A stretch of DNA of 64,000 nucleotides, taken from assembly GCF_006337125.1 (NCBI RefSeq), contig NZ_CP040887.1, forward strand, positions 2,852,001 through 2,916,000. The letters are read 5' to 3'. Of this stretch, positions 1 through 64,000 are shown piece after piece. Below the pieces are notes generated by a model that was not told where the DNA came from, did no database searches, and saw nothing but the letters and a program-made list of their open reading frames with translations. How positions within the stretch are numbered: the stretch's first letter is position 1; the number at the start of each line of letters is the position of its first letter. The position numbers were made by a program, and so were the translations under genes. This DNA is from Serinicoccus chungangensis (GTDB taxonomy: Bacteria > Actinomycetota > Actinomycetes > Actinomycetales > Dermatophilaceae).

Positions 1-2
1 TC

Positions 3-317
3 GCGGTGGCCTCCGGCCTCTTCGTCTTCGCCCTGCGCCCGGTGGCCCTGCGCCACCTGCGCATGGAGGGCAAGGGCGGCAAGATCCTCATGGAGGGCAA
101 CATCGGTCAGACGGCCACCGTGCTCGAGCCGGTCTCCGACCGGGCCGGCCTGGTCAAGCTGCGGGGGGAGAGCTGGACCGCCCGGGCCGAGCTGGAGGGG
201 CAGACCTTCGCCGAGGGCGACCTGGTCACAGTGGTGCGCATCGACGGGGCGACCGCGGTGGTCGCCGCGTCGTCCCCGGAGGACAAGCCGTTCGACCTCG
301 AGCCGCCGCGCGACTGA
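3..317 (+). CDS. NfeD-like protein, C-terminal part (5' end cut by window)
   Basis: Only the last 104 codons are visible; the reading frame is open to the window edge, so the true start lies upstream. The visible part opens with the tail of a hydrophobic helix (SGLFVFALRP) and continues into a small beta-barrel that is typical of the NfeD C-terminal OB-like domain: G-TATVLEP, LRGESWTARA, G-LVTVVRIDG and an acidic end. NfeD proteins sit in the membrane and pair with stomatin-type proteins. The next gene, 50 bp downstream on the same strand, is such a stomatin, which makes the assignment firm despite the truncation. Confidence 0.8.
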   Translation, partial: AVASGLFVFALRPVALRHLRMEGKGGKILMEGNIGQTATVLEPVSDRAGLVKLRGESWTARAELEGQTFAEGDLVTVVRIDGATAVVAASSPEDKPFDLEPPRD

Positions 318-367
318 CCGCCCGCGGCACCACATACGTCAGCAGCACCCAACCAAGGAGAAGCTAG

Positions 368-1639
368 ATGGATCCCATCAACGTCATCGTCTGGGCCGTC
401 GTCCTCCTGCTCGCGCTCTTCGTCGTCGTGGCCGTGGCCAGGGCGATCCGGATCGTGCCGCAGGCGACGAGCGTCATCGTGGAGCGGCTCGGCAAGTACG
501 ACCGCACCCTCGACGCCGGCCTGCACTTCCTCGTGCCCTTCGTCGACCGGCCCCGCTCGGTGGTCGACCTGCGTGAGCAGGTCGTGAGCTTCCCCCCGCA
601 GCCGGTCATCACCAGCGACAACCTCGTCGTCTCCATCGACACGGTCATCTACTTCCAGCCCACGGACCCCAAGGCGGCGACCTACGAGATCGCCAACTAC
701 ATCCAGGGCATCGAGCAGCTCACCGTCACCACGCTCCGCAACGTCATCGGCTCGCTCGACCTGGAGCAGACGCTGACCAGCCGCGACATGATCAACGGCC
801 AGCTGCGCGGCGTCCTCGACGAGGCGACCGGCCGCTGGGGCATCCGGGTCAACCGGGTCGAGCTCAAGGCCATCGACCCGCCCGCCAGCGTCCAGGACTC
901 GATGGAGAAGCAGATGCGCGCCGAGCGCGACCGTCGCGCCGCGATCCTCAACGCCGAGGGCGTCAAGGGCAGCCAGATCCTCACGGCCGAGGGTGAGAAG
1001 CAGGCACAGATCCTGCGGGCCGAGGGTGCGGCCCAGTCGGCGATCCTGGAGTCCCAGGGTGAGGCCCGCGCGATCCTGCAGGTCTTCGACGCCATCCACA
1101 AGGGCAACCCGGACAGCAAGCTGCTGGCCTACCAGTACCTCCAGATGCTGCCCGAGATCGCCAAGGGCGACTCCAACCAGATGTGGGTCGTCCCGACCGA
1201 GCTCACCGCTGCCCTCGCCGGCATCGGCAACGCGCTCGGCGGCGGCAAGGGCCCCGACACCGCCGGTCTGGACGCCCCCTCGAGCGGGATCAGCTCCGAG
1301 GCGGGCGACATCGACCTCGGGGTGGACGCCCCGATGCTGGAGGACCCGCGCGAGGCGCTGCGCCGAGCCCGTGAGGAGGCCGAGGGCGCGACCCGCGACG
1401 CCGAGCTCTCCACCCGCAAGCGCTCCAAGCAGGACGCCGACACGGCCATCGCCGAGGCGGCGGAGAAGGCCCGTCAGGCCGCCAAGCCGCACGCGGCTGA
1501 GGAGCAGGGTCAGCTCGGCGAGCTGGAGCAGCCCGAGCAGGTCGCTCCCGACCTGGGGCAGCAGGCCGGCCAGGCCCAGGGGCAGCCGGCCGAGACGCCG
1601 GAGCCCGAGGGCCAGCCGACGAGGCGCGACGAGGGCTGA
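368..1639 (+). CDS. SPFH/band 7 (stomatin/QmcA-like) membrane protein
   Basis: 423 aa. A single N-terminal membrane helix (residues about 4-24) is followed by an SPFH domain (about 27-190; RIVPQATSVIVERLGKY is the classic opening) and an Ala/Glu-rich oligomerisation helix (about 190-245) with repeated AEG motifs (NAEGVKG, TAEGEKQ, RAEGAAQ). These proteins form large rings and membrane microdomains, often with NfeD, which is encoded just upstream. AAGGAG lies 7 nt before the ATG. The last 100 or so residues are a low-complexity Glu/Ala/Gln-rich tail, making the protein clearly longer than the roughly 305 aa of QmcA. A strong hairpin follows the gene. Confidence 0.92.
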   Translation: MDPINVIVWAVVLLLALFVVVAVARAIRIVPQATSVIVERLGKYDRTLDAGLHFLVPFVDRPRSVVDLREQVVSFPPQPVITSDNLVVSIDTVIYFQPTDPKAATYEIANYIQGIEQLTVTTLRNVIGSLDLEQTLTSRDMINGQLRGVLDEATGRWGIRVNRVELKAIDPPASVQDSMEKQMRAERDRRAAILNAEGVKGSQILTAEGEKQAQILRAEGAAQSAILESQGEARAILQVFDAIHKGNPDSKLLAYQYLQMLPEIAKGDSNQMWVVPTELTAALAGIGNALGGGKGPDTAGLDAPSSGISSEAGDIDLGVDAPMLEDPREALRRAREEAEGATRDAELSTRKRSKQDADTAIAEAAEKARQAAKPHAAEEQGQLGELEQPEQVAPDLGQQAGQAQGQPAETPEPEGQPTRRDEG

Positions 1640-1670
1640 GCCCGGGCCACCGAGCACCCACCACCCCCTG

Positions 1671-1709
1671 ACGAGCGGGGCACGACACCTGGTGTCGTGC
1701 CCCGCTCGT
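1671..1709. terminator. 19-bp perfect inverted repeat after the SPFH gene
   Basis: The arms at 1671-1689 and 1691-1709 are exactly complementary over 19 bp (starting ACGAGCGGGGC), with one central base, so the terminal pairs must open to form a loop. There is no T-run. It lies between the SPFH stop and the amidohydrolase start 13 bp further on, so it probably ends the NfeD-SPFH transcript; it could also act as an operator for the next gene. Confidence 0.7.
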
Positions 1710-1721
1710 AGGCTGTGCGGC

Positions 1722-2957
1722 ATGTGGATCCGCGACGTGCGCCCCTGGGGCGGGCCGGCCAGCGACGTGCGGGTGGAGGACGGGCTCATCACGCACCTCG
1801 GACCCCGCCAGGCTCGCGACGCAGACCCGGGGCCCGGGGAGGGGACGCCGGGGCAGCCGGAGGAGGAGCTGGACGGCCGCGGCCGGCTGCTGCTGCCGGC
1901 CTTCAGCGACGTGCACGTGCACCTCGACTCCACCCGGCTCGGCCTGCCGTTCCGGCCGCACACCGGCGGCCCGGGGGTGTGGACGATGATGCTCAACGAC
2001 CGGGCGCACTGGCGGGACGCGGAGGTCGGCGTCATCGACCGGGCGGCGCACACGCTGGGCCTCATGGTCGCCCGCGGCACCACCCGGGTGCGGTCCTTCG
2101 CGCAGGTCGACGTGGACTGCGGGCTCGAGCGGCTGGAGGCGGTCCTCGCCGCGCGGGAGACGCACCGCGACCGCGCCGAGGTGCAGGTCATCGCGTTCCC
2201 GCAGGCCGGGCTGCTCCGCGAGGAGGGGTCGGCCCGGGTGCTCGAGGACGCCCTGCGGGCCGGCGCCGACGTCGTCGGCGGCATCGACCCGTGCAGCCTG
2301 GACCGCGACCCGGTCCGGCACCTCGACCTCGTCTTCGACCTCGCGCAGCGGTATGCCGTGCCCGTCGACATCCACCTGCACGAGCCGGGCGAGCTGGGGC
2401 GATTCTCGGCCGACCTCGTCTGCGAGCGCACCGAGGCGCTGGGGATGCAGGGCGACGTGCTCGTCTCGCACGGCTACGGCCTCTGGGACGGCACCGAGTC
2501 GCAGACGCGCGGCCTGGTCGAACGCCTCGCCGAGCTGGACATCGCCACGGCCACGGTGGCCCCCGGAGGCCGGCAGACGCTGCCGTTGGCCCAGCTCGCC
2601 GAGGCCGGCGTGCGGGTCGGCCTCGGCCAGGACGGCCAGCGCGACTACTGGTCGCCCTACGGCAACGGCGACATGCTCGACCGCACCTGGCAGCTGGCCT
2701 TCACCCACGGGTTCCGGGCCGACGCGCTGGTCGAGCACGCGCTGGCCGTGGCCACCCGCGGCGGCGCGAGCATCATGGACCGCGACCTCCCCCGGCTCGC
2801 GGGCACGGAGGACCGACCGGGCCTGGCCCCCGGTGACCGGGCCGACCTCGTGCTGGTGGCCGGGGAGACCCCGACCTCGGCGGTGATGGACCGCCCCCAG
2901 GACCGCACGGTCCTGCACCGCGGCCGCGTCGTGGCCGAGGGCCTGGCCCTGACCTGA
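1722..2957 (+). CDS. Amidohydrolase family protein, cytosine deaminase-like
   Basis: 411 aa. Metal-dependent hydrolase of the amidohydrolase superfamily. The HVHLD motif at residues 65-69 provides the first two metal ligands. DIHLHEPG near 216 gives a further metal-binding histidine, SHGYG near 249 another, and GLGQDGQRD near 301 the catalytic aspartate. The HxHLD, HLHE and GxD pattern with a following W-P-G-MLD stretch matches the CodA/cytosine deaminase branch rather than dihydroorotases. The substrate is not determined by the sequence: cytosine, isoguanine or another N-heterocycle are possible. Start chosen at ATG 1722, just after the hairpin; a longer open frame upstream runs through the SPFH gene and is not credible. 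Confidence 0.8.
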   Translation: MWIRDVRPWGGPASDVRVEDGLITHLGPRQARDADPGPGEGTPGQPEEELDGRGRLLLPAFSDVHVHLDSTRLGLPFRPHTGGPGVWTMMLNDRAHWRDAEVGVIDRAAHTLGLMVARGTTRVRSFAQVDVDCGLERLEAVLAARETHRDRAEVQVIAFPQAGLLREEGSARVLEDALRAGADVVGGIDPCSLDRDPVRHLDLVFDLAQRYAVPVDIHLHEPGELGRFSADLVCERTEALGMQGDVLVSHGYGLWDGTESQTRGLVERLAELDIATATVAPGGRQTLPLAQLAEAGVRVGLGQDGQRDYWSPYGNGDMLDRTWQLAFTHGFRADALVEHALAVATRGGASIMDRDLPRLAGTEDRPGLAPGDRADLVLVAGETPTSAVMDRPQDRTVLHRGRVVAEGLALT

Positions 2958-2961
2958 GGAC

Positions 2962-4674
2962 TCACCGGCGGCGCAGGACCACCGACTCCCAGCCCGGCAG
3001 CGTCCCGTCGTCCAGGACCCCGGCGGCCTCCGCGGAGGTGGTGAGCACGACCTCGGCCCCGCTCCACCCCTCGAGCAGCTCCGGCGGGACGACCACCGGC
3101 GCCCGGGTGAACGAGGCGAGGGTGAGCATCGCGACGCCGTCGAGCTCGCGCTCGAAGGCCCACAGGTCCGGGTGGTCCATCGCCAGCGGCCGGACCGTCC
3201 CCCGGGCGATCACCTCCTCGTCGTGGCGCAGCGCGACGAGCGCCCGGTGGTGCTCCAGCACCGACCCCGGCACACCGGTCTGCGCGGCCGCGTTGACCTC
3301 CGTGTGGTTGGGGTTGATCCCGATCCAGGGCCGCCCGCCGGTGAAGCCCGCGCCGGGCTCGCCGGTCCACTGCACGGGCGTGCGGGCGTTGTCCCGCCCC
3401 ACCGCCCGGATGCCCCCCAGCAGCTCCTCGACCGGGGTGCCCGCGCCCTCCTGCTCCGCCACGTGGTTGAGCGACTCGATGTCGCGCAGCTCGGCCAGCG
3501 AGGCGAAGGGGAGGTTCGTCATACCGAGCTCCTCCCCCTGGTAGATGAACGGCGTGCCGCGCAGCGTGTGCAGCACCGTCGCCAGGGTCTTGGCGGAGCG
3601 CTCGCGCCAGGCCGGGTCGTCGTCGCCGAAGCGGCTGACCGCCCGCGGCTGGTCGTGGTTGTCCCAGTAGAGCGAGTTCCAGCCGGTGTCCGCGAGCGCG
3701 GTCTGCCAGCCCATGAGGCTGGCGCGCAGCAGCGGCATGGTGATCGGCACCCGGTCGAACTTGCCGCCCGGGCCGATCCCGAGGTCGACGTGCTCGAACT
3801 GGAAGACCATGTCCACCTCCCCCCGGGCGGGGTCGGTGTAGAGCCGCGCCTCCTCGGCGGTGACGCCCGGCATCTCGCCCACCGTGAGGAAGGCGCGGGG
3901 GTGGTCGGCGAAGACGCGCTCGCGCATCTGCGCGAGGAGCTCGTGCATGCGGGGGCCGTCGGCGACCAGCGCGAAGGCGTCGCCGTCCGGCAGGTCCAGC
4001 GGCTTGGAGATGAGGTTGATGACGTCCATGCGGAAGCCGTCGACGCCCCGCTCGAGCCACCAGCGCATCATCGCGTAGACCGCCTCCCTGACCTCCGGGT
4101 TCTCCCAGTTGAGGTCGGGCTGCTTGCGGCTGAAGAGGTGCAGGTAGTACTCCCCGCTCGCCGCGTCCCACTCCCACGCCGGGCCGGAGAAGAAGGAGCG
4201 CCAGTCGTTGGGCTCGGCGCCCGGCTCTCCCCCGGTGTGCCCGGGCCGCGGCGGACGCCACCAGTACCAGTCCCGGCGCGCCGACCCGGGCGCCGACCGG
4301 CTCTCCTGGAACCACGGGTGCTCGTCACTGGTGTGGTTGACCACGAGGTCCATGACGAGGCGTATGCCGCGCGCGTGCAGCTCCTCGAGGAGCTCGTCGA
4401 GGTCGGCGAGCGTGCCGAAGGTGGGGTCGAGGTCCTGGTAGTCGCTGATGTCGTAGCCGTTGTCGTCCTGCGGGCTCCGGTAGACCGGGCTCAGCCAGAC
4501 GACGTCCACCCCGAGGTGCTCGAGGTGGTCCAGCCGGTCCAGGACGCCGCGCAGGTCACCGATGCCGTCGTCGTCGCTGTCGGCGAAGCTGCGGGGGTAG
4601 ATCTGGTAGACGACGGCGGAGGCCCACCAGTCGCGCGGGAGGGGCTGGTCGAGCGGGAACGGCATACCGCCCAT
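2962..4674 (-). CDS. Glycoside hydrolase family 13 alpha-glucosidase
   Basis: 570 aa, cytoplasmic, the usual length for oligo-1,6-glucosidase/alpha-glucosidase. All four GH13 signature regions are visible: DLVVNHTS (109-116), GFRMDVIN (213-220, nucleophile Asp217), GEMPG (acid/base Glu267) and NHDQPR (339-344, transition-state Asp341). YQIYPRSFADSDDDGIGDL is the typical N-terminus. It releases glucose from short malto- or isomalto-oligosaccharides. The next upstream codons contain a second ATG (4665), so the first three residues are uncertain. It ends 4 bp from the convergent amidohydrolase stop. No sugar transporter or LacI regulator lies beside it, so the physiological substrate cannot be inferred from context. 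Confidence 0.9.
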   Translation of the reverse strand: MGGMPFPLDQPLPRDWWASAVVYQIYPRSFADSDDDGIGDLRGVLDRLDHLEHLGVDVVWLSPVYRSPQDDNGYDISDYQDLDPTFGTLADLDELLEELHARGIRLVMDLVVNHTSDEHPWFQESRSAPGSARRDWYWWRPPRPGHTGGEPGAEPNDWRSFFSGPAWEWDAASGEYYLHLFSRKQPDLNWENPEVREAVYAMMRWWLERGVDGFRMDVINLISKPLDLPDGDAFALVADGPRMHELLAQMRERVFADHPRAFLTVGEMPGVTAEEARLYTDPARGEVDMVFQFEHVDLGIGPGGKFDRVPITMPLLRASLMGWQTALADTGWNSLYWDNHDQPRAVSRFGDDDPAWRERSAKTLATVLHTLRGTPFIYQGEELGMTNLPFASLAELRDIESLNHVAEQEGAGTPVEELLGGIRAVGRDNARTPVQWTGEPGAGFTGGRPWIGINPNHTEVNAAAQTGVPGSVLEHHRALVALRHDEEVIARGTVRPLAMDHPDLWAFERELDGVAMLTLASFTRAPVVVPPELLEGWSGAEVVLTTSAEAAGVLDDGTLPGWESVVLRRR

Positions 4675-4690
4675 TCTAGGGGTGGGGGTC

Positions 4691-5218
4691 TCAGTCCTCG
4701 TCGAGCTGGGCCAGGACCATCCGGGCGATCCGCTCCGGCGGGTTGGCGACGTCGAAGACCGCCCCCCGTTCGTCGGCCTCGAGCGGTTCGAGGGTGTCCA
4801 GCTGGGACTCGAGCAGGGAGGGCGGCATGAAGTGGTCGCGGGCGCTCATGCGGTCCAGGAGCAGGCCCTTGTCACCGGAGAGATGGACGAACCACGTGCC
4901 CGCGCCGCCCTCGGTGAGGACCTCGCGGTAGGACCGTCGCAGGGCCGAGCAGGTGAGCAGCGTGGGGGTGCCGGCGGCGTTACGCTCGGCCGTCCACGCC
5001 GCGAGCGCCTTCAGCCACGGCCAGCGGTCCTCGTCCATGAGCGGCCGCCCGCTGGTCATCTTGTCCACGTTGGCCTGCGGGTGGAAGTCGTCGCCCTCGG
5101 CGAACTCCCACCCCAGACGCTCGTGCAGGGCCAGACCGATGGTGGACTTGCCGGTGCCCGAGACGCCCATGATGACGAGGTGGAGGGGCCGTCCGGCGGG
5201 GTCGGGCGTGGGGCTCAT
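4691..5218 (-). CDS. gntK: Gluconokinase
   Basis: 175 aa. Phosphorylates D-gluconate to 6-phosphogluconate with ATP for entry into the pentose phosphate pathway. The P-loop GVSGTGKS spans residues 18-25; GDDFHP and NVDKMTSGRPLMDEDRWPWL form the gluconate-binding part, and CSALRRSYRE and ARDHFMP are conserved in the GntK family. The ATG overlaps the stop codon of the upstream gluconate permease by 4 bp (ATGA), so both are translated from one transcript. No GntR regulator is visible nearby. Confidence 0.93.
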   Translation of the reverse strand: MSPTPDPAGRPLHLVIMGVSGTGKSTIGLALHERLGWEFAEGDDFHPQANVDKMTSGRPLMDEDRWPWLKALAAWTAERNAAGTPTLLTCSALRRSYREVLTEGGAGTWFVHLSGDKGLLLDRMSARDHFMPPSLLESQLDTLEPLEADERGAVFDVANPPERIARMVLAQLDED

Positions 5219-6654
5219 GGCACGACCACCCACAGCCCGGTGGCGAGGAGGAAGATCGCGAGGCCCAGGGTGGTCTCCATCACCGTCCAGGTCCGCAGCG
5301 TCGTCTTGACGTCCATCCCGAAGAAGCGGCTGACCAGCCAGAAGCCGGAGTCGTTGACGTGCGAGAGCACCGTGGCGCCGGCGGCGATGGCGAGCACCAG
5401 GCAGGCGATCTTGAGGTCGGAGAGCCCCTCCGCGGTGACGGCGGCCGAGATGAGCCCGGCCGTCGTGGTCAGCGCGACCGTCGCCGACCCCTGGGCCACC
5501 CGCAGGAGGGTGGCGATGAGGAAGGCCGACACGATGAGGGGCAGGCCCAGGTCGGCCAGGCTCTCCGAGAGGGCGGCACCGATGCCGGAGTAGCGCAGCA
5601 CCCCGCCGAACATCCCGCCGGCGCCGGTGATGAGGATGATCGCGCAGATGGGGCCGAGCGCGTCGTTGAGGAGCGTCTCGACGGTCGCGAGAGAACGCCC
5701 CCGGGTGCCCAGCACGTAGGTCGTCACGAGCAGCGTGATGAGCAGCGCCACCGGCGTCTGCCCGATGAAGACGAGCGCGTCGAGGGCGACGCTCTCGCCC
5801 AGCACCTCGGCCGAGCGCAGCGTCCCGATGCCGGTGTTGAGCGCGATGAGGAGGAACGGCAGGAGCAGCAGCCCGAGGACCAGCCCGAAGGAGGGCGGGG
5901 TCACCTCCTCCTCGCCACGGGCGATCCGCTCGGCGCGCGCGTCGTCGTCGCCGTCGTCGAGGTCCGAGGGCTCGCCCGAGACGGTGCCGCGCAGCATGGA
6001 GTCGTTGATCGGGACCATGATGTTGCCGGCGTAGACGCGGGTGAAGAGGTAGACGCCGACGTACCAGGCGACGAAGGCGACGGGGATGCCGATGAGCATG
6101 CTCAGGCCGATGGAGCCGCCGAGCTCGGTGGCGGCGGTCACCGGGCCCGGGTGCGGCGGGACGATCGCGTGCATCGCGGCGAACGCCCCGGCCGCGGGGA
6201 TGGCGTAGAGCAGCACCGAGCCGCCGAAGCGCCGGGCCACCGAGAAGATGATGGGCAGGAAGACCACGAGCCCGGCGTCGAAGAAGATCGGTATGCCGAA
6301 GAGCAGGGCGGCGACGCCGAGGGCGAAGGCGGCGCGTTGCTCGCCGAAGCGGTTGATGAGGGTGTCCGCCAGCACCTGGGCGCCGCCGGTGACCTCGAGC
6401 AGCCGGCCGATCATGGCACCGAGCCCGACGAGGAGGGCCACCGCTCCCAGGGTGCTGCCGAAGAAGCTCGTGGCCACCCCGGCCAGCTCGCCGAACGGGA
6501 TGCCGGCGGCGAGCCCGGTGAGGAAGCTGATGCTGATGAGCGCCACGAAGGCGTGCATCCGCAGCTTGATGATGAGGAAGAGCAGGACCGCGACGGCGAC
6601 GGCCGCGATGGTGAGGAGCGTCCCCGCTCCGTAGACGGGATCCATCGGTTCCAT
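5215..6654 (-). CDS. gntP: Gluconate permease, GntP family
   Basis: 479 aa polytopic membrane protein with about 12-14 hydrophobic helices and the GntP-family hallmark HAIVPPHPGPVTAA near residue 160. Proton-coupled uptake of gluconate or a related aldonate. It precedes and overlaps gntK, forming a two-gene uptake and phosphorylation unit. A charged Asp/Glu-rich loop (SEPSDLDDGDDDARAER) separates the two halves. The rare Ile codon ATA occurs in GIPIFF, inside a GGCATACC octamer. Two in-frame ATGs (6654, 6645) make the first three residues uncertain. The 99 bp upstream hold no operator I recognise. Confidence 0.92.
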   Translation of the reverse strand: MEPMDPVYGAGTLLTIAAVAVAVLLFLIIKLRMHAFVALISISFLTGLAAGIPFGELAGVATSFFGSTLGAVALLVGLGAMIGRLLEVTGGAQVLADTLINRFGEQRAAFALGVAALLFGIPIFFDAGLVVFLPIIFSVARRFGGSVLLYAIPAAGAFAAMHAIVPPHPGPVTAATELGGSIGLSMLIGIPVAFVAWYVGVYLFTRVYAGNIMVPINDSMLRGTVSGEPSDLDDGDDDARAERIARGEEEVTPPSFGLVLGLLLLPFLLIALNTGIGTLRSAEVLGESVALDALVFIGQTPVALLITLLVTTYVLGTRGRSLATVETLLNDALGPICAIILITGAGGMFGGVLRYSGIGAALSESLADLGLPLIVSAFLIATLLRVAQGSATVALTTTAGLISAAVTAEGLSDLKIACLVLAIAAGATVLSHVNDSGFWLVSRFFGMDVKTTLRTWTVMETTLGLAIFLLATGLWVVVP

Positions 6655-6753
6655 GTGCGTCTCCCCGGGGTCGACATCGGTGGCGTCGGCCCACCGTAGC
6701 CGCGCCCCGGGTGCGGGGCGAGGAGGAACGCCGCGCGCGTGTGCCGGGCCCGC

Positions 6754-7392
6754 TCAGGCCAGGTCGACCCAGGACTCCCCTGCCGTGCCGGGCACCGGCT
6801 CGGCCTCCCCACCGGTGAGCTCGGCCAGCAGGTCGGGCAGGGCGTCGGCCCGGTCGACCGGCACCTGCAGCCGCAGGGTCACCTGCGGGCCATAGCGGGT
6901 GTCGGCGATGTGCACGCCGCGCGCCCGCAGGTCGTGCTCCAGGCGCCCGGCGACCCCGTGCCCCACCCGCACGTCCACCTCGCGCACCCGGGCCCGGGTC
7001 AGCAGCCGGGCCTCGTCGAGGGCGACGCGGACGGCGCCGGAGTAGGCGCGGACCAGCCCGCCGGTGCCGAGCCTGGTCCCGCCGAACCAGCGGGAGACGA
7101 CGGCGACCACGTCGCTCACCCCCGCGTGCGTGAGCGTCTCGAGCATCGGCATACCTGCCGTGCCCGCGGGTTCGCCGTCGTCGTTGCTGCGCACCGTCGC
7201 CCCGTCCGGGCCGAGGACGAAGGCCGAGCAGTGGTGGCCGGCGTCCCAGAGCGCGGCGCGAGACTCCTCGACCACGCCGCGCGCCGCGTCCTCGTCGTCG
7301 ACCCGGCGCAGCCAGCACTCGAAGACCGAGCGCCGCTCCTCGGTGCGGACGACGACGGGAGCGGCGAGGGTGCGGTAGGTCGTCGGCTCCAC
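6754..7392 (-). CDS. YigZ/IMPACT family protein (UPF0029)
   Basis: 212 aa. The N-terminal Impact domain (about 15-125) carries ECWLRRVDDEDAAR, GDDGEPAGTAGMPML-type loop and VVSRWFGGTRLGTGGLVRAY, all characteristic of YigZ. A smaller ferredoxin-like C-terminal domain (about 140-205) follows. The family is universal; the eukaryotic relative IMPACT regulates Gcn2, but the bacterial role is not settled. GTG start at 7392. It stands alone on the minus strand, and the 45 bp to the divergent copC-like gene hold both starts. Confidence 0.9.
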   Translation of the reverse strand: MEPTTYRTLAAPVVVRTEERRSVFECWLRRVDDEDAARGVVEESRAALWDAGHHCSAFVLGPDGATVRSNDDGEPAGTAGMPMLETLTHAGVSDVVAVVSRWFGGTRLGTGGLVRAYSGAVRVALDEARLLTRARVREVDVRVGHGVAGRLEHDLRARGVHIADTRYGPQVTLRLQVPVDRADALPDLLAELTGGEAEPVPGTAGESWVDLA

Positions 7393-7437
7393 CCGGGCAG
7401 GGTATGCCGTCCAGGAGCGCGACCTAGACTCGAGCGC

Positions 7438-8094
7438 ATGTCACCGATGCGTCGTTCCACCGCCCTGCTCGCGGCCCTGGCCCTGGTCGCCCTGCCGCTG
7501 CCGGCCCAGGCCCACGACGAGCTCACCGGCAGCGACCCGGAGGACGGCGCGACGGTCGAGGCCGGGGAGCTGGACGAGCTGACCCTGACCTTCAGCGGCG
7601 CGGTCGCCGAGGTCGGGGCCGCGGTCAGCGTCACCGACCCCGACGGCGGCTCGGCCCTCGACGGGGAGCCGGAGGTCGAGGGCACCGAGGTGACCCAGGA
7701 CCTGGTGGACGACCTCGCGGACGGCGACTACGCCGTCGCCTGGAGGGTGACCAGCGAGGACGGGCACCCCATCTCCGGCGAGTTCGGCTTCACCGTGACC
7801 GGCGGCGACGAGGAGGACACCGAGGAGGCCTCCCCGGCCCCGACCCCCTCCGAGGAACCCCAGGAGGAGACGTCCGAGGAGGCGGAGCCCACCGAGTCCT
7901 CGACCGGGCAGGAGGCCGACGAGACGACGCCGGAGCAGACGGACGACGCCGCCTCCGAGGACGCCACGAGCGCCGACTCCGCGACGACGGGCGCATCCTC
8001 CGGGCTGCCCGTGTGGGCGTGGGTGCTGCTCGCCGCGGGCGGCGTGGGCGTGCTCGCCCTCATGGCCGCCACCTGGCAGCGCGGGCGCCGGTGA
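7438..8094 (+). CDS. CopC domain protein, exported and membrane-anchored
   Basis: 218 aa. A Sec signal peptide (residues 1-25, MRRSTALLAALALVALPLP, cleavage after AQA) leaves HDEL as the mature N-terminus; in CopC proteins this histidine is a copper(II) ligand. The CopC fold runs to about residue 120, with SEDGHPISGEF providing the second conserved histidine. A Glu/Thr/Ser-rich spacer (about 122-180) leads to a C-terminal membrane helix (LPVWAWVLLAAGGVGVLALM) and a short basic tail. Probable copper binding at the outer face of the membrane. No CopD or copper ATPase is adjacent, so a copper role rests on the domain alone. The ATG at 7438 is favoured; 7447 is a second option. Confidence 0.85.
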   Translation: MSPMRRSTALLAALALVALPLPAQAHDELTGSDPEDGATVEAGELDELTLTFSGAVAEVGAAVSVTDPDGGSALDGEPEVEGTEVTQDLVDDLADGDYAVAWRVTSEDGHPISGEFGFTVTGGDEEDTEEASPAPTPSEEPQEETSEEAEPTESSTGQEADETTPEQTDDAASEDATSADSATTGASSGLPVWAWVLLAAGGVGVLALMAATWQRGRR

Positions 8095-8232
8095 GGCGCT
8101 GGCCGATGCGGGCGCCGTGACCGCACTGATGTACCGTAGGGCCACGGAATACACATCCCCGGGCCGGCTCCGCGACCTGAGCGATCAGCCAGCGATGCCG
8201 CCCCGGCAGACTCGATACAAGGGGGTCACGCC

Positions 8233-8481
8233 ATGGGGCGCGGCCGGGCCAAGGCAAAGCAGATCAAGGTGGCACGGAAGCTGAAGTACTCAGCGCCGGA
8301 CACCGACCTTTCGGCACTCGAGCGGGAGCTGCACTCCTCGCGCGGCGAGTTCGACTACTCCCCGCCGTCGGACGAGCAGGACGACGACGAGCCCGAGGAC
8401 GATGACGACCCCTACGCCTCCTACGCGGAGGGCGACGAGGACGACGAGTACGGCTCCTGGGCGGCCGGCGGACAGCGGTGA
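8233..8481 (+). CDS. DUF3073 domain-containing protein
   Basis: 82 aa. MGRGRAKAKQIKVARKLKY is the invariant basic N-terminus of the actinobacterial DUF3073 family; the rest is very acidic (runs of Asp/Glu from residue 45). The function is unknown. Its position near purM and purF matches the order in mycobacteria, where the homologue (Rv0810c) sits beside purM. The strongly bipolar charge suggests a nucleic-acid or ribosome contact, but this is inference. The AAGGGGG ahead of the ATG serves as ribosome binding site. Confidence 0.9.
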   Translation: MGRGRAKAKQIKVARKLKYSAPDTDLSALERELHSSRGEFDYSPPSDEQDDDEPEDDDDPYASYAEGDEDDEYGSWAAGGQR

Positions 8482-8539
8482 CGTCTCGCCCGCACCGGCA
8501 CCCGATCGCTGAGGTCGGACGCCGGGGACGGGCGGGCGG

Positions 8540-9079
8540 ATGAGCACCCGCAGCCGGCACGAGGCCCGCTGGACCGACGAGCGGTCGACGGCGAGCGGCC
8601 GTCTGCCGCGCAACCAGTGGTGGGTCCTTCCCGTCCTGCTGGCCGGCCTCGCGCTCGTCCTCTTCGTCGCGTGGCGCGTCTACAACGGTGTCGACACGGT
8701 GACCTACGAGGTGCGCCGGTGCGAGGCGCCGCTCACCGAGGACGCCAGCTGGAGCGAGGTGCAGGCAGCGGCCTGCGACCCCGTCGACGCGGCAGCCCTG
8801 CCCGCCTCGGTGGTGCTCATGCGCGGTGAGGAACCGGTCGAGCCGGACCTCACGGAGGGCGCGCTCCTCACGTGGGAGGGCTGGGCGGTCAACTCCCCCG
8901 AGCACAGCGTGCAGGTCCGTCTGGAGGACCCGGCGCAGACCATCGTCATCGCCGAGCCGACCAACGAGCGGGTGCGCACCGCGCTCACCCCCGACGCCGC
9001 GGACATCCGCTGGGGTGGCTTCATCGGCGGGCGTGGCCCCACGGAGTACTGGGTCCTCGTCACCCCCGCCGCGCGCTAG
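8540..9079 (+). CDS. Single-pass membrane protein of unknown function
   Basis: 179 aa. A basic cytoplasmic N-terminus (about 1-26), one membrane helix (about 27-47, WWVLPVLLAGLALVLFVAWRVY) and an extracytoplasmic domain of about 130 residues with two or three cysteines (C61, C77 region). I recognise no domain. The topology resembles small actinobacterial DUF4307-type proteins, but the sequence does not let me assert it. The stop codon is followed directly by a single copy of the GCACCGGACGC repeat described elsewhere; the purM gene ends 43 bp beyond on the other strand. Confidence 0.75.
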   Translation: MSTRSRHEARWTDERSTASGRLPRNQWWVLPVLLAGLALVLFVAWRVYNGVDTVTYEVRRCEAPLTEDASWSEVQAAACDPVDAAALPASVVLMRGEEPVEPDLTEGALLTWEGWAVNSPEHSVQVRLEDPAQTIVIAEPTNERVRTALTPDAADIRWGGFIGGRGPTEYWVLVTPAAR

Positions 9080-9082
9080 CCC

Positions 9083-9095
9083 GCACCGGACGCAC
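9083..9095 (+). repeat. Single copy of the GCACCRGACGCG 3'-end repeat
   Basis: GCACCGGACGCA begins 4 bp after the stop codon of the membrane protein gene and reads in that gene's sense direction. It matches 11 of 12 bases of the core found in arrays near 31.2, 46.4 and 52.5 kb. Confidence 0.55.
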
Positions 9096-9121
9096 GCGCG
9101 TGACGGCCGTGACGGCCGCAC

Positions 9122-10228
9122 TCAGCGCAGGTAGTCCCCCACGACCCGGACCGCCCCGCCGTCGACACCCTTGGCCCCCTGGACCACGCCCGGACCCGCA
9201 GCCGCCTCACCCGCCTGCTCGACGGTCCCCACCGGCCAGGTCGGTATGCCGTGCCCGTCCAGGAGGGCGACCGCCCGGTCGGCCACCGAGGGATGCACGA
9301 CGGCCACGAACCCCACCCCCATGTTGAGGGTCTGCTCCAGGTCGGCCAGCGGCACCTGCCCCAGCTCCTGGACCAGGGTGAAGATCGGCGGCAGCTGCCA
9401 CCCCCGTTCCACCGTCGCCAGCGTGCCCGAGGGCAGCACCCGAGCCAGGTTGGCGGCCAGCCCGCCACCGGTGACGTGCGAGAGGACGTGCAGGTCCGGC
9501 CCGAGCTCGCGGACCAGCTCGAGCAGCGGCCGGGTGTAGATGCGGGTCGGCTCCAGGCACTCCTCCCCCAGCGTCCGCCCGAGCTCGGGCACCTCGCGGT
9601 CCCAGCCCCACCCGGCTGCGGCGACGACGCGGCGGACCAGGGAGTAGCCGTTGCTGTGCAGGCCCGAGCTGGCCAGGGCCAGCACGACGTCCCCGTCGGC
9701 GACCCGCTGCGGACCCAGCACCTCGTCGTGCTCGACGACACCCGTCGCCGCCCCCGCGACGTCGTACTCCTCCGGATCGAGCAGACCGGGGTGCTCGGCG
9801 GTCTCGCCGCCCACGAGGGCGACGCCCGCCAGCTCGCAACCGCGCGCGATGCCCGAGACGATGGCCGCGATCCGCTCGGGCACCACCGTGCCGCAGGCGA
9901 TGTAGTCGGTCATGAAGAGCGGCTCGGCGCCGCTCACCACGATGTCGTCGACGACCATGCCGACGAGATCCTGGCCGATGGTGTCGTGGACGTCCATCGC
10001 CTGCGCGATGGCGACCTTGGTGCCGACCCCGTCGGTCGACGTGGCGAGGACGGGACGGCGCATACCCCGCAGCGCGGAGGCGTCGAACATCCCGGCGAAC
10101 CCGCCCAACCCCCCGAGGACCTCCGGGCGCTGCGCGCGCCGGACGGACTCCTTCATGAGCTCGACGGCGCGGTCGCCGGCGTGCACGTCGACGCCCGCGC
10201 TGGCATAGGTGATCGGCTGGTCGCTCAT
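9122..10228 (-). CDS. purM: Phosphoribosylformylglycinamidine cyclo-ligase
   Basis: 368 aa. Closes the imidazole ring in purine synthesis: FGAM plus ATP gives AIR, ADP and phosphate. TYASAGVDVHAGDRAVELMK is the standard PurM opening; STDGVGTK at about 64-71 and GGETAEHPGL are the ATP- and substrate-binding motifs, and SSGLHSNGYSLVRRV lies in the second domain. The length is normal for the family. The gene is the last of a minus-strand set running purF, sunset-domain protein, purM. The rare Ile codon ATA is used in GHGIPTW, inside a GGCATACC octamer. Confidence 0.97.
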   Translation of the reverse strand: MSDQPITYASAGVDVHAGDRAVELMKESVRRAQRPEVLGGLGGFAGMFDASALRGMRRPVLATSTDGVGTKVAIAQAMDVHDTIGQDLVGMVVDDIVVSGAEPLFMTDYIACGTVVPERIAAIVSGIARGCELAGVALVGGETAEHPGLLDPEEYDVAGAATGVVEHDEVLGPQRVADGDVVLALASSGLHSNGYSLVRRVVAAAGWGWDREVPELGRTLGEECLEPTRIYTRPLLELVRELGPDLHVLSHVTGGGLAANLARVLPSGTLATVERGWQLPPIFTLVQELGQVPLADLEQTLNMGVGFVAVVHPSVADRAVALLDGHGIPTWPVGTVEQAGEAAAGPGVVQGAKGVDGGAVRVVGDYLR

Positions 10229-10335
10229 GGCGGGTTCCCTCGGGCGTGGCAGCAGGTGGGCACCCCTAGGGTATGCCGAGCGCCGGGCCCCCGACGCCCG
10301 GCCCGGGTCGGTCGCCGCCCGCGGACGGCCCCGGG

Positions 10336-10941
10336 TCAGCCGTGCGCGTGCCGGAAGCCGGCGCGCTCAGCGGTCTCCGCGTCCACGAAGCACTCGTGGG
10401 CCTCGGCGTCGTAGCCCGCCTCGTCCGGCAGGACGAAGGTCATCGTGTCGTGCCAGGCCTTGACGGGGTGGCCCTCGGGGGCGGTCCCGTCGGCCTGCGG
10501 CGCCGCCGAGCCCCACCCGTGGCCACCGTCGCGGATCTCCTCCTCCGAGCTGCCCTCGCCTGCGCCAGACCCGTCCGCGCCAGACTCTGCCGAGCCACCC
10601 TCGGCCGTGGTCGACGACCCCGGCGCGGCGAGCATGCTCCGATCGGTCTCGAGCTCCTGCGGACCGTCCTCGTCGGCGGTCCAGTCGCCGGGCTGCCGGA
10701 ACTCCTCGCCGGCCTCCACGTCGTGGTCGGCCGGGTCGTGCTCCCGGGCGAACTCCTCCCGCCTGCGCCGGGCGTCCTCCTCGGACTCCTGCCGGGGGTC
10801 ACCCTCGTCGGTCTCGTCGGCGGACTCGTCCTCGGTCGTGTCCTCCGGCCCAGCGGGGTCGGGGCCGTCGGCGTCGTCGGGCTCGGCCGCGTCCCGGTCC
10901 TCGTCGGTCTCAGGCATGGTCTGGTCGTCGTGCTCGCTCAT
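10336..10941 (-). CDS. Acidic protein with C-terminal sunset domain
   Basis: 201 aa. The first 150 residues are low complexity and extremely acidic (Glu/Asp/Gly/Ser), predicted disordered. The last 45 residues form a recognisable unit: GHPVKAWHDTMTF, LPDEAGYDAEAHECFVDAE and TAERAGFR. This matches the small sunset domain (G-PVK-N...YH-P-...Y-...A..CF-..-AAE-AGFR) found at the C-terminus of many bacterial exported or DNA-related proteins. It lies between purF and purM with room for its own promoter, so it may be transcribed separately. Function unknown; a purine-related role would be inference from position only. Confidence 0.75.
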   Translation of the reverse strand: MSEHDDQTMPETDEDRDAAEPDDADGPDPAGPEDTTEDESADETDEGDPRQESEEDARRRREEFAREHDPADHDVEAGEEFRQPGDWTADEDGPQELETDRSMLAAPGSSTTAEGGSAESGADGSGAGEGSSEEEIRDGGHGWGSAAPQADGTAPEGHPVKAWHDTMTFVLPDEAGYDAEAHECFVDAETAERAGFRHAHG

Positions 10942-11206
10942 GGCGCCTCCACATCCCGGGTCGCCGACCCGTCGTCACGGACGGTAGACCTGCTCGCCCC
11001 GCCCCGCGCGGTGAAGTGCTCCTCCCGTCCCTGACACAGCCTGTGCACGCTCATGCAGCCTGTGCGGAGGTTCTACCGTGTGCCCAGGATGCACAAGGGT
11101 GCACAGGTATGCCTGGGGCTGGTGTGGCGTGCACAGGGTCCAGCCTCGTGCCAGGTCGAGCTCGTGACAGAAGGTCCAGGGGTGCGCGGGTCGGGGGCGG
11201 TGCGGG

Positions 11207-12814
11207 TCAGGGGCGGCGGACGGCGTCGGAGCCGCCGGCGCCGGCCGTGACGCCGACGTTGTCCATGTCGCGCGCCCCGCGGGCGCGGTCCACGTCGAGG
11301 GTGCCGACGTCGGTGGGGTCCGCCCCCTGGGTGTCGACCGGGAACTGCAGCTCCAGGACGTCCTTGCCGAGCTGGTCCTCACGGGGGAGCTCGATCGGGT
11401 AGTCACCGGTGAAGCAGGCGGTGCACAGCGAGGAGCGGGGCTGCTCGGTGGCCGCCACCATGCCCTCGGTGGAGATGTAGCCCAGCGAGTCCGCGCCCAG
11501 CGAGGCGCAGATGTCGGCGGGCTCCAGCCCGGTCGCGATGAGCTCGGCCCGGGTGGCGAAGTCGATGCCGTAGAAGCACGGCCAGCGGACCGGGGGCGAG
11601 GAGATCCGCACGTGCACCTCGGCCGCGCCCGCCTCGCGCAGCATGCGCACGAGCGCCCGCTGGGTGTTGCCGCGCACGATGGAGTCGTCCACCACCACGA
11701 GCCGCTTGCCCTTGATGACGTCGCGCAGGGGGTTGAGCTTGAGCCGGATCCCGAGCTGGCGGATCGTCTGGCTGGGCGCGATGAAGGTCCGCCCCACGTA
11801 GGCGTTCTTGACCAGCCCCTGGCCGTAGGGGATGCCGGACTCCTGCGCGTAGCCGATGGCGGCCGGCGTCCCCGACTCCGGGGTCGGCATGACCATGTCG
11901 GCGTCCACGGGGTGCTCGCGCGCGAGCTGGCGCCCCATCTCGACCCGGGAGTCGTAGACCTCGCGTCCGGCGATCGTCGTGTCGGGCCGCGCCAGGTAGA
12001 CCCACTCGAAGATGCACCGCCGGGGCTCCGGCTCCGCGAAGCGGCGCGAGCGCAGGCCGTTGTGGTCGATGGCGATGAGCTCGCCGGGCTCGACCTCGCG
12101 CACGACCGAGGCGCCCACGATGTCGAGCCCCGCGGTCTCGGAGGCGACGACCCACCCGCGCTCCAGCCGGCCGAGCACCAGGGGGCGCACCGCCTGGGGG
12201 TCGCGCGCGGCATACAGGGTGCTCTCGTCGCAGAAGACCAGGGAGAAGGCGCCGCGCAGCTGCGGCAGCACGCGCATGGCCGCCTCCTCCAGCGACAGGT
12301 CGGGGTCGGCGGTCAGCATCCCGGTCACGATCGCGGTGTCCGTGGTGTTGCCGCGCCCCACCTCCCCGGTCGAGCGCGCCAGGTCCCCGCCCAGCATCTC
12401 GCGCAGCACGTCGCGCAGCTCTGAGGTGTTGATGAGGTTGCCGTTGTGGGCCAGCGCCACGGTCCCCTCGGCGGTGCCCCCGAGGGTCGGCTGGGCGTTC
12501 TGCCAGGAGTTGCGTCCGGTCGTGGAGTAACGGCAGTGGCCGACGGCCAGGTGGCCCTGGAGGGAGGCGAGGGCCGACTCGTCGAAGACCTGGCTGACCA
12601 GGCCGACGTCCTTGTAGACCACGAGCCGCTGCCCGTCGCTCGTGGCGATGCCGGCAGCCTCCTGCCCGCGGTGCTGCAGGGCGTAGAGACCGTAGTAGGT
12701 GAGCTTGGCGACCTCCTCGCCGGGCGCCCACACCCCGAAGACGCCACAGGCGTCCTGAGGGAGACGCTCCTCGGGGAGGAGGTCGTGCGAGAGCCGTCCG
12801 TCAGCGCGAGCCAC
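11207..12814 (-). CDS. purF: Amidophosphoribosyltransferase
   Basis: 535 aa from the GTG at 12814. Commits PRPP and glutamine to purine synthesis. A propeptide of about 11 residues after DLLPEERLPQ precedes Cys23, the N-terminal nucleophile of the glutaminase after processing (DACGVFGVWAPGEEV). LVVVDDSIVRGNT is the PRPP-binding loop. CTACFTGDYPIELP near the C-terminus carries the CxxC of the [4Fe-4S]-type enzyme, as in Bacillus PurF. An ATG 36 bp upstream would add 12 residues, but actinobacterial homologues begin at the position of this GTG (ARADGRLSHDLLP). purM lies downstream on the same strand. Confidence 0.96.
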   Translation of the reverse strand: MARADGRLSHDLLPEERLPQDACGVFGVWAPGEEVAKLTYYGLYALQHRGQEAAGIATSDGQRLVVYKDVGLVSQVFDESALASLQGHLAVGHCRYSTTGRNSWQNAQPTLGGTAEGTVALAHNGNLINTSELRDVLREMLGGDLARSTGEVGRGNTTDTAIVTGMLTADPDLSLEEAAMRVLPQLRGAFSLVFCDESTLYAARDPQAVRPLVLGRLERGWVVASETAGLDIVGASVVREVEPGELIAIDHNGLRSRRFAEPEPRRCIFEWVYLARPDTTIAGREVYDSRVEMGRQLAREHPVDADMVMPTPESGTPAAIGYAQESGIPYGQGLVKNAYVGRTFIAPSQTIRQLGIRLKLNPLRDVIKGKRLVVVDDSIVRGNTQRALVRMLREAGAAEVHVRISSPPVRWPCFYGIDFATRAELIATGLEPADICASLGADSLGYISTEGMVAATEQPRSSLCTACFTGDYPIELPREDQLGKDVLELQFPVDTQGADPTDVGTLDVDRARGARDMDNVGVTAGAGGSDAVRRP

Positions 12815-12874
12815 GGGCCCATGGTCCCACAGTCCGCGGACCCGGCGCACCGCCCGCCGGGCCCCGGCGACGGG

Positions 12875-13090
12875 TCAGGAGCCCAGCCTCGGACGGTCGG
12901 CGACGAGGTAGGCCAGGGCGCCGACGGCGAACCCCGCACCCCCGCCGATGAGGATGAAGAGCAGGTACTCCTCCAGGCCGTTGACGTAGGGCACGTCCCG
13001 CCCGAGCGCCGCCACCAGCACCGCGATGACTGCGCCGACGACCGCGCCGGTCATGAGGAACCGCACCAGGTCGGGTCGACGCTGCTCCAC
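12875..13090 (-). CDS. Small two-helix membrane protein, paralogue 1
   Basis: 71 aa from a GTG at 13090. Two hydrophobic helices (RFLMTGAVVGAVIAVLVAAL and LLFILIGGGAGFAVGALAYLV) separated by a short acidic loop; basic N-terminus (VEQRRPDLVR). It starts 7 bp after the stop of the next upstream gene and resembles it in layout and in the opening (RRPxLxRFLxxGAxVGxV), so the two are likely a tandem duplication. No known family recognised. It precedes purF on the same strand by 60 bp and may be cotranscribed with it. Confidence 0.65.
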   Translation of the reverse strand: MEQRRPDLVRFLMTGAVVGAVIAVLVAALGRDVPYVNGLEEYLLFILIGGGAGFAVGALAYLVADRPRLGS

Positions 13091-13097
13091 GGGCGCG

Positions 13098-13352
13098 TCA
13101 GTCGCGCTCGGCGCGACGGTCGAGGACGAGGTAGACGACCGCGGCGGCGAGCCCGGCGAAGACGGCCCCGGTGGCGCCGAGGAGGATGACCTCCTGGCCG
13201 GCGCTGCTGCCGGGGGCATCGGGGCCGAGCAGCGAGATCACGGCGCCGACGACGAAGCCGACGAGCGCCCCGGCGACGAGGAAGCGGCTCAGCCGGGGCC
13301 GGCGCCGCACCGGCATCCGAATGGGTTCGTCCGAGGGGTCCGAGGGTGGCAC
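13098..13352 (-). CDS. Small two-helix membrane protein, paralogue 2
   Basis: 84 aa from a GTG at 13352 (an adjacent GTG at 13355 is possible). Basic N-terminus (RMPVRRRPRLSR) followed by FLVAGALVGFVVGAVISLL and, after a Gly/Ser loop, VILLGATGAVFAGLAAAVVYLVL. Same architecture as the downstream gene. The frame continues upstream without a good ribosome binding site, so the start is not certain. No function can be assigned. Confidence 0.65.
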   Translation of the reverse strand: MPPSDPSDEPIRMPVRRRPRLSRFLVAGALVGFVVGAVISLLGPDAPGSSAGQEVILLGATGAVFAGLAAAVVYLVLDRRAERD

Positions 13353-13440
13353 CACCCCAGTATCCGTCAGGACGCGGACCGGCGCGGCAGCCGGGTGGCT
13401 GCCGCGCCGGTGACCTCTCACGGCGACGAGGCGGGAGGGG

Positions 13441-14871
13441 TCATTCCTGCCCGATGTTGCGGTCGGTCGAGCCGCCCGTGTCCCGCGCCGTGGGGTCGGC
13501 CAGTCCGCCGACGAGACCCAGCAGCTGCGTCTCGACGGTGTCGTGCACCGCCAGCTCACCCCCGACGATGGTGATGAGCGGGAACGAGAAGCCGGTCACG
13601 AGCCGCTCCACCTCGTCCAGCACCCCTGCCGGAACCGCGTCGGGACGGGTCAGCGCCACCCCGGCACCGGTCCGCGCGGCCACGGGCACCGCGGTCAGGC
13701 TGTCGGGGAAGTCCTGCCCGGTCGCGACCAGCACCTTGCCCTCCGCCGGGAACTGCTCGAGCACCGCCTCGGCCGTGTCGTAGCGGTCCGGACCGCTGTA
13801 GCGGGTCCACGGCATACCGAGGGAGACGTCGTCGAGCACGTCGTCGGAGAGCACGGTCGTGCCGCCGGCGGCGTAGACGTCGTCGAAGGTCAGCGCGGCC
13901 ACCGCGCTCGCGGTCTCCGGAGGCACCTCGGCCTGCTTGGTGAGGACCAGCGGGGCCTGGTGGCGGGCCGCCAGGGCGCTGAGGACGAGCGCGTCCGGGA
14001 AGTCCTGCCCCGAGGCGACGAAGAGCTCGGCCGAGCTGTCCTGGACCACACGCTGGGCGATCTCGCCGGCGGTGCCGTAGCGGTCGGGCCCGGACACCCG
14101 CTCGACGTGGGCCCCCGGGAGGGCCGCCTGCACGTCGGTGAGGACCTGGCCGCTCACCGCCGCGGGGCCGCCGACGACGTAGACGTCCTCAGGCATGAGG
14201 CGCAGCAGCTCGTCGAGGCTCGCCGCGGACAGACCGCCCGGGCTGGTGAGCAGCAGCGGGGCTCCCATCTGCGCGGCCCACGGGGCCGCGGCGAGCGCGT
14301 CCGGGTAGGTCCGCGACGTCGCGACGACCACCGTGTCGGCCATGACGAACTTCTGCTCGGAGAGCATCGCGGCCGTCTCGATGCGGGTGGGCCCGCCGAT
14401 CCGCTCGACGTCGAAGGTGCACGGGCCGTCGACGTCGTCGGGGAAGAACGGGTCCACGCTCTCGAGGGTGCCGACGACGTCGCCGTCGGCGTCCACGTCG
14501 CTGATGACGATGCCGACCCCGGGTGCCCCGGTGCCGTAGAGCCCGACGAAGGACAGGAACGCGTTGAGCTCGCGCGTCGTCCCGACCCCGACCTCGAGGA
14601 TGCGGCTGTCCTTGAGGGTGCCGTCGTCCCAGACCTCGAACCGGACGCGGTCGAAGCCGCCGACGTCGTCCGTGGTGCCGGTGAGGGAGGCCTGGATGGC
14701 GTACTCGTTGCGACTGCAGTCGTCGTTGACGAACTGCACCCCGCTGATCTCGTGGTCGCCGAGCGTGGCGGCGAGGGCGGGGACGGCACCGGCGAGGACC
14801 GTGGTGCCGAGCGCGAGCGCCGTCCCTGCGGCGAACCCTGCCCTGCGCAGGGGTCTGGTGGTGGTGGTCAT
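13441..14871 (-). CDS. Secreted protein with three cell wall-binding repeats (CWB2)
   Basis: 476 aa. Signal peptide (1-35, ALALGTTVLAGAVPALA). Residues 36-150 form an unassigned domain with Cys52 and Cys151 placed for a disulfide. Three CWB2 (PF04122) repeats follow at about 156-253, 256-354 and 357-455; each opens with the ER(I/V)-G-R- -TA motif (VERIGGPTRIETA, VERVSGPDRYGTA, TRYSGPDRYDTA) and contains the FPDAL/FPDSL and VGG signatures. Triple CWB2 units anchor surface proteins non-covalently to secondary cell wall polymers. AAGGAG precedes the ATG at 14871 by 6 nt, which settles the start over one 27 bp upstream. Confidence 0.88.
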   Translation of the reverse strand: MTTTTRPLRRAGFAAGTALALGTTVLAGAVPALAATLGDHEISGVQFVNDDCSRNEYAIQASLTGTTDDVGGFDRVRFEVWDDGTLKDSRILEVGVGTTRELNAFLSFVGLYGTGAPGVGIVISDVDADGDVVGTLESVDPFFPDDVDGPCTFDVERIGGPTRIETAAMLSEQKFVMADTVVVATSRTYPDALAAAPWAAQMGAPLLLTSPGGLSAASLDELLRLMPEDVYVVGGPAAVSGQVLTDVQAALPGAHVERVSGPDRYGTAGEIAQRVVQDSSAELFVASGQDFPDALVLSALAARHQAPLVLTKQAEVPPETASAVAALTFDDVYAAGGTTVLSDDVLDDVSLGMPWTRYSGPDRYDTAEAVLEQFPAEGKVLVATGQDFPDSLTAVPVAARTGAGVALTRPDAVPAGVLDEVERLVTGFSFPLITIVGGELAVHDTVETQLLGLVGGLADPTARDTGGSTDRNIGQE

Positions 14872-15004
14872 GGGAACTCCTTCGGGGCCGGCCGTCACGG
14901 GCCGGTGACGCCAGGAGGCCCCTCGCCTCCGCCGGGGCGTCAGGGCTGCAGAGCACCCCCGCCCCGCCGGGATACATCGACGGGTATGCCGCGCCGCCCC
15001 TGCG

Positions 15005-15865
15005 TCAGGAGCGCGAGGCGGCGAGCGCCTCCAGGACCCGCACGTCGGCGCGGTAGGGCGCCTCCGCGCGCGGCCAGTGCACGACGACGTCGGTGAACCC
15101 GGCCTCGGCGGCCCGGCCGATGCGGTCCTGCACCTCCTCGAGGCTGCCGAGCGCCGGCGACCCCGCGTCCAGGGAGAGGTAGCGGTCCAGCGGCCGGGAC
15201 CGGCCCGCCTCGGCCTCCAGCCCGTCGACCCGCGCGGCGAGCTCGCGCACGCCGCGCCACCAGGCGTCCAGCCCGTCCTCGGCGGCGCCGGGCGGGCCGG
15301 TGGTGAGCCAGCCGGCCCCGTGCGCCACCGCGAGCCGCATGGCGCGGGGACCGTTCGCCGCCATCACGAAGGGGGCCCGGGGCTGCTGGACGCAGCGCGG
15401 GCGCGCCCCCGCTCCGGCCACGGTAAAGAACTCGCCCTCGACCTCGACGTCGTCCTCGGTGAGCAACCGGTCCAGCAGGGGCACGAACTCCTCGAACCGG
15501 GCGGTGCGCTCGCCCCGGGTGTGCCGGTCGCCGAGCAGCCGGCTGTCCAGGTCCCCGCCGGCCCCCAGACCGAGCAGGACGCGCCCCGCGCTGAGGTCGT
15601 CGAGGGTGGTGACGTCCTTGGCCAGCAGCGCCGGGTGCCGGAAGTTCGGGGAGGCGACGAAGGTGCCGAGACGGACCCGGTCCGTGACGACGGCGGCCGC
15701 CGCGAGGGTGGCGACGGTGGAGTGCCACGGGGCCTGCGGGAGACCGGCCCAGACGAGGTGGTCGTAGGTCCAGGCGTGCTCGAACCCCCACTCCTCCACC
15801 TGCCGCCACAGCGGCTCGGCCTCGCGCCAGGGATGCTCGGGCAGGATGCAGACACCGATCCTCAT
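15005..15865 (-). CDS. LLM class F420-dependent oxidoreductase
   Basis: 286 aa. Luciferase-like monooxygenase fold, (beta/alpha)8. MRIGVCILPEH, WTYDHLVWAG, RVRLGTFVASPNFRHPALLAKDVTTLD and GAGGDLDSRLLG are typical of the actinobacterial F420-dependent branch; the non-prolyl cis bond and F420 site follow the family pattern. The substrate is unknown. Start taken at the ATG before RIGVC (15865); an upstream ATG adds seven residues. The short gene-free stretch before it (14872-15004) has a GGTATGCC octamer at 14983 and nothing else I can name. Confidence 0.87.
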   Translation of the reverse strand: MRIGVCILPEHPWREAEPLWRQVEEWGFEHAWTYDHLVWAGLPQAPWHSTVATLAAAAVVTDRVRLGTFVASPNFRHPALLAKDVTTLDDLSAGRVLLGLGAGGDLDSRLLGDRHTRGERTARFEEFVPLLDRLLTEDDVEVEGEFFTVAGAGARPRCVQQPRAPFVMAANGPRAMRLAVAHGAGWLTTGPPGAAEDGLDAWWRGVRELAARVDGLEAEAGRSRPLDRYLSLDAGSPALGSLEEVQDRIGRAAEAGFTDVVVHWPRAEAPYRADVRVLEALAASRS

Positions 15866-15895
15866 GGACAGGACGCTAGCGGGCACGGGCCGGCC

Positions 15896-17164
15896 TCAGC
15901 CGACGGGCTCCGGCTCCGGGGTCAGCTCGTGCGCGTCCACGAGGGACTGCGGGACGCCCACGGCGACCAGGACGGTCGCGACCAGCATGACGACGGGGAC
16001 GCCGAGCAGGACCGCCGGGATGCCGGCGAGCGCCGCGACCTGCCCGCCCACCAGGGCGCCGAGGGGCATGGCGCCGAAGACGAGCACCCGGGAGGCGCCA
16101 CCGACCCGGCCCAGCTGGTGCCCCGCCACCAGGCGCGGCCGGATCGAGCCGGAGACGATGTTGCCGATGACCCCGAGCGGGCCGGCGGCGAGCAGGAAGA
16201 GGGCCAGCCCCCAGACCGAGGGCCACAGGAGCAGCGCCAGGTTGAAGACGGCGTTGAGGCCCCAGCAGGCCACCATCACCGACATCTCCGAGAAGCGCTC
16301 GATGAGCCTGCTCGCCACCAGGCTGCCGAGCAGGGCGCCGGCCGGCAGCACCACCATGACGAGGGAGAACAGCTGGGGCGAGATGCCGCCCACCGACTCC
16401 GGACCGACGAGCCACAGGATGAGCACCGCGCTGAGGGCGGTCGAGGCGAAGTTCCACAGACCGGAGGCGATGGCCAGGGGACGCAGCACGGGGTGGGTCC
16501 ACAGGGTGCGCATACCGGAGGTCAGCCCGGACCAGCGTGAGCCGACGCTCTCGGCCTGCGGCACCACCGGGGCATACCTCCCGCGCAGCCCGAGGGCGAG
16601 CACCAGCACGGCGCCCACCACGACGAGCGCGGAGGAGCCCACGAGCCACGCCGCGCCGAGCGCGACCAGCACCCCCGCGAGCGGCGGGCCGACGAAGCCG
16701 TTGCACACCTGCTCCACCGCGAGGAGGCGGGAGTTCGCGCGGCGCAGCGGGCCGGCCGTGCGCCCGACCAGCGCCGGCACCTGCGCGGCCGCGGCGAGGT
16801 CGGCGAAGACCTCGGTGACGCCGTAGCCCAGCGCCAGCCCGACGAGCACCCAGATGGTCAGCCGGTCGGACAGGGCGAGCACCCCGGCCGCGCCCAGGAG
16901 GGCGGCGCGAACACCCAGGGCGACCACCATGGTGCGGCGCCGGTCCCACCGGTCGACCAGCACGCCGGCGGGGATGCCGCAGACCAGCCACGGCAGCCAT
17001 ACCGCGGCCGTCAGCACCCCCATGAGCAGGGGCGAGCGGGTCAGGGTGACGGCCAGCAGCGGGACCCCGATCTGGACGACCCCGTCCGCGAGGTTCGCGA
17101 GACCGACGGCTCCGAGGTGGGCGCCGAACGGTCGACCGAGCGGCGTGGTGGTGGATGCCGTCAT
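15896..17164 (-). CDS. MFS transporter, EntS/MFS_3-like exporter
   Basis: 422 aa with 12 predicted membrane helices. The loop GVLVDRWDRRRTM between helices 2 and 3 is the MFS signature motif A; VLLGVPVVMLVATVLV is near the end. Family members (EntS and relatives) export siderophores, macrolides or other small molecules. It is divergent from an ArsR-type regulator with 67 bp between the start codons. That interval carries an inverted repeat, so the regulator probably controls this pump. Substrate unknown. Confidence 0.88.
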   Translation of the reverse strand: MTASTTTPLGRPFGAHLGAVGLANLADGVVQIGVPLLAVTLTRSPLLMGVLTAAVWLPWLVCGIPAGVLVDRWDRRRTMVVALGVRAALLGAAGVLALSDRLTIWVLVGLALGYGVTEVFADLAAAAQVPALVGRTAGPLRRANSRLLAVEQVCNGFVGPPLAGVLVALGAAWLVGSSALVVVGAVLVLALGLRGRYAPVVPQAESVGSRWSGLTSGMRTLWTHPVLRPLAIASGLWNFASTALSAVLILWLVGPESVGGISPQLFSLVMVVLPAGALLGSLVASRLIERFSEMSVMVACWGLNAVFNLALLLWPSVWGLALFLLAAGPLGVIGNIVSGSIRPRLVAGHQLGRVGGASRVLVFGAMPLGALVGGQVAALAGIPAVLLGVPVVMLVATVLVAVGVPQSLVDAHELTPEPEPVG

Positions 17165-17197
17165 GGCGGTCCCCTATCCTGAATGCAGAAGATGTTG

Positions 17198-17215
17198 TGC
17201 AAACGATCCTTTGCA
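17198..17215. promoter_or_regulatory. Inverted repeat TGCAAA-N6-TTTGCA between MFS and ArsR genes
   Basis: TGCAAA (17198-17203) and TTTGCA (17210-17215) are exact inverted 6-bp arms around CGATCC. The whole 67-bp interval is AT-rich compared with its surroundings, as expected for divergent promoters. It lies 16 bp before the regulator's ATG and 33 bp before the MFS start, so a bound dimer would block both promoters. Confidence 0.65.
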
Positions 17216-17231
17216 AAGGTATCTCTGGACT

Positions 17232-17840
17232 ATGCCGAAGCGCAAGCCCCCTCCCCACCAGGCCCGTGCCGTCGACGCCGCGACCCTCAAGGCGTTCGCC
17301 CACCCGCTGCGGCTGCGGATGTACGACTACCTCAAGGACCACGGCGCCGCGACCGCCTCGATGCTGGCGCGCGCCATGGGTGAGAACACCGGGCAGACCA
17401 GCTACCACCTGCGTCAGCTCGAGCGGCACGGGCTCGTCGAGGAGGACACGACGCGTGGGTCGGCGCGGGAGCGGTGGTGGACCAGCGTCGGCTTCTCCTT
17501 CGGCCTGGACGCGGTCGCGCAGGACGACGCCGCCCGCACCGCCGCCCAGACGGTCATGATCCACCAGATGGAGATGCGCAACGCGCGGGTGCAGGAGTGG
17601 GTCTCCAGGATGGAGTCCGAGGACGAGACGTGGGCCGGGGTCGCGACGTCCAACGAGGCCACCGCGATGCTGACCGTCGAGGAGGCCGACGCGCTCGGCG
17701 ACGCCATCGCGGCCACCATGACCGAGCACCTGGAGCGGGCCAAGGAGGCGCGCACGCGCGACGGCGAGGACGGCGCCCGACGGGTCAAGCTCTACCAGCT
17801 GCTCTTCCCGCTGCCGCCCGAGGAGCCCACCGAGCCCTAG
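17232..17840 (+). CDS. ArsR-family winged-helix transcriptional regulator
   Basis: 202 aa. The N-terminal winged helix (about 13-85) has LKAFAHPLRLRMYDYL, ATASMLARAMGENTGQTSYHLRQLERHGLVEE and a basic wing, an HTH of the ArsR/HTH_20 type. The C-terminal 110 residues are helical and acidic, longer than in metal-sensing ArsR proteins, and show no cysteine metal site; this is the drug- or metabolite-sensing type that often neighbours MFS pumps. Start ATG 17232 in CTATGCC. Likely represses itself and the divergent exporter through the inverted repeat just upstream. Confidence 0.88.
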   Translation: MPKRKPPPHQARAVDAATLKAFAHPLRLRMYDYLKDHGAATASMLARAMGENTGQTSYHLRQLERHGLVEEDTTRGSARERWWTSVGFSFGLDAVAQDDAARTAAQTVMIHQMEMRNARVQEWVSRMESEDETWAGVATSNEATAMLTVEEADALGDAIAATMTEHLERAKEARTRDGEDGARRVKLYQLLFPLPPEEPTEP

Positions 17841-17846
17841 GCCCGC

Positions 17847-18230
17847 TCAGCGCAGCGGGAGGTATGCCGTGAGGTCGGCCCGCTGCCCCGACGCCCGCAC
17901 CGCGCCGCTGGCCGTCGCCTTGGCCCAGGTGGTCCGTCCGGTCGCCAGGTCGAGCCACGTCTGCGGGTCGGTCTCGACCACGTTGGTGGGGGTCCCGCGC
18001 GTGTGCCGCGGGCCCTCGACGACCTGCGCCGCGGCGTACGGCGGGATCCGTACCTCGACCGACCGGCCGGGGGCGCGCTCGACGAGGTCCTCGAGCAGGT
18101 AGCGCACGGCGGTGGCGAGCTGGCTGCGGGAGACCTCCGCGGTGGGGCCCGTCCCGCCGGCCCGCGCGGCCTCCCAGGCCGCGAGCGCCTGCTCCCCGGC
18201 GGCCGGGTCAACCCGTCGACGGGCGGGCAT
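17847..18230 (-). CDS. Sterol carrier family protein (bacterial SCP type)
   Basis: 127 aa. RSQLATAVRYLLEDLVERAPGRSVEVRIPPYAAAQ, HTRGTPTNVVETDP and TWLDLATG match the small actinobacterial SCP_3 family (Rv0807-like), an SCP-2 fold that binds hydrophobic ligands in eukaryotic relatives; the bacterial role is unknown. In mycobacteria the homologue sits beside purF; here it lies about 5 kb from purF. Its ATG overlaps the stop codon of the upstream arginine deiminase by one base (TGATG), so the two are translationally coupled. Confidence 0.85.
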   Translation of the reverse strand: MPARRRVDPAAGEQALAAWEAARAGGTGPTAEVSRSQLATAVRYLLEDLVERAPGRSVEVRIPPYAAAQVVEGPRHTRGTPTNVVETDPQTWLDLATGRTTWAKATASGAVRASGQRADLTAYLPLR

Positions 18231-19471
18231 CAGGTCAGCGGGTCCCGCTCGACGGGGCAGGACATGCAGCGCGGGCCGCCCCGCCCGCGGCCGAGCTCGG
18301 AGCCGGCGATCTCCAGCACCTCCACCCCCTGGTCGCGCAGGTAGGCGTTGGTGACCGTGTTGCGCTGGTAGCCCACGACGACCCCGGGCTCGAGGGCGAG
18401 CACGTTGCAGCCGTCGTCCCACTGCTCCCGGGCGGCCGCCCGCGGGTCCTGCTCGGCGGCCAGGACGCGCACCGAGTCCAGGCCGAGACCCCGCGCGACG
18501 ACCTGCATCATCTGCTCCGGCTCGTGCCGCTCGATCTCCAGGCGCAGCTCGCCGGTCGAGGCGTCCTGGTCCCCGGCGGTGATGGTCCAGGACGTGAGGT
18601 CCGGCAGCCCGAGGTAGCGGGTGAACGTCTGCTCGTCGAGCATCGTCATCACCGTGTCGAGGTGCATGACCGCGCGGGCCTTGGGCATGTCCAGGGCGAC
18701 CACCCGCTCGGCCTGGCCGGAGCCGAGGAGCCCGCGGGCCAGGCGCTCCACCCCGGTCGCGGTGGTGCGCTCCGAGAGGCCGACGAGGACCATCCCGTTG
18801 CCCGGCACGAGGATGTCGCCCCCCTCCGCCGTCGCGGGGCCGTCGTCGACGCCGTGGCTCCACCACTGCATCCCGGCCTCGGCGAACATCGGGTGGTAGC
18901 GGTAGATGGCGTCGTAGTGCACCGTCTCCCGGCGACGCGCCTTCTTGTGCATCGAGTTGACGGCCACCCCGCCGTAGGCCCATGCGGAGGTGTCGCGGGT
19001 GAAGAGGTGGTTGGGCAGCGGCGCGAGCACCGAGTCGTGCAGGCCGAACTGGTCGATGACCACCGAGTTGGGGCTGCCGATGCGCTCGAGGACCTCGGCC
19101 TTGGTGATGCCGCCGATGAGGTGGGTGGTGAGCTCGGCGTCGTCCATGCCGTCGAACATGGCGCGGAGGTCCTCGGCCGCCTGGGGGCCGACGTGCCGCT
19201 CGTCCAGCGAGTGGGCGAGGACGTGGGCGCGCGCCTCGGGGACGGCCAGCGTCTCGCGCAGCAGCGCGTCGAAGTGGTGCACCACGACCCCCCGCTCGCG
19301 CATGACCTGCACGAAGTAGTCGTGCTCCTCCTGCGCCTTCTCCACCCACAGGATCTCGTCGAAGAGGTAGCGCTCCTTGTTGTCGGGGGTCAGGCGGTGC
19401 ATCTCCAGCCCGGGGCGGTGCACGATGACCTGCCGCAACCGGCCGACCTCGGATCCGACGTGGAACGGCAT
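18230..19471 (-). CDS. arcA: Arginine deiminase
   Basis: 413 aa. Hydrolyses arginine to citrulline and ammonia. Conserved elements: [82 protein letters not shown] (catalytic His) and the C-terminal [10 protein letters not shown] with the nucleophilic cysteine. AAGGA precedes the ATG at 19471. ArcB, ArcC and the ArcD antiporter are not adjacent, so this is not a full deiminase operon; it may serve ammonia production or arginine catabolism with partners elsewhere. The frame stays open upstream across the SRP RNA and a tRNA, which is an artefact of GC content. Confidence 0.95.
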
Positions 19472-19549
19472 GGCGTGTCCTTTCGCAGGGGTGCGGACAT
19501 CCTGCCACGGGGGAGGGACACCGCGGGCGCGACGTCGGCAGGGCATGAA

Positions 19550-19640
19550 GAACCCCTCGCGCACCTGGAAGAGCCCGATTGCCCTTGCTGCATTCCTGCC
19601 CTGGGGGAGTTCACCGAGGTACCACCGCACGAGGGGTCCG
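19550..19640 (-). ncRNA. ffs: Signal recognition particle RNA (small bacterial type)
   Basis: Read on the minus strand, the segment carries the conserved hairpin of 4.5S RNA: GGTGAACTCCCCCAGGGCAG, GAATGCAGCAAGGGCAA and GGGCTCTTCCAGGTGCGCG. The symmetric and asymmetric internal loops of helix 8, which bind Ffh, are recognisable. The outer arms (CCCCTCG and CGAGGGG) pair at about 19553-19560 and 19630-19636. The exact ends are estimated to a few bases. It lies between arcA and tRNA-Ser(GGA). Confidence 0.9.
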
Positions 19641-19712
19641 GGGAGCAGTCTAGGTGCTCGTCCCGGTGTGGCCAAGACGGCCCCGCTCCCCCGGCCCACC
19701 CCGGCACGCGGA

Positions 19713-19749
19713 AGGCCCCGGTCACCGGTGGAACGGTGGCCCGGGGCCT
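19713..19749. terminator. Hairpin downstream of tRNA-Ser(GGA)
   Basis: AGGCCCCGGTCACC and its near-complement GGTGGCCCGGGGCCT form a GC-rich stem between the 3' end of the tRNA and the SRP RNA gene. It probably terminates tRNA transcription. There is no U-run, as is common in this GC range. Confidence 0.55.
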
Positions 19750-19756
19750 CGCCGAC

Positions 19757-19844
19757 TGGCGGAGGATGGGGGATTTGAACCCCCGAGGGTTTTATCCCAA
19801 CACGATTTCCAATCGTGCGCACTAGGCCGCTATGCGAATCCTCC
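19757..19844 (-). tRNA. tRNA-Ser(GGA)
   Basis: 88 nt with the long variable arm of class II tRNAs. The 5' acceptor strand GGAGGAT pairs with ATCCTCC, the anticodon loop carries GGA (reading UCC/UCU), and the T arm contains GGTTCAAATCC in its usual form. Discriminator G and CCA are encoded. One of four serine tRNAs in this window. Confidence 0.96.
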
Positions 19845-19887
19845 GCGTAGCAGGGTACCCGAGGCGGTCCGGGCGACCCAAACCCGC

Positions 19888-19920
19888 GGCGTCCGGTGCG
19901 CCAGCGCGCGCGTCCGGTGC
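19888..19920 (-). repeat. Two copies of the GCACCRGACGCG 3'-end repeat
   Basis: Read on the minus strand, GCACCGGACGCG starts 2 bases after the stop codon of the HerA-like gene and is followed 21 bp later by GCACCGGACGCC. Same orientation relative to the preceding gene as at the other loci. Confidence 0.6.
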
Positions 19921-19922
19921 GG

Positions 19923-21533
19923 TCAGCGGCGGCGGGTGCCGAAGACCGAGCGGGTGATCTCGCGCCCGATGACGGTGCCCGCCGAGCGGAGCATCGACCG
20001 GAACGCGCCGGAGGACACGACCTGCTCGAGCACGCCCCCGTCCGTGTCCTCGCGCCGCCCGCCGTCACGTGAGCCGCGACGACCTCCAGCCGGTGCCGTC
20101 TCGGGGTCCTGGGCGGCCCGCTCCCGCGCGGCGACCTCGTCGGCCTCCTGCTGCTCCGCCGCCCGCGTCGCCGCCTCCATCCGCGCGGCGAGCATCTCGT
20201 GCGCGGACTCCCGGTCGAGCGCCTCGCCGTACCTGCCGGACAGGGAGGACCCGGCCACCGCCGTCCGCACGACCTCCTCCTCCGAGGGGCCGATCCGCGC
20301 CTGCGGTGCCCGGAGCATGGTGCGCGCGACGGGGGTGGGCGCGCCCTCCTCGGAGAGGACGGTGACGACCGCCTCGCCGGTGCGCAGCGAGGTCAGGACC
20401 TCGCCGAGGTCGTAGTCGCTCGTGGGGAAGGTCGACACGGTGGCCCTGAGCGCCTTGGCGTCGTTGGGCGTGTGCGCGCGCAGCGCGTGCTGGACCCGGT
20501 TGCCCAGCTGCGCGAGGATGGCGTCCGGCACGTCCGTGGGGGTCTGCGTGACGAAGAAGACGCCGACGCCCTTGGACCGGATGAGGCGCACCGCCTGCTC
20601 GACGGCGTCGAGGAAGGCGTCGGAGGCGTCGTCGAAGAGCAGGTGCGCCTCGTCGAGGACGAAGACCAGCGTCGGCCGCTCCGGGTCGCCGACCTCGGGC
20701 AGGTCCTGGAAGAGCTCGGCCAGCAGCCACATGAGGAAGGTGGAGAACAGCACCGGCCGGTCCCGCACCCCGGGCAGCTCGAGCAGCGTGATGACGCCCG
20801 CCCCGTCGGCGGTGGTGCGCAGCAGGTCGGCGGTCTCGAACTCCGGCTCGCCGAAGAAGACGTCTCCCCCGGCCGCGGACAGCCCGATGAGCTCGCGCAG
20901 GATGACTCCCGCCGTCGACGTGGCGATGCCGCCGAGCCCCTTGAGGTCCGCCCGCCCCTCGTCGGAGATGAGGTGCTGCGTGACGGCGATGAGGTCCTTG
21001 AGGTCCAGCAGCGCCAGCCCCTGCTGGTCGGCCCAGTAGAAGATGAGCCCCAGGCTGGACTCCTGGGTCTGGTTGAGCCCCAGCACCTTCGACAGCAGCG
21101 TCGGCCCGAAGCCGGTGACGGTGGCCCGCACCGGGTTGCCCACGCCGTGCCCGCCGAGGTTGAGCAGCTCGACCGGGTATGCCCTGGCCTCCCACTCCTG
21201 GTCCAGGTCGGCCATCCGCTCCGCGACCTTGCCCCCGCCCTCGGCCGCGGTGGCCAGCCCGGTCAGGTCGCCCTTGACGTCGGCGAGGAAGACCGGCACC
21301 CCGGCGTCGGAGAGCTGCTCGGCGAGCACCTGGAGCGTGACCGTCTTCCCGGTGCCGGTCGCCCCGGCGACCAGGCCGTGGCGGTTCATCGACCCCAGCG
21401 GCAGCCGGACGACCGCCTCGCCCACCACCTCGTCCCCGTCCGTGCCGACCGCGCCGCCCAGCGTGATGCTCGGCCCGGCGAAGGCATAAGCCTCCCGGAT
21501 GCGGTCGACCTGGCTGCTGCTCTGCTCGCTCAC
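19923..21533 (-). CDS. HerA-like ATPase, DUF853 family
   Basis: 536 aa. The Walker A motif GATGTGKT lies at 57-64 and Walker B as [12 protein letters not shown] near 250; RIREAYAF and [14 protein letters not shown] precede the P-loop, and [25 protein letters not shown] is the sensor region. This is the helicase HerA-like C-terminal/DUF853 family of hexameric ATPases, related to FtsK/HerA, with an unclear physiological role. The last 80 residues are a helical, charged tail with a basic end. GTG start at 21533; the frame stays open far upstream through two plus-strand genes, which is not credible. Divergent from the next gene with 24 bp between starts. Confidence 0.88.
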
Positions 21534-21557
21534 CCCCCAGACTCTAGACTGCGCGGC

Positions 21558-21869
21558 ATGATTTTCAAGGGCGTCGGGGACGAGCAGCCCTACCCCCCGC
21601 ACGGCCTGGACGAGCCCGGTGACTGGGCCCATCTGCCACCCCGGATGCTGCGGCTGGACGACCTGGTCACGACGCGCTCGCAGCTGGACCTGAGGGCGCT
21701 GCTGTCCTCCGACTCCACCTTCTACGGCGACATCTTCTGCCACGTGGTCCGGTGGCGGGGCACCCTCTACCTCGAGGACGGCCTCCACCGCGCCCTGCGG
21801 GCCGCGCTGCAGGGCCGACCCGCCGTGCACGGGCGTGTCCTCGACCTCGACGGCACGGCGACTCGCTAG
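21558..21869 (+). CDS. Conserved actinobacterial protein (MIFKxVG family)
   Basis: 103 aa. MIFKGVGDEQPYPPHGL, PPRMLRLDDLVTTRSQLDL and STFYGDIFCHVVRWRGTLYLEDGLHRALRAAL are invariant stretches of a small protein family found in most actinobacteria, next to a LytR_C protein as here. The ..LEDGLHRALRAAL segment resembles ParB-type nuclease folds. Some homologues carry a VapB-antitoxin label, but no toxin gene is present and I would not adopt that label. Function unknown. The stop codon lies 28 bp before the next start, and the two are probably an operon. Confidence 0.8.
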   Translation: MIFKGVGDEQPYPPHGLDEPGDWAHLPPRMLRLDDLVTTRSQLDLRALLSSDSTFYGDIFCHVVRWRGTLYLEDGLHRALRAALQGRPAVHGRVLDLDGTATR

Positions 21870-21897
21870 CCTGCTGCCCTTCGGGAAGGACTTCTGC

Positions 21898-22416
21898 GTG
21901 GGATACGTGCGCACCGCCGGCATGTCGACGGCCGCCCGCCGGGCACGTCGTCGCGCCGCCATGGTCATGGCGGCGCTGCTCGGCGTCCTCGTGCTGGCCC
22001 TGGTCCTGGCGATGGCCTCCATGCAGGGCTGGTTCGGGATGGGCGGCGACGCCGACGAGGCCCCGGCGACCGTGGCCGCGCCGACCCCCACGCTGGCCAC
22101 GGAGGACGTCGTGGTCAACGTCTTCAACTCCACCGGCGTCGGCGGGCTGGCCGGGCGGGCCAGCGAGGGCCTGCAGGCGCGCGGGTTCACCGTCGACGGG
22201 GTGGACAACTCGGGTGCCGACCTCGAGGGCCCCGGCCAGATCATCCACGGCCCGTCCGGGCTGGAGGGGGCGCAGCTCCTGGCCGAGGCGCTGCCCCAGG
22301 AGGTGGAGCTGGTGCAGGACGAGCGCGAGGACGCGACGCTGGACCTCGTGCTGGGCGACGCCTGGGAGGACCTGCCCGCCCCCGAGCAGCCGGAGCAGAC
22401 CGGGGACGGCCGGTGA
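21898..22416 (+). CDS. LytR C-terminal domain protein, membrane-anchored
   Basis: 172 aa from the GTG at 21898, preceded by GGAAGGA at a good distance; an upstream GTG in frame lacks such a site. A basic segment (RRARRRAA) and one membrane helix (MVMAALLGVLVLALVLAMA) anchor it, followed by a Pro/Thr spacer and a LytR_C domain (VVVNVFNSTGVGGLAGRASEGL...RGFTVDGVDNSG). LytR_C domains accompany cell wall enzymes of the LCP type; the role is not defined. Overlaps the next gene by 4 bp (GTGA). Confidence 0.85.
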   Translation: MGYVRTAGMSTAARRARRRAAMVMAALLGVLVLALVLAMASMQGWFGMGGDADEAPATVAAPTPTLATEDVVVNVFNSTGVGGLAGRASEGLQARGFTVDGVDNSGADLEGPGQIIHGPSGLEGAQLLAEALPQEVELVQDEREDATLDLVLGDAWEDLPAPEQPEQTGDGR

Positions 22417-22892
22417 GCGGGCAGCACGAGGTCCACGCCGAGCGCCGGGTCGAGGCACCCCCCTCCGCGGTCTGGGAGGTCATCACCGACCTCGAGCACG
22501 CGCAGGAGCGCCTCTCCCAGGTCACCGACCTGCACCTCATCACGACCGGCCCGTATGCCATCGGCACCGGTTGGCGCGAGACGCGCCGGATGATGGGCGC
22601 CTCGGACACCCAGGAGATCTGGGTGGTCGACAACGACCCCGAGCTGCGCACCGAGACCGAGGCGCGCTCCGGCAACACCACCTACCGCACCGTGATGACG
22701 CTCGAGCCGCTGGCGGAGGCCGACGCCACCCTGCTCTCCGTGCACTTCAGCGCCAGCACGCCGGACCCCCGTGCCCTCCAGCGCCTGGCGCTGCGGGTCG
22801 TCGGCCCGCTCGGGCTCAAGCTGACCGAGAAGGCACTGCGCACCGAGCTCGACGACATCGCCGCCGCCGCCCAGGAGCTCCACGCCCGCTGA
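22413..22892 (+). CDS. SRPBCC family protein (polyketide cyclase/START-like)
   Basis: 159 aa. HEVHAERRVEAPPSAVWEVITDLEHAQERLSQV is the usual SRPBCC opening, with the helix-grip fold completed by TGWRETRRMMG, TYRTVMTLEPL and a long C-terminal helix (LRVVGPLGLKLTEKALRTEL). These domains bind lipophilic ligands. Start GTG at 22413 overlapping the LytR_C stop, so the three small genes from 21558 form one operon. Ligand unknown. Confidence 0.87.
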   Translation: MSGQHEVHAERRVEAPPSAVWEVITDLEHAQERLSQVTDLHLITTGPYAIGTGWRETRRMMGASDTQEIWVVDNDPELRTETEARSGNTTYRTVMTLEPLAEADATLLSVHFSASTPDPRALQRLALRVVGPLGLKLTEKALRTELDDIAAAAQELHAR

Positions 22893-22947
22893 GGCCCCCT
22901 GTGGACAACCTCGGTGGGGCCGTGCCGGCCGGCCCTAGGTTCGGTCC

Positions 22948-23304
22948 ATGGACAGCCTCCGAGCACCCTCACCGCCCCTGCGTCACCCGCCGCCCCTGGA
23001 GGACTCCTGTGCTCCTGCACCACCGGGACATCCCTGGGGACCGCCGGGCTACCAGCACCCGCGCGGCACCACGTCCCTGGTCCTCGGCCTGCTGGCGGTG
23101 ACCGTCTGCACCCCGATCGGGCCGTTCGCCTGGGCGATGTCCCGGCGGGCGCTCAGGGAGGTGGACGCCGCGCCCGTCGTGGTCACCAACCGGGGCCAGC
23201 TGGTCGCCGGCCAGGCCCTGGGGGTCGTGGCGACCGCGCTCCTCCTGCTGGTGGTGGTCACCGTCGTGGCCGCCGTGGTGGGCGTCCTGGTCCTCGGGCT
23301 GTAG
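22948..23304 (+). CDS. DUF4190-type two-helix membrane protein, copy 1
   Basis: 118 aa. A Pro-rich cytoplasmic N-terminus (about 1-38) precedes two membrane helices: LVLGLLAVTVCTPIGPFAWAM (about 43-63) and ALGVVATALLLLVVVTVVAAVVG (about 88-112), with RRALREVDA and RGQLVAGQALG between them. This is the DUF4190 pattern. A paralogue at 25508 shares RALREID/..QALGVV. The two copies flank the large CWB2 protein gene. Function unknown. Confidence 0.8.
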   Translation: MDSLRAPSPPLRHPPPLEDSCAPAPPGHPWGPPGYQHPRGTTSLVLGLLAVTVCTPIGPFAWAMSRRALREVDAAPVVVTNRGQLVAGQALGVVATALLLLVVVTVVAAVVGVLVLGL

Positions 23305-23374
23305 GCGAGGCCCCACGGGTCGCGGCGGCCCCGGCCTGCCGGCCGGTCGCACCACCGACGGACACCGACGGGGG

Positions 23375-25321
23375 CTACCGGCCGGTGTCGACGAGCCGCG
23401 CCTGCCGGAGGGTCACCGCCTGGATCGCCGCCGGGCCGCCGAACGCACCGACGTAGTCGGGGCGGCGCAGCGCCAGGGCCTGCCCGGTCTCGGTGGGCAG
23501 GCCGTCCGGACGCACCAGCAGCATGGGGCTGCTGACCTGGCCGGCGAGGGCGCCGCCGGCGAGGGCGTCCGGCCAGTTGCGGCCGGTCGCGACGAAGGCC
23601 ACCTGCTGCGCGGTCGGGATCCGCTGCGAGACACGGGAGGCCACGACGTAGCGGTCCTTGCCGTCGAGCCGGCGGATCGAGGTGGCCGAGCCGAGACCGG
23701 CGCGGAGCTGGCTGATGACGTCGCCGGACACCGCACCGGTGCCCCCCAGCACGACGACCTCGTCCGGCCGCAGGTAGCGCAGGGCGCCCATCACCTTCGC
23801 GGGCACCTCGTCCTGCCTGGTGAGCAGCAGCGGCGAGCCCTCGTAGGCCGCGGCCGCCCCGCCCGTCAGGCCGTCCGGCCAGTTCTGCCCCGTCGCCAGG
23901 TAGACCGTGGAGCCGCCCTGCTCCCAGAAGGAGGAGGCGACCGCGCCGGACACGGCGTAGCGGTCGGCCCCCGTGACGCGCTCCACCCCGTCGGCGTAGC
24001 GCAAGAGCTGGTCGGTCACCCCCTTGGTCACCGCGCCGGTGCCCCCCAGCACGATGACCCGCCGCGGGTCCAGGGCCTGCAGGGCCCGCACGGTGGAACC
24101 CGGCAGGCTGTCCTTGCGGGTGAGCAGCACCGGGCCGCCCAGGACGCCCGCGAGCGCGGAGCCGGACAGGGCGTCGGGGAAGTTCTGGCCCGAGACGACG
24201 ACGACCGTGTCCGCACCGTCGGCCCAGGACGCGGCGATGTTGGCCGCGACGGCGTAGCGGTCGGTGCCGCTGATCCGCTCGACGACGGAGTGGCGCTGGT
24301 AGCCGGTGGCCGTGGTGGTGCTGTCGGACAGGTGACGTCCCGACCAGGTGAGGACCGTGAGCGCGGTCGCCCACACGTCCCCGTCGGCGTGCTCGAAGAG
24401 CTCGGGCAGCGCGCCGTCGGCGTGCTGCTGCTGCAGCAGCCAGGTCATCGTGGCGTCGCGCCGCGCCGGCTCGTCGGCATACGTCCCGGCCATGGCGAAG
24501 CTCTGCTGGGCGAGGGCGTTGAGCCCCACGGGCAGGTCCTCGGCGAGCACCGGTGCGCCGCCGCGGGACAGGACCAGGTAGTCGCGCGCGCCGAGCCCGG
24601 TCGCCCGCGCCGTGCGCATGGTGTCGACGCTCGCCATGGCCTGGGGCGTGACCGCGGTGGACCACCCCTCGACGCCGCCACCGGACCTGATGCCCGCGGT
24701 CACCGGGTCGGCCGCCCGGGTGACGGCGTCGACCGCGGCCTGCGGGACGGTGCCGCCGCTGCGGGTCAGCCCGATGACGCAGACGCCGGTGGTGAAGACC
24801 CAGCCGTCGCCGCACCGGCCGTCGGCCAGCTCGGACCGCAGGGCGGCCACGAGGTCGACACCCCCGAAGGACCGGGGGTTGCGGCCGGCGACGTCGACCG
24901 CGATCGCGGTGAGCCCGAGCACCACGGGGTCGGCGGCCGCCGCGGGGGCGCGGCGCTCCAGCTGCCCGGTGAGGCGCTGCAGGTCGGCGGCGTGCTCCGG
25001 ACCGGCCGCCCCCAGGGCGATGATCGTGAGGGCCAGCTCGTCGCTCGTCATCCGGCCGGTGCCGGCCTGGGCGGTGAGCCAGGCGGCGCCGCGGTCGGCG
25101 GCGGCGGCCAGGTCGGCGGCCCGCACGGCGTCCGGCGCCTCGGGCGTCGTCGACGCGTCCGACGGGGCGGGCACCTCGACGGCGGGGGCCGCCGGGAGCA
25201 GCAGCGCGCCCGGCCGGCCCTGCGCGTCCTCCGACGGCTCGGCGACGGCCACGAGGGGGGAGGCCAGCAGGCCCGCAGCGAGCGCCGTGACCAGGGTGCG
25301 GCGCAGGGGACGACGGAGCAT
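23375..25321 (-). CDS. Secreted protein: alpha-toroid (terpene cyclase-like) domain plus three CWB2 repeats
   Basis: 648 aa. Signal peptide 1-27 (basic RRPLRRT then ALAAGLLASPLVAVA). Residues about 65-335 are rich in helix pairs typical of the squalene-hopene cyclase/prenyltransferase alpha-alpha toroid (AAAWLTAQ, GCVIGLTRSGG, AQQSFAMAGTYAD, WLLQQQHADGALPE, DVWATALTVLTWSGRH). Three CWB2 repeats follow at about 349-445, 446-540 and 545-640 (VERISGTDRYAVAA, VERVTGADRYAVSG, IRRLDGKDRYVVAS), each with WPD/FPDALSG and LGGTGAV signatures. It is probably wall-bound by the CWB2 triplet; the toroid may bind or process a surface ligand. Actinobacterial exported toroids of this type are uncharacterised. 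ATG at 25321. Confidence 0.85.
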   Translation of the reverse strand: MLRRPLRRTLVTALAAGLLASPLVAVAEPSEDAQGRPGALLLPAAPAVEVPAPSDASTTPEAPDAVRAADLAAAADRGAAWLTAQAGTGRMTSDELALTIIALGAAGPEHAADLQRLTGQLERRAPAAAADPVVLGLTAIAVDVAGRNPRSFGGVDLVAALRSELADGRCGDGWVFTTGVCVIGLTRSGGTVPQAAVDAVTRAADPVTAGIRSGGGVEGWSTAVTPQAMASVDTMRTARATGLGARDYLVLSRGGAPVLAEDLPVGLNALAQQSFAMAGTYADEPARRDATMTWLLQQQHADGALPELFEHADGDVWATALTVLTWSGRHLSDSTTTATGYQRHSVVERISGTDRYAVAANIAASWADGADTVVVVSGQNFPDALSGSALAGVLGGPVLLTRKDSLPGSTVRALQALDPRRVIVLGGTGAVTKGVTDQLLRYADGVERVTGADRYAVSGAVASSFWEQGGSTVYLATGQNWPDGLTGGAAAAYEGSPLLLTRQDEVPAKVMGALRYLRPDEVVVLGGTGAVSGDVISQLRAGLGSATSIRRLDGKDRYVVASRVSQRIPTAQQVAFVATGRNWPDALAGGALAGQVSSPMLLVRPDGLPTETGQALALRRPDYVGAFGGPAAIQAVTLRQARLVDTGR

Positions 25322-25507
25322 GGTGGCTCACTTCCGGGGACGAGACATGCGGCCCACCTGGGACGAGGGGGCGGCCCTCCGGGGACGAGGGAGGGCGGCG
25401 TGAGCATAACGCGGGAGGAGCTCACGAGGCTAGAGCTGTCTGAGAGGTTTCTGTGACGGACGTGTCGCGTCCAGGTGGCTCCGAGGGCGTCCGGGTACCC
25501 TCGCGGG

Positions 25508-25915
25508 ATGTACCGCTTCGAGCCGCCACCGACGCCGCAGTTCGGCGGTGGCTCCGAGCCAGACGACCCGTACGCCGAGGCCCGTCCGCGGCACCCTCGC
25601 CCCTCGACTTCACGCCACGCCCCGGCGTCCGCTGCCTCCCGCCCGTGGGCGTCCCCCGCCGCGCCGGCTCCTCCGCGGGCGGCGCCGGCCCTCGTGCTCG
25701 GCATCCTGTCGGTCTGCGGGTTCGCGTTCCTCGGCCCGCTCGCCTGGGTCGTGGCGCACCGGGCGCTGCGCGAGATCGACCGGTCGCACCGACCGGTGCG
25801 CCACCGCTGGCAGTTCGTCGTGGCGCAGGCCCTGGGGGTCGTCGGTTCCTGCGTGCTCGCGCTGTGGGGCCTGGGGCTCGCGGCCCTCGTCGCGCTGGGG
25901 ATCATCCTGGGCTGA
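25508..25915 (+). CDS. DUF4190-type two-helix membrane protein, copy 2
   Basis: 135 aa. A Pro/Ala-rich N-terminus (YRFEPPPTPQFGGGSEPDDP to about residue 55) and two membrane helices (LVLGILSVCGFAFLGPLAWVV and LGVVGSCVLALWGLGLAALVALGIIL) around RALREIDRSHRPVRHRWQFVVAQ. Clearly paralogous to the gene at 22948. A hairpin follows at 25943, before the convergent tRNA-Ser(CGA). Confidence 0.8.
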   Translation: MYRFEPPPTPQFGGGSEPDDPYAEARPRHPRPSTSRHAPASAASRPWASPAAPAPPRAAPALVLGILSVCGFAFLGPLAWVVAHRALREIDRSHRPVRHRWQFVVAQALGVVGSCVLALWGLGLAALVALGIILG

Positions 25916-25942
25916 GCCCGTGCGCCTCCGGGCTGGAACGGA

Positions 25943-25973
25943 AGAACCCCCGGACGGACGGTCCGGGGGTTCT
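25943..25973. terminator. Bidirectional hairpin between DUF4190 gene and tRNA-Ser(CGA)
   Basis: Arms AGAACCCCCGGAC (25943-25955) and GTCCGGGGGTTCT (25961-25973) are exact complements over 13 bp with a 5-nt loop. Convergent transcription from both sides would end here. A near-copy occurs at 39341, also beside a tRNA-Ser. Confidence 0.8.
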
Positions 25974-25996
25974 CGTGTCGATCCATGATGACACCG

Positions 25997-26083
25997 CGGT
26001 GGCGGTGGGATTTGAACCCACGGTGGACTTGCGCCCACACACGCTTTCGAGGCGTGCTCCTTAGGCCGCTCGGACACGCCACC
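25997..26083 (-). tRNA. tRNA-Ser(CGA)
   Basis: 87 nt with a long variable arm. Acceptor GGTGGCG pairs with CGCCACC; the anticodon loop contains CGA (reading UCG); the T arm has GGTTCAAATCC. Discriminator G; CCA is not encoded. It precedes tadA on the same strand in transcription order reversed (tadA lies further upstream). Confidence 0.96.
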
Positions 26084-26132
26084 GCCGACGAGGCTACCTG
26101 ACGAGCCGGGCCCGGCCCAAACAGTCGCCCCC

Positions 26133-26639
26133 TCAGCGTCGGTCGGCGAAGAACGCGGTGAGCAACGCCGCGCACTCCTCCTCCAGGACGCCGCCGACCA
26201 CCTCGACCCGGTGCAGCGAGCGTCGGTCGCGGGGCAGGTCCCACACCGACCCGCACGCCCCGGCCTTGTCGTCCCAGGCCCCGAAGACCACCCGGTCGAC
26301 CCGCGCGAGCACGGCCGCCCCGGCGCACATCGCGCACGGCTCCAGGGTCACGACGAGCGAGCACCCCTCCAGCCGCCAGGACCCCAGGGCGCGGCCCGCC
26401 TCGCGCAGCGCGACGACCTCAGCGTGCCCGGTCGGGTCGTGCTCGAGCTCGCGCACGTTGCGCCCCCGCCCGACCACCCGCCCGGTGGTGTCGACGACGA
26501 CCGCCCCGATGGGCACGTCACCGGACTCCCCCACCGCCCGCGCCTGCGCGACCGCCTCGGCGACCCAGCCGGGATACCTCCCCGGGCCCCACGCCGCGCC
26601 CGGCAGGGGCGCGGGCGGGGTGTCGGGCACGTCGGTCAC
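26133..26639 (-). CDS. tadA: tRNA adenosine(34) deaminase
   Basis: 168 aa. Converts the wobble adenosine of tRNA-Arg(ACG) to inosine. Zinc site: HAE at 72-74 with catalytic Glu74, and PCAMCAGA at 101-108 with Cys102 and Cys105. DVPIGAVVV and [15 protein letters not shown] are standard. The substrate, tRNA-Arg(ACG), is encoded in this window at 38023. GTG start at 26639, 17 bp from the divergent upp start, so both promoters must overlap coding sequence or give leaderless transcripts. Confidence 0.94.
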
Positions 26640-26656
26640 GTCCTAGAGTCTGGCGT

Positions 26657-27295
26657 ATGCGCGTCCTCGTTGCCGACCACCCGCTCATCGCCCACAAGCT
26701 GACCTACCTGCGCGACCGGAGGACCGACACCCCGACCTTCCGCCGCCTGGCGGACGAGCTGGTGACGCTGCTCGCCTACGAGGCCACCCGCGAGGTGCGG
26801 GTCTCGCCGTTCGAGATCGAGACGCCGGTGGCGGCCACGACGGGCATCCACCTGGCCACGCCCAAGCCGCTCGTCGTGCCGATCCTGCGGGCCGGGCTGG
26901 GGATGCTGGACGGCATGATGCGGATGCTGCCGACCGCCGAGGTGGGCTTCCTGGGGATGGTCCGCAACGAGGAGACCCTCGAGGCGCACACCTACGCCAA
27001 CCGGCTCCCCGACGACCTCGACAAGCGGCAGTGCTACGTCCTCGACCCGATGCTCGCGACCGGGGGGACGCTCATCGCGGCGATCCGCTACCTCGTGGAG
27101 CGCGGCGCCGACGACATCACGGCGATCACCCTGCTCTCGGCGCCGGAGGGGATCGAGAAGGTCCAGGCCGGTCTGGCCGACGTCGAGCCCCCCATCACCC
27201 TGGTGACCGGCGCCATCGACGAGCGGCTCAACGAGCAGGGCTACATCGTGCCGGGGCTCGGCGACGCCGGCGACCGGCTCTACGGCGTGGTCTGA
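26657..27295 (+). CDS. upp: Uracil phosphoribosyltransferase
   Basis: 212 aa. Salvages uracil with PRPP to [23 protein letters not shown] is the usual N-terminus; [17 protein letters not shown] and [16 protein letters not shown] (the PRPP loop, about 128-143) and the C-terminal [15 protein letters not shown] uracil site are all present. The start is only 17 bp from the divergent tadA GTG, and there is no Shine-Dalgarno, which points to a leaderless mRNA. Confidence 0.96.
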
Positions 27296-27303
27296 GGGCC
27301 GGT

Positions 27304-28506
27304 ATGCCGCCGCCCCAGCCCGCGGACGCGCTTGCCCGGTCGCGCGGGGCGCGGGTCTCGACCCGGTCGGCGGTCGAGCCCTTCCACGTCATGGAGGTGC
27401 TCAAGGCAGCGGCGCTGCGGCAGCGCACCCACGGCGACGTGCTCACGCTGTGCGCCGGGCAGCCCTCCACCCCGGCACCGGCCGTGGCCCGGGCCGCCGC
27501 CATCGAGGCGCTGGACGCCGACGTCCTGGGCTACACCGAGTCGACCGGCATCCTCCCGCTGCGCCGGGCCGTCGCGGAGCACCACCGGGAGACCGCCGGC
27601 ATCGAGGTCGACCCGGACGACGTGGTCGTCTTCCCCGGCAGCTCGGGCGCCTTCACCACCCTCTTCCTCGCCGCCTTCGACGCCGGGGACCAGGTGGCGA
27701 TGACGCGGCCCGGCTACCCGGCATACCGCAACAGCCTGGCCGCCCTGGGCTGCGAGGTGATCGAGCTGGACTGCGGCCCCGACACCCGCTTCCAGCCGAC
27801 CGTGGCCATGCTCGAGGCGCTGCCCGCGCCACCCGCCGGTCTCATCGTGGCCTCCCCCGCCAACCCGACCGGCACCGTCGTCGACGCCGACGAGCTGGCC
27901 GCCCTGGCACGGTGGTGCGAGGAGCACGGGACGCTGCTCGTCAGCGACGAGATCTACCACGGGCTGAGCTACGGACGGCCGACCGCGAGCGCCTGGGCGA
28001 CCTCGCGCGAGAGCGTCGTCGTGGGCTCGGTCAGCAAGTACTTCTCCATGACCGGCTGGCGGGTGGGCTGGCTGCTCGCCCCGCCCGCGCTGCGCCGCCC
28101 GCTCGAGGTCCTCACCGGCAACCTCAACATCTGTCCTCCGGCCATCGGTCAGCACGCCGCGATCGCGGCCCTCGGCCCGGGCGCGCGGGAGGAGCTGGAC
28201 GCCCACCGGGAGCGGTATGCCGCCACCCGCGAGCTCCTGCTCCGGCGGCTCCCGGAGGTCGGGCTGCAGGACTACGCCCCGCCGGACGGCGCCTTCTACG
28301 CCTGGTGCGACATCGGGCACCTCACCGACGACTCGGTCGCGTGGTGCCGGGCGCTGCTGGACGACTGTGGCGTGGCCCTCACCCCCGGCGTGGACTTCGA
28401 CACCGTGCAGGGCCACCGCAAGGTGCGGCTCAGCTTCGCCGGCTCGACGCAGGAGGTCGCCGAGGCGCTCGACCGCATGGCCGCCTCGCCGCTGCTGCGC
28501 GCCTGA
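27304..28506 (+). CDS. Class I/II pyridoxal phosphate aminotransferase
   Basis: 400 aa. Fold type I aminotransferase of the aspartate/aromatic type. VLTLCAGQPSTPAP, YTESTGILPLRRAVAEH, NPTGTVVDADELAAL, VSDEIYHGLSY and VGSVSKYFSMTGWRVGW (PLP lysine in SKYF) are conserved, and VRLSFAGS carries the substrate carboxylate arginine. The ATG at 27304 lies inside a GGTATGCC octamer only 8 bp after the upp stop. Substrate not assignable; a second aminotransferase of a different branch is at 35062. Confidence 0.9.
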   Translation: MPPPQPADALARSRGARVSTRSAVEPFHVMEVLKAAALRQRTHGDVLTLCAGQPSTPAPAVARAAAIEALDADVLGYTESTGILPLRRAVAEHHRETAGIEVDPDDVVVFPGSSGAFTTLFLAAFDAGDQVAMTRPGYPAYRNSLAALGCEVIELDCGPDTRFQPTVAMLEALPAPPAGLIVASPANPTGTVVDADELAALARWCEEHGTLLVSDEIYHGLSYGRPTASAWATSRESVVVGSVSKYFSMTGWRVGWLLAPPALRRPLEVLTGNLNICPPAIGQHAAIAALGPGAREELDAHRERYAATRELLLRRLPEVGLQDYAPPDGAFYAWCDIGHLTDDSVAWCRALLDDCGVALTPGVDFDTVQGHRKVRLSFAGSTQEVAEALDRMAASPLLRA

Positions 28507-28547
28507 CCTCTCCTCCCTGCGCGGCCGGGTGTCGACCGTGGCTGGCC

Positions 28548-29480
28548 TCACCCAGACCGGGCGTCGACCGTCCTGACGGCAGGGGCCACCGGCTCCACCG
28601 CGTGCGGGACCCGCGGACGACACTGGCCGGCCAGCGCCCCGGCGAGGGCGAGACCGACCCCGACCAGCTGCACGGTGCCGAACGGCTCGGCCAGCAGCGC
28701 CACCCCGAGCCCGGTCCCGACCACCGGGTTCACCAGCCCGAGCAGGGCGGTCGACCCCGCGCTCATCCGGGTCAGGCCGGTGAACCAGCACACGTAGGCC
28801 ACCGCCGTGCCGACCACGCCGAGGTAGGCGTAGGCACCTGCCGCCGCGGCGTCCACCGGTGGCGGCGCACCCTCCACCACCCAGGCGACCGGCAGCAGCA
28901 CCAGCCCTCCGGCGAGCAGCGTCCAGCTCGTCATCGGGAGCAGACCAGCCGGTGACGGCCACCGCTTGACGAGCACGAACCCGAGCGCCGAGCTGACGAC
29001 CGCGCCGACCGAGGCGGCCAGACCCACCAGGTCCACACCACCCGGGACCTCCGCCGCCAGCAGCGCCACACCGCAGACCCCGACGACACCTCCGACGACC
29101 TGCCACCGCCACGGTGGCTCCCGGAGCAGCAGCCAGGCCAGACCCATCACCACGAGCGGCGACAGCGCGGTGGTGGTCGCCGCCAGCCCGCTCGGGAGCC
29201 GATAGGCGGCCACGAAGAGCAGGGCGAAGAACAGCCCGATGTTGAGCACCCCGAGGATCGCCGCGCGCCACCACCACGACCCGCGGGGCAGCCGACGCGT
29301 CAGCACGAGCAGCAGGAGCCCGGCCGGCAGGGCCCGGACCACCGCCGAGAAGAGCGGTCGCCCGTCGGGGAGCCACAGCTGGGTCACCGCGTAGGTCGAC
29401 CCCCACGCCACCGGCGCCACCAGGGTGACGAGGACGAGGGCGATGCGCGGGAGCGGCGGCGGCAGGATTTTGTCTTCCAC
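28548..29480 (-). CDS. EamA/DMT-family transporter
   Basis: 310 aa from a GTG at 29480; ten membrane helices in two EamA repeats (VAPVAWGSTYAVTQLWLP opening, FTGLTRMSAGSTALLGLVNPVVGTGLG in the second). Drug/metabolite exporter type; substrate unknown. The frame is open to a TTG at 29516, but that start would place the two palindromic operators and a TATAGT box inside the gene. TATAGT at 29488-29493 (minus strand) puts the +1 very near the GTG at 29480, so a leaderless start there is the most economical reading. Divergent from a MarR regulator. Confidence 0.85.
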   Translation of the reverse strand: MEDKILPPPLPRIALVLVTLVAPVAWGSTYAVTQLWLPDGRPLFSAVVRALPAGLLLLVLTRRLPRGSWWWRAAILGVLNIGLFFALLFVAAYRLPSGLAATTTALSPLVVMGLAWLLLREPPWRWQVVGGVVGVCGVALLAAEVPGGVDLVGLAASVGAVVSSALGFVLVKRWPSPAGLLPMTSWTLLAGGLVLLPVAWVVEGAPPPVDAAAAGAYAYLGVVGTAVAYVCWFTGLTRMSAGSTALLGLVNPVVGTGLGVALLAEPFGTVQLVGVGLALAGALAGQCRPRVPHAVEPVAPAVRTVDARSG

Positions 29481-29507
29481 GGAAGACACTATATTTTCCT
29501 CGGAAAA
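29472..29507. promoter_or_regulatory. Two palindromic operators between eamA and marR
   Basis: GTCTTCC-AC-GGAAGAC (29472-29487) and TTTTCC-TC-GGAAAA (29494-29507) share the core TTCCNNGGAA. Their centres are 21 bp apart, two helical turns, so dimers would sit on the same face. They overlap TATAGT (minus, for eamA) and TATTTT with TTGTCT (plus, for marR). MarR-family proteins bind palindromes of this size; these are very likely its sites. Confidence 0.75.
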
Positions 29508-29536
29508 GATCTGCAACAGGCCGCTAGGATCGGGCT

Positions 29537-30034
29537 GTGACGGACAGCGACCCGGTCGACGCGATCCTCGAGCAGTGGCGCCGCGAGCGCCCGGACCTCG
29601 ACCCCTCCCCGATGGGGGTCATCGGCAGGATCAGTCGGCTGGGCGACGAGCTCGACGCCCGGTTGCGCCCGGTCTTCGCAGCCAGCGGGCTGGGTGAGGG
29701 CGAGTTCGACGTGCTGGCCACGCTCCGCCGCAGCGGACCGCGGGCCGAGCTCACCCCTGGCGAGCTCACGGCGTCGATGATGGTGACCTCGGGCGCCGTG
29801 TCCAAACGGCTCGACCGCCTGGTCGGGGCGGGACTGGTGCGTCGCCGCAGCAGCGACGAGGACGCGCGGTCACGACTGGTCTCCCTCACCGCGCAGGGCC
29901 GCGCGCTGGTCGACGCGACGGTCGAGGCGCACCTGGCGAACGAGGAACGTCTGCTCGCCGGGCTCTCGCGCGAGGAGCGTCACCAGCTCGCCGACCTGCT
30001 CCGCAGACTCACGCTCTCGCTCCCGGCGGGGTGA
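29537..30034 (+). CDS. MarR-family transcriptional regulator
   Basis: 165 aa. Winged helix-turn-helix with the MarR pattern: LGDELDARLRPVFAASGLGEGEFDVLATLRRSG (dimer helix and first recognition helices), LTPGELTASMMVTSGAVSKRLDRLVGAGLVRRRSSDEDARSRLVSLTAQGRALVD (recognition helix and wing with the DEDxR signature). GTG start at 29537. Divergent from an EamA exporter with two operators in between, so it is a local repressor of the pump and of itself, relieved by an unknown small molecule. Confidence 0.93.
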   Translation: MTDSDPVDAILEQWRRERPDLDPSPMGVIGRISRLGDELDARLRPVFAASGLGEGEFDVLATLRRSGPRAELTPGELTASMMVTSGAVSKRLDRLVGAGLVRRRSSDEDARSRLVSLTAQGRALVDATVEAHLANEERLLAGLSREERHQLADLLRRLTLSLPAG

Positions 30035-30170
30035 CGGCGTCCGGGAGCACGGCGCCGGCGCGGGGTCGACGGGCACGACACGCATGAGGTCGCGAGGCTC
30101 GGCATACCCCACCACATCTGCCACACTGGCACCAGACCCGTGTCCACCTGTCCAGCGAAAGGCACCTGAC

Positions 30171-30341
30171 ATGCCGTCCACGGTCAAGAAGGTCCTGCAC
30201 TGGCTGCTGTGGGGCTTCCTCATCTACGCCGTCATCACCAACCCCGACCGCGCCGCGGACATCGTGCGGGCGGTCTGGGACATCATCAGCCAGGGCTTCC
30301 TCAACATCGGCCGGTTCTTCAACCAGCTGATGGGGGTCTGA
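30171..30341 (+). CDS. Small membrane protein, 56 aa
   Basis: 56 aa with basic N-terminus (PSTVKKVLHW), a hydrophobic helix (LLWGFLIYAVITN) and an amphipathic second helix (IVRAVWDIISQGFLNIGRFF). GAAAGG precedes the ATG. It stands 14 bp before the PH-domain gene, a pairing I have seen in actinobacteria, and is probably cotranscribed. Function unknown. Confidence 0.75.
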   Translation: MPSTVKKVLHWLLWGFLIYAVITNPDRAADIVRAVWDIISQGFLNIGRFFNQLMGV

Positions 30342-30355
30342 GCCGTCGAGGCTGC

Positions 30356-31150
30356 GTGACCGCCCACCCGTCGACCGCGCCCCGCATCAGCCGGCGGGTC
30401 GCCAAGCGCTACCTGCTCACCGACGAGCGGGTGGTCGTGTCGACCCGTTGGCACTGGGCCACACTCCTCAAGCCGGGGTTCGCCGTGGCCGTCGCCCTCT
30501 TCCTCACCCTGTGGGTGGCGGCGTCGGTGACCGAGCCGGCGGCGACCGGCATCGCGTTGTGCGTGCTCGCGGTCGTCTGCGCCTGGGCGGCGTGGCAGGT
30601 GCTGGAGTGGCGCTGCGAGTGGTTCATCGCGACCGACCGCCGGCTGCTCAAGACCTACGGCCTCATCACCCAGCGGGTGGCGATGATGCCGCTGGTCAAG
30701 GTCACCGACATGAGCTACGACCGCACCATCGCCGGTCGGCTCCTGGGCTACGGCCGCTTCGTCATGGAGTCCGCCGGCCAGGACCAGGCGCTGAGCCACA
30801 TCGACTACATCCCGCAGCCGGACGCGAAGTACCAGGCCATGTGCGAGACCATCTTCGGCCGCGACGTCCGCGACCCGGGCGAGGACGACGACGGGTGGGA
30901 CGACGAGGGGTATGCCGACGCCCCGGCCCCCGACCCCCGCGACGCGGGCCGGCGCTCGTGGGGCCAGGGCCAGGGCCACGACCGCGCGGGAGCGGGACGC
31001 CCGGTGACCGGGGAGCAGCGCCAGTGGGAGCCGGTCGACCCGGGCCAGCTGCCGTCGGACTGGGACTGGGAGGGTGAGACCCCCGGCTCCCGCCGGGCCC
31101 CCGCGCGGCGGCGGGTCGCGGTCGACCCGGACCCCACTCCCCTGCGCTGA
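30356..31150 (+). CDS. Membrane protein with bacterial PH domain (bPH2)
   Basis: 264 aa from GTG 30356. RRVAKRYLLTDERVVVSTRWHWATLLKP precedes two membrane helices (about 40-85), and then the bPH2 domain (WFIATDRRLLKTYGLITQRVAMMPLVKVTDMSYDRT, about 90-160). The C-terminal 100 residues are Asp/Gly/Arg-rich and predicted disordered, which is unusual in length for the YdbS-like family. Role unknown; bPH2 proteins are membrane-associated. Three 22-bp repeats start 19 bp after the stop codon. Confidence 0.85.
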   Translation: MTAHPSTAPRISRRVAKRYLLTDERVVVSTRWHWATLLKPGFAVAVALFLTLWVAASVTEPAATGIALCVLAVVCAWAAWQVLEWRCEWFIATDRRLLKTYGLITQRVAMMPLVKVTDMSYDRTIAGRLLGYGRFVMESAGQDQALSHIDYIPQPDAKYQAMCETIFGRDVRDPGEDDDGWDDEGYADAPAPDPRDAGRRSWGQGQGHDRAGAGRPVTGEQRQWEPVDPGQLPSDWDWEGETPGSRRAPARRRVAVDPDPTPLR

Positions 31151-31169
31151 CGCCACCACCCCGCTCCCC

Positions 31170-31235
31170 GCACAGGACGCACGGTCAGACCGCACCAGAC
31201 GCGCCACCAGACCGCACCAGACGCGCCTGGCGACC
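31170..31235 (+). repeat. Array of three 22-bp units with core GCACCRGACGCG
   Basis: Cores at 31170 (GCACAGGACGCA), 31192 (GCACCAGACGCG) and 31214 (GCACCAGACGCG), spaced exactly 22 bp; each unit ends in ACC. It lies in the sense direction just after the bPH2 gene stop and ends where the convergent gene stops. Confidence 0.75.
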
Positions 31236-31236
31236 G

Positions 31237-31860
31237 TCAGCCGCCCGCCGGCACCTCCAGCTCGAACCTGTCCCCGTGCGGGCGGAAGCCGATCCGCTCG
31301 TAGTAGGGGTGCTGCATCCCTGCCGGCGAGAGCACCCGGGTGAAGCCGCGGCGGGAGAACAGCCCGGACTCGCGGTACACGAACTCCCCCGGCGAGAAGT
31401 CGCGGTGGCTGGGGGTGACCCAGTCGAGGACGACCTCGGCGGTGCCCTCGCCGGCGTCCCGCGCCAGGACCACCCCGACGGTCTCGTCACCCTGGAGCAC
31501 GAGGAAGGCCGAGTGCTCGGCCGCCGGCTCGTGCTCGAAGCCCGGGTTGTAGCGCGCGATGTCCTCGCCGTGGACCGCCAGCACGTGCCCCAGGTAGCGG
31601 TCGTCCGGCTCGACCTCCAGGACGGTGTAGGCGTCGGCGTCGTGCCGGCTGCGCAGCATCCGCCACAGGTAGACGACGTTGATGACGGCGAGCACGACGT
31701 TGAGCCCGACCATCGGCCATACCCCGACGACCGCGTTGTAGCCGATGAGGACGACGCAGCCGACCAGGTTGATCCACCGCAGCCGCAGCACCCGCGTCTG
31801 CAGCAACGACACCACCAGGATGGTCGAGCCGACCCAGCCGAGGACCTCGATCCAGTTCAT
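31237..31860 (-). CDS. YgjV-like membrane protein fused to a GNAT-like domain
   Basis: 207 aa. The first 75 residues hold three membrane helices (WIEVLGWVGSTILVVSLLQ, RWINLVGCVVLIGYNAVVG, VGLNVVLAVINVVYLWRML) like the YgjV/PnuC-type inner membrane proteins. Residues about 80-207 resemble a GNAT fold: AFLVLQGDETVGVVLARD, VVLDWVTPSHRDF, FSRRGFTRVLSPAGMQHPYYERIGFRPHGDRFEL (the YERIGFRP end is typical of GNAT enzymes). The acetyl-CoA pyrophosphate loop R/Q-x-x-G-x-G/A is not clear, so enzyme activity is uncertain. Substrate unknown. Confidence 0.78.
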   Translation of the reverse strand: MNWIEVLGWVGSTILVVSLLQTRVLRLRWINLVGCVVLIGYNAVVGVWPMVGLNVVLAVINVVYLWRMLRSRHDADAYTVLEVEPDDRYLGHVLAVHGEDIARYNPGFEHEPAAEHSAFLVLQGDETVGVVLARDAGEGTAEVVLDWVTPSHRDFSPGEFVYRESGLFSRRGFTRVLSPAGMQHPYYERIGFRPHGDRFELEVPAGG

Positions 31861-31907
31861 CCAGGCAGGGTAGGGGGTCGGCGCGCGGCAAACCTAGAAT
31901 CACCCTC

Positions 31908-32477
31908 ATGGCAGTCCGACCCATCACCGTCATCGGCCACAAGGCCCTGCACACCCGCACCAAGAGAGTGCGCGAGATCACCGACGAGGTCCGCACCCTC
32001 GTGGACGACATGTTCGACACGATGGCCGCGGCGGAGGGCGTCGGCCTGGCCGCGAACCAGGTCGGGGTGCGGCTGCGCCTCTTCGTCTACGACTGCCCCG
32101 TTCCGGGCGAGGACAACGCCCGCGGGGTCGTGGTCAACCCGGTGCTCGAACGCCTCGGCAGCCCCGCGCCGCTGGACGACGAGGAGGACGGCGAGGGCTG
32201 CCTCTCGGTCCCCGGTGAGTGGTTCCCGCTGGCCCGTCACCCGCGCGCCCGGGTGACCGGCACCGACCTGGACGGCAACGAGGTCGTCGTCGAGGGGGAC
32301 GGCCTGCTCGCCCGGTGCCTGCAGCACGAGACCGACCATCTCGACGGCTACCTCTACGTCGACAAGCTCACCGGCCCGGTCAAGGCGGAGGCCCGCGAGG
32401 CGGTCAAGGACCGTGGCTGGGCCGCCGACGGCATCGTCCGCTGGGACCCGTCGGCCACCACCGCCGACGAGGTCTGA
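31908..32477 (+). CDS. def: Peptide deformylase
   Basis: 189 aa. Removes the N-formyl group from nascent proteins. All three motifs are present: GVGLAANQ (motif 1), EGCLSVPG (motif 2, Cys metal ligand) and QHETDHLDG (motif 3, HExxH metal site with catalytic Glu). The length is normal for the actinobacterial type. ATG 31908. The short C-terminal extension (WAADGIVRWDPSATTADEV) is typical. No fmt gene lies beside it. Confidence 0.96.
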   Translation: MAVRPITVIGHKALHTRTKRVREITDEVRTLVDDMFDTMAAAEGVGLAANQVGVRLRLFVYDCPVPGEDNARGVVVNPVLERLGSPAPLDDEEDGEGCLSVPGEWFPLARHPRARVTGTDLDGNEVVVEGDGLLARCLQHETDHLDGYLYVDKLTGPVKAEAREAVKDRGWAADGIVRWDPSATTADEV

Positions 32478-32488
32478 GAGCCCCGGGT

Positions 32489-33424
32489 ATGCCCGCCGCC
32501 CCGGTCCTCGACCGCCGCACCCTGCTCGCCCTGACCGGGGGGCTCTCGCTGGCGGCGTGCACGGGCGGCCAGCAGGGCTCGGGACCGGGAGACGGGTCGA
32601 CGGGCGCCCCGGGCGCGAGCTCCTCCCCGACCGCCGCAGCGGGGTCCGGGCCGTCCACGGCTGGGCCCCTGCGCCCGGGCCGGGTCGGCTACGGCGACCA
32701 CCCCTCGCAGTGGGCCGAGTACCAGATGCCCGAGGGCCCGAGCCGGGGCACGGTCGTGGTCCTGCACGGAGGGTTCTGGCGCGAGGCCTACGGCGCCGAC
32801 CTCGGTGAGCCGCTCGCGGCCGACCTGCTGGGTCGCGGCTGGAGCACGCTCAACGTGGAGTACCGCCGCGTCGGCGGGGGTGGCGGGTACCCGCAGACCT
32901 TCGACGACGTGCATGCCGCGCTCGAGCTGCTCGGCACGGGCGACGAGCGCCGCGGGGACGGCTCCGCCGACGGCCCGGTCGTCACGCTCGGGCACTCGGC
33001 CGGTGGGCACCTCGCGGCCTGGGCCGCCGGCCGGCTCGTGTCCGGTCCGTGGCAGGGCCGTGTCTCGGTGACCCACGTGCTCTCCCAGGCCGGCGTGCTG
33101 GACCTGGGCACGGCATACCGCGAGCGCCTGGGCTCCGGCGCGGCCCGGGACCTCGTCGGCTTCGGTCCGGACGACCCGCGCTTCGCCGCCCTGGACCCGA
33201 CGCGCCAGGTCCCGGTCGCCGCGCCGGTGTGGGCGCTGCACGCCCCGGACGACGAGCAGGTGCCGATCAGCCAGTCGCAGGGGTATGTCGCGGCAGCCCG
33301 GGAGGCGGGGGGCACGGCCGAGCTCGTCGAGGTCACCGGCGGCCACTTCGACCACATCGACGTCGCCACCGACGCCTGGGCGCAGGTCGTCGCGCTCCTG
33401 GACGGCATCAGCCCGCCCCGCTGA
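32489..33424 (+). CDS. Alpha/beta hydrolase lipoprotein
   Basis: 311 aa. Lipoprotein signal with Tat-like DRRTLLALTGGLS and lipobox LAAC (Cys24), then a Gly/Ser/Pro-rich spacer to about 60. Hydrolase domain: VVVLHGGFWRE (oxyanion hole), GHSAGGHLA (nucleophile), HAPDDEQVP (catalytic Asp) and TGGHFDHID (catalytic His), like the esterase/lipase group close to BD-FAE and kynurenine formamidases. Acts at the outer face of the membrane; substrate unknown. The ATG lies in a GGTATGCC octamer, 11 bp after def. Confidence 0.85.
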   Translation: MPAAPVLDRRTLLALTGGLSLAACTGGQQGSGPGDGSTGAPGASSSPTAAAGSGPSTAGPLRPGRVGYGDHPSQWAEYQMPEGPSRGTVVVLHGGFWREAYGADLGEPLAADLLGRGWSTLNVEYRRVGGGGGYPQTFDDVHAALELLGTGDERRGDGSADGPVVTLGHSAGGHLAAWAAGRLVSGPWQGRVSVTHVLSQAGVLDLGTAYRERLGSGAARDLVGFGPDDPRFAALDPTRQVPVAAPVWALHAPDDEQVPISQSQGYVAAAREAGGTAELVEVTGGHFDHIDVATDAWAQVVALLDGISPPR

Positions 33425-33450
33425 GCGATCCCCGACCTCTCCTGCGCAGC

Positions 33451-33492
33451 AGGTGCTCCTCCGCGGTGAGGCATCACGGCAGAGGAGCACCT
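33451..33492. terminator. Hairpin between convergent hydrolase and sugar porter genes
   Basis: AGGTGCTCCTC (33451-33461) and GAGGAGCACCT (33482-33492) are exact 11-bp complements with an imperfect inner stem. Placed between two convergent stop codons, it probably terminates both transcripts. Confidence 0.75.
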
Positions 33493-33523
33493 CCTGGGGA
33501 GGAGTCCGCCCAGCGCTGCGGCG

Positions 33524-34930
33524 TCAGTCCATGTCCTCCAGCTCGCGGCCGTTGGTCTCCGGCACGAACTTCAGGACGAAGAAGAAGCTGAGCAGGGCGC
33601 AGAGCGTGTAGAAGCCGTAGGCGAAGCCCAGCCCCAGGTCGGCCATGGCCGGGAAGCTCGTCGAGATGACGAAGTTGGCCAACCACTGCGCGGCCGCGGC
33701 GACACCGAGCGCCGTGGCGCGGATGCGGTTGTTGAACATCTCGCCCAGCAGCACCCAGACACCCGGGCCCCACGACATGCCGAAGAAGACGACGAAGGCG
33801 TTCGCGGCGATGAGCGCGACGAGGCCGGTGCTGTCCCCGAGCTGGGGAGAGCCGTCGACGACGGGGGCGTTGGCGAAGATCCACGCCATCGTCCCGAGCG
33901 AGACGAACATCCCCGCCGACCCGATCGTGAGCAGCACCCGCCGGCCGATCTTGTCGATGAGCGCGATGGCGATGACCGTGACGACGATGTTGGTCAGCGA
34001 GGTGAGGACGGTCTGGGTGAGCGCGTCCTCCTCGGTGAAGCCGACCGCCTGCCACAGCGTCGAGGAGTAGTAGAAGATGACGTTGATCCCGACGAACTGC
34101 TGGAAGACCGAGAGCCCGATGCCGATCCAGACGATCGGGAGCAGCCCGCCGCCGGACTTCACCAGGTCCGTCAGCGACGCCTTGGCCTCCCGCCGCACCG
34201 TCCGCTGGATCTCGGTGATCCGGTCGGCGATGCCGCGCATCATGACCCGGCCCAGGACCTCGCGGGCCTCGTCGACGCGGCCGAGGGTGACGAGGTAGCG
34301 CGGCGACTCGGGGATCGTCGTGGCCAGCACGCCGTAGGCGACGGCCGGGATGATCTCGGCCCAGAACATCCAACGCCACGCGGTGCTGCCCCACAGGGCC
34401 TCCGCGGAGCCGCCCGCGACGCCGGCGAGGAAGTAGTCCGAGAGCAGGGCGATGAAGATGCCGCTGACGATGGCCAGCTGCTGCAGCGAGCCCAGCCGGC
34501 CCCGGATCGACGCGGGGGCGATCTCCGCGATGTAGGCGGGCGCGATGACCGACGCGGCGCCCACGCCGAGACCCCCCACCACCCGCCAGAGGATCATGTC
34601 GACCGGGCCGAAGGCGAAGCCGGACCCGATGGCCGAGATGGTGAAGAGCGCCGAGGCGAGCATCATGACCCGGATCCGGCCCAGACGTTCGGCCAGCCGG
34701 CCGGCGGCATACGCCCCCGCCATGCAGCCGAGCAGCGCCGAGCTCACGACGAAGCCGGTGAGGACCGACCCCATCTCGAAGTCGCCCTGCATGGCGGTGA
34801 CCGCGCCGTTGATGACGGCGGTGTCGAAGCCGAAGAGGAAGCCGCCCAACGCGGCCACCGAGGCCAGGAGGATCGCCTTCCCGAGATAGTAGTCCCGCTC
34901 CCCGATCTGCACCTGCGACTGTCCGCTCAT
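33524..34930 (-). CDS. Sugar porter family MFS transporter
   Basis: 468 aa, 12 membrane helices. Sugar-porter motifs: GGFLFGFDTAVINGA, RLAERLGRIRVMM, PESPRYLVTLGRVDEA, QQFVGINVIFYYSSTLWQ (the QQxxGxNxxxYY sugar site), DKIGRRVLL and PETNGRELEDMD. Proton-coupled uptake of a hexose or pentose. ATG at 34930 preceded by GAAAGGG; an upstream ATG adds little. The 131-bp interval to the divergent aminotransferase holds both promoters but no obvious operator. Confidence 0.92.
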   Translation of the reverse strand: MSGQSQVQIGERDYYLGKAILLASVAALGGFLFGFDTAVINGAVTAMQGDFEMGSVLTGFVVSSALLGCMAGAYAAGRLAERLGRIRVMMLASALFTISAIGSGFAFGPVDMILWRVVGGLGVGAASVIAPAYIAEIAPASIRGRLGSLQQLAIVSGIFIALLSDYFLAGVAGGSAEALWGSTAWRWMFWAEIIPAVAYGVLATTIPESPRYLVTLGRVDEAREVLGRVMMRGIADRITEIQRTVRREAKASLTDLVKSGGGLLPIVWIGIGLSVFQQFVGINVIFYYSSTLWQAVGFTEEDALTQTVLTSLTNIVVTVIAIALIDKIGRRVLLTIGSAGMFVSLGTMAWIFANAPVVDGSPQLGDSTGLVALIAANAFVVFFGMSWGPGVWVLLGEMFNNRIRATALGVAAAAQWLANFVISTSFPAMADLGLGFAYGFYTLCALLSFFFVLKFVPETNGRELEDMD

Positions 34931-35061
34931 GTCCACCACCCTTTCGGTCGTCATCCTTGACGCAACGACACCCGCCAGTGTGCACCTCCGACCGCCGACG
35001 CACCACGCGACGCGCGATACGGTGGTCCGGTCTCGTCGCTCGACACACAAGGACGTGGGGT

Positions 35062-36261
35062 ATGAAGCTCGCCTCCAGGCTCGACAACCTCGGCACCGAG
35101 ACCGCGTTCGCGGTCGCCGCGGCCGCCGCCGACTGGAAGGCGCAGGGCCATGAGGTCTTCCCCTTCCACCTAGGCGACCTCGACTTCCCGCTGGCCGGGC
35201 ACATCGTCGAGGCGATGAACGCCGCCATCGCGGACGGGAGGACGGGCTACTGCCCGGGCCCCGGCATACCGGAGCTGCGGGAGGCCCTGGCCGACGACAT
35301 CGGGTCCCGACGGGGGATGACGTTCGGCCCCGAGGAGGTGACCGTCATGACCGGCGGCAAGCCGGTCATCACCAAGTTCCTCCAGGCGGTGATGAACCCG
35401 GGCGACGAGGTGCTCTACCCCAACCCCGGCTTCCCCATCTACGAGAGCCAGATCGAGTACCTCGGCGGCCGCGGACGGTCCTACCGCTACCTGCCGACCG
35501 ACGACGGCTTCCGGATCGACCTGGACCAGGTCCGCGACGCGATCACCGACCAGACCGTCGCGATCATCTACAACGACCTGCAGAACCCCATCTCCGCGGA
35601 GTCGACGGACGCCGAGCGCGAGGCGATCGCCCAGCTCGCCATCGAGCACGACCTGTGGGTGCTGTCCGACGAGGCCTACTTCGAGATGCGCTACGAGGGC
35701 ACGTCGACCTCCATCGCCAGCCTGCCGGGCATGCGCGAGCGCACGTGCATCCTCTACACCTTCTCCAAGAAGTTCGCGATGACCGGCTCCCGCCTGGGCT
35801 GCGCCGTCGCCCCGCCGCCCATGGGCAAGGTCTTCTCGACGATGAACACCAACGACGAGTCCTGCACGACCCACTACGTCCAGTGGGCGGGCATCGCGGC
35901 CCTCACGGGCACCCAGCAGCCGGTGGCCGACATGCTCGCCACGCTGAAGGGGCGCCGGGACGCCGCGTGCGAGATCGTGGCCGAGACCCCGGGCATGTCC
36001 GTCGAGACGCCGCGCTCGACGTTCTACCTCTTCCCGGACGTCACCGAGGCGGTCCGGCTCGTGGGGGCGCGCGACGTCGGCGACTTCGCGCAGCAGGCCC
36101 TGCACGCGACCGGGGTGAGCTTCTGCACCCGCAACCACTTCGGTCGCCCGCAGCCCGGGGAGGACCGCAGCTACATCCGGTTCGCCTACTCCGGCCTCCC
36201 GGAGGAGAAGATCCGTCGCGGCCTGGGCGGGCTGCGCGAGTGGATCGGCAGCCACGCGTGA
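35062..36261 (+). CDS. Pyridoxal phosphate aminotransferase
   Basis: 399 aa. Fold type I, aspartate aminotransferase-like. LDNLGTETAFAVAA, FHLGDLDFP, YCPGPGIPELREALADDIG, YPNPGFPIYESQIEYLGG, YNDLQNPISAESTDAER, LSDEAYFEMRYEG and YTFSKKFAMTGSRLGC (PLP lysine) are recognisable. Its GTGA overlaps the following hydroxyacid dehydrogenase. A coupled aminotransferase-reductase pair suggests deamination of an amino acid to a 2-oxo acid and its reduction, but substrates are inferred only. Confidence 0.9.
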   Translation: MKLASRLDNLGTETAFAVAAAAADWKAQGHEVFPFHLGDLDFPLAGHIVEAMNAAIADGRTGYCPGPGIPELREALADDIGSRRGMTFGPEEVTVMTGGKPVITKFLQAVMNPGDEVLYPNPGFPIYESQIEYLGGRGRSYRYLPTDDGFRIDLDQVRDAITDQTVAIIYNDLQNPISAESTDAEREAIAQLAIEHDLWVLSDEAYFEMRYEGTSTSIASLPGMRERTCILYTFSKKFAMTGSRLGCAVAPPPMGKVFSTMNTNDESCTTHYVQWAGIAALTGTQQPVADMLATLKGRRDAACEIVAETPGMSVETPRSTFYLFPDVTEAVRLVGARDVGDFAQQALHATGVSFCTRNHFGRPQPGEDRSYIRFAYSGLPEEKIRRGLGGLREWIGSHA

Positions 36262-37220
36262 GCCGGGTCGTCGTCACCGGCCGCATCCCCAAGCCGGGGC
36301 TGGACATCCTGCGCCGGGGCGGGCACGAGGTCGACGTCTGGGACAGCGAGGAGCAGCAGCCGCGCGAGCAGCTGCTCGAGCAGGTCCGCGGCGCCGACGC
36401 GCTGCTCACCCTGCTCACCGAGCAGGTCGACGCCGAGCTGCTGGACGCCGCCGGCCCGCAGCTGCAGGTCGTCGCCAACGTCGCGGTGGGCTACAACAAC
36501 GTCGACGTGCCGGTATGCCGCGAGCGCGGCGTCGTGGCGACGAACACCCCCGGGGTGCTCACCGAGGCGACCGCGGACATCGCCATGGGCCTCATCCTCA
36601 TGGCGACCCGCCGGCTCGGTGAGGGCGAGCGGGTCATCCGCTCCGGCACCCCCTGGCAGTGGGGCATGTTCTACCTGCTCGGGTCGGGGCTGCAGCGCAA
36701 GACGCTCGGCGTCGTCGGGCTCGGCGGGATCGGCGCGGCCACGGCCCGCCGGGCCCGGGCGTTCGGCATGAACGTCCTCTACTCCTCCCGCTCCCAGGCC
36801 CCGCGCGAGCTGGAGCTCGAGCTGGGGGCGCACCGGGTGGACCTGGACACCCTGCTCGCCGAGAGCGACGTGCTCTCCCTGCACTGCCCCTACTCCCCCG
36901 CCACCCACCACCTGCTGGGCGCCGAGCAGTTCGCCGCCATGAAGCGCACCGCCTACGTCGTCAACACCGCCCGCGGCCCGGTCATCGACGAGGCGGCGCT
37001 GGCGCAGGCGCTGCAGGAGGGGCAGATCGCCGGTGCCGGGCTGGACGTCTTCGAGGACGAGCCGCAGGTGCACCCCGCTCTGCTGGAGTGCGAGAACGCC
37101 GTCCTGGTGCCGCACCTCGGGTCCGCCACCATCGAGACCCGGACCGCGATGGCCACGCTGGCCGCGGACAACGCCGTGGCCGTGCTGGCCGGCGAGGAGC
37201 CCCCCACGCCCATCCGCTGA
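36258..37220 (+). CDS. D-isomer 2-hydroxyacid dehydrogenase (GyaR-like)
   Basis: 320 aa from GTG 36258, overlapping the aminotransferase stop by 4 bp. NAD-binding GLGGIGAATARRA with upstream VVANVAVGYNNVD (catalytic region), NTARGPVIDE (Arg), AGLDVFEDEP (Glu) and PHLGSATIETR (His) fit glyoxylate/hydroxypyruvate reductases of the D-glycerate dehydrogenase type. Reduces glyoxylate, hydroxypyruvate or a related 2-oxo acid. Cotranscribed with the aminotransferase. Confidence 0.92.
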   Translation: MSRVVVTGRIPKPGLDILRRGGHEVDVWDSEEQQPREQLLEQVRGADALLTLLTEQVDAELLDAAGPQLQVVANVAVGYNNVDVPVCRERGVVATNTPGVLTEATADIAMGLILMATRRLGEGERVIRSGTPWQWGMFYLLGSGLQRKTLGVVGLGGIGAATARRARAFGMNVLYSSRSQAPRELELELGAHRVDLDTLLAESDVLSLHCPYSPATHHLLGAEQFAAMKRTAYVVNTARGPVIDEAALAQALQEGQIAGAGLDVFEDEPQVHPALLECENAVLVPHLGSATIETRTAMATLAADNAVAVLAGEEPPTPIR

Positions 37221-37281
37221 CCGGGCCCGAGGGCCAGGCGACGGGGGTGCGCCCCCGGGCCCGGGCCGGTAGCATCTCGTC

Positions 37282-37956
37282 ATGCGAGGACAGCTGCTGG
37301 AGCAGGCGGAACGCCACGGCGAGCCGGGGCGGTTCACCCTGCAGAACCCCCGGATGCTCAAGGTCGACCTCAGCGGCACGGGAGGGTTCTTCTACGCCAT
37401 GCAGGGGTCGATGGTCGCCTACCAGGGTGACGTCGACTTCTCCTACGAGGGCGCGGGCGGGGCCGCCAAGCTCTTCAAGAAGGCGTTCACCGGCGAGGGC
37501 ATGTCGCTCATGAAGGTCTCCGGGAGCGGCGACGTGTTCCTCGCCAAGGACGCCGACGAGATCTTCGTGCTCGAGCTCGAGGACGAGCAGGTCACCGTGA
37601 ACGGCAAGAACGTCCTGGCGTTCGAGAGCAGCCTGAGGTGGGACATCAACCGCGTGGAGGGCGCCTCCATGCTCAGCGGTGGCCTGTTCAACACGACCTT
37701 CAGCGGCTCGGGGATGATCGCGGTGCTGGCCCACGGCGACCCGGTGGTGCTGCAGGTCGACGCCCCCACCTTCGTCGACATGCAGTCGGCCGTCCTGTGG
37801 TCCGGCGGCCTGCGGTCCTCGGTCCGCAAGACGGCCCGGCTGGGCGCCGTCGTCGGCCGGGGCTCGGGCGAGGCCTACCAGCTCGCGCTGAGCGGGCAGG
37901 GCGTGGTCGTCGTGCAGGCCTCCGAGGGGCACCCCCCTCCGTCGAGCAGCAGCTGA
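37282..37956 (+). CDS. AIM24 family protein
   Basis: 224 aa. Double-stranded beta-helix of the AIM24/TIM24-like family: FTLQNPRMLKVDLSG, FYAMQGSMVAYQGDVDFSYEG, ILELEDEQVTVNGKNVLAFESSL and LSGQGVVVVQASEG. The family is widespread and poorly understood in bacteria (the yeast member is mitochondrial). It is alone, between the hydroxyacid dehydrogenase and tRNA-Arg, with a strong terminator at its 3' end. Confidence 0.9.
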   Translation: MRGQLLEQAERHGEPGRFTLQNPRMLKVDLSGTGGFFYAMQGSMVAYQGDVDFSYEGAGGAAKLFKKAFTGEGMSLMKVSGSGDVFLAKDADEIFVLELEDEQVTVNGKNVLAFESSLRWDINRVEGASMLSGGLFNTTFSGSGMIAVLAHGDPVVLQVDAPTFVDMQSAVLWSGGLRSSVRKTARLGAVVGRGSGEAYQLALSGQGVVVVQASEGHPPPSSSS

Positions 37957-37968
37957 GCCCCCGGCATG

Positions 37969-38004
37969 AGGACGGCCCCCACCGCATCCGGTGGGGGCCG
38001 TCCT
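37969..38004. terminator. Strong hairpin between AIM24 and tRNA-Arg(ACG)
   Basis: AGGACGGCCCCCACC (37969-37983) and GGTGGGGGCCGTCCT (37990-38004) are exact 15-bp complements with a 6-nt loop, followed by TTATCT. It serves the AIM24 transcript and, read the other way, the tRNA transcript. Confidence 0.88.
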
Positions 38005-38022
38005 TATCTGTCTCAACCAGAG

Positions 38023-38095
38023 CGCGCCCGAAGGGATTCGAACCCCTAACCTTCTGATCCGTAGTCAGATGCTCTATCCGTTGAGCTACGGGCGC
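38023..38095 (-). tRNA. tRNA-Arg(ACG)
   Basis: 73 nt. Acceptor GCGCCCG pairs with CGGGCGC, anticodon loop CTACGGA gives ACG, the T arm has GGTTCGAATCC. Adenosine 34 is the substrate of TadA, encoded at 26133. CCA not encoded. Confidence 0.97.
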
Positions 38096-38149
38096 TGGCG
38101 ATCCACAACTCTAACGGATCGGCGCGCAGCACTCCTAATCGCCCGCCGG

Positions 38150-38905
38150 TCAGACCAGGCCCATGACCTCCTGCCCCAGCACCAGCACCCCCATGACGAG
38201 CACGAACCACCCGAAGGCCACCCGCAGCCGGTCCGGGTGGACCCGCGACACCAGCCGCCCGCCGACGAGGGCCCCCGCCACGGCCGCCACCGTGACGACA
38301 CCCGCGGTCCCCCAGTCGATGCTCACCGAGGACAGGTAGCCCGCGAGCCCGGCCCCGGACTTCATGGCGATGACCACGAGCGAGGTGCCCACCGCCACCG
38401 GCATCGGCAGCCCTCCGAGGAGCACCAGCGCCGGCACGACGAGGAAGCCGCCGCCCGCACCCACGATGCCGGTGACGAAGCCCACCACCAGACCCTCGCC
38501 GACGACGAGCGCCCACGGCCCGGAGCCGTGCCCCGCGCTCGGCGCGGGCCCGGGCCGCCGGCGCAGCATCGCCCAGGCGGTGGCGAGCATCATGAGGGCG
38601 AAGGCGAGCAGCAGCACCGTGCCCGGCAGGAACGCCGCGACCCGGCCGCCGAGGTAGGCACCGACCATGGCGAAGGCCCCGAAGGTCAGCCCGGTGCGCC
38701 ACCGCACCCGGCCGGCCCGGGCGTGGGCGAGGGTGGCGACGGCGCTGGTGACCCCGACGACCAGCAGCGACGTGGCGATCGCCTCCTTGGCGTCCATGCC
38801 CGCGACGTAGACCAGGAGCGGCACCGTGAGGATCGACCCGCCACCCCCGAGCAGGCCGAGCGACAGGCCGACGAGGACGGCGAGGGCGGCGACGAGGACG
38901 ATCAC
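38150..38905 (-). CDS. TauE/SafE (TSUP) family transporter
   Basis: 251 aa. Eight hydrophobic helices, with LSLGLLGGGGSILTVPLLVYVAGMDAKEAIATSLLVVGVTSAVATL in the first half and GIVGAGGGFLVVPALVLLGGLPMPVAVGTSLVVIAMKSGAGL in the second, the duplicated TauE signature. Transports sulfite, thiosulfate, sulfoacetate or other small anions. GTG start at 38905. A perfect CsoR/CstR-type palindrome (ATACCCCCGGGGGTAT) lies 14 bp upstream, indicating control by a persulfide- or copper-sensing repressor that is not encoded in the window. Confidence 0.92.
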   Translation of the reverse strand: MIVLVAALAVLVGLSLGLLGGGGSILTVPLLVYVAGMDAKEAIATSLLVVGVTSAVATLAHARAGRVRWRTGLTFGAFAMVGAYLGGRVAAFLPGTVLLLAFALMMLATAWAMLRRRPGPAPSAGHGSGPWALVVGEGLVVGFVTGIVGAGGGFLVVPALVLLGGLPMPVAVGTSLVVIAMKSGAGLAGYLSSVSIDWGTAGVVTVAAVAGALVGGRLVSRVHPDRLRVAFGWFVLVMGVLVLGQEVMGLV

Positions 38906-38918
38906 GGCACCAGCATAT

Positions 38919-38934
38919 ATACCCCCGGGGGTAT
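38919..38934. promoter_or_regulatory. CsoR/CstR-type operator before the TauE gene
   Basis: ATACCCCC-GGGGGTAT is a perfect 16-bp palindrome with flanking ATAT. G-tract palindromes of this kind bind CstR (persulfide sensors) and CsoR (copper sensors). It overlaps the likely -10 region of the tauE promoter. Confidence 0.75.
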
Positions 38935-39037
38935 GTAGTGACCGCGCGGCCCGTGCGCCGCCGACGGCAGCGGTGGAGCGGGAGGGCCCCGGGTGGGAGG
39001 CTGAGGTCGGACGACGACTTCAGGAGGTCACCCACCC

Positions 39038-39322
39038 ATGAGCATCACCCCGGGCTCCGAGCCCCGCCCCGACGGCAGCCGGCCCCAGCTGGCCGACGAG
39101 CCGCTGCCGCCCGGTGAGCACGACATCCAGGAGACGGTCGACGCGCTGGACCGGCAGGAGCGCGACGCCGGCTCCGACGAGGCGGCCGAGGCCCAGGAGT
39201 CCAAGGAGACCGAGGAGGACCCGGCTCCCGAGGACGCCGAGGACACCGACGACGCGGACGGCTCCACGCAGGAGGGCACCGACCCCGACGACCCGGAGCA
39301 GGACGCGCCCGACGTCTCCTGA
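39038..39322 (+). CDS. Acidic low-complexity protein, 94 aa
   Basis: 94 aa with Glu, Asp and Pro making up roughly half of the residues. It opens MSITPGSEPRPDGSRPQ and contains HDIQETVDALDRQERDAGSDEAAEA, a possible short helix. AGGAGGT lies 8 nt before the ATG, so it is a translated gene despite the composition. No domain recognised; probably a disordered cytoplasmic protein. The next hairpin closes the transcript. Confidence 0.6.
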   Translation: MSITPGSEPRPDGSRPQLADEPLPPGEHDIQETVDALDRQERDAGSDEAAEAQESKETEEDPAPEDAEDTDDADGSTQEGTDPDDPEQDAPDVS

Positions 39323-39340
39323 CCGGGCCGCGTGAACGGC

Positions 39341-39372
39341 AGAACCCCCGGGCCGGACGGCTCGGGGGTTCT
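39341..39372. terminator. Hairpin between acidic ORF and tRNA-Ser(GCT)
   Basis: AGAACCCCCG (39341-39350) and CGGGGGTTCT (39363-39372) with a partly paired inner loop. Closely similar to the hairpin at 25943, which also lies beside a tRNA-Ser gene of the same orientation. Confidence 0.75.
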
Positions 39373-39392
39373 CGTCGCGCGCGGCGACCGGG

Positions 39393-39484
39393 CGGAGGTG
39401 GAGGGATTTGAACCCTCGATCGGGCTATAAACCCGAAACCCGCTTAGCAGGCGGGCGCCATAGACCAGACTAGGCGACACCTCC
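39393..39484 (-). tRNA. tRNA-Ser(GCT)
   Basis: 92 nt, class II with a long variable arm. Acceptor GGAGGTG pairs with CACCTCC; the anticodon loop has GCT (reading AGC/AGU); the T arm is GGTTCAAATCC. Discriminator G; CCA not encoded. Confidence 0.96.
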
Positions 39485-39601
39485 ACGGCGTGGATCAGGT
39501 TACCTGGCATGCTGGGCGCGACCAAACCCCTGCTTCCCAGCCCGCCACCAGAGTCCAGGAGCAGAGTATGGTTCGTCCTCGACCCGAAAGGCACCTCCGG
39601 C

Positions 39602-41185
39602 ATGACTGACTCCCGCGGCTCGTCCGACCCGGCGTCCGACGCACCCGTGTCGCGGTCGAGCAGCGAGCAGGAGCGGGGGGAGGGGGTCGGCCGCGCGGCC
39701 GGGCTGACCACGCTCAGCGCGGTCCTCCCGGGGGCCGGGCTCCTGGCCACGCCCCGGCGTCGCCTGGGTCTGGTCATCCTGGGCCCGGCCGTGCTCGCCC
39801 TGGTCGCCGTCGTCGCCTACGCCCTCACCAACGGGCTGACGACCACGGCCCTGCAGACGGCCGCCGACACCGGGCGGCTGCGCGCCATCGCGGTGGTGCT
39901 CGTGCTGGGCACGCTCGTCTGGGTCGCGGCGATCGCGCTCACCGCCCTCGTCGCGGCGCCGCGGCACCCCTCGCGGGGCCAGCGGGCCGCCCTCATCGCC
40001 GTCACGGGCGCCCTGTGCCTCGCGGTGACCGCGCCGGCCGCCCTCGGGGTCCGCTACATCTCCGCCCACGTCGACGCCGTGGACAAGGTCTTCGAGGCCG
40101 GCGGGGGGACCGTCGGCGGGGGCACCAGCGGGGCGACCCCGACCTCGGTGGTCGGGTCCGACCCCGACGACCCGTGGAAGGACCTGCCTCGGGTCAACGT
40201 CCTCCTGCTGGGGTCGGACGCCGCCGAGGCGCGGGAGGGCACCCGCACCGACACCATGATCGTCGCCAGCATCGACACCCGGACCGGCGACAGCGTGCTC
40301 TTCTCGATCCCCCGCAACCTCCAGAACGTCCCCCTCCCCCGCGACAACCCGCTGCACGAGGTCTACGGACCGGTCTACGACTGCGGTGACCAGTGCCTGA
40401 TGAACAGCATCTGGACCGAGGCGGAGCTCACCGCGCAGGAGCACCCGGAGTGGTACGCCGACGACCCGACCCCGGGACAGACCGCGACGCGCGAGGTGCT
40501 CTCCGGGATCCTCGGCATACCCATCCACCACACCGTCATCGTCAACATGGAGGGCTTCGCCGACCTCGTCGACGCGATGGGTGGCGTGCTCGTCAACGTG
40601 CAGGAGCGCATCCCGATCGGGGGCTACACCTACACCGACGCCAACGGCACCCTGCAGCTCGACCCCACCTCGGACTACGAGTGGCTGGAGCCCGGGCCGC
40701 AGCGGCTGGACGGGCCGCAGGCCCTCGCCTACTCCCGCTCCCGGGTGACGACCGACGACTTCTCCCGCATGCGACGCCAGCGATGCATGGTGGCGGCGGT
40801 CGTAGACCAGGTCAACCCCATGACGATGCTGCAGCGCTACCCCCAGATCATCGGTGCGGTGGGCGACAACGTGCTCACCGACCTGCCGCAGGAGGACCTC
40901 GACGAGTGGGCCGCCCTCGTGCTGCAGGTCCAGGACGGCACGATGCGCAGCCTGCCGTTCACCGGGGCCAACATCGACACCGTCGACCCCAACTACTCCC
41001 AGATCCGCGCCCGCGTCTACGAGGCGCTCAACCCCGCGCCCGAGCTGCCGGCCGAGGAGCCGACCGAGGACCCCGCGGCGACCGACGACGCCGCTCAGAC
41101 CACCGCACCGCCCGAGCCGGACCCGGCCGGCACCACGGAGGAGCCCACCGACGACCTCGAGGACGTCGGCGCCGTCTGCGACTGA
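39602..41185 (+). CDS. LytR-CpsA-Psr (LCP) family protein
   Basis: 527 aa from ATG 39602 (AAAGG upstream). A disordered N-terminus and four hydrophobic helices in the first 180 residues (LVILGPAVLALVAVVAYAL, IAVVLVLGTLVWVAAIALTAL, ALIAVTGALCLAVTAPAAL among them) are followed by the LCP domain: VLLLGSDAAEAREGTRTDTMIVASID, FSIPRNLQNVPLP, YGMTETS-free linker then GPQRLDGPQALAYSRSR and RMRRQRCM (the arginines that hold polyprenyl pyrophosphate). LCP enzymes attach wall polymers to peptidoglycan. The extra N-terminal helices are more than the usual single anchor. The C-terminal tail is Pro/Glu/Thr-rich. Confidence 0.9.
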   Translation: MTDSRGSSDPASDAPVSRSSSEQERGEGVGRAAGLTTLSAVLPGAGLLATPRRRLGLVILGPAVLALVAVVAYALTNGLTTTALQTAADTGRLRAIAVVLVLGTLVWVAAIALTALVAAPRHPSRGQRAALIAVTGALCLAVTAPAALGVRYISAHVDAVDKVFEAGGGTVGGGTSGATPTSVVGSDPDDPWKDLPRVNVLLLGSDAAEAREGTRTDTMIVASIDTRTGDSVLFSIPRNLQNVPLPRDNPLHEVYGPVYDCGDQCLMNSIWTEAELTAQEHPEWYADDPTPGQTATREVLSGILGIPIHHTVIVNMEGFADLVDAMGGVLVNVQERIPIGGYTYTDANGTLQLDPTSDYEWLEPGPQRLDGPQALAYSRSRVTTDDFSRMRRQRCMVAAVVDQVNPMTMLQRYPQIIGAVGDNVLTDLPQEDLDEWAALVLQVQDGTMRSLPFTGANIDTVDPNYSQIRARVYEALNPAPELPAEEPTEDPAATDDAAQTTAPPEPDPAGTTEEPTDDLEDVGAVCD

Positions 41186-41253
41186 CCCCACCGGGGTCCG
41201 CGTGGGTGGCTCCCGCCCCTCACCCGGCGCCGGTCGTGCGGACCCCCGGGACG

Positions 41254-41294
41254 GCGAAGGCCCCCGCCACCTCGAGGGTGACGGGGGCCTTCGC
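41254..41294. terminator. Hairpin between LCP and cold shock genes
   Basis: GCGAAGGCCCCCG (41254-41266) and CGGGGGCCTTCGC (41282-41294) pair over 13 bp, with CACC/GGTG in the loop. Convergent genes on both sides end at it. Confidence 0.8.
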
Positions 41295-41317
41295 GGAAGG
41301 TTGTGGAACGGCCTACC

Positions 41318-41521
41318 TCAGAGCGGGCGAACTGCGTCCGCCTGCGGCCCCTTGGGGCTCTGCGTGACGTCGAACTCGACCCGCTGGGCCTCCTCGAGCG
41401 TCCGGTAGCCGTTGGTCTCGATGGCCGAGTAGTGGACGAACACGTCGGGGCCACCGCCATCCTGAGCGATGAAGCCGAAGCCCTTCTCCGCGTTGAACCA
41501 CTTCACGGTTCCCTGTGCCAT
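41318..41521 (-). CDS. cspA: Cold shock domain protein
   Basis: 67 aa. Single OB-fold of the CSD family: [19 protein letters not shown] (RNP1 KGFGFI) and [22 protein letters not shown] (RNP2 VFVHY), ending [16 protein letters not shown]. Binds single-stranded RNA or DNA. AGAAAGAAG lies ahead of the ATG at 41521. The 211 bp between it and tRNA-Ser(TGA) are AT-richer than the neighbourhood and contain no other gene; they would supply the promoter and a long 5' leader such as many cold shock mRNAs have. Confidence 0.95.
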
Positions 41522-41732
41522 TGGCGATCTTCTTTCTGATGTGCTGTGCATGTGCAACCGACCGCAGGGCGCGGACGGTGGTGGTGGTGAACCCCCCAGC
41601 TCACTCGCGAGAAGATACAACGCCAACCAAGACACCACGCTATCAGCCGTAGCGCCTGATAGTGGCATCCGTGGACCGTGCGATGATGGGCCGCACGCCA
41701 GGCTCGGTCCCGCCCGGGGCCGTCCGAGGCCT

Positions 41733-41815
41733 GGAGGGTTCGCATAGTGGCCGAGTGCAGGCGCCTTGAAAGCGCCCGAGGGAAACCTCCGTGGGTTCGA
41801 ATCCCACACCCTCCG
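41733..41815 (+). tRNA. tRNA-Ser(TGA)
   Basis: 83 nt, class II with a long variable arm. Acceptor GGAGGGT pairs with ACCCTCC; anticodon loop CTTGAAA gives TGA (reading UCA/UCG); T arm GGTTCGAATCC. CCA not encoded. The fourth serine tRNA in the window and the only one on the plus strand. Confidence 0.96.
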
Positions 41816-41911
41816 CGCACGCGTCCCCCGGCAGCCGTCGCTCCCGGCGGACGTCCTCCCTCGTGCGCGATAGGGTCGGGGCGAACGCAGACCCACGAGA
41901 AGGAGTCAACG

Positions 41912-42259
41912 ATGCGCAACAAGCTGTTGCTGCTGGTCGGTGCCGCCGCCGGCTACGTCCTCGGCGCCCGCGCCGGCCGCGAGCGCTACGACCAGATCGC
42001 CGACCAGGCCAGCAAGGCCTGGGGCAACCCCAAGGTCCAGGAGACCGTCGAGCAGGTCAAGGCCAAGGCCCCCGAGCTCGGCCAGAAGGTCAGCGAGCAG
42101 GCCAAGGTCACCGCCGAGGGCGTGCGGTCCAAGGTCACCGGCCACGAGAGCACCGACCAGGACGGCACCTACGAGAACGCCACCGGCAGCCTGGACGGCG
42201 ACGGCGAGGCGACCGTGGACGCCACCGGGTTCGGCCCGGGCGGGGAGAAGCTCCCCTGA
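41912..42259 (+). CDS. YtxH-like small protein
   Basis: 115 aa. MRNKLLLLVGAAAGYVLGARAGRERYDQIADQASKAW is the typical N-terminus of actinobacterial YtxH-domain proteins: one membrane-associated helix with a G-x-x-x-G pattern, then an amphipathic helical stretch (VQETVEQVKAKAPELGQKVSEQAKVTAEGVRSKV). The end is acidic and Gly-rich. AGAAGGAG precedes the ATG at 41912. Often stress-related in Firmicutes; role not known here. Confidence 0.82.
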   Translation: MRNKLLLLVGAAAGYVLGARAGRERYDQIADQASKAWGNPKVQETVEQVKAKAPELGQKVSEQAKVTAEGVRSKVTGHESTDQDGTYENATGSLDGDGEATVDATGFGPGGEKLP

Positions 42260-42274
42260 CGCCCACCCCCACGT

Positions 42275-42313
42275 GACGAAGGCCCACCCCCGCACCGGGG
42301 GTGGGCCTTCGTC
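42275..42313. terminator. 17-bp perfect hairpin between YtxH and cysE genes
   Basis: GACGAAGGCCCACCCCC (42275-42291) and its exact complement (42297-42313) surround GCACC. Convergent genes meet here; the strongest terminator-like structure of the window apart from 1671. Confidence 0.88.
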
Positions 42314-42354
42314 GTCGTGGGTGGCGACTCGTCACCCGGTATGCCGCAGCACGG

Positions 42355-42978
42355 CTAGATCCACAGCGCGGGCTCGTCGTAGAGGGCCTCCTGCGGGTCC
42401 CGGCCCAGGCCGGGGGTGCGCACCGCGGCCGGGATGCCGGTCGCGACCGCCATCGAGGGGACGTCCTTGGTGACCACCGCGTTGGCGCCCACCTGGGCGC
42501 CGTGGCCGACGGTGATGTCACCGAGGATCTTGGCCCCCGCGCCGATGGTGACGCCGTCACCCAGGGTGGGGTGGCGCTTGATGGTGGGGTCGAGGGACCG
42601 CCCGCCGAGGGTCACCCCGTGGTAGAGCATGACGTCGTCGCCGATCTGCGCCGTCTCGCCGATGACAACCCCCATGCCGTGGTCGACGAAGAAGCGTCGG
42701 CCGATGGTGGCACCGGGGTGGATCTCCACCCCGGTCGCCGCGCGCGCGGCCTGCGACAGCAACCGGGCGGGCAGCCGGACCCCGGAGGTCCACAGCGCGT
42801 GGCTCGCCCGGTGCGCCCAGAGCGCGTGCAGGCCCGGGGAGGCCAGCGCCATCTCGAGCCGGCTGGTGGTGGCGGGGTCACGGTCGAGCGCGGCGTCCAG
42901 GTCCTCCCGGAGGGCGCTGGTGGCGCGGCGCACGACACTCGCGCCGCGGCGCGGCGCCCGGGTCAGCCAGGCGGGCAT
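42355..42978 (-). CDS. cysE: Serine O-acetyltransferase
   Basis: 207 aa. Acetylates serine for cysteine synthesis. N-terminal helical part to about 80, then the left-handed beta-helix: [67 protein letters not shown] and [21 protein letters not shown]. The acetyl-CoA and serine site His is in DHGMG. The ATG at 42978 lies 2 bp after the cysK stop, so the two genes form an operon. The end ([11 protein letters not shown]) with Ile as the last residue is the peptide that docks into CysK in the cysteine synthase complex. Confidence 0.95.
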
Positions 42979-42980
42979 CG

Positions 42981-43916
42981 TCAGTCCCGCAGGTCCTCGA
43001 AGAGGACCGTCGAGAGGTAGCGCTCGCCGAAGGACGGGATGACGACGACGATCGTCTTGCCCGCGTTCTCCGGACGCCGGGCCACCTGCAGCGCGCCCCA
43101 CACGTTGGCCCCGGAGGAGATGCCGGCGAGGACGCCCTCCTCGGTGGCCAGGGAGCGGGCGGTGCGCAGGGAGTCGTCCAGGGCGACGTCGATGACCTCG
43201 TCGTAGAGCTCGGTGTCGAGGATCTCCGGGATGAAGTTGGCGCCCAGACCCTGGATCTTGTGCGGACCGGGCTGCCCACCGGTGAGGATGGGGCTGTCCG
43301 CGGGCTCGACGACCACGAGGCCGACGTCGGGCTTCTGCTCGCGCAGGTAGCGTCCGGCTCCGGTGATGGTGCCGCCGGTGCCGACACCCGCGACGAAGAT
43401 GTCGACCTGGCCGTCGGTGTCCTCCCAGATCTCCGGGCCGGTCGTCTCGTAGTGCACCTTGATGTTGGCCGGGTTGGCGAACTGCCGGGCCCGGACCGCC
43501 CCGCGCTCCTCGGCGATCTCGTCGGCCTTGCCCACGGCGCCCTTCATCCCCTCGGGACCCGGGGTGAGCACGAGCTCGGCGCCGTAGGCGCGCAGCAGCG
43601 CCCGGCGCTCCATGCTCATGGTCTCGGGCATGGCGAGGACGACCTTGTAGCCGCGCGCGGCCCCGACCATGGCGAGCGCGATGCCGGTGTTGCCGGAGGT
43701 GCCCTCCACGATGGTTCCGCCCGGCTCGAGCTCTCCGGCCTCGACCGCGGCGTCGATGATGGAGGCGCCGATACGGTCCTTGACCGAGGCGGCGGGGTTC
43801 TGGGACTCCATCTTGAGCAGGACCTGGGCGCCGTCGGCGATGCCGTCGGTCAGGCGGTTGAGACGCACCAGCGGGGTGCCGCCGATCGCCTGGGTGATGT
43901 CGTCGTGGACGCGCAC
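42981..43916 (-). CDS. cysK: Cysteine synthase A
   Basis: 311 aa. Makes cysteine from O-acetylserine and sulfide with PLP. PLP lysine Lys46 in [18 protein letters not shown] at 73-79 binds the cofactor phosphate; [15 protein letters not shown] and [20 protein letters not shown] are conserved. GTG start at 43916, preceded by GAAAGG. First gene of the cysK-cysE operon, with TATAAC as -10 and a palindrome directly after the predicted +1 (43941-43954). Confidence 0.97.
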
Positions 43917-43940
43917 GGGGGAGCCTTTCGTCGCAGGGTC

Positions 43941-43968
43941 AGCAGCATGCTGCTCTCAGCATGTTATA
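43941..43968 (-). promoter_or_regulatory. cysK promoter with palindromic operator
   Basis: On the minus strand TATAAC (43968-43963) is a good -10 box, and the perfect palindrome AGCAGCA-TGCTGCT (43941-43954) starts about 2-10 bp downstream of where transcription would begin. That position suits a repressor blocking elongation. The regulator is not known; a CymR/CysR-like sulfur regulator is possible. Confidence 0.6.
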
Positions 43969-44058
43969 CATCACGCAACACCCCGTTATTCCAGGTAGGG
44001 CGTCCGCCACGCGCTCGCGGGCACTGCGTCCTGTCGGGGTGACGACTACGCTGCCCCC

Positions 44059-46416
44059 ATGTCCTTCGGAGTGCTGCAGGTCCTCGCCATCGTCGTCGCG
44101 GGCCTGGTCACCCTGGCCGCGGTCGCCCTCTTCGTCCGCACCCTCGCCGCCTTCGTCGACCGGTTCCGGCTCGGGCAGCCCGAGACCCGCACGGACGCCC
44201 CTGGCCTGCGCACCTCGACGCTGCTGCGGGAGGTGCTGGGGCACACCCGGATGGCGCGCAAGCCCTGGGTCGCCGTGGCGCACTGGGTGGTCATGGTCTC
44301 CTTCGGCCTGCTCTTCCTCACCCTGGTCACCGCCTACGGCCAGCTGGTCGACCCGCACTTCGTGCTGCCCCTCATCGGGCACTTCTGGCCCTACGAGTGG
44401 CTGACCGAGCTCTTCGGCTGGGGCGCCGTGGTCGGCATCGTCGTTCTCGTCGTCGTGCGCCAGCGGGAGCACCCCCGGGCCCACGGCCGACGCTCCCGCT
44501 TCTGGGGGTCGACCTTCTGGCAGGCCTACGTCGTGGAGCTCGTCATCCTCGGCGTCGGCGTGTGCATCGTCGCGCTGCGCGCGCTGGAGTACGCCCTGGG
44601 CAGGGCCACCGGCGAGGAGTGGGCCAGCGCCCTGCACTTCCCGCTGACGGCCTGGCTCGGCGCGCCTCTGACGGGGGCGTCGGCCGCCACCCTCGAGGGT
44701 GGGATCATCGCGGTGGCGCTGCTGAAGATCCTCATCTCCATGGCGTGGATGATCATCATCGCCCGCACCCCGACGATGGGCGTCGCCTGGCACCGCTTCC
44801 TCGCCTTCTTCAACATCTGGTTCCGTCGCCACCCGGAGGGCGCGACGTCGCTCGGCGCGGTGCAGCCCATCCGGGTCGCGGGCGAGACGGTGGACTTCGA
44901 GAACATCGAGGAGCTCGACGAGGACGCCGCCCTGGGCGTCGGCAAGGTCGAGGACTTCACCTGGAAGGGGCTGCTCGACTTCTCCACCTGCACCGAGTGC
45001 GGCCGCTGCCAGGAGCAGTGCCCGGCCTGGCACACCGACAAGCCGCTCTCGCCCAAGATGCTCGTCAAGAACCTGCGCGACCAGCACCACGCCGTCGCCC
45101 CGTGGCTGCAGGCGGGCCAGGAGCACCGGGAGGCCGCCGCGAAGGCGCTGGAGTCGGCCGGCGGCCCGGGGGCCGAGGGGTTGCCCGAGCAGCTGCACGG
45201 CATCCCCACGACCGCGGTCATCGCGGCTCAGCGCCCGCTGGTCGGCGAGACCGAGGGCGACCCCACCGTGCCCGACGGCGGTGGCGTCATCGACCCGGAG
45301 GTCCTCTGGTCCTGCACCACCTGCGGCGCCTGCGTCGAGCAGTGCCCCGTCGACATCGAGCACGTGGACGCGATCGTCGACATGCGGCGCTACCAGAACC
45401 TCATCGAGTCGGCCTTCCCCTCCGAGCTGGGCGGCCTGTTCAAGAACCTCGAGAACAAGGGCAACCCGTGGGGCATGAACGCCCGGCTGCGGATGGACTG
45501 GGCCAAGGACCTCGACTTCGACATCCCCGTGGTGGGCGAGGACCTCGAGAGCCTCGCCGAGATGGACTACCTCTTCTGGGTCGGCTGCGCCGGCGCGTTC
45601 GAGGACCGCGCCAAGAAGACGACGCGCGCGGTGGCCGAGCTGCTGCACACCGCCGGGGTGAGCTTCGCGGTGCTCGGCGACGGCGAGAGCTGCACCGGCG
45701 ACCCGGCGCGGCGCAGCGGCAACGAGTTCCTCTTCCAGATGCTCGCCCTGCAGAACGTCGAGGTCCTGACCGAGGTGGGCGCGACCAAGATCGTCGTGAC
45801 CTGCGCGCACTGCTTCAACACGCTGAAGAACGAGTACCCCCAGGTCGGCGGGCAGTTCGAGGTCGTCCACCACACCCAGCTGCTCAACCGGCTGGTGCGC
45901 GAGAAGCGGCTCACCCCGGTCTCCCGGCCGGACGCCGCGGACACGGCGGGGGCCGCCTCGACCGCGGAGTCGGTGACCTACCACGACCCGTGCTACCTCG
46001 GCCGGCACAACCAGGTCTACGCCCCGCCGCGCGAGCTCATCGGTGCGCTGCCCGGCGTCCAGCTCACCGAGATGCCGCGGCACGGGGAGAAGTCCTTCTG
46101 CTGCGGCGCCGGCGGCGCCCGCATGTGGATGGAGGAGAAGCTCGGGACCCGCATCAACCTCAACCGCACCGAGGAGGCGCTGGCCACCGGCGCGGACCGG
46201 ATCGCGATCGGCTGCCCCTTCTGCCGGGTGATGCTCTCCGACGGCCTCACCCAGAAGCAGGCCGAGGGCGCCCGCGAGGAGGTCGAGGTCGTCGATGTGG
46301 CCCAGATGCTGCTCGCCGCCGTCCGGCGCGCCCAGCCCGCCACCCCCGACACCGACACCGACGACACCGCCCCCACCGACGACGCAGCCGGGTCCCCGGC
46401 ACCGGACGCGCGCTAG
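44059..46416 (+). CDS. Membrane Fe-S reductase (heterodisulfide reductase-like, Rv0338c type)
   Basis: 785 aa. Five or six hydrophobic helices in the first 250 residues resemble the heme-b anchor of respiratory reductases. Two ferredoxin clusters follow: CTECGRCQEQCP (from Cys311) and CTTCGACVEQCP (from Cys419). The C-terminal half has CCG-type motifs of HdrD/GlpC proteins: WVGCAG, CAHCFNTLKNEY, DPCYLGRHN and CCGAGGARMW. Probably passes electrons between the quinone pool and an unknown partner. The mycobacterial homologue is essential by transposon studies. It stands alone. Its last codons form the first unit of a 22-bp repeat pair. Confidence 0.9.
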   Translation: MSFGVLQVLAIVVAGLVTLAAVALFVRTLAAFVDRFRLGQPETRTDAPGLRTSTLLREVLGHTRMARKPWVAVAHWVVMVSFGLLFLTLVTAYGQLVDPHFVLPLIGHFWPYEWLTELFGWGAVVGIVVLVVVRQREHPRAHGRRSRFWGSTFWQAYVVELVILGVGVCIVALRALEYALGRATGEEWASALHFPLTAWLGAPLTGASAATLEGGIIAVALLKILISMAWMIIIARTPTMGVAWHRFLAFFNIWFRRHPEGATSLGAVQPIRVAGETVDFENIEELDEDAALGVGKVEDFTWKGLLDFSTCTECGRCQEQCPAWHTDKPLSPKMLVKNLRDQHHAVAPWLQAGQEHREAAAKALESAGGPGAEGLPEQLHGIPTTAVIAAQRPLVGETEGDPTVPDGGGVIDPEVLWSCTTCGACVEQCPVDIEHVDAIVDMRRYQNLIESAFPSELGGLFKNLENKGNPWGMNARLRMDWAKDLDFDIPVVGEDLESLAEMDYLFWVGCAGAFEDRAKKTTRAVAELLHTAGVSFAVLGDGESCTGDPARRSGNEFLFQMLALQNVEVLTEVGATKIVVTCAHCFNTLKNEYPQVGGQFEVVHHTQLLNRLVREKRLTPVSRPDAADTAGAASTAESVTYHDPCYLGRHNQVYAPPRELIGALPGVQLTEMPRHGEKSFCCGAGGARMWMEEKLGTRINLNRTEEALATGADRIAIGCPFCRVMLSDGLTQKQAEGAREEVEVVDVAQMLLAAVRRAQPATPDTDTDDTAPTDDAAGSPAPDAR

Positions 46417-46442
46417 GTCCGCACCGGACGCGCGTTCGTGCC
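46399..46442 (+). repeat. Two 22-bp units with core GCACCGGACGCG over the Fe-S reductase stop
   Basis: Exact cores at 46399-46410 and 46421-46432, 22 bp apart. The first covers the last codons before TAG (46414-46416). CGGAC and GTCCG in and between the units can pair into a small hairpin around the stop codon. Confidence 0.75.
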
Positions 46443-46480
46443 GCAGCCGCCCCCTCGGGGAGGTATGCCGTCGCGTCGCC

Positions 46481-47062
46481 TCAGCGCGCGACGTCGCTGC
46501 GGTGGAAGTTGGACCAGGAGCGGCTGGCGGTGGGGCCGCGCTGCCCCTGGTAGTGGCTGCCCTTCTGCGAGCTCCCGTAGGGGTGCTGCGAGGCCGAGCT
46601 CAGCCGGAAGAAGCAGAGCTGCCCGATCTTCATCCCCGGGTGCAGGACGATGGGTAGGGTCGCGACGTTGGACAGCTCCAGGGTCACGTGCCCGGTGAAC
46701 CCCGGGTCGACGAAGCCCGCCGTCGCGTGCGTGAGCAGGCCCAGCCGCCCGAGGGAGGACTTGCCCTCGACGCGCGCCGCGATGTCGTCCGGGAGGCTGA
46801 CCTCCTCGTACGTCGACCCCAGCACGAACTCCCCCGGGTGCAGCACGAAGCTCTCCCCCGGCTCGACCTCCACCAGGCGGGTGAGGTCGGGCTGCTCCTG
46901 GGCCGGGTCGATGACCGGGTACTTGTGGTTGTCGAAGAGCCGGAAGTAGCGGTCGAGGCGGATGTCGACGCTGGAGGGCTGGACCATCGTCGGGTCCCAG
47001 GGGTCCAGCCGGACCCGGCCGGCGTCGATCGAGGCGAGGATGTCGCGGTCGGAGAGCAGCAC
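46481..47062 (-). CDS. dcd: dCTP deaminase (probably bifunctional dCTP deaminase/dUTPase)
   Basis: 193 aa, GTG start. Makes dUMP or dUTP from dCTP for dTMP synthesis. [41 protein letters not shown] is the actinobacterial Dcd opening; [26 protein letters not shown] carries the catalytic region and [14 protein letters not shown] the C-terminal lid over the nucleotide. The mycobacterial orthologue has both deaminase and dUTPase activity, so the same is likely here. The tRNA-Gly next to it matches the order in mycobacteria. Confidence 0.95.
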
Positions 47063-47088
47063 GACGACACCCTAGCCGGGGGGTGACT

Positions 47089-47118
47089 TTGGTCGGGGAC
47101 ACCCGGGGTGGTTATCAT
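47089..47118 (+). promoter_or_regulatory. Promoter of tRNA-Gly(CCC)
   Basis: TTGGTC (47089-47094) and TATCAT (47113-47118) are 18 bp apart, a sigma-70 type pair, 26 bp before the mature tRNA 5' end. It partly lies beyond the start codon of dcd on the other strand. Confidence 0.7.
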
Positions 47119-47143
47119 GATTGTCGCCTCGATCCGAGGCCCT

Positions 47144-47217
47144 GCGGGCGTAGTTCAATGGTAGAACATCAGCTTCCCAAGCTGAATACGCGAGTTCGAT
47201 TCTCGTCGCCCGCTCCA
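47144..47217 (+). tRNA. tRNA-Gly(CCC)
   Basis: 74 nt including an encoded CCA. Acceptor GCGGGCG pairs with CGCCCGC; anticodon loop TTCCCAA gives CCC (reading GGG); D arm AGTTCAATGGTAGAAC and T arm AGTTCGATTCT are normal and very close to E. coli glyU. Confidence 0.97.
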
Positions 47218-47227
47218 GCAGGTCGGC

Positions 47228-47590
47228 TCAGAAGCCTGGCCCCCGGGGCTGCTCCGCCCCGGACCCCCGCAGGTGGTGGGTCACCCACCCGGCATACGAC
47301 TCCAGCGCGTCGACCACGGGGACGGCCATGATCTCGGGCACCTCGTAGGGGTGCAGCGACGTCACGGTCTCGCAGAGTCGCCCGAAGGCCTCCCGCGAGG
47401 TCTTGGCCAGCAGCAGCCACTCCTTGCTCTGGTGCACCTCGCTCTGCCAGCTGTAGATCGAGGTCATCGGCCCCAGCACCTGCACGCAGGCGGCGGCCCT
47501 ACGGGCCACGAGCTCCTCACCGATGTGTCGGGCGGACTCCATCGAGGGCACGCTCACGCGGACCTCGACGAGGTGAGACGGGTCCATCAT
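47228..47590 (-). CDS. cutA: CutA divalent cation tolerance protein
   Basis: 120 aa. Trimeric ferredoxin-like fold; VEVRVSVPSMESARHIGEELVARRAAACVQVLGP, SIYSWQSEVHQSKEWLLLAKT and HPYEVPEIMAVPV are the CutA1 hallmarks, including the Cys in AACVQV. Linked to copper tolerance in E. coli, but its biochemical role is unclear. It lies downstream of a class III aminotransferase, 24 bp apart on the same strand, and probably shares its mRNA. Confidence 0.93.
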   Translation of the reverse strand: MMDPSHLVEVRVSVPSMESARHIGEELVARRAAACVQVLGPMTSIYSWQSEVHQSKEWLLLAKTSREAFGRLCETVTSLHPYEVPEIMAVPVVDALESYAGWVTHHLRGSGAEQPRGPGF

Positions 47591-47614
47591 GTCCCCTGCT
47601 TCCTGCTTGTGCGG

Positions 47615-48937
47615 TCACGGCGTCACGCCCGCCAGCACGTCGGCGAGGATCGCCACGCCACGGGAGGCGTCCTCGTCGGTGATCACGCACGGCGGCACCA
47701 GGTGCACGCGGTTGGCCACGATCAGCGGCCACATCCCCCGCTCCACGCAACCAGCCTGCACCGCCTTCATGATCTCACCGGAGGCCGGTTCGCGCGAGGC
47801 CTGGTCGGCGACGAGCTCGACGACCCAGAACACCCCGAGCCCCCGCACATCGCCCACCAGCGGGTTCGTGCCGAGCAGCGCCGTCGCGGCCGGGCCCAGG
47901 CTGCGCTCCCCCACCTGCGCGGCGTGCTCGACGATCCCCTCCTCACGCATGATGGTGATCGCGGCGACGGCCGACGCGGTGGCGAGGGCGTGGCCGGAGT
48001 AGGTCAGGCCGCCCGGGAAGGGCCGCTCGTCGAAGGTCGCCGCGACCCGGTCGTCGATGACGACGCCGCCGAGCGGGACATACCCCGAGTTCACCCCCTT
48101 GGCGAAGGTGATGAGGTCGGGCCGCACCCCGAAGTGGTCCAGGGCGAACCACGCCCCGGTCCGTCCGAAGCCGGCCATGACCTCGTCGAGGATGAGCAGG
48201 ATGCCGAACTCGTCGCACAGCGCCCGCACCCCGGGCAGGTAGCCGGGCGGCGGCACGAGGATGCCGTTGGACCCGACGACGGTCTCCAGGATGATCGCGG
48301 CCACCTGGCCCGGCCCCTCCGCTTCGAGGGTGTGCCGCAGGTGCAGCAGGGCGCGCTCGCTCTCCTCCTCCTGGGTGGTGGCGTGGAACTCGCTGCGGAA
48401 CAGGTGCGGGCCCCAGAAGTGGACCACCCCCGGGATGCCCGGCTCGCCGCCCCACCGCCGGGCCTCGCCGGTCAGGGTGATCGCCCCGGCCGTGCCCCCG
48501 TGGTAGCTGCGGTAGGACGCCAGGACCTTGTGCCGCCCGGTGTGCGCCCGGGCCATGCGCAGGGCGTTCTCGTTGGCCTCGGCCCCGCCGTTGGTGAAGA
48601 AGACCTTGCTCATGCCCTCCGGCGCCAGCCCCGAGATGAGGGCCGCGGCCTCGGCCCGGCTCTCCTCCGCGAACGCCGGGGCGACCGTGGTCAGCCGCCC
48701 GGCCGCCTCGGCGACGGCGGCCGACAGGCGCGGGTGCTGGTAGCCGATGTTGACATTCACCAGCTGGGAGGAGAAGTCGAGGAACCGACGGCCCTGGTGG
48801 TCCCAGAAGTAGGCGCCCTCGCCGCCGGCCAGCGGCACCGGGTCGATCGCCCGCTGGGCCGACCAGGAGGTCATGACGTGCGTGCGGGAGAGCTCCCGGA
48901 TCCGGGCGTCGCGGGCGGGGTCGGCAGTGGTCGTCAT
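47615..48937 (-). CDS. Class III aminotransferase (omega-transaminase type)
   Basis: 440 aa. PLP enzyme of the aspartate aminotransferase superfamily subgroup II. FWDHQGRRFLDFSSQLVNVNIGYQHPRL, FTNGGAEANENALRMAR, SYRSYHGGTAGAITLTGE, LDEVMAGFGRTGAWFALDHF and LITFAKGVNSGYVPLGG (PLP lysine) are present. Typical substrates are beta-alanine, 4-aminobutyrate or diamines with pyruvate; nothing nearby fixes it. ATG at 48937. Confidence 0.92.
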   Translation of the reverse strand: MTTTADPARDARIRELSRTHVMTSWSAQRAIDPVPLAGGEGAYFWDHQGRRFLDFSSQLVNVNIGYQHPRLSAAVAEAAGRLTTVAPAFAEESRAEAAALISGLAPEGMSKVFFTNGGAEANENALRMARAHTGRHKVLASYRSYHGGTAGAITLTGEARRWGGEPGIPGVVHFWGPHLFRSEFHATTQEEESERALLHLRHTLEAEGPGQVAAIILETVVGSNGILVPPPGYLPGVRALCDEFGILLILDEVMAGFGRTGAWFALDHFGVRPDLITFAKGVNSGYVPLGGVVIDDRVAATFDERPFPGGLTYSGHALATASAVAAITIMREEGIVEHAAQVGERSLGPAATALLGTNPLVGDVRGLGVFWVVELVADQASREPASGEIMKAVQAGCVERGMWPLIVANRVHLVPPCVITDEDASRGVAILADVLAGVTP

Positions 48938-49001
48938 GGGAGCGACTCTAGGACAGCCGCACCCCTGGTGCCCGCAGCGCGCGGACGGCAGGATGGGGGG
49001 C

Positions 49002-50633
49002 ATGGCACAGGCGCTGGCCCATACCACCGGGGTCGCCGAACCCCCGCTGCTCGAGCAGACCATCGGGGACAACCTCGACGAGACCGCCCACCGGCACCCC
49101 GACCGGGAGGCGCTGGTCGAGGTCTCCACCGGCCGCCGCTGGACGTATGCCGAGCTCGTCGGCGACGTCAACCTGGTCGCCCGGGCGCTCGTCGCCTCCG
49201 GGGTGCGCACCGGTGACCGGGTCGGCATCTGGGCACCGAACTGCGCCGAGTGGACCCTGGTGCAGCTGGCGACCGCCAAGGTCGGAGCCATCCTCGTCAC
49301 CATCAACCCGGCCTACGGCACCCGCGAGCTGGCCTACGTGCTGCGGCAGTCGGGGGCGAGCACGGTCGTCGTCGCCCAGGAGTTCCGGGGCAGTGCCTAC
49401 CCGGAGATGGTCGAGCGCGTGCGCGGTGAGTGCCCCGACCTGGCCCAGGTGCTCGTCATCGGGGGCGAGGGGTGGGACGACGTCCTCTCCGGGGCGCACC
49501 AGGTCAGCCCCGGACGCCTCGCGGAGCTGCAGGCGACGCTCACCCCGGACCAGCCCATCAACATCCAGTACACCTCCGGCACCACCGGCTTCCCCAAGGG
49601 CGCGACGCTCTCCCACCGCAACATCCTCAACAACGGGTTCTTCGTCGGGGAGGGGTGCCGCTACACCGAGCGCGACGTCATCTGCATACCCGTGCCGTTC
49701 TACCACTGCTTCGGGATGGTCATGGGCACGCTGGCGGCGACCACGCACGGCGCCTGCATGGTCATCCCGGGCCCCGGGTTCGACCCCGCCGCGACCCTGC
49801 GGGCGGTGCGGGACGAGCAGTGCACCTCCCTCTACGGCGTGCCGACGATGTTCATCGCCATGCTGGAGCTGCTCGACACCGACGACGAGCTCACCACCGA
49901 GGACCTGGCCTCGGTCCGCACCGGGATCATGGCAGGGTCACCCTGCCCGGCATCGGTCATGCGCTCGCTCATCCAGGCCGGCGTCGAGGAGATGACGATC
50001 TGCTACGGCATGACCGAGACCTCGCCGGTCTCCACGCAGACCGCCCCGGACGACCCCTTCGACAGGAAGGTCGGCACGGTCGGACGGGTGGGGCCGCATC
50101 TGGAGATCCAGATCGTCGACCCCACGACGCGCGAGGTCCTGCCGCGCGGGGTCGCCGGGGAGTTCTGCACCCGGGGCTACTCGGTCATGCTCGGCTACTG
50201 GGAGGACCCGGAACGCACCGCCGAGGTCCTGCGGGACGGGTGGATGGCGACCGGCGACCTCGGGGTGATGGACGACGAGGGGTATGTCGAGATCACCGGC
50301 CGCATCAAGGACCTCGTCATCCGGGGCGGGGAGAACATCTCGCCCCGGGAGGTGGAGGAGGTGCTCTACACCCACCCCGACGTGCTCGACGCGCAGGTCG
50401 TGGGGGTGCCGGACGAGCGCTACGGCGAGGAGCTCATGGCCTGGGTGCGGCTCCGGGAGGGCGCCGAGCCGCTCACCCGGGAGGCCGTGGAGGAGTTCTG
50501 CTCCGGGTCGCTCGCCCGCTACAAGATCCCGCGGCACGTCCAGGTCGTCGAGGACTTCCCCATGACCGTCACGGGCAAGGTGCGCAAGGTCGAGCTGCGC
50601 GAGCGCGGCGCGGAGCTGCTGCGCGGCCGCTGA
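49002..50633 (+). CDS. AMP-binding acyl-CoA ligase (FadD/ACSF2-like)
   Basis: 543 aa. ANL superfamily. Motif A5/P-loop YTSGTTGFPKGATLSH, IPVPFYHCFGMVMG, YGMTETSPVST (A5) and YVEITGRIKDLVIRGGENISPREVEE (A8) with the catalytic lysine in VTGKVRKVEL. Activates a fatty or branched acid to its CoA thioester. Starts at ATG 49002, or at 48993 with three more residues. Followed by a tandem repeat and an SDR gene on the same strand. An acyl-CoA dehydrogenase starts at 63508, but the two are not close enough to form an operon. Confidence 0.92.
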   Translation: MAQALAHTTGVAEPPLLEQTIGDNLDETAHRHPDREALVEVSTGRRWTYAELVGDVNLVARALVASGVRTGDRVGIWAPNCAEWTLVQLATAKVGAILVTINPAYGTRELAYVLRQSGASTVVVAQEFRGSAYPEMVERVRGECPDLAQVLVIGGEGWDDVLSGAHQVSPGRLAELQATLTPDQPINIQYTSGTTGFPKGATLSHRNILNNGFFVGEGCRYTERDVICIPVPFYHCFGMVMGTLAATTHGACMVIPGPGFDPAATLRAVRDEQCTSLYGVPTMFIAMLELLDTDDELTTEDLASVRTGIMAGSPCPASVMRSLIQAGVEEMTICYGMTETSPVSTQTAPDDPFDRKVGTVGRVGPHLEIQIVDPTTREVLPRGVAGEFCTRGYSVMLGYWEDPERTAEVLRDGWMATGDLGVMDDEGYVEITGRIKDLVIRGGENISPREVEEVLYTHPDVLDAQVVGVPDERYGEELMAWVRLREGAEPLTREAVEEFCSGSLARYKIPRHVQVVEDFPMTVTGKVRKVELRERGAELLRGR

Positions 50634-50671
50634 GCCGGCCCGACCGGGCGCCGCCGGCCCGACCGGGCGCC
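50634..50671. repeat. Exact 19-bp tandem duplication
   Basis: GCCGGCCCGACCGGGCGCC occurs twice, end to end, right after the acyl-CoA ligase stop. Each copy contains GCCCG and CGGGC as a short hairpin. Confidence 0.75.
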
Positions 50672-50731
50672 ACACCTGGCTCTCCCCCGGGCCGGCCGTG
50701 CGCCGCACCTCGGTGCTGGCAGGATCAGCAC

Positions 50732-51502
50732 ATGAGCCTGGACTACGCACAGATGTTCCGTCTCGACGGCCGGCACGCCGTGGTCGTCGGGTGCGGGGGG
50801 ATCGGCGCCGAGATCGTCGCCGGCCTCGCGGCCCAGGGCGCGCGGGTGAGCTGCCTCGACCGGGACCCGGGGGTCGCCCGAGCGGCGCTGGAGCGCGCGC
50901 CGGGAGGGGCGGGACACCCCGTCGACGTGCTGGACACCGACGCGCTCGCGGAGTGCGCGGCGCGGCTCGGCGACGTCGACGTGCTGGTGCTCACCGCCGC
51001 GATGAACGTCCGCAAGCGGCTGCTGGACTACACCGCCGAGGAGTTCGACCGCGTCGTGGACCTCAACCTGCGGGGCACCTTCCAGGCGGTGCGCGCCTTC
51101 GCCCCGGGGATGGTCGAGCGAGGGGCCGGGTCCGTCGTCGCGCTGACCTCGATCCGTGCCGTGACCGTCGAGCCCGGGCAGGGGGTGTACGCCGCGACCA
51201 AGGCCGGCGTGATGCAGCTGGTGCGCACGTGGGCGGCCGAGCTCGGGCCGGCCGGGGTGCGCATCAACGCGGTCGCGCCGGGGGTCGTGGCGACCCCGCT
51301 GACGCAGCAGATCCGCGACGACGCGGACTGGGACAGGGCGTATGCCGAGAAGTCGGCGCTGGGTCGCTGGGCGCGCCCGGAGGAGATGGTCGGGGCGGTC
51401 GCCTGGCTGGCCTCGGACGCGGCGAGCTTCGTCACCGGCACCCAGGTGATGGTCGACGGCGGGTGGACGGCGATCGACGGGCGGTTCACGCCGCCCGGGT
51501 GA
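50732..51502 (+). CDS. Short-chain dehydrogenase/reductase (SDR)
   Basis: 256 aa. Rossmann fold with the catalytic set Ser (ALTSIRAV), Tyr and Lys (YAATKAG), and a closing LASDAASFVTGTQVMVDGGW. The cofactor loop is VVVGCGGIGAEI, one residue shorter than the usual TGxxxGIG of classical SDRs, which may change NAD(P) binding. Substrate not identified. The gene follows the acyl-CoA ligase with 98 bp between, including a tandem repeat. Confidence 0.87.
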   Translation: MSLDYAQMFRLDGRHAVVVGCGGIGAEIVAGLAAQGARVSCLDRDPGVARAALERAPGGAGHPVDVLDTDALAECAARLGDVDVLVLTAAMNVRKRLLDYTAEEFDRVVDLNLRGTFQAVRAFAPGMVERGAGSVVALTSIRAVTVEPGQGVYAATKAGVMQLVRTWAAELGPAGVRINAVAPGVVATPLTQQIRDDADWDRAYAEKSALGRWARPEEMVGAVAWLASDAASFVTGTQVMVDGGWTAIDGRFTPPG

Positions 51503-51582
51503 GCCGCGGCGAGCCACCGGGCGACGCCGGGGGCCGTCCTGGTCCGGGCGGCCGCGCGGGGGCCGGGCCGGCCGGGCCGGGG

Positions 51583-52467
51583 TCAGGAGAAGACGATGGT
51601 GCGGCCGGAGCGCAGCACGACACGGTGCTCGGCGTGCCAGCCAATGGCCCGCGAGAAGGCGGTCGCCTCGACCTCCTGGCCCTGCTGCGCGAGCTGGGCC
51701 GGGGTCAGCCGGTGGTCCACCCGACGGAAGTCCTGCTCGATGATCGGGCCCTCGTCCAGGTCGGCCGTGACGTAGTGCGCGGTGGCGCCGATGACCTTGA
51801 CGCCACGGTCGTGCGCCTGGGTGTAGGGCTTGGCTCCCTTGAAGCTCGGCAGCAGCGAGTGGTGGATGTTGATGATGCGGCCCGAGTAGTCCGCGCACAT
51901 CGCGGGTGAGAGCACCTGCATGTAGCGCGCCAGGGCGATGGTGTCGATGTCGTGGCTCTCGACGATCTCGCGGAGGCCGGCCTCGGCGTCGGCCTTGGTG
52001 TCGGGCGTGACCGGCAGGTGGTGGAACGGGATGTCGTGCCACTCCGCGAGCGCCCGGAAGTCCTCGTGGTTGGACACGATGGCCGGGATGGTCACGGGCA
52101 GCTGTCCGGTGCGGGTGCGGAAGAGCAGGTCGTTGAGGCAGTGCCCCATCTTGCTCACCATGACGAGCAGGCGGTGGGGCTCGGCCCGGTCGTGCACCTG
52201 CCACTGCCCGTCGAGCCCGTCCGCCACGTCGGCCAGCCCCGCACGCAGCTCCTCGATCGCGACGGGGGACCCCTCGCGGGTCGCCTCCATCCGCAGGTGG
52301 AACTCCCCCGTGCTCGGGTCGGCGAACTGCTGGCTCTCGGTGATCGTCAGGTCGTGCTCGAGCATCGCCCCGGACACCGCGTGCACCACGCCCCGGCGGT
52401 CGGGGCAGGACAGGGTGAGGACGACGTCGCGGCCGCTCTCGGCCGGCGCAGAGGTATGCAGTGCCAC
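51583..52467 (-). CDS. purU: Formyltetrahydrofolate deformylase
   Basis: 294 aa from GTG 52467. N-terminal ACT domain (LTLSCPDRRGVVHAVSGAMLEHDLTITESQQFADP...FHLRME, about 10-85), then the formyl transferase domain: VSKMGHCLNDLLFRTR, NHEDFRALAEWHDIPFHHLPV, INIHHSLLPSFKGAKPY (catalytic His) and VTADLDEGPIIEQD (catalytic Asp). Releases formate from 10-formyl-THF. Tied to purine synthesis and to balance of one-carbon units. It lies after a repeat array in front of the P1 peptidase gene. Confidence 0.95.
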   Translation of the reverse strand: MALHTSAPAESGRDVVLTLSCPDRRGVVHAVSGAMLEHDLTITESQQFADPSTGEFHLRMEATREGSPVAIEELRAGLADVADGLDGQWQVHDRAEPHRLLVMVSKMGHCLNDLLFRTRTGQLPVTIPAIVSNHEDFRALAEWHDIPFHHLPVTPDTKADAEAGLREIVESHDIDTIALARYMQVLSPAMCADYSGRIINIHHSLLPSFKGAKPYTQAHDRGVKVIGATAHYVTADLDEGPIIEQDFRRVDHRLTPAQLAQQGQEVEATAFSRAIGWHAEHRVVLRSGRTIVFS

Positions 52468-52493
52468 GCCGGGCGAGTCTACGTGGTGACGGC

Positions 52494-52625
52494 GCCCTCC
52501 GGTGCGGCCGGACCACGCGTCCGGTGGGGCCGGACCACGCGTCTGGTGGGGCCGGACCACGCGTCCGGTGCGATCGGACGACGCGTCCGGTGCGATCGGA
52601 CCGCGCGTCTGGTGCGATCGCGGTC
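52494..52625 (-). repeat. Array of six 22-bp units with core GCACCRGACGCG
   Basis: Read on the minus strand the cores begin 22 bp apart (positions of the plus-strand CGCGTCYGGTGS cores: 52516, 52538, 52560, 52582, 52604, with a partial sixth at 52494). Units alternate in the linker (GGTCCGGCC or GGTCCGATC) and several can fold as CCGGAC-GCGTG-GTCCGG. The array fills the space after the P1 peptidase stop up to purU. Confidence 0.85.
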
Positions 52626-52683
52626 AGGGGCGGGTCAGGGGCGGGTCAGGGGCGGGTCGAGGTCGCGGTACGGGTCAGGGGCG
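52622..52683 (-). repeat. 11-bp repeats that copy the end of the P1 peptidase gene
   Basis: CGCCCCTGACC (minus strand) occurs in three exact tandem copies at 52622, 52633 and 52644, and once at 52673 where it contains the peptidase stop codon. The same 11-mer marks the end of purF at 11207. Confidence 0.7.
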
Positions 52684-53766
52684 GGCGGCGGAGGGGAAGG
52701 CGTCCAGGTAGCTGCGCCACGTGCCGGCCGGGGTGGTGATGGTCCGCGCCGCGAGCAGGGCCCGGACCATGGCCCGGGTGACGACCTCACCCGAGGTGTG
52801 CAGCATGGCGTGGAAGCCGGCCTGGTCCGGGGCGGCACGTCCGCAGGTCGCGAGGCCGAACAGGCTGTCGCCGTCGAACATCGTGTGGATCGGGTTGACC
52901 GCACGGGCCATGCCGTCGTGCCCGCTGGTGGCGAGCCGGGCGCACTGCGCCGGGTCGAGCGCGGCGTCGGTCGCGACCACGCCGATGGTGGTGGCCAGCG
53001 ACCGCGGCACCGCGCTGGTGGCACCGGCCTCCTCGGCGGCCGCGCGCGCCGCCGCGAGCTCCTCGGGCCCGGGCCGCTGCGGCCACCGACCGTCGGGCCA
53101 GTCGCCCAGGTCGGCGAGGTCCTCGGCCATCAGGTGCCGGGCCCCCCAGAGCTCGCCGGTGGCGACGTCGACCGCGGAGCCCACCGCGTTGACGACGACC
53201 AGGGCGGCGACCGTCGTGCCGTCGGCCAGCACCCCGCTCGCCGTGCCTACCCCGCCACGCAGCCCGCCCACCTGGGTGCCGGCACCGGCACCGACGCTCC
53301 CCTGCGCCACCGCCTCGGCCGCGCCCGGACCACCGTCCGCCGCCGCCAGCGCGGCGACCCCGAACCCGGCGTCGGGGAAGGCGCCGAAGTCCCCGCCCCG
53401 ACCCAGGTCGAAGCACACCGCTGCCGGCACGATCGGCACGACGTCGCCCGGTCCGCCCATGGGGAAGCCTCGCCCCTGGGCGTACAGCTCGCGCATGACG
53501 CCGTCGGCGGCGGCCAGCCCGAACGCCGAGCCTCCCGACAGCACGAGGGCGTGCACCCGCTCCACCAGGTTGCGCGGGTCGAGCAGGTCGGTCTCCCGGG
53601 TGCCGGGTGCCCCGCCGCGGACGTCCGCCCCGGCGACCGCACCCTCGGCCGGGCACCGGACCACGGTGGTGCCGGTGAGCCACCCCTCGCCGACCCGCTC
53701 GTGGTGGCCGACCGCGAGACCGGCCACGTCGTGCAGGGAGTTCGTCGGGCCGGCGGTGCGCTGCAT
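52675..53766 (-). CDS. P1 family peptidase (DmpA/NylC-like)
   Basis: 363 aa. Ntn-type hydrolases that process themselves. SLHDVAGLAVGHHE, LVLSGGSAFGLAAADGVM, GSVGAGAGTQVGGLRGGVG and TTIGVVATDAALD with MFDGDSLFGLATCG match the NylC/Rv1333 group. The nucleophile is expected to be the first Thr of TTIGVVATD, exposed by autocleavage. In NylC-type proteins the residue before it is Asn; here it is Ala (SLATTIG), which may affect self-cleavage. Substrate unknown. Its stop is followed by 11-bp and 22-bp repeats. Confidence 0.87.
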   Translation of the reverse strand: MQRTAGPTNSLHDVAGLAVGHHERVGEGWLTGTTVVRCPAEGAVAGADVRGGAPGTRETDLLDPRNLVERVHALVLSGGSAFGLAAADGVMRELYAQGRGFPMGGPGDVVPIVPAAVCFDLGRGGDFGAFPDAGFGVAALAAADGGPGAAEAVAQGSVGAGAGTQVGGLRGGVGTASGVLADGTTVAALVVVNAVGSAVDVATGELWGARHLMAEDLADLGDWPDGRWPQRPGPEELAAARAAAEEAGATSAVPRSLATTIGVVATDAALDPAQCARLATSGHDGMARAVNPIHTMFDGDSLFGLATCGRAAPDQAGFHAMLHTSGEVVTRAMVRALLAARTITTPAGTWRSYLDAFPSAARP

Positions 53767-53778
53767 GCGCCTACCCTG

Positions 53779-55182
53779 TCACGGGCTCAGCGCGGCCAGG
53801 ATCTCCTCGACCTTGGCCTTGGCGTCGCCGAAGATCATCTGGGTGTTGTCGCGGAAGAACAACGGGTTCTGGACGCCGGCGTAGCCGGTGGCCATCGAGC
53901 GCTTGAACACCACGACGTCCCGGGCCTCCCACACCTGCAGCACGGGCATCCCGGCGATCGGGCTGCCCGGCTGCTCGATGGCGGCCGGGTTGACGGTGTC
54001 GTTGGCGCCGATGACGAGCACGACGTCGGTCGAGGCGAGGTCGCCGTTGATCTCGTCCATGCCGAGCACGACGTCGTAGGGCACCCGCGCCTCGGCCAGC
54101 AGGACGTTCATGTGACCGGGCAGCCGCCCCGCCACGGGGTGGATGCCGAAGCGCACGTCCGCGCCGAGCTCGCCCAGGCGCTCGACCAGGCGGGCGACCG
54201 GGTGCTGGGCGTGCGCGACCGCCATCCCGTAGCCCGGGGTGATGACGACCGAGCGAGCCTGGCGCAGCATCTCCGCCACCCCCTCGGCCCCGACCTCGCG
54301 GTGGGTGCCCACCTCGTCGTCGCCCCCGCTGCCGGCGACCGGGTCGGCGCCGAACCCCCCGGCGATGACCGAGACGAAGGAGCGGTTCATGGCCTTGCAC
54401 ATGATCCAGGAGAGGATCGCGCCGGAGCTGCCGACGAGCGCGCCGGTGATGATGAGCAGGTCGTTGCCCAGCATGAAGCCGGCCGCCGCGGCGGCCCACC
54501 CGCTGTAGGAGTTGAGCATCGACACGACCACCGGCATGTCGCCCCCGCCGATGGAGGCGACGAGGTGGGCGCCCAGGGCGAGGGCGAGCAGGGTGAGGAG
54601 GAGCAGCGGCAGCAGGCTCGGCGCGACGACGAACCACACGGACACCGCGAGGCTGGCGAGCACGACGACGAGGTTGAGCAGGTGGCGCCGGGGCAGCACC
54701 AGCGGCGCGCTCCTCATCCGTGCGGACAGCTTGGCCCACGCGACGACCGACCCGGTGAAGGTCACCGCCCCGATGAGGACCCCGGCGGCGATCTCGATCC
54801 GCTGGCTGACGCCGGCCGCGCCGGGGGAGCTCTCGCCGAGGAAGGTGTTGATGCCGACGATCACGGCCGCGACCCCGACGAAGCTGTGCAGGATCGCGAC
54901 CAGCTCGGGCATCCCGGTCATCGCCACGACCCGGGCCCGCCAGATGCCGACGGCCGCCCCCACCGACATGGCCACGGCGATGAGCAGCAGCGTCGTCAGC
55001 GCGCCCCGCTCGGCGGTGCTCACCGCCAGCACGACGGTGGCGAGGAGTGCCAGGGCCATCCCGGTGATGCCGAGCAGGTTGCCCCGGCGGGCGGACTCGT
55101 GCCGGGAGAGCCCGGCGAGGGCCCCGAGGAAGAGCAGCGCGGCGACGAGGTAGGCGGCGTCGACCGCCGAGGTCAGCGTCAC
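53779..55182 (-). CDS. pntB: NAD(P) transhydrogenase subunit beta
   Basis: 467 aa. Nine or so membrane helices (about 1-250), then domain III that binds NADP(H): [52 protein letters not shown] and [26 protein letters not shown]. Pairs with PntA to drive NADPH formation from NADH with the proton gradient. Its ATG overlaps the pntA stop by 4 bp (ATGA type). Confidence 0.97.
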
Positions 55183-56732
55183 GACTCCGCCCTCCGGAAC
55201 ATCCCGAGCATGCGGTGGGTCACCGTGAACCCGCCGAAGATGTTGATCGAGGCGACCGTGATGCCGACCAGCGCGAGCGCGGTGACCCAGGTGCTGCTGC
55301 TGCCGACCTGCAGGATCGCCCCGACGCAGATGATGCCGCTGATGGCGTTGGTGACGGACATGAGCGGCGTGTGCAGCGCGTGGGTCACGTGCGAGATGAC
55401 GTAGTAGCCCGCGATGACGGCGAGCGCGAAGACGGTCAGGTGCATCCGCAGCTCGTCCGGCGCGAACGCGGCACCCACGGCCGCGAGCACCGCCAGGCTC
55501 AGCACGACCGCCCGACGTCGCCGCGGGTCCCGCACCAGGTCTTCCGGGGTATGCCGTGCGGCCGGCTCCCCCGCCCCCTCGCCCTGCTCGGGGGCCGGGG
55601 GCGGGGCGGCGCTCACCGGGACCGGTGGCGGTGGCCAGAGCACCTGCCCCTCGTGGGCGACGGTGACGGCGCGGACCACCTGGTCCTCGAGGTCGAGCCC
55701 GAGGTGGCCCTCGTCGTCCAGCAGCGCAACGAGGTTGACCATGTTGGTGCCGTAGAGCTGGCTGGCCTGGGCGGGCATCCGCCCGGCGAGGTCGGTCCAG
55801 CCGAGGAGGGTCACGCCGCCGTCGGTGACGACCCGCTCGTCGGCCACCGTGCCCTCGACGTTGCCGCCGGTGGCGGCGGCCAGGTCGACGACGACCGAGC
55901 CGGGCCGCATGGCGCCGACCGTGCCGGCGTCGATGAGCCGCGGGGCCGGCCGTCCGGGGATGAGGGCCGTCGTGATGACGATGTCGGCGGTCATCGCCTC
56001 CTGGGCGTAGAGCTCCTGGGTGGCACGCTCGGCGTCCCCGGTGAGCTCACCGGCATACCCGTCGGAGCGGCCGCCGCCGACGTCGACCTCGAGGGTGACG
56101 AAGGTGGCCCCCATCGACTCGACCTGCTCGGCCACCTCGGGGCGGACGTCGAAGGCGCGGACCTGCGCCCCCAGCGACTGGGCCGCGCCGATCGCGGCCA
56201 GGCCGGCGACCCCGGCGCCGACGACGAAGACCGTCGCCGGTGGCGTCGTGCCCGCCGCGGTGACCTGGCCGGCGAGCATCCCGCCGTAGTCGTGGGCGGC
56301 CTCGATGACCGCGCGGTAGCCCGCGAGGTTGGCCATGGAGCTCAGCACGTCCAGGCTCTGCGCCCGCGAGATGCGGGGCACGGCGTCCATCGCCAGCCCG
56401 GTGACCCCGTGGGCGGCCAGCGCCTCGAGCAGCTCCGGCGAGCGGGCGGGGGCCATGAGCGAGGCGACGGCGCCACCGGGGCGCATCGCCTCCAGCTGCC
56501 CGGTCGTGGGGGCGTCCACCTGCAGGACGAGGTCGGCCGCGAGCACCTCCGCCCGGTCGGCCGGCCGGGCCCCCGCCTCGGTGTAGGCCACGTCGGGACA
56601 GCTCGCCCGCTCCCCCGCGCCGCGCTCGACGAGCACCTCGTGGCCCCGCTTGCGCAGCGCGGTCACGGTGGTGGGCGTGGCGGCGACGATCGCCTGAGCC
56701 TCCCGGGGCTCGCGCGGTATGCCGATGAGCAC
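55179..56732 (-). CDS. pntA: NAD(P) transhydrogenase subunit alpha
   Basis: 517 aa from GTG 56732, with AGAGAGG upstream. Domain I (about 1-380): [71 protein letters not shown] and [31 protein letters not shown] (NAD site). A Pro/Glu linker leads to four membrane helices (about 430-510), so the alpha subunit is unsplit as in E. coli. Expressed with pntB. Confidence 0.97.
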
Positions 56733-56838
56733 GCCGCCCCCCTCTCTGCGTCGAGTGTGGTCCAGCGCTGCTGACACTAGCCGGGGCCGGCCACACACCT
56801 GCCGCGGACCCGCCGCACGGCGTCGACGCCGACCCCCC

Positions 56839-57684
56839 TCAGGAGGTCGTGCCCACCCCGCGGGCGAGGTCCTCGGCGCTGCGGCCGGCGAGCGCGGCGC
56901 GCAGGTCGGGGATCGCGGCGACGAGGGAGCGGGTGTAGTCGTGCCCCGGCTCGGAGAAGACCCGCTCGGTCTCCCCGGTCTCGACGACCTCCCCCTGGCT
57001 CATGACCGCGACCCGGTCGCAGACGTGGCGCACCACGGACAGGTCGTGGCTGACGAAGACCAGCGTGAGGTCGAGCCCGTCGACGATCTCGTCGACGAGG
57101 TTGAGCACCTGGGCGCGCACCGACACGTCGAGCGCCGAGACCGGCTCGTCCATGACGAGGATGTCCGGGTCGGGGGCGAGCGCCCGGGCGACCGAGATCC
57201 GCTGCCGCTGCCCGCCGGAGAACTGGTGGGGGTAGCGGCCCGCCGCCTCCGGGTCCAGCCCGACCCGCTCCAGCAGCTCGCCGACCCGGGCCGCGTGGTC
57301 ACCGCCGATGCCCTGCGACACGAGGGGCTCGGCGACGATGTCGCGCACCCGCATGCGGGGGTCCAGGCTGCTCATCGGGTCCTGGAAGACCAGCTGCAAC
57401 CGGCGGCGCAGCCACCCCAGGCGCCGGGCCGGCCGGTCGCCGACGGACCGGCCCTCCACGAGCACCTCCCCGGAGGTCGGCCGGTCCAGCCCGCAGATGA
57501 GCCGCAGCAGGGTCGACTTCCCGGACCCGGACTCCCCGACGATCCCGAAGCGCTCGCCCGGTGCGATCGACAGGGACACGTCCCGCACCGCACGGACGAC
57601 CGGCGGTGCCTCGCGCAGGGACGTGCGCGGGCGCCGGAAGTCACGGCACACCTCCCGCAGCTCGATCGCCGGTGTCCCGCTCAC
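56839..57684 (-). CDS. Peptide/nickel-type ABC transporter ATP-binding protein (second)
   Basis: 281 aa. Walker [10 protein letters not shown], signature [14 protein letters not shown], Walker [13 protein letters not shown] and H-loop FVSHDLSV are all intact. OppF/DppF family. GTG start one base beyond the stop of the first ATPase gene. The last gene of the five-gene operon. Its short C-terminal extension is normal. Confidence 0.93.
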
Positions 57685-57685
57685 G

Positions 57686-58738
57686 TCAGCCCACCGCCCT
57701 CGTCGCCCGGTCCGGTCGGGTCCCGTCGTCCGCTCCCGCCGGGTGGATGCAGGCGTAGCCCGCGGCCCGCGCGTCCGCCGACCCCTCGTGCCGGGGGGTC
57801 CACCCCGGCGGCGTCGCGCACCCGGCGGTCGCGTGCGCGCACCGGCTGCGGAAGACGCAGCCGTCCGGGAAGCGTCCGGCCGCCGGCACCGTCCCCGGGA
57901 TGGTCGGCAGCGCGGCGCGCTCGCGCCGCCCCTGCTCCCCGGTGAGGTCGGACGCGCCGATGAGGCCCTGGGTGTAGCGGTGGCGCGGGTCCGCGAAGAC
58001 CTCGCCGACGGGACCGGCCTCGACGACGCGGCCGCCGTACATCACCAGCACCCGCTCGCAGACGGTCGCGACGACGGCCAGGTCGTGCGTGATGAAGAGC
58101 ATCGCCGCGTCGCGCTCCTGCACGCCGCGCACCACGAGGTCGAGCACGGTCGCCTGCACGGTGACGTCGAGCGCGGTCGTCGGCTCGTCGCAGATGAGCA
58201 GCGCCGGGTCGTTGGCCAGCGCGATCGCGAGCACGACCCGTTGCCGTTGGCCGCCGGAGAGCTCGTGCGGGTAGGACCGGGCCAGGTGCGCCGGGTCGGG
58301 AAGCCCCACCTGGTCCAGCAGCTCGACCGCGCGCGCCCGGGCGCCGGCCTTGTCCCGCGTGCCGTGGATCCGCATCACCTCGGCGACCTGCGCACCCACC
58401 CGCATGGTCGGGTTGAGGGCGGTCATCGGCTCCTGGAAGACCATCGACACCGCGTCGCCGCGCAGCCGCGCCATCTCGCGCTCCCCCACCTCCAGCAGGT
58501 TCCGGGTCGCCGGGGTCCGCCCGGAGAGCCGGACGTCGCCCCGCGCGTGCAGCCCCTCGCCGAGCAGCCCCATGACGGCGAGCGCGGTGAGCGACTTGCC
58601 CGACCCGGACTCCCCGATGAGCCCGACCCGCTCGCCGCGGGCGATGGCGAAGCTCACGTCGTGCAGCAGCGCGGTGTGCCCCGTCCCCACGTCGAGGCCC
58701 TCCACCGCCAGCACGGTGCGGTCGTCAGCCGCGCTCAC
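57686..58738 (-). CDS. Peptide/nickel-type ABC transporter ATP-binding protein (first)
   Basis: 350 aa. Walker [10 protein letters not shown], signature SGGQRQRVVLAIAL, Walker B LLICDEPTTALD, H-loop FITHDLAV. The C-terminal oligopeptide-transporter domain contains CVFRSRCAHATAGCATP (cysteines for an Fe-S or structural site seen in OppD/DppD). GTG start overlaps the permease stop (GTGA). Confidence 0.94.
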   Translation of the reverse strand: MSAADDRTVLAVEGLDVGTGHTALLHDVSFAIARGERVGLIGESGSGKSLTALAVMGLLGEGLHARGDVRLSGRTPATRNLLEVGEREMARLRGDAVSMVFQEPMTALNPTMRVGAQVAEVMRIHGTRDKAGARARAVELLDQVGLPDPAHLARSYPHELSGGQRQRVVLAIALANDPALLICDEPTTALDVTVQATVLDLVVRGVQERDAAMLFITHDLAVVATVCERVLVMYGGRVVEAGPVGEVFADPRHRYTQGLIGASDLTGEQGRRERAALPTIPGTVPAAGRFPDGCVFRSRCAHATAGCATPPGWTPRHEGSADARAAGYACIHPAGADDGTRPDRATRAVG

Positions 58739-59622
58739 CGGTCCTCCAGCCGGGGGTCCAGCCAGTCGCGCAGCCCGTCGCCGAAGAGGTTGAAGCCGAG
58801 CACCGACAGGGCGATGGCCGCGCCCGGGATGAGCACGAGGTGGGGTGCCGAGCGCAGCGTGGTCTGCGCCTCGTAGAGCATCCGCCCCCAACTGGCCTGG
58901 CCGGTGGGCGTCCCCAGGCCGAGGTAGGCGAGCGCCGCCTCGGCGAGGATCGCGATGGCGAAGGAGACCGAGGCCTGCACGATGACGAGACCCGCGACGT
59001 TAGGGACGACGTGGCGCACCGCGATCCCGAGCGGCGAGCGGCCCGCGGCCCGCGCGGCGACGACGTACTCCGTCGTCATCACCGACAGCGCCCCGGACCG
59101 GGTGATCCGCGCGAAGGCCGGGATGGTGGCGATGCCGATGGCGATCATCGCGACCCGGGTCGAGCCGCCGTAGAGGGCGGCGAACATGATCGCCAGCAGC
59201 AGCGCCGGGAAGGCCAGCAGCACGTCGTTGGAGCGCATGACCAGCTGCCCGAGCCAGCCCGGTGACATCGCCGCGAGGATGCCCAGCGGCACGCCGACCA
59301 GCGCCGCGACCCCGACGGCGACGAACCCGACGAAGAGGGTCGTGCGCGCGCCGACGAGGATCTGCGTGAGGACGTCGCGCCGCAGGCGGTCGGTGCCGAG
59401 CCAGTGCTCGGCGTTGGGGGTCTGGTAGGGCTCGACCGGCAGGACGCGCATGGGTGGGTAGGGGGTCCAGACGTAGGACAGGAGCGCCAGCCCGACGACG
59501 ACCGCCACGATCGCGCCGCCGACGAGCAGCGAGGGGTTGAGGGCGCGCCCCCGGGAGCCCCCCGCGGGCGCCTGCCCCGAGTCGGTCACCGCGTCCGCCG
59601 CCGCACCCTGGACCTCGCTCAC
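58735..59622 (-). CDS. Peptide/nickel-type ABC transporter permease (DppC-like)
   Basis: 295 aa from GTG 59622. Six membrane helices; the first helix follows a Ser/Gly linker. EAA loop: EYVVAARAAGRSPLGIAVRHVVPNV. HWLGTDRLRRDVLTQILVGARTTLFVGF is the usual DppC segment. Overlaps the first permease by 4 bp (GTGA) and its own stop overlaps the next ATPase. Confidence 0.92.
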   Translation of the reverse strand: MSEVQGAAADAVTDSGQAPAGGSRGRALNPSLLVGGAIVAVVVGLALLSYVWTPYPPMRVLPVEPYQTPNAEHWLGTDRLRRDVLTQILVGARTTLFVGFVAVGVAALVGVPLGILAAMSPGWLGQLVMRSNDVLLAFPALLLAIMFAALYGGSTRVAMIAIGIATIPAFARITRSGALSVMTTEYVVAARAAGRSPLGIAVRHVVPNVAGLVIVQASVSFAIAILAEAALAYLGLGTPTGQASWGRMLYEAQTTLRSAPHLVLIPGAAIALSVLGFNLFGDGLRDWLDPRLEDR

Positions 59623-60569
59623 CGCGAGCCCGTCCGCAGCCGCGGGTCGATGACGAGGTAGAGCGCGTCGACGAGGAAGGTGATGAGCAGCGTCGCGACG
59701 ACGAGCACCATGACGACGGTCTGCACGGTGAGGATCTCGCGCTGGGCGACCGAGTCGAGGAGCAACGACCCCAGGCCGGGGATGACGAACACCCGCTCGA
59801 TGACGACGGCGCCGACGAGCAGGGTCGCCAGCTGCAGCCCGAGGACCGTGACGACGGGGACGGCCGCGTTGCGCAGCCCGTGCCGCCACAGCGCCTGCAC
59901 CGGGCGCAGCCCCTTGGCCCGGGCCGTGCGCAGGTAGTCCTCGCGCAGCACGTCGAGGACGGCCGAGCGGACATACCTCGCGAGGACGGCCGCCTGCACC
60001 CCGGCCAGCGAGATCGCCGGCAGCACGAGCCGCAGCAGGAACCCGACCGGGTCCTGCGCCGGCACCACCCAGCCCCCGCTGGGCACCCAGCGCAGCCGCA
60101 CCGCGAAGACCGAGATGAGCACGATGCCCGCGAGGAAGGCCGGGATCGCGACGCCGACCTGGGAGGCCGCCGACATGACGACGCCGTCGGCGTGCCGGTG
60201 CCGCACGGCCATCCAGATGCCGACGGGGACCGCGACGAGCACCGCGAGGATCATCGAGGTCGTGACGAGGATGAGGGTGACCTGGAGCCGGTCGGCGATC
60301 TGCGGGCCGATGGCCGCCTGGGAGATGAACTCGATGCCCGGGTCGAGGGTAAGCATGCCGCGCATCCAGTCGAGGTACTGCACCACCACCGGCCGGTCCA
60401 GCCCGAACTGCTCGCGCAGCGCCGCCACCGAGTCGTCCGAGGCGTTGATGCCCAGCGCCACCCGGGCGGGGTCGCCGGGCAGGACGCGCATGAAGGCGAA
60501 GACCAGCACCGAGGCCGCGAGCACGCTGAGCACGAAGACCATCGCGCGGTGCAGCAGTCGCAGGACCAT
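59619..60569 (-). CDS. Peptide/nickel-type ABC transporter permease (DppB-like)
   Basis: 316 aa. Six membrane helices with the DppB/OppB start (LHRAMVFVLSVLAASVLVFAFMRVLPGDPARVALG) and EAA loop EDYLRTARAKGLRPVQALWRHGLRNA. Lies 126 bp after the substrate-binding gene, with a perfect 12-bp inverted repeat in between. Confidence 0.93.
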   Translation of the reverse strand: MVLRLLHRAMVFVLSVLAASVLVFAFMRVLPGDPARVALGINASDDSVAALREQFGLDRPVVVQYLDWMRGMLTLDPGIEFISQAAIGPQIADRLQVTLILVTTSMILAVLVAVPVGIWMAVRHRHADGVVMSAASQVGVAIPAFLAGIVLISVFAVRLRWVPSGGWVVPAQDPVGFLLRLVLPAISLAGVQAAVLARYVRSAVLDVLREDYLRTARAKGLRPVQALWRHGLRNAAVPVVTVLGLQLATLLVGAVVIERVFVIPGLGSLLLDSVAQREILTVQTVVMVLVVATLLITFLVDALYLVIDPRLRTGSR

Positions 60570-60634
60570 GCGAGCACTCTAGGTCGCCTCGGCCGCGACC
60601 GGGAGGTCATCCACCGGCCGCGTGGCCGACTGAC

Positions 60635-60690
60635 GGCCGGTTCGTCAGCTGACGGCCCCCTCGAACAGGCTGTCGGCGGACGAACCGGCC
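60635..60690 (-). terminator. Long-range hairpin between binding-protein and permease genes
   Basis: GGCCGGTTCGTC (60635-60646) and GACGAACCGGCC (60679-60690) are exact 12-bp complements enclosing 32 nt. It lies inside the operon, 6 bp after the binding-protein stop. This suggests partial termination or an mRNA-stabilising hairpin that raises the binding protein over the permeases. Confidence 0.65.
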
Positions 60691-60695
60691 GGGAG

Positions 60696-62288
60696 TCACT
60701 CCCGGGCGAGGTCGCCGAGGTCGAAGGACTCCTTGATGGCGTTGGTCGGCAGACCGGTGATGTCCGGGTCGGCGACCATGAGGTTGGGCAGCAGGAAGAG
60801 GAAGTCCGCGGCGGCGTCCTCGCTGATGAGCGCGGCCGCCTCCTGGAGCTTCGTGACCTGCTCCTCCTCGGTGCCGGTGTCGGCCTCCTCGAAGAGGGTC
60901 TGGATCTCCTCGGTGCCGTAGGTCGTGTAGTAGTCCGGGCTGCCGAAGACGTTGGCCATGTCGCGGGGCTCGACGTGCGCCACGATCGACATGTCGAAGT
61001 CCTTGTTGGTGAAGACCGTCTCCAGCCAGGCCGCGGGGAACTCCAGCTCGTCGATGGTCACCTCCAGCCCGACGTCCTCGAGCATGGACTCCACGACCGT
61101 GCCGCAGGACACGGCATACGGCAGCGTCGGTATGCGCAGCCGCAGCTCGGTGCCCTCCGCACCGGCCTCGGCGATGAGCTCCTCGGCGCGGGCCGGGTCG
61201 AAGGGGAAGTCACCGGTGCGGTCCTCGTACCAGGGGTCGGTCGGCGGGACCATCGAGCCGATGAGCTCGCCGCGGCCGGCCCAGCAGGTGTCCATAAGCG
61301 CCTGGTGGTCGATGGCGTGCCGGACCGCCTCGCGCAGGGCGGGGTCGGCGAGCGGGTTGCCCTCCTGCTGGTTCATCGACAGGACGACCTCGCCGTTGGT
61401 GGTGCCCTCGACGATCTGGAAGTCGCCCCCCTCGAACTCGGCCAGCGACTCCGGGGCCTGCACGGTCGAGACGACGTCGATGGCGTCGGTGAGCATGGCG
61501 TTGTTGAGCGCGTTGGCGTCCTGGAAGTAGCGCATCTCCACCGTGGCGAAGTAGGGCGCGTCGCCGTGGTAGTCGGGGTTGCGCTCCAGGGTGATCTGGG
61601 AACCGCGGTCCCAGGCCTCGAAGGTGTAGGGGCCGGTGCCGACGGCCTCCTCGGCCAGGTCGTCCACCCCCTCGGTGTCGAACATCGCCCCGACCCGGGT
61701 GGTGAGGGCGTAGAGGAAGGAGTTGGAGGGCCTCGACAGGGTGACCTCGAGGGTGGTGTCGTCCACCGCCTCGGCCGACTCCACGACGTCCAGCTGGGAC
61801 TTCAGGCTGATCGTCCAGGCGTCGGAGGAGACCCGCTCCAGGGAGAAGGCCGCGTCCTCGGCGGTGAACTCGCTGCCGTCGGAGAAGGTGACCCCCTCCT
61901 CCAGGGTGAAGGTGTAGGTCAGCCGGTCCTCGCTGACCTCCCAGTCGGTCGCGAGGGCGGGCACGATGTCACCGGTCTCGACGTCGACGCTGACCAGCGT
62001 CTCGTAGACGTTGTCCAGCAGCAGCTGCGGGATCGCCGCCCCGTCGGTCGTGGTGAAGTCCAGGCTCGCGGGCTCGGCGACCAGCCCCACCCGCACGGTC
62101 TCGTCGGAGCCGCCGGAGGCCGACCCCCCGGTCTGCCCGGCGTCCTCGCCGCCCCCCTCCTCGGCGCCACCGGCCTCGTCCCCGCCCTCGGCGGAGCCCG
62201 TGGTGCTGGACCCGGCGTTGCACCCCGCCAGGAGGGCGGTGGCGGCCACCGCGGCGACCAGGGAGCGGGTTGTCGTCGAGGTCCTCAT
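60696..62288 (-). CDS. Peptide/nickel-type ABC transporter substrate-binding lipoprotein
   Basis: 530 aa (an ATG four codons upstream is possible). Lipoprotein signal RTSTTTRSLVAAVAATALLAGC with Cys as lipid site, then a Glu/Gly/Ser-rich linker and an SBP family 5 domain: LLDNVYETLVSVD, LTYTFTLEEGVTFSDGSEFTAEDAAFSLER, TGPYTFEAWDRGSQITLERNPDYHGDAPYF and VRHAIDHQALMDTCWAG. Ligand not predictable (peptide, nickel or other). First gene of the operon, divergent from glycerate kinase with 61 bp between. Confidence 0.94.
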   Translation of the reverse strand: MRTSTTTRSLVAAVAATALLAGCNAGSSTTGSAEGGDEAGGAEEGGGEDAGQTGGSASGGSDETVRVGLVAEPASLDFTTTDGAAIPQLLLDNVYETLVSVDVETGDIVPALATDWEVSEDRLTYTFTLEEGVTFSDGSEFTAEDAAFSLERVSSDAWTISLKSQLDVVESAEAVDDTTLEVTLSRPSNSFLYALTTRVGAMFDTEGVDDLAEEAVGTGPYTFEAWDRGSQITLERNPDYHGDAPYFATVEMRYFQDANALNNAMLTDAIDVVSTVQAPESLAEFEGGDFQIVEGTTNGEVVLSMNQQEGNPLADPALREAVRHAIDHQALMDTCWAGRGELIGSMVPPTDPWYEDRTGDFPFDPARAEELIAEAGAEGTELRLRIPTLPYAVSCGTVVESMLEDVGLEVTIDELEFPAAWLETVFTNKDFDMSIVAHVEPRDMANVFGSPDYYTTYGTEEIQTLFEEADTGTEEEQVTKLQEAAALISEDAAADFLFLLPNLMVADPDITGLPTNAIKESFDLGDLARE

Positions 62289-62349
62289 GCGCCCCATCAT
62301 CGGGTATGCGTGCCCGGGCGCGCCACCGCGACTCGTCTAGTCTCGTGCC

Positions 62350-63399
62350 GTGAGCAACGACGCCAGCCCCCGCCGCCCGGTCGTCCTCGTCGCACCGGAC
62401 AAGTTCCGGGGGTCGCTGTCCGCGCCGGAGGTCGTGCAGGCCGCCCGGGCCGGGGCGCAGGACGCCGGGTGGGACGTCATCGGCCTGCCCATGGCCGACG
62501 GCGGCGAGGGCATGCTCGACGCCTTCGGCGGGGCCAACCGCACCTCCACCGTGACCGGCCCGCTCGGGAGGCGGGTCGAGGCGCACTGGCGGCTCGGGGA
62601 GGACGACGGTCTCGCGGTCATCGAGTCGGCGGCGGCGAGCGGGCTGGTCCTCGCGGGGGGCAAGGAGGGCAACGACCCGATGGGCGCCACCAGCGCCGGG
62701 ACCGGCGAGCTCGTGGCGCAGGCCGTGCTCGCCGGCGCCCGACGGGTCGTCGTGGGGCTGGGCGGCTCGGCCATGAGCGACGGCGGCCGGGGGGCCGTCG
62801 AGGCGGTCCTCGCGGGGCTGGACGGCGACCGGCCGGTCGACCGGGGCGTCGAGCTGCTCGCGGCGTGCGACGTGCAGACGCCCTTCGTCGAGGCCGCGCA
62901 GGTCTTCGGCCCGCAGAAGGGCGCGGACGCCGGGCAGGTCGTCGAGCTCACCGGTCGTCTCTTCGCGCTGCAGGGGCACTACGTCGAGCGCTTCGGCGTC
63001 GACGTGTCGCAGACCCCCGGGGCGGGGGCGGCCGGGGGCCTGGGCGGCGGGGTGCTCGTCCTGGGCGGCGCGCTCGTGCCGGGGCTGCAGCTGGTGGCCG
63101 ACCAGGTGGGCCTGGAGGAGGCCGTGGGCCGGGCGGACGCGATCGTCACCGGCGAGGGGGCGCTGGACGCCGAGTCGTTCAACGGCAAGGTCGTCGGCGG
63201 GGTCGTCGACGCAGCCGAGCCCTACGGCATCCCCGTCGTCGTGGTCGCCGGTGTCCTGCGCGAGGACGCCCCCGCCACCCGGCTGTCCGGGCTGCGGGTC
63301 GTCGACCTGTCCGCGACCTACGGCGCCGCGGCGTCCTGGAACGACACGGCCGCCTGCGTCGAGCGGGCGGTCTCCGAGCAGCTGCGCGCCCTGGGCTGA
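62350..63399 (+). CDS. Glycerate kinase (GlxK/GarK family)
   Basis: 349 aa, GTG start. APDKFRGSLSAPEVVQA, GEGMLDAFGG, GGSAMSDGGRGAVEAVLAGL, VFGPQKGADAGQVVELT and TPGAGAAGGLGGGVLVLGG, with GEGALDAESFNGKVVGGVV, are the signatures of the GK_1 family. Phosphorylates D-glycerate to 2- or 3-phosphoglycerate. A GyaR-like hydroxyacid dehydrogenase (36258) could supply glycerate, though it is 25 kb away. Confidence 0.94.
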   Translation: MSNDASPRRPVVLVAPDKFRGSLSAPEVVQAARAGAQDAGWDVIGLPMADGGEGMLDAFGGANRTSTVTGPLGRRVEAHWRLGEDDGLAVIESAAASGLVLAGGKEGNDPMGATSAGTGELVAQAVLAGARRVVVGLGGSAMSDGGRGAVEAVLAGLDGDRPVDRGVELLAACDVQTPFVEAAQVFGPQKGADAGQVVELTGRLFALQGHYVERFGVDVSQTPGAGAAGGLGGGVLVLGGALVPGLQLVADQVGLEEAVGRADAIVTGEGALDAESFNGKVVGGVVDAAEPYGIPVVVVAGVLREDAPATRLSGLRVVDLSATYGAAASWNDTAACVERAVSEQLRALG

Positions 63400-63507
63400 C
63401 CGGGCGCCGGAGGGGCCCGCCACAAGGACGGCCACGGGGTTACCGGCCGGTATAGACTGGCCCCAAGATCCGTGTACCGCTGGTACCGCATACCTCAGGA
63501 GGCCACC

Positions 63508-64000
63508 GTGGGCCACTACCGCAGCAACATCCGTGACATCGAGTTCACCCTCCTCGACGTGCTGGGGCGCCAGGAGGTCCTCGGCCGCGCCCCCTACGCC
63601 GAGGTCGACGTCGAGGTGGCCCGCGAGGCGCTGCGCGCGGTCGCCGACCTCGCCGAGGGACCGCTCGCCGCCTCCTTCACCGAGTCCGACCGCACCCCGC
63701 CGGTCCTCGACCCGGCCACCGGCGAGGTGAGCATGCCCGAGAGCTTCGTGGCGTCCTACCAGGCCTGGGTGGAGAACGAGTGGTGGCGGCTGGAGATCGA
63801 GGAGGGTCTGGGCGGCACGCCCGCGCCCCCGAGCCTGACGTGGGCGATGTCCGAGCTCGTCCTCGGCGCGAACCCGGCGGTGAAGATGTTCGCGGCCGGC
63901 TACACCTTCGCCAACGTGCTGCACCGCCTCGGCACCCCCGAGCAGCAGCAGCTCGCCCGGCTCATGGTCGACCACGCGTGGGGCGCGACGATGATGCTCA
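63508..64000 (+). CDS. Acyl-CoA dehydrogenase, N-terminal part (3' end cut by window)
   Basis: 164 codons are visible. GHYRSNIRDIEFTLLDVLGR is the opening of the FadE5-like dehydrogenases with an extended N-terminus, and ADLAEGPLAASFTESDRTPP, YQAWVENEWWRLEIEEGLGG and AMSELVLGANPAVKMFAAGYTFANVLHRLG belong to the helical N-terminal domain. The FAD-binding and C-terminal domains lie beyond the edge. GTG start with AGGAGG at 8 nt; TATAGACT upstream (about 63450) may be the -10 box. Confidence 0.88.
   Translation, partial: MGHYRSNIRDIEFTLLDVLGRQEVLGRAPYAEVDVEVAREALRAVADLAEGPLAASFTESDRTPPVLDPATGEVSMPESFVASYQAWVENEWWRLEIEEGLGGTPAPPSLTWAMSELVLGANPAVKMFAAGYTFANVLHRLGTPEQQQLARLMVDHAWGATMML

Follow-up and report, generated by a model that had tools for sequence, protein, structure and literature searches.

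Small tandem arrays of a 22-bp repeat are dispersed through the genome of Serinicoccus chungangensis, located for the most part at the 3′ ends of genes of heterogeneous function and reading in the same direction as the gene that has just ended. Close relatives carry such arrays too, and other species of the genus have arrays with a different spelling, a pattern indicative of an undescribed bacterial satellite DNA family as opposed to a chance motif. It is proposed, with moderate confidence, that the arrays belong to an undescribed REP/MIRU-like satellite superfamily in which the conserved core, with its head, is a putative protein recognition site, and in which roadblock termination is the favoured function of the stop-anchored arrays.

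Repeat loci within the window

The repeat unit comprises a conserved 12-bp core (head CACCGGACGCG) and a 10-bp variable linker, with one to 11 direct units per element, and cores recur approximately every two helical turns. All five repeat loci in the original prediction were located, at 9083, 19888–19920, 31170–31225, 46399–46432 and 52494–52615 of the window, i.e. the whole 64,000-nt stretch that was analysed, and each has the orientation of the gene whose end it follows (Table 1). The predicted spacings were also observed (22 bp at arrays C, D and E, and 21 bp for the pair in array B). A start within approximately 0 to 50 bp of the stop codon, on the other hand, was found for arrays A, B and C but not for array E, which lies 59 nt away, or array D, which begins ahead of the stop codon, the 44059–46416 gene having its TAG within unit 1 (GCACCGGACGCGCGCTAG). 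When the window was searched against Rfam at gathering score no match was obtained on the arrays, the only matches being to six tRNAs and the small SRP RNA. The original account of the repeat did not include the embedded stop codon, the C-rich leader, the sister families described below or the fact that arrays are inherited at orthologous loci.

Table 1. Repeat arrays, leaders and adjacent upstream genes in the window
Feature	Position	Strand	Remarks
Gene without Pfam match, ends TAG	8540..9079	+	Upstream of array A
Array A, one 22-bp unit, core with one mismatch	9083..9104	+	3 nt after TAG
HerA-like helicase gene, ends TGA	19923..21533	-	Upstream of array B
Array B, two units, spacing 21 bp	19888..19920	-	2 nt after TGA
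Bacterial PH-domain (bPH_2) gene, ends TGA	30356..31150	+	Upstream of array C
C-rich, G-poor leader CGCCACCACCCCGCTCCCC, interval from stop to array C	31151..31169	+	
Array C, three units, spacing 22 bp	31170..31235	+	
Iron-sulphur/cysteine-rich domain protein gene, C-terminus ...SPAPDAR	44059..46416	+	Own TAG within unit 1 of array D
Array D, two units, spacing 22 bp	46399..46442	+	Begins 18 nt before the end of the stop codon
Peptidase S58 family gene, ends TGA	52675..53766	-	Upstream of array E
Array E leader, C-rich, with repeated CGCCCCTGACC	52616..52674	-	
Array E, six units, spacing 22 bp, last degenerate (three mismatches)	52494..52615	-	Unit 1 starts 59 nt after stop

Genome-wide distribution and orientation

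A genome-wide census confirmed that the repeat is real and dispersed, as had been suggested, with 124 exact copies of GCACCRGACGCG in the 3.46-Mb genome (strand mix 61 to 63) versus nine for a reversed-pattern control, and 136 tandem pairs versus one. A search restricted to the window showed no enrichment of the loose 12-mer with up to two mismatches permitted (55 found versus 70.2 expected), the signal residing instead in the exact core and its spacing. At least 49 arrays of two or more units, nearly all with a period of 22 bp, are present in the genome stretches examined; this is a lower bound for the genome, a listed pair near position 3303850 falling outside the count, and single exact copies (five within called genes and two intergenic, in the same stretches) are also left out.

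Thirty-five of the 49 arrays are in the sense orientation after a stop codon, with eight antisense, two divergent, two in a called ORF and two at the edge of a stretch. When counted by orthologous group, one of which merges several loci, 40 of 51 are sense, seven antisense, two divergent and two of other types. The copies are not, therefore, scattered without stop or strand bias, and the predicted preference for the 3′ side of genes in the sense direction is borne out. The stronger assertion that the repeats always share the sense of the preceding gene is correct for the five loci in the window but not across the genome, where, given the eight antisense and two divergent arrays, it is a strong tendency and not a law. 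Eighteen of the 35 sense arrays in this genome (G000) start between −18 and +4 relative to the stop, compared with 12.9 expected, and closeness to stops exceeds only partly what short spacers force. The possibility that the upstream genes have a common function was rejected, since no Pfam family matches more than two of the 35 upstream proteins.

Arrays and sister families in related genomes

Tandem pairs of the 22-bp type were detected in seven of 31 genomes of the genus (136, 177, 144, 99, 21, 7 and 1 pairs, with controls yielding 0 and once 1), and 36 of the 51 orthologous groups span at least two species. Seven places around the window are common to relatives, with the same orientation and varying copy number, and sister species have other linkers as well as other copy numbers at the same loci. 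The comparison of copy number that had been put forward as a check accordingly revealed differences at common loci, the place of array A having one unit in this genome, five in G044 and six in G017. Among 76 orthologous first-unit pairs, mismatches per site were 0.043 in the core versus 0.213 in the linker, although the apparent conservation of the core is inflated because the arrays were found by their core. Species across the genus are variously in an expanded, nearly collapsed or array-less state. In G043, which is nested in the array-bearing clade when the tree is rooted on G011, the arrays are mostly collapsed, and this loss indicates that they are dispensable. Of 16 G011 orthologues without an array that were compared, six terminate the protein at the corresponding position by means of a native stop, and in a seventh the C-terminus is RE, compared with APDAR in G000. 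A clean empty site accompanied by a target duplication was not observed at any of the loci compared.

Other members of the genus have further dispersed families of 22, 23 and 32 bp, several of which have the head ACCGRRCRCG in common. The 32-bp family, in which cores recur approximately every three helical turns, shows a looser association with stop codons, 12 of its 21 arrays being in sense. Periods of 22, 23, 32 and 52–54 bp, which were chosen after seeing the data, account for 85 of the 156 intergenic arrays from genomes of the genus versus one of 35 from elsewhere. Helical phasing of the family periods is suggestive only, a Rayleigh test at 10.5 bp on eight periods, with both families and periods picked by the authors, giving p of approximately 0.0035, or 0.024 after related families were merged. 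Elsewhere, the one match in the order outside the genus (G196) falls partly within a called ORF and appears fortuitous, and single queries against phage, plasmid and viral-contig collections returned no array match. One three-unit array was observed in Streptomyces flavofungini, 1 nt behind a TGA.

These distributions bear upon the alternative that survives best, namely that the arrays are a purely selfish REP/MIRU-like repeat with no host role, which lands where it is least harmful, just behind stops, and retains its core only for a mobilising enzyme. Patchy presence in seven of 31 genomes, the lineage-specific spelling of the families, the near-collapse in G043 and the heterogeneous neighbours are all consistent with such a repeat. 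However, a Y1/RAYT transposase (PF01797) was found in none of the 31 genus genomes, as opposed to five of 14 control genomes, the fixed 22- and 32-bp periods and the C-rich leader are unneeded for mere survival, and many arrays occupy the same loci across species with little sign of ongoing jumping. Purely selfish behaviour is a serious alternative, if a somewhat doubtful one. Five genes with arrays on both sides were also examined as candidate mobilising enzymes and rejected, two having no Pfam match and the others being an acetyltransferase, a weak glyoxalase match and a DUF2516 protein. Neither these genes nor the PF01797 profile in the 31 genomes, then, revealed a binding protein or mobilising enzyme.

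RNA folding, leader and embedded stop codon

The earlier suggestion that some units fold as a CCGGAC-loop-GTCCGG hairpin received little support. The central pair 6–18 forms in only 20% of 414 units and pair 9–15 in 52%, while a stem of at least 6 bp is present in just 82. Changes in the core proceed without compensation in the linker; indeed, of the 51 units with A in place of C5, 49 retain G at position 19 and none has T there, and no compensatory base changes were seen in the 414 units. Mean folding z values versus shuffles, calculated for 48 arrays, are −0.87 in sense and −0.51 in antisense, which is weak on average, although 13 arrays in sense (and eight in antisense) fall below −2. The best 36-nt hairpins at convergent gene ends score −19.1 with arrays (n = 42) versus −21.1 without (n = 52), i.e. 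they are about equally strong, hence the arrays are not clearly substitutes for missing hairpins and that idea was rejected. An RNA-level 3′-UTR element, in which a unit or a pair of facing arrays would fold in the transcript as a terminator or RNase barrier, might account for the 35 of 49 arrays in sense after a stop, for the 13 low z values, for the facing plus and minus arrays that could pair at several places, and for the perfect inverted repeat, read by eye, that replaces array E in G039. Set against the poor pairing, the uncompensated changes and the eight antisense arrays, such an element appears improbable.

The arrays are preceded by a C-rich, G-poor leader, 14 of 15 spacers of 6–60 nt having a C/(C+G) of at least 0.7, a value attained by 13% of 130 control gene ends (first 16 nt taken). 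A Rho-dependent terminator, with the leader as the Rho loading site and the array as the pause region, would fit both this composition (C/(C+G) of 0.82 versus 0.53 in controls) and the position of the leader between stop codon and array. Nevertheless, a similar leader (0.74) precedes the antisense arrays, where it is outside the transcript of that gene, and the leader is translated where the stop is within unit 1; Rho-dependent termination is thus just as hard to credit as a folded RNA.

The TAG stop codon lies within unit 1 in 10 of the 35 sense arrays, the encoded protein then ending APDA-X. Selection of APDA-X as a C-terminal peptide tag, e.g. a degradation or localisation signal, might be argued from the 24 of 89 sense arrays in five species that place the stop at the same unit-1 position in unrelated proteins, and from its retention in locus D orthologues, but is very improbable, given that the other 65 are wholly behind the stop, that further units are untranslated, and that by our reading of the sequence only one of three unit-1 frames meets TAG, which can itself explain the fixed stop distance.

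Relationship to known repeat systems

As predicted, the loci are not CRISPR arrays, which were rejected since there are no unique spacers between repeats and the 10-bp linkers recur within an array, and no named family was found to fit. Sites of 22 bp also occur in Tn7/Mu-like ends, and MIRUs are tandem repeats of actinobacteria. MIRUs are short, dispersed and apparently mobile; they insert at start codons, oriented with translation and coupled to an ORF (PMC12548453). The Serinicoccus repeats are likewise short, dispersed and tied to one end of a gene with that same orientation, but with units of 22 or 32 bp and, for most arrays, the stop codon as anchor as opposed to insertion at a start codon with a coupled short ORF.

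REP/BIME repeats of the GTAG and CGTC families are short, dispersed and extragenic; they lie for the most part behind genes, in intervals where the neighbours converge or run the same way, several families can coexist, GTAG REPs often supply the TAG stop to a flanking ORF, and CGTC families, like the present repeat, apparently lack a dedicated transposase (Di Nocera et al. 2013, PMC3733652). The high-copy, extragenic and mostly gene-downstream Serinicoccus repeats, with their coexisting families and unit-1 TAG, resemble them in these respects. REPs are, however, palindromes tagged at one end, the CGTC families having stems of 8–9 bp and occurring mainly as head-to-head pairs, with head-to-tail arrangements negligible; the word Actinobacteria is missing from the main text of that source (PMC3733652). 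The Serinicoccus units, conversely, are poor palindromes in direct tandem arrays with a fixed period and a C-rich leader, and a REP/RAYT system was rejected given the absence of PF01797 from the 31 genomes. A check for REP features did not support a stable tagged palindrome in 414 units: GTAG is present in 24, and GACG (CGTC on the other strand), although present at positions 7–10 in 397, is internal and not beside a stable stem.

Like dispersed prokaryotic satellites, the arrays are related to one another, non-coding and tandem, and occupy many loci. A survey of 142 archaea and 119 bacteria described spread long-repeat families (>30 nt) only in Leptospira interrogans and Methanocella conradii, with short-repeat families noted for a few genera, and its text has no hits for 'stop codon' (Subirana and Messeguer 2019, PMC6749651). 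The TAACTGA repeats of Beggiatoaceae form approximately 170 dispersed sets of two to six copies with no pattern of gene function (PMC4679880). They resemble the Serinicoccus repeats in this dispersal, but their unit is 7 bp and lies mostly just upstream of start codons, across distant phyla. No description of the present repeat was evident among the literature matches listed, the 12-mer being returned only in a paper on a Mycobacterium regulator.

Proposed model and significance

The arrays may be envisaged as a non-coding satellite that is dispersed over the genome and belongs to a superfamily evolving rapidly in the genus, an element consisting of the C-rich leader followed by one to 11 direct units. 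Seeding, by some mechanism, would occur chiefly at the 3′ ends of genes and as a rule in the sense direction, sometimes with displacement of the native stop, whereupon the TAG of the unit itself would be used. Each array would then grow, shrink and homogenise locally, as by unequal exchange, and be inherited with its locus. Retention of the core is proposed to reflect its recognition by a sequence-specific DNA-binding protein, which would either mobilise the repeat or form a phased row at transcript ends. We favour a function in which such a row would replace the hairpin terminator with an orientation-dependent roadblock that halts RNA polymerase. In the Sal-box/TTF-I terminators of eukaryotic rDNA, tandem protein sites behind the gene halt the polymerase in one orientation; the likeness is one of working only, with no homology claimed. 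The eight antisense and two divergent arrays among 49 are awkward for a strict terminator. The original interpretation is partly supported.

A bolder, and unlikely, extension is a genus-wide system of repeat and protein, in which a DNA-binding protein with a site that diversifies along with the lineage forms helically phased rows behind stops, terminates transcription by roadblock and spreads its own sites without RAYT or RNA hairpins, i.e. a bacterial counterpart of tandem-site terminators.

Spread non-coding satellites with long repeats were called a rare feature in a survey of 261 prokaryotes (PMC6749651), and a single genus appears here to hold several dispersed families with fixed 22- or 32-bp periods, a strand-asymmetric leader and anchoring at stop codons. 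Since near neighbours are in different states, both the spread of a repeat without RAYT and the possible job of gene-end repeats are testable. At the least, the arrays provide variable-number markers for the genus and account for the recurrent APDA-X protein ends.

Dispersal of the 22-bp family

All five gene-end loci of the original prediction were present in the window as described (arrays A to E in the table); a unit of the family consists of a 12-bp core and a 10-bp linker. However, the window by itself could mislead, since a loose search for the 12-mer (up to two mismatches) found 55 sites there against 70.2 expected, and hence no enrichment. Within the whole genome (G000; one contig of 3.46 Mb, with the window at C1:2852001-2916000) the exact core occurs 124 times, versus 9 for the reversed pattern, and among 38 genomes (G000 with 23 more genus members, and 14 from other families of the order) it lies far above control only there and in the genus member G017 (99 copies). 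A smaller excess is seen in G012 (24 versus 9), a genus member with no tandem pair of cores at 22 bp. Such pairs (up to two mismatches) number 177 in G039, 144 in G017, 136 in G000 and 99 in G044, with lesser counts in G043 (21), G004 (7) and G021 (1) and none in the remaining 24 of the 31 genus genomes; reversed controls were 0 in all 31, save 1 in G000. An order-wide search of 396 genomes (up to one mismatch) matched two, G000 and G196, the latter at one place overlapping a called ORF. In named-species genomes, a set from which the window's own genome may be missing, runs of three exact units spaced 22 bp occur in 36 stretches; S. chungangensis CD08_5, S. sediminis GP-T3-3 and uncultured Serinicoccus 2B2-67 account for 35. 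The remaining stretch holds a single three-unit array of GCACCGGACGCGGCACCGGGAC in Streptomyces flavofungini, in sense and 1 nt behind a TGA stop, possibly of independent origin. The pattern of the 22-bp family is solid.

Coordinates of arrays and other repeats (window positions, or positions within fetched stretches, L)
Feature	Genome	Coordinates
Array A	G000	9083
Array B	G000	19888-19920
Array C	G000	31170-31235
Array D	G000	46399-46442
Array E	G000	52494-52615
11-bp repeats next to array E	G000	52616-52690
Three-unit array	Streptomyces flavofungini	L098:2555-2640
30-bp repeats	G010	L207:6120-6247
30-bp repeats	G010	L207:14714-14801
30-bp repeats	G014	L215:13369-13481
53-bp unit	G006	L233:11617-11801
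33/42-bp repeats	G012	L208:15457-15772

Unit anatomy and placement at gene ends

The majority consensus of 145 G000 units is GCACCGGACGCG-Y-G-S-T-C-N-G-G-N-C, with positions 2, 4, 8 and 9 invariant, though the core itself served to find these units; the linker is repeated inside one array and differs from array to array. Gene ends were taken from a simple codon-usage caller trained on long ORFs, and individual ends may be wrong. The 49 G000 arrays of at least two units within the fetched stretches bore out the predicted sense orientation for the majority, as 23 sit in convergent intergenic regions and read away from a stop, and 12 are in sense between co-directional genes, but not the claim that it always holds: eight are antisense and two divergent, with two more within a called ORF and two at stretch edges. 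Across five species, 89 of 119 arrays are sense, 18 antisense, three divergent, three within a called ORF and six at an edge.

Measured from the stop codon's end, the 89 sense arrays start at -18 (24 arrays), at 0 to +4 (24) or beyond 5 (41). A start at -18 puts the stop at codon 6 of the first unit, so that the proteins end mostly in APDAR, APDAS, APDAP or APDAT, with AQDAR and PPDAR as variants. Where the stop lies outside this place, TGA dominates in G000 (22 TGA, 3 TAG); usage over all genes is 310 TGA, 42 TAG and 1 TAA. Starts between -18 and +4 account for 18 of 35 G000 sense arrays, versus 12.9 expected under uniform placement in the available spacer, indicating that closeness to stops is owed in good part to short spacers.

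Stop and array are separated by a leader rich in C and poor in G: in G000, 15 such spacers 6-60 nt long average a C/(C+G) of 0.82, versus 0.53 for the first 16 nt at 130 array-less gene ends, and values of at least 0.7 occur in 14 of the 15 versus 13% of these controls. The 20 nt preceding the array, partly coding in some classes, give 0.72 when unit 1 holds the stop, 0.70 at gaps of 0-5 and 0.77 at larger gaps; the value is 0.74 before antisense arrays and 0.45-0.52 in the 20 nt behind arrays. Since it is C-rich in all classes, antisense included, the leader looks like part of the element rather than of the gene. Next to array E, 52616-52690 holds an 11-bp repeat, CGCCCCTGACC, in four copies; this repeat includes the stop codon of the gene.

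Inheritance, turnover and probable loss

The region around the window, some 80 kb, has seven places (A to G) at which G000 shares arrays with at least two of G017, G039 and G044, orientation being kept and unit number varying from 0 to 10; G000 has two more places close to the end of this stretch. Around the window G043 retains 0 to 2 units per place, and G011, another genus member, has no array of the family in the 80 kb. Over the fetched loci, 36 of 51 orthologous array groups (one merging several loci) are common to at least two species, a lower bound because the G039 and G044 sets comprise named-species-scan picks plus syntenic stretches. Twenty-eight proteins, concatenated to 9284 columns over six genomes and rooted on G011 as the farthest, gave the tree G000,(G043,(G039,G044)), in which G017 groups with G011 (bootstraps 99, 83 and 100). 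With this root G043 is nested within the array-bearing group, and therefore most likely lost its arrays, as its remnants also support. At locus C, G039 and G011 have almost identical, array-less gene ends, a hint that recombination between species replaced the array.

Orthologous first units (76 pairs, from groups limited to one array per species) differ at 4.3% of core sites versus 21.3% of linker sites, favouring the core over the linker, with a bias since arrays were found by their core. Among 16 G011 orthologues compared, six terminate at the matching residue, using a stop codon of their own, and one ends in RE where its G000 counterpart ends in APDAR; for the remainder, either the C-termini have diverged or the alignment does not reach them.

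Sister families

Other repeat families occur in the genus. In G011, where the 22-bp family is missing, a 32-bp unit, CACCGRGCGYCGC-NN-ATGGTYG-N10, forms 223 pairs; it is also found in G043 (62), G044 (42), G017 (41), G039 (34), G021 (16), G040 (6), G000 (3) and G007 (2) and is absent from the other 22 of the 31 genomes (controls 0). Its 21 arrays in 480 kb of G011 comprise seven convergent-sense, five co-directional sense, six antisense and three divergent, two starting right at the stop codon (TGACCGAGCGCC). A 22-bp ACCGGACACG family gives 20 pairs in G002 (up to one mismatch) and 1-6 in each of seven other genomes, some being mixed pairs with the ACCGGACGCG core; a 23-bp ACCGGSRACACGGTCTG family gives 53 pairs in G002 and 45 in G041, and a 32-bp ACCGAGCGCGTCGGGTGGCGAGAT family 13 in G010 and 10 in G023 (controls 0 for all three). 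A 32-bp CGARACC family was read by eye in samples only, and an ACCGRRCRCG head is common to several families. In a tandem-repeat census, periods of 22, 23, 32 and 52-54 bp, chosen after the data were seen, account within the genus for 85 of 156 intergenic arrays, mostly from the two Serinicoccus families, versus 1 of 35 in stretches from 20 genomes of other genera. Two 54-bp census arrays share no sequence relation, and array density is not raised throughout the genus (0 in 60 kb of G021 and 1 in 60 kb of G007).

By eye, samples also contained 30-bp repeats in G010 and G014, bounded at the two G010 places by inverted ends (GGGGGACGTGACATTGGTG / CACCAATGTCACGTCCCCC) and in G014 by degenerate copies of them; such a structure resembles a miniature inverted-repeat element that encloses a satellite. 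Also by eye, a tandem family of palindromic 52-bp units, GAGGAT.GGTGCACGCGCACC.ATCCTC, forms five intergenic arrays in G011 (stretches L158, L176, L182 and L193), and a 53-bp unit of G006 is similar. The 33/42-bp repeats of G012 (GTCCTCNNNNNNGAGGAC) may be coding or intergenic.

Function and origin

The hairpin proposed for some units, and RNA structure of the arrays generally, has little support: mean z against shuffles for 48 arrays is -0.87 in sense and -0.51 in antisense (below -2 in 13 and 8, respectively), and no compensatory base changes were found in the units. Hairpins do stand behind the stop at single loci of array-less relatives (by eye), but their strength at convergent ends overall shows no clear difference with or without arrays. 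Sequence recognition of double-stranded DNA is the most plausible remaining mechanism: an asymmetric core, repeated at roughly whole-turn spacing, would lie on one helix face.

Close behind a roadblock function ranks a selfish repeat of the REP/MIRU type. No protein with the RAYT transposase domain PF01797 was found in the 31 genus genomes, plasmids, phages and viral contigs gave no match (one query each), and the genes neighbouring arrays are heterogeneous. The 22-bp family is read as a dispersed satellite with its core as a putative protein site, which would most likely serve at transcript ends, as a roadblock.
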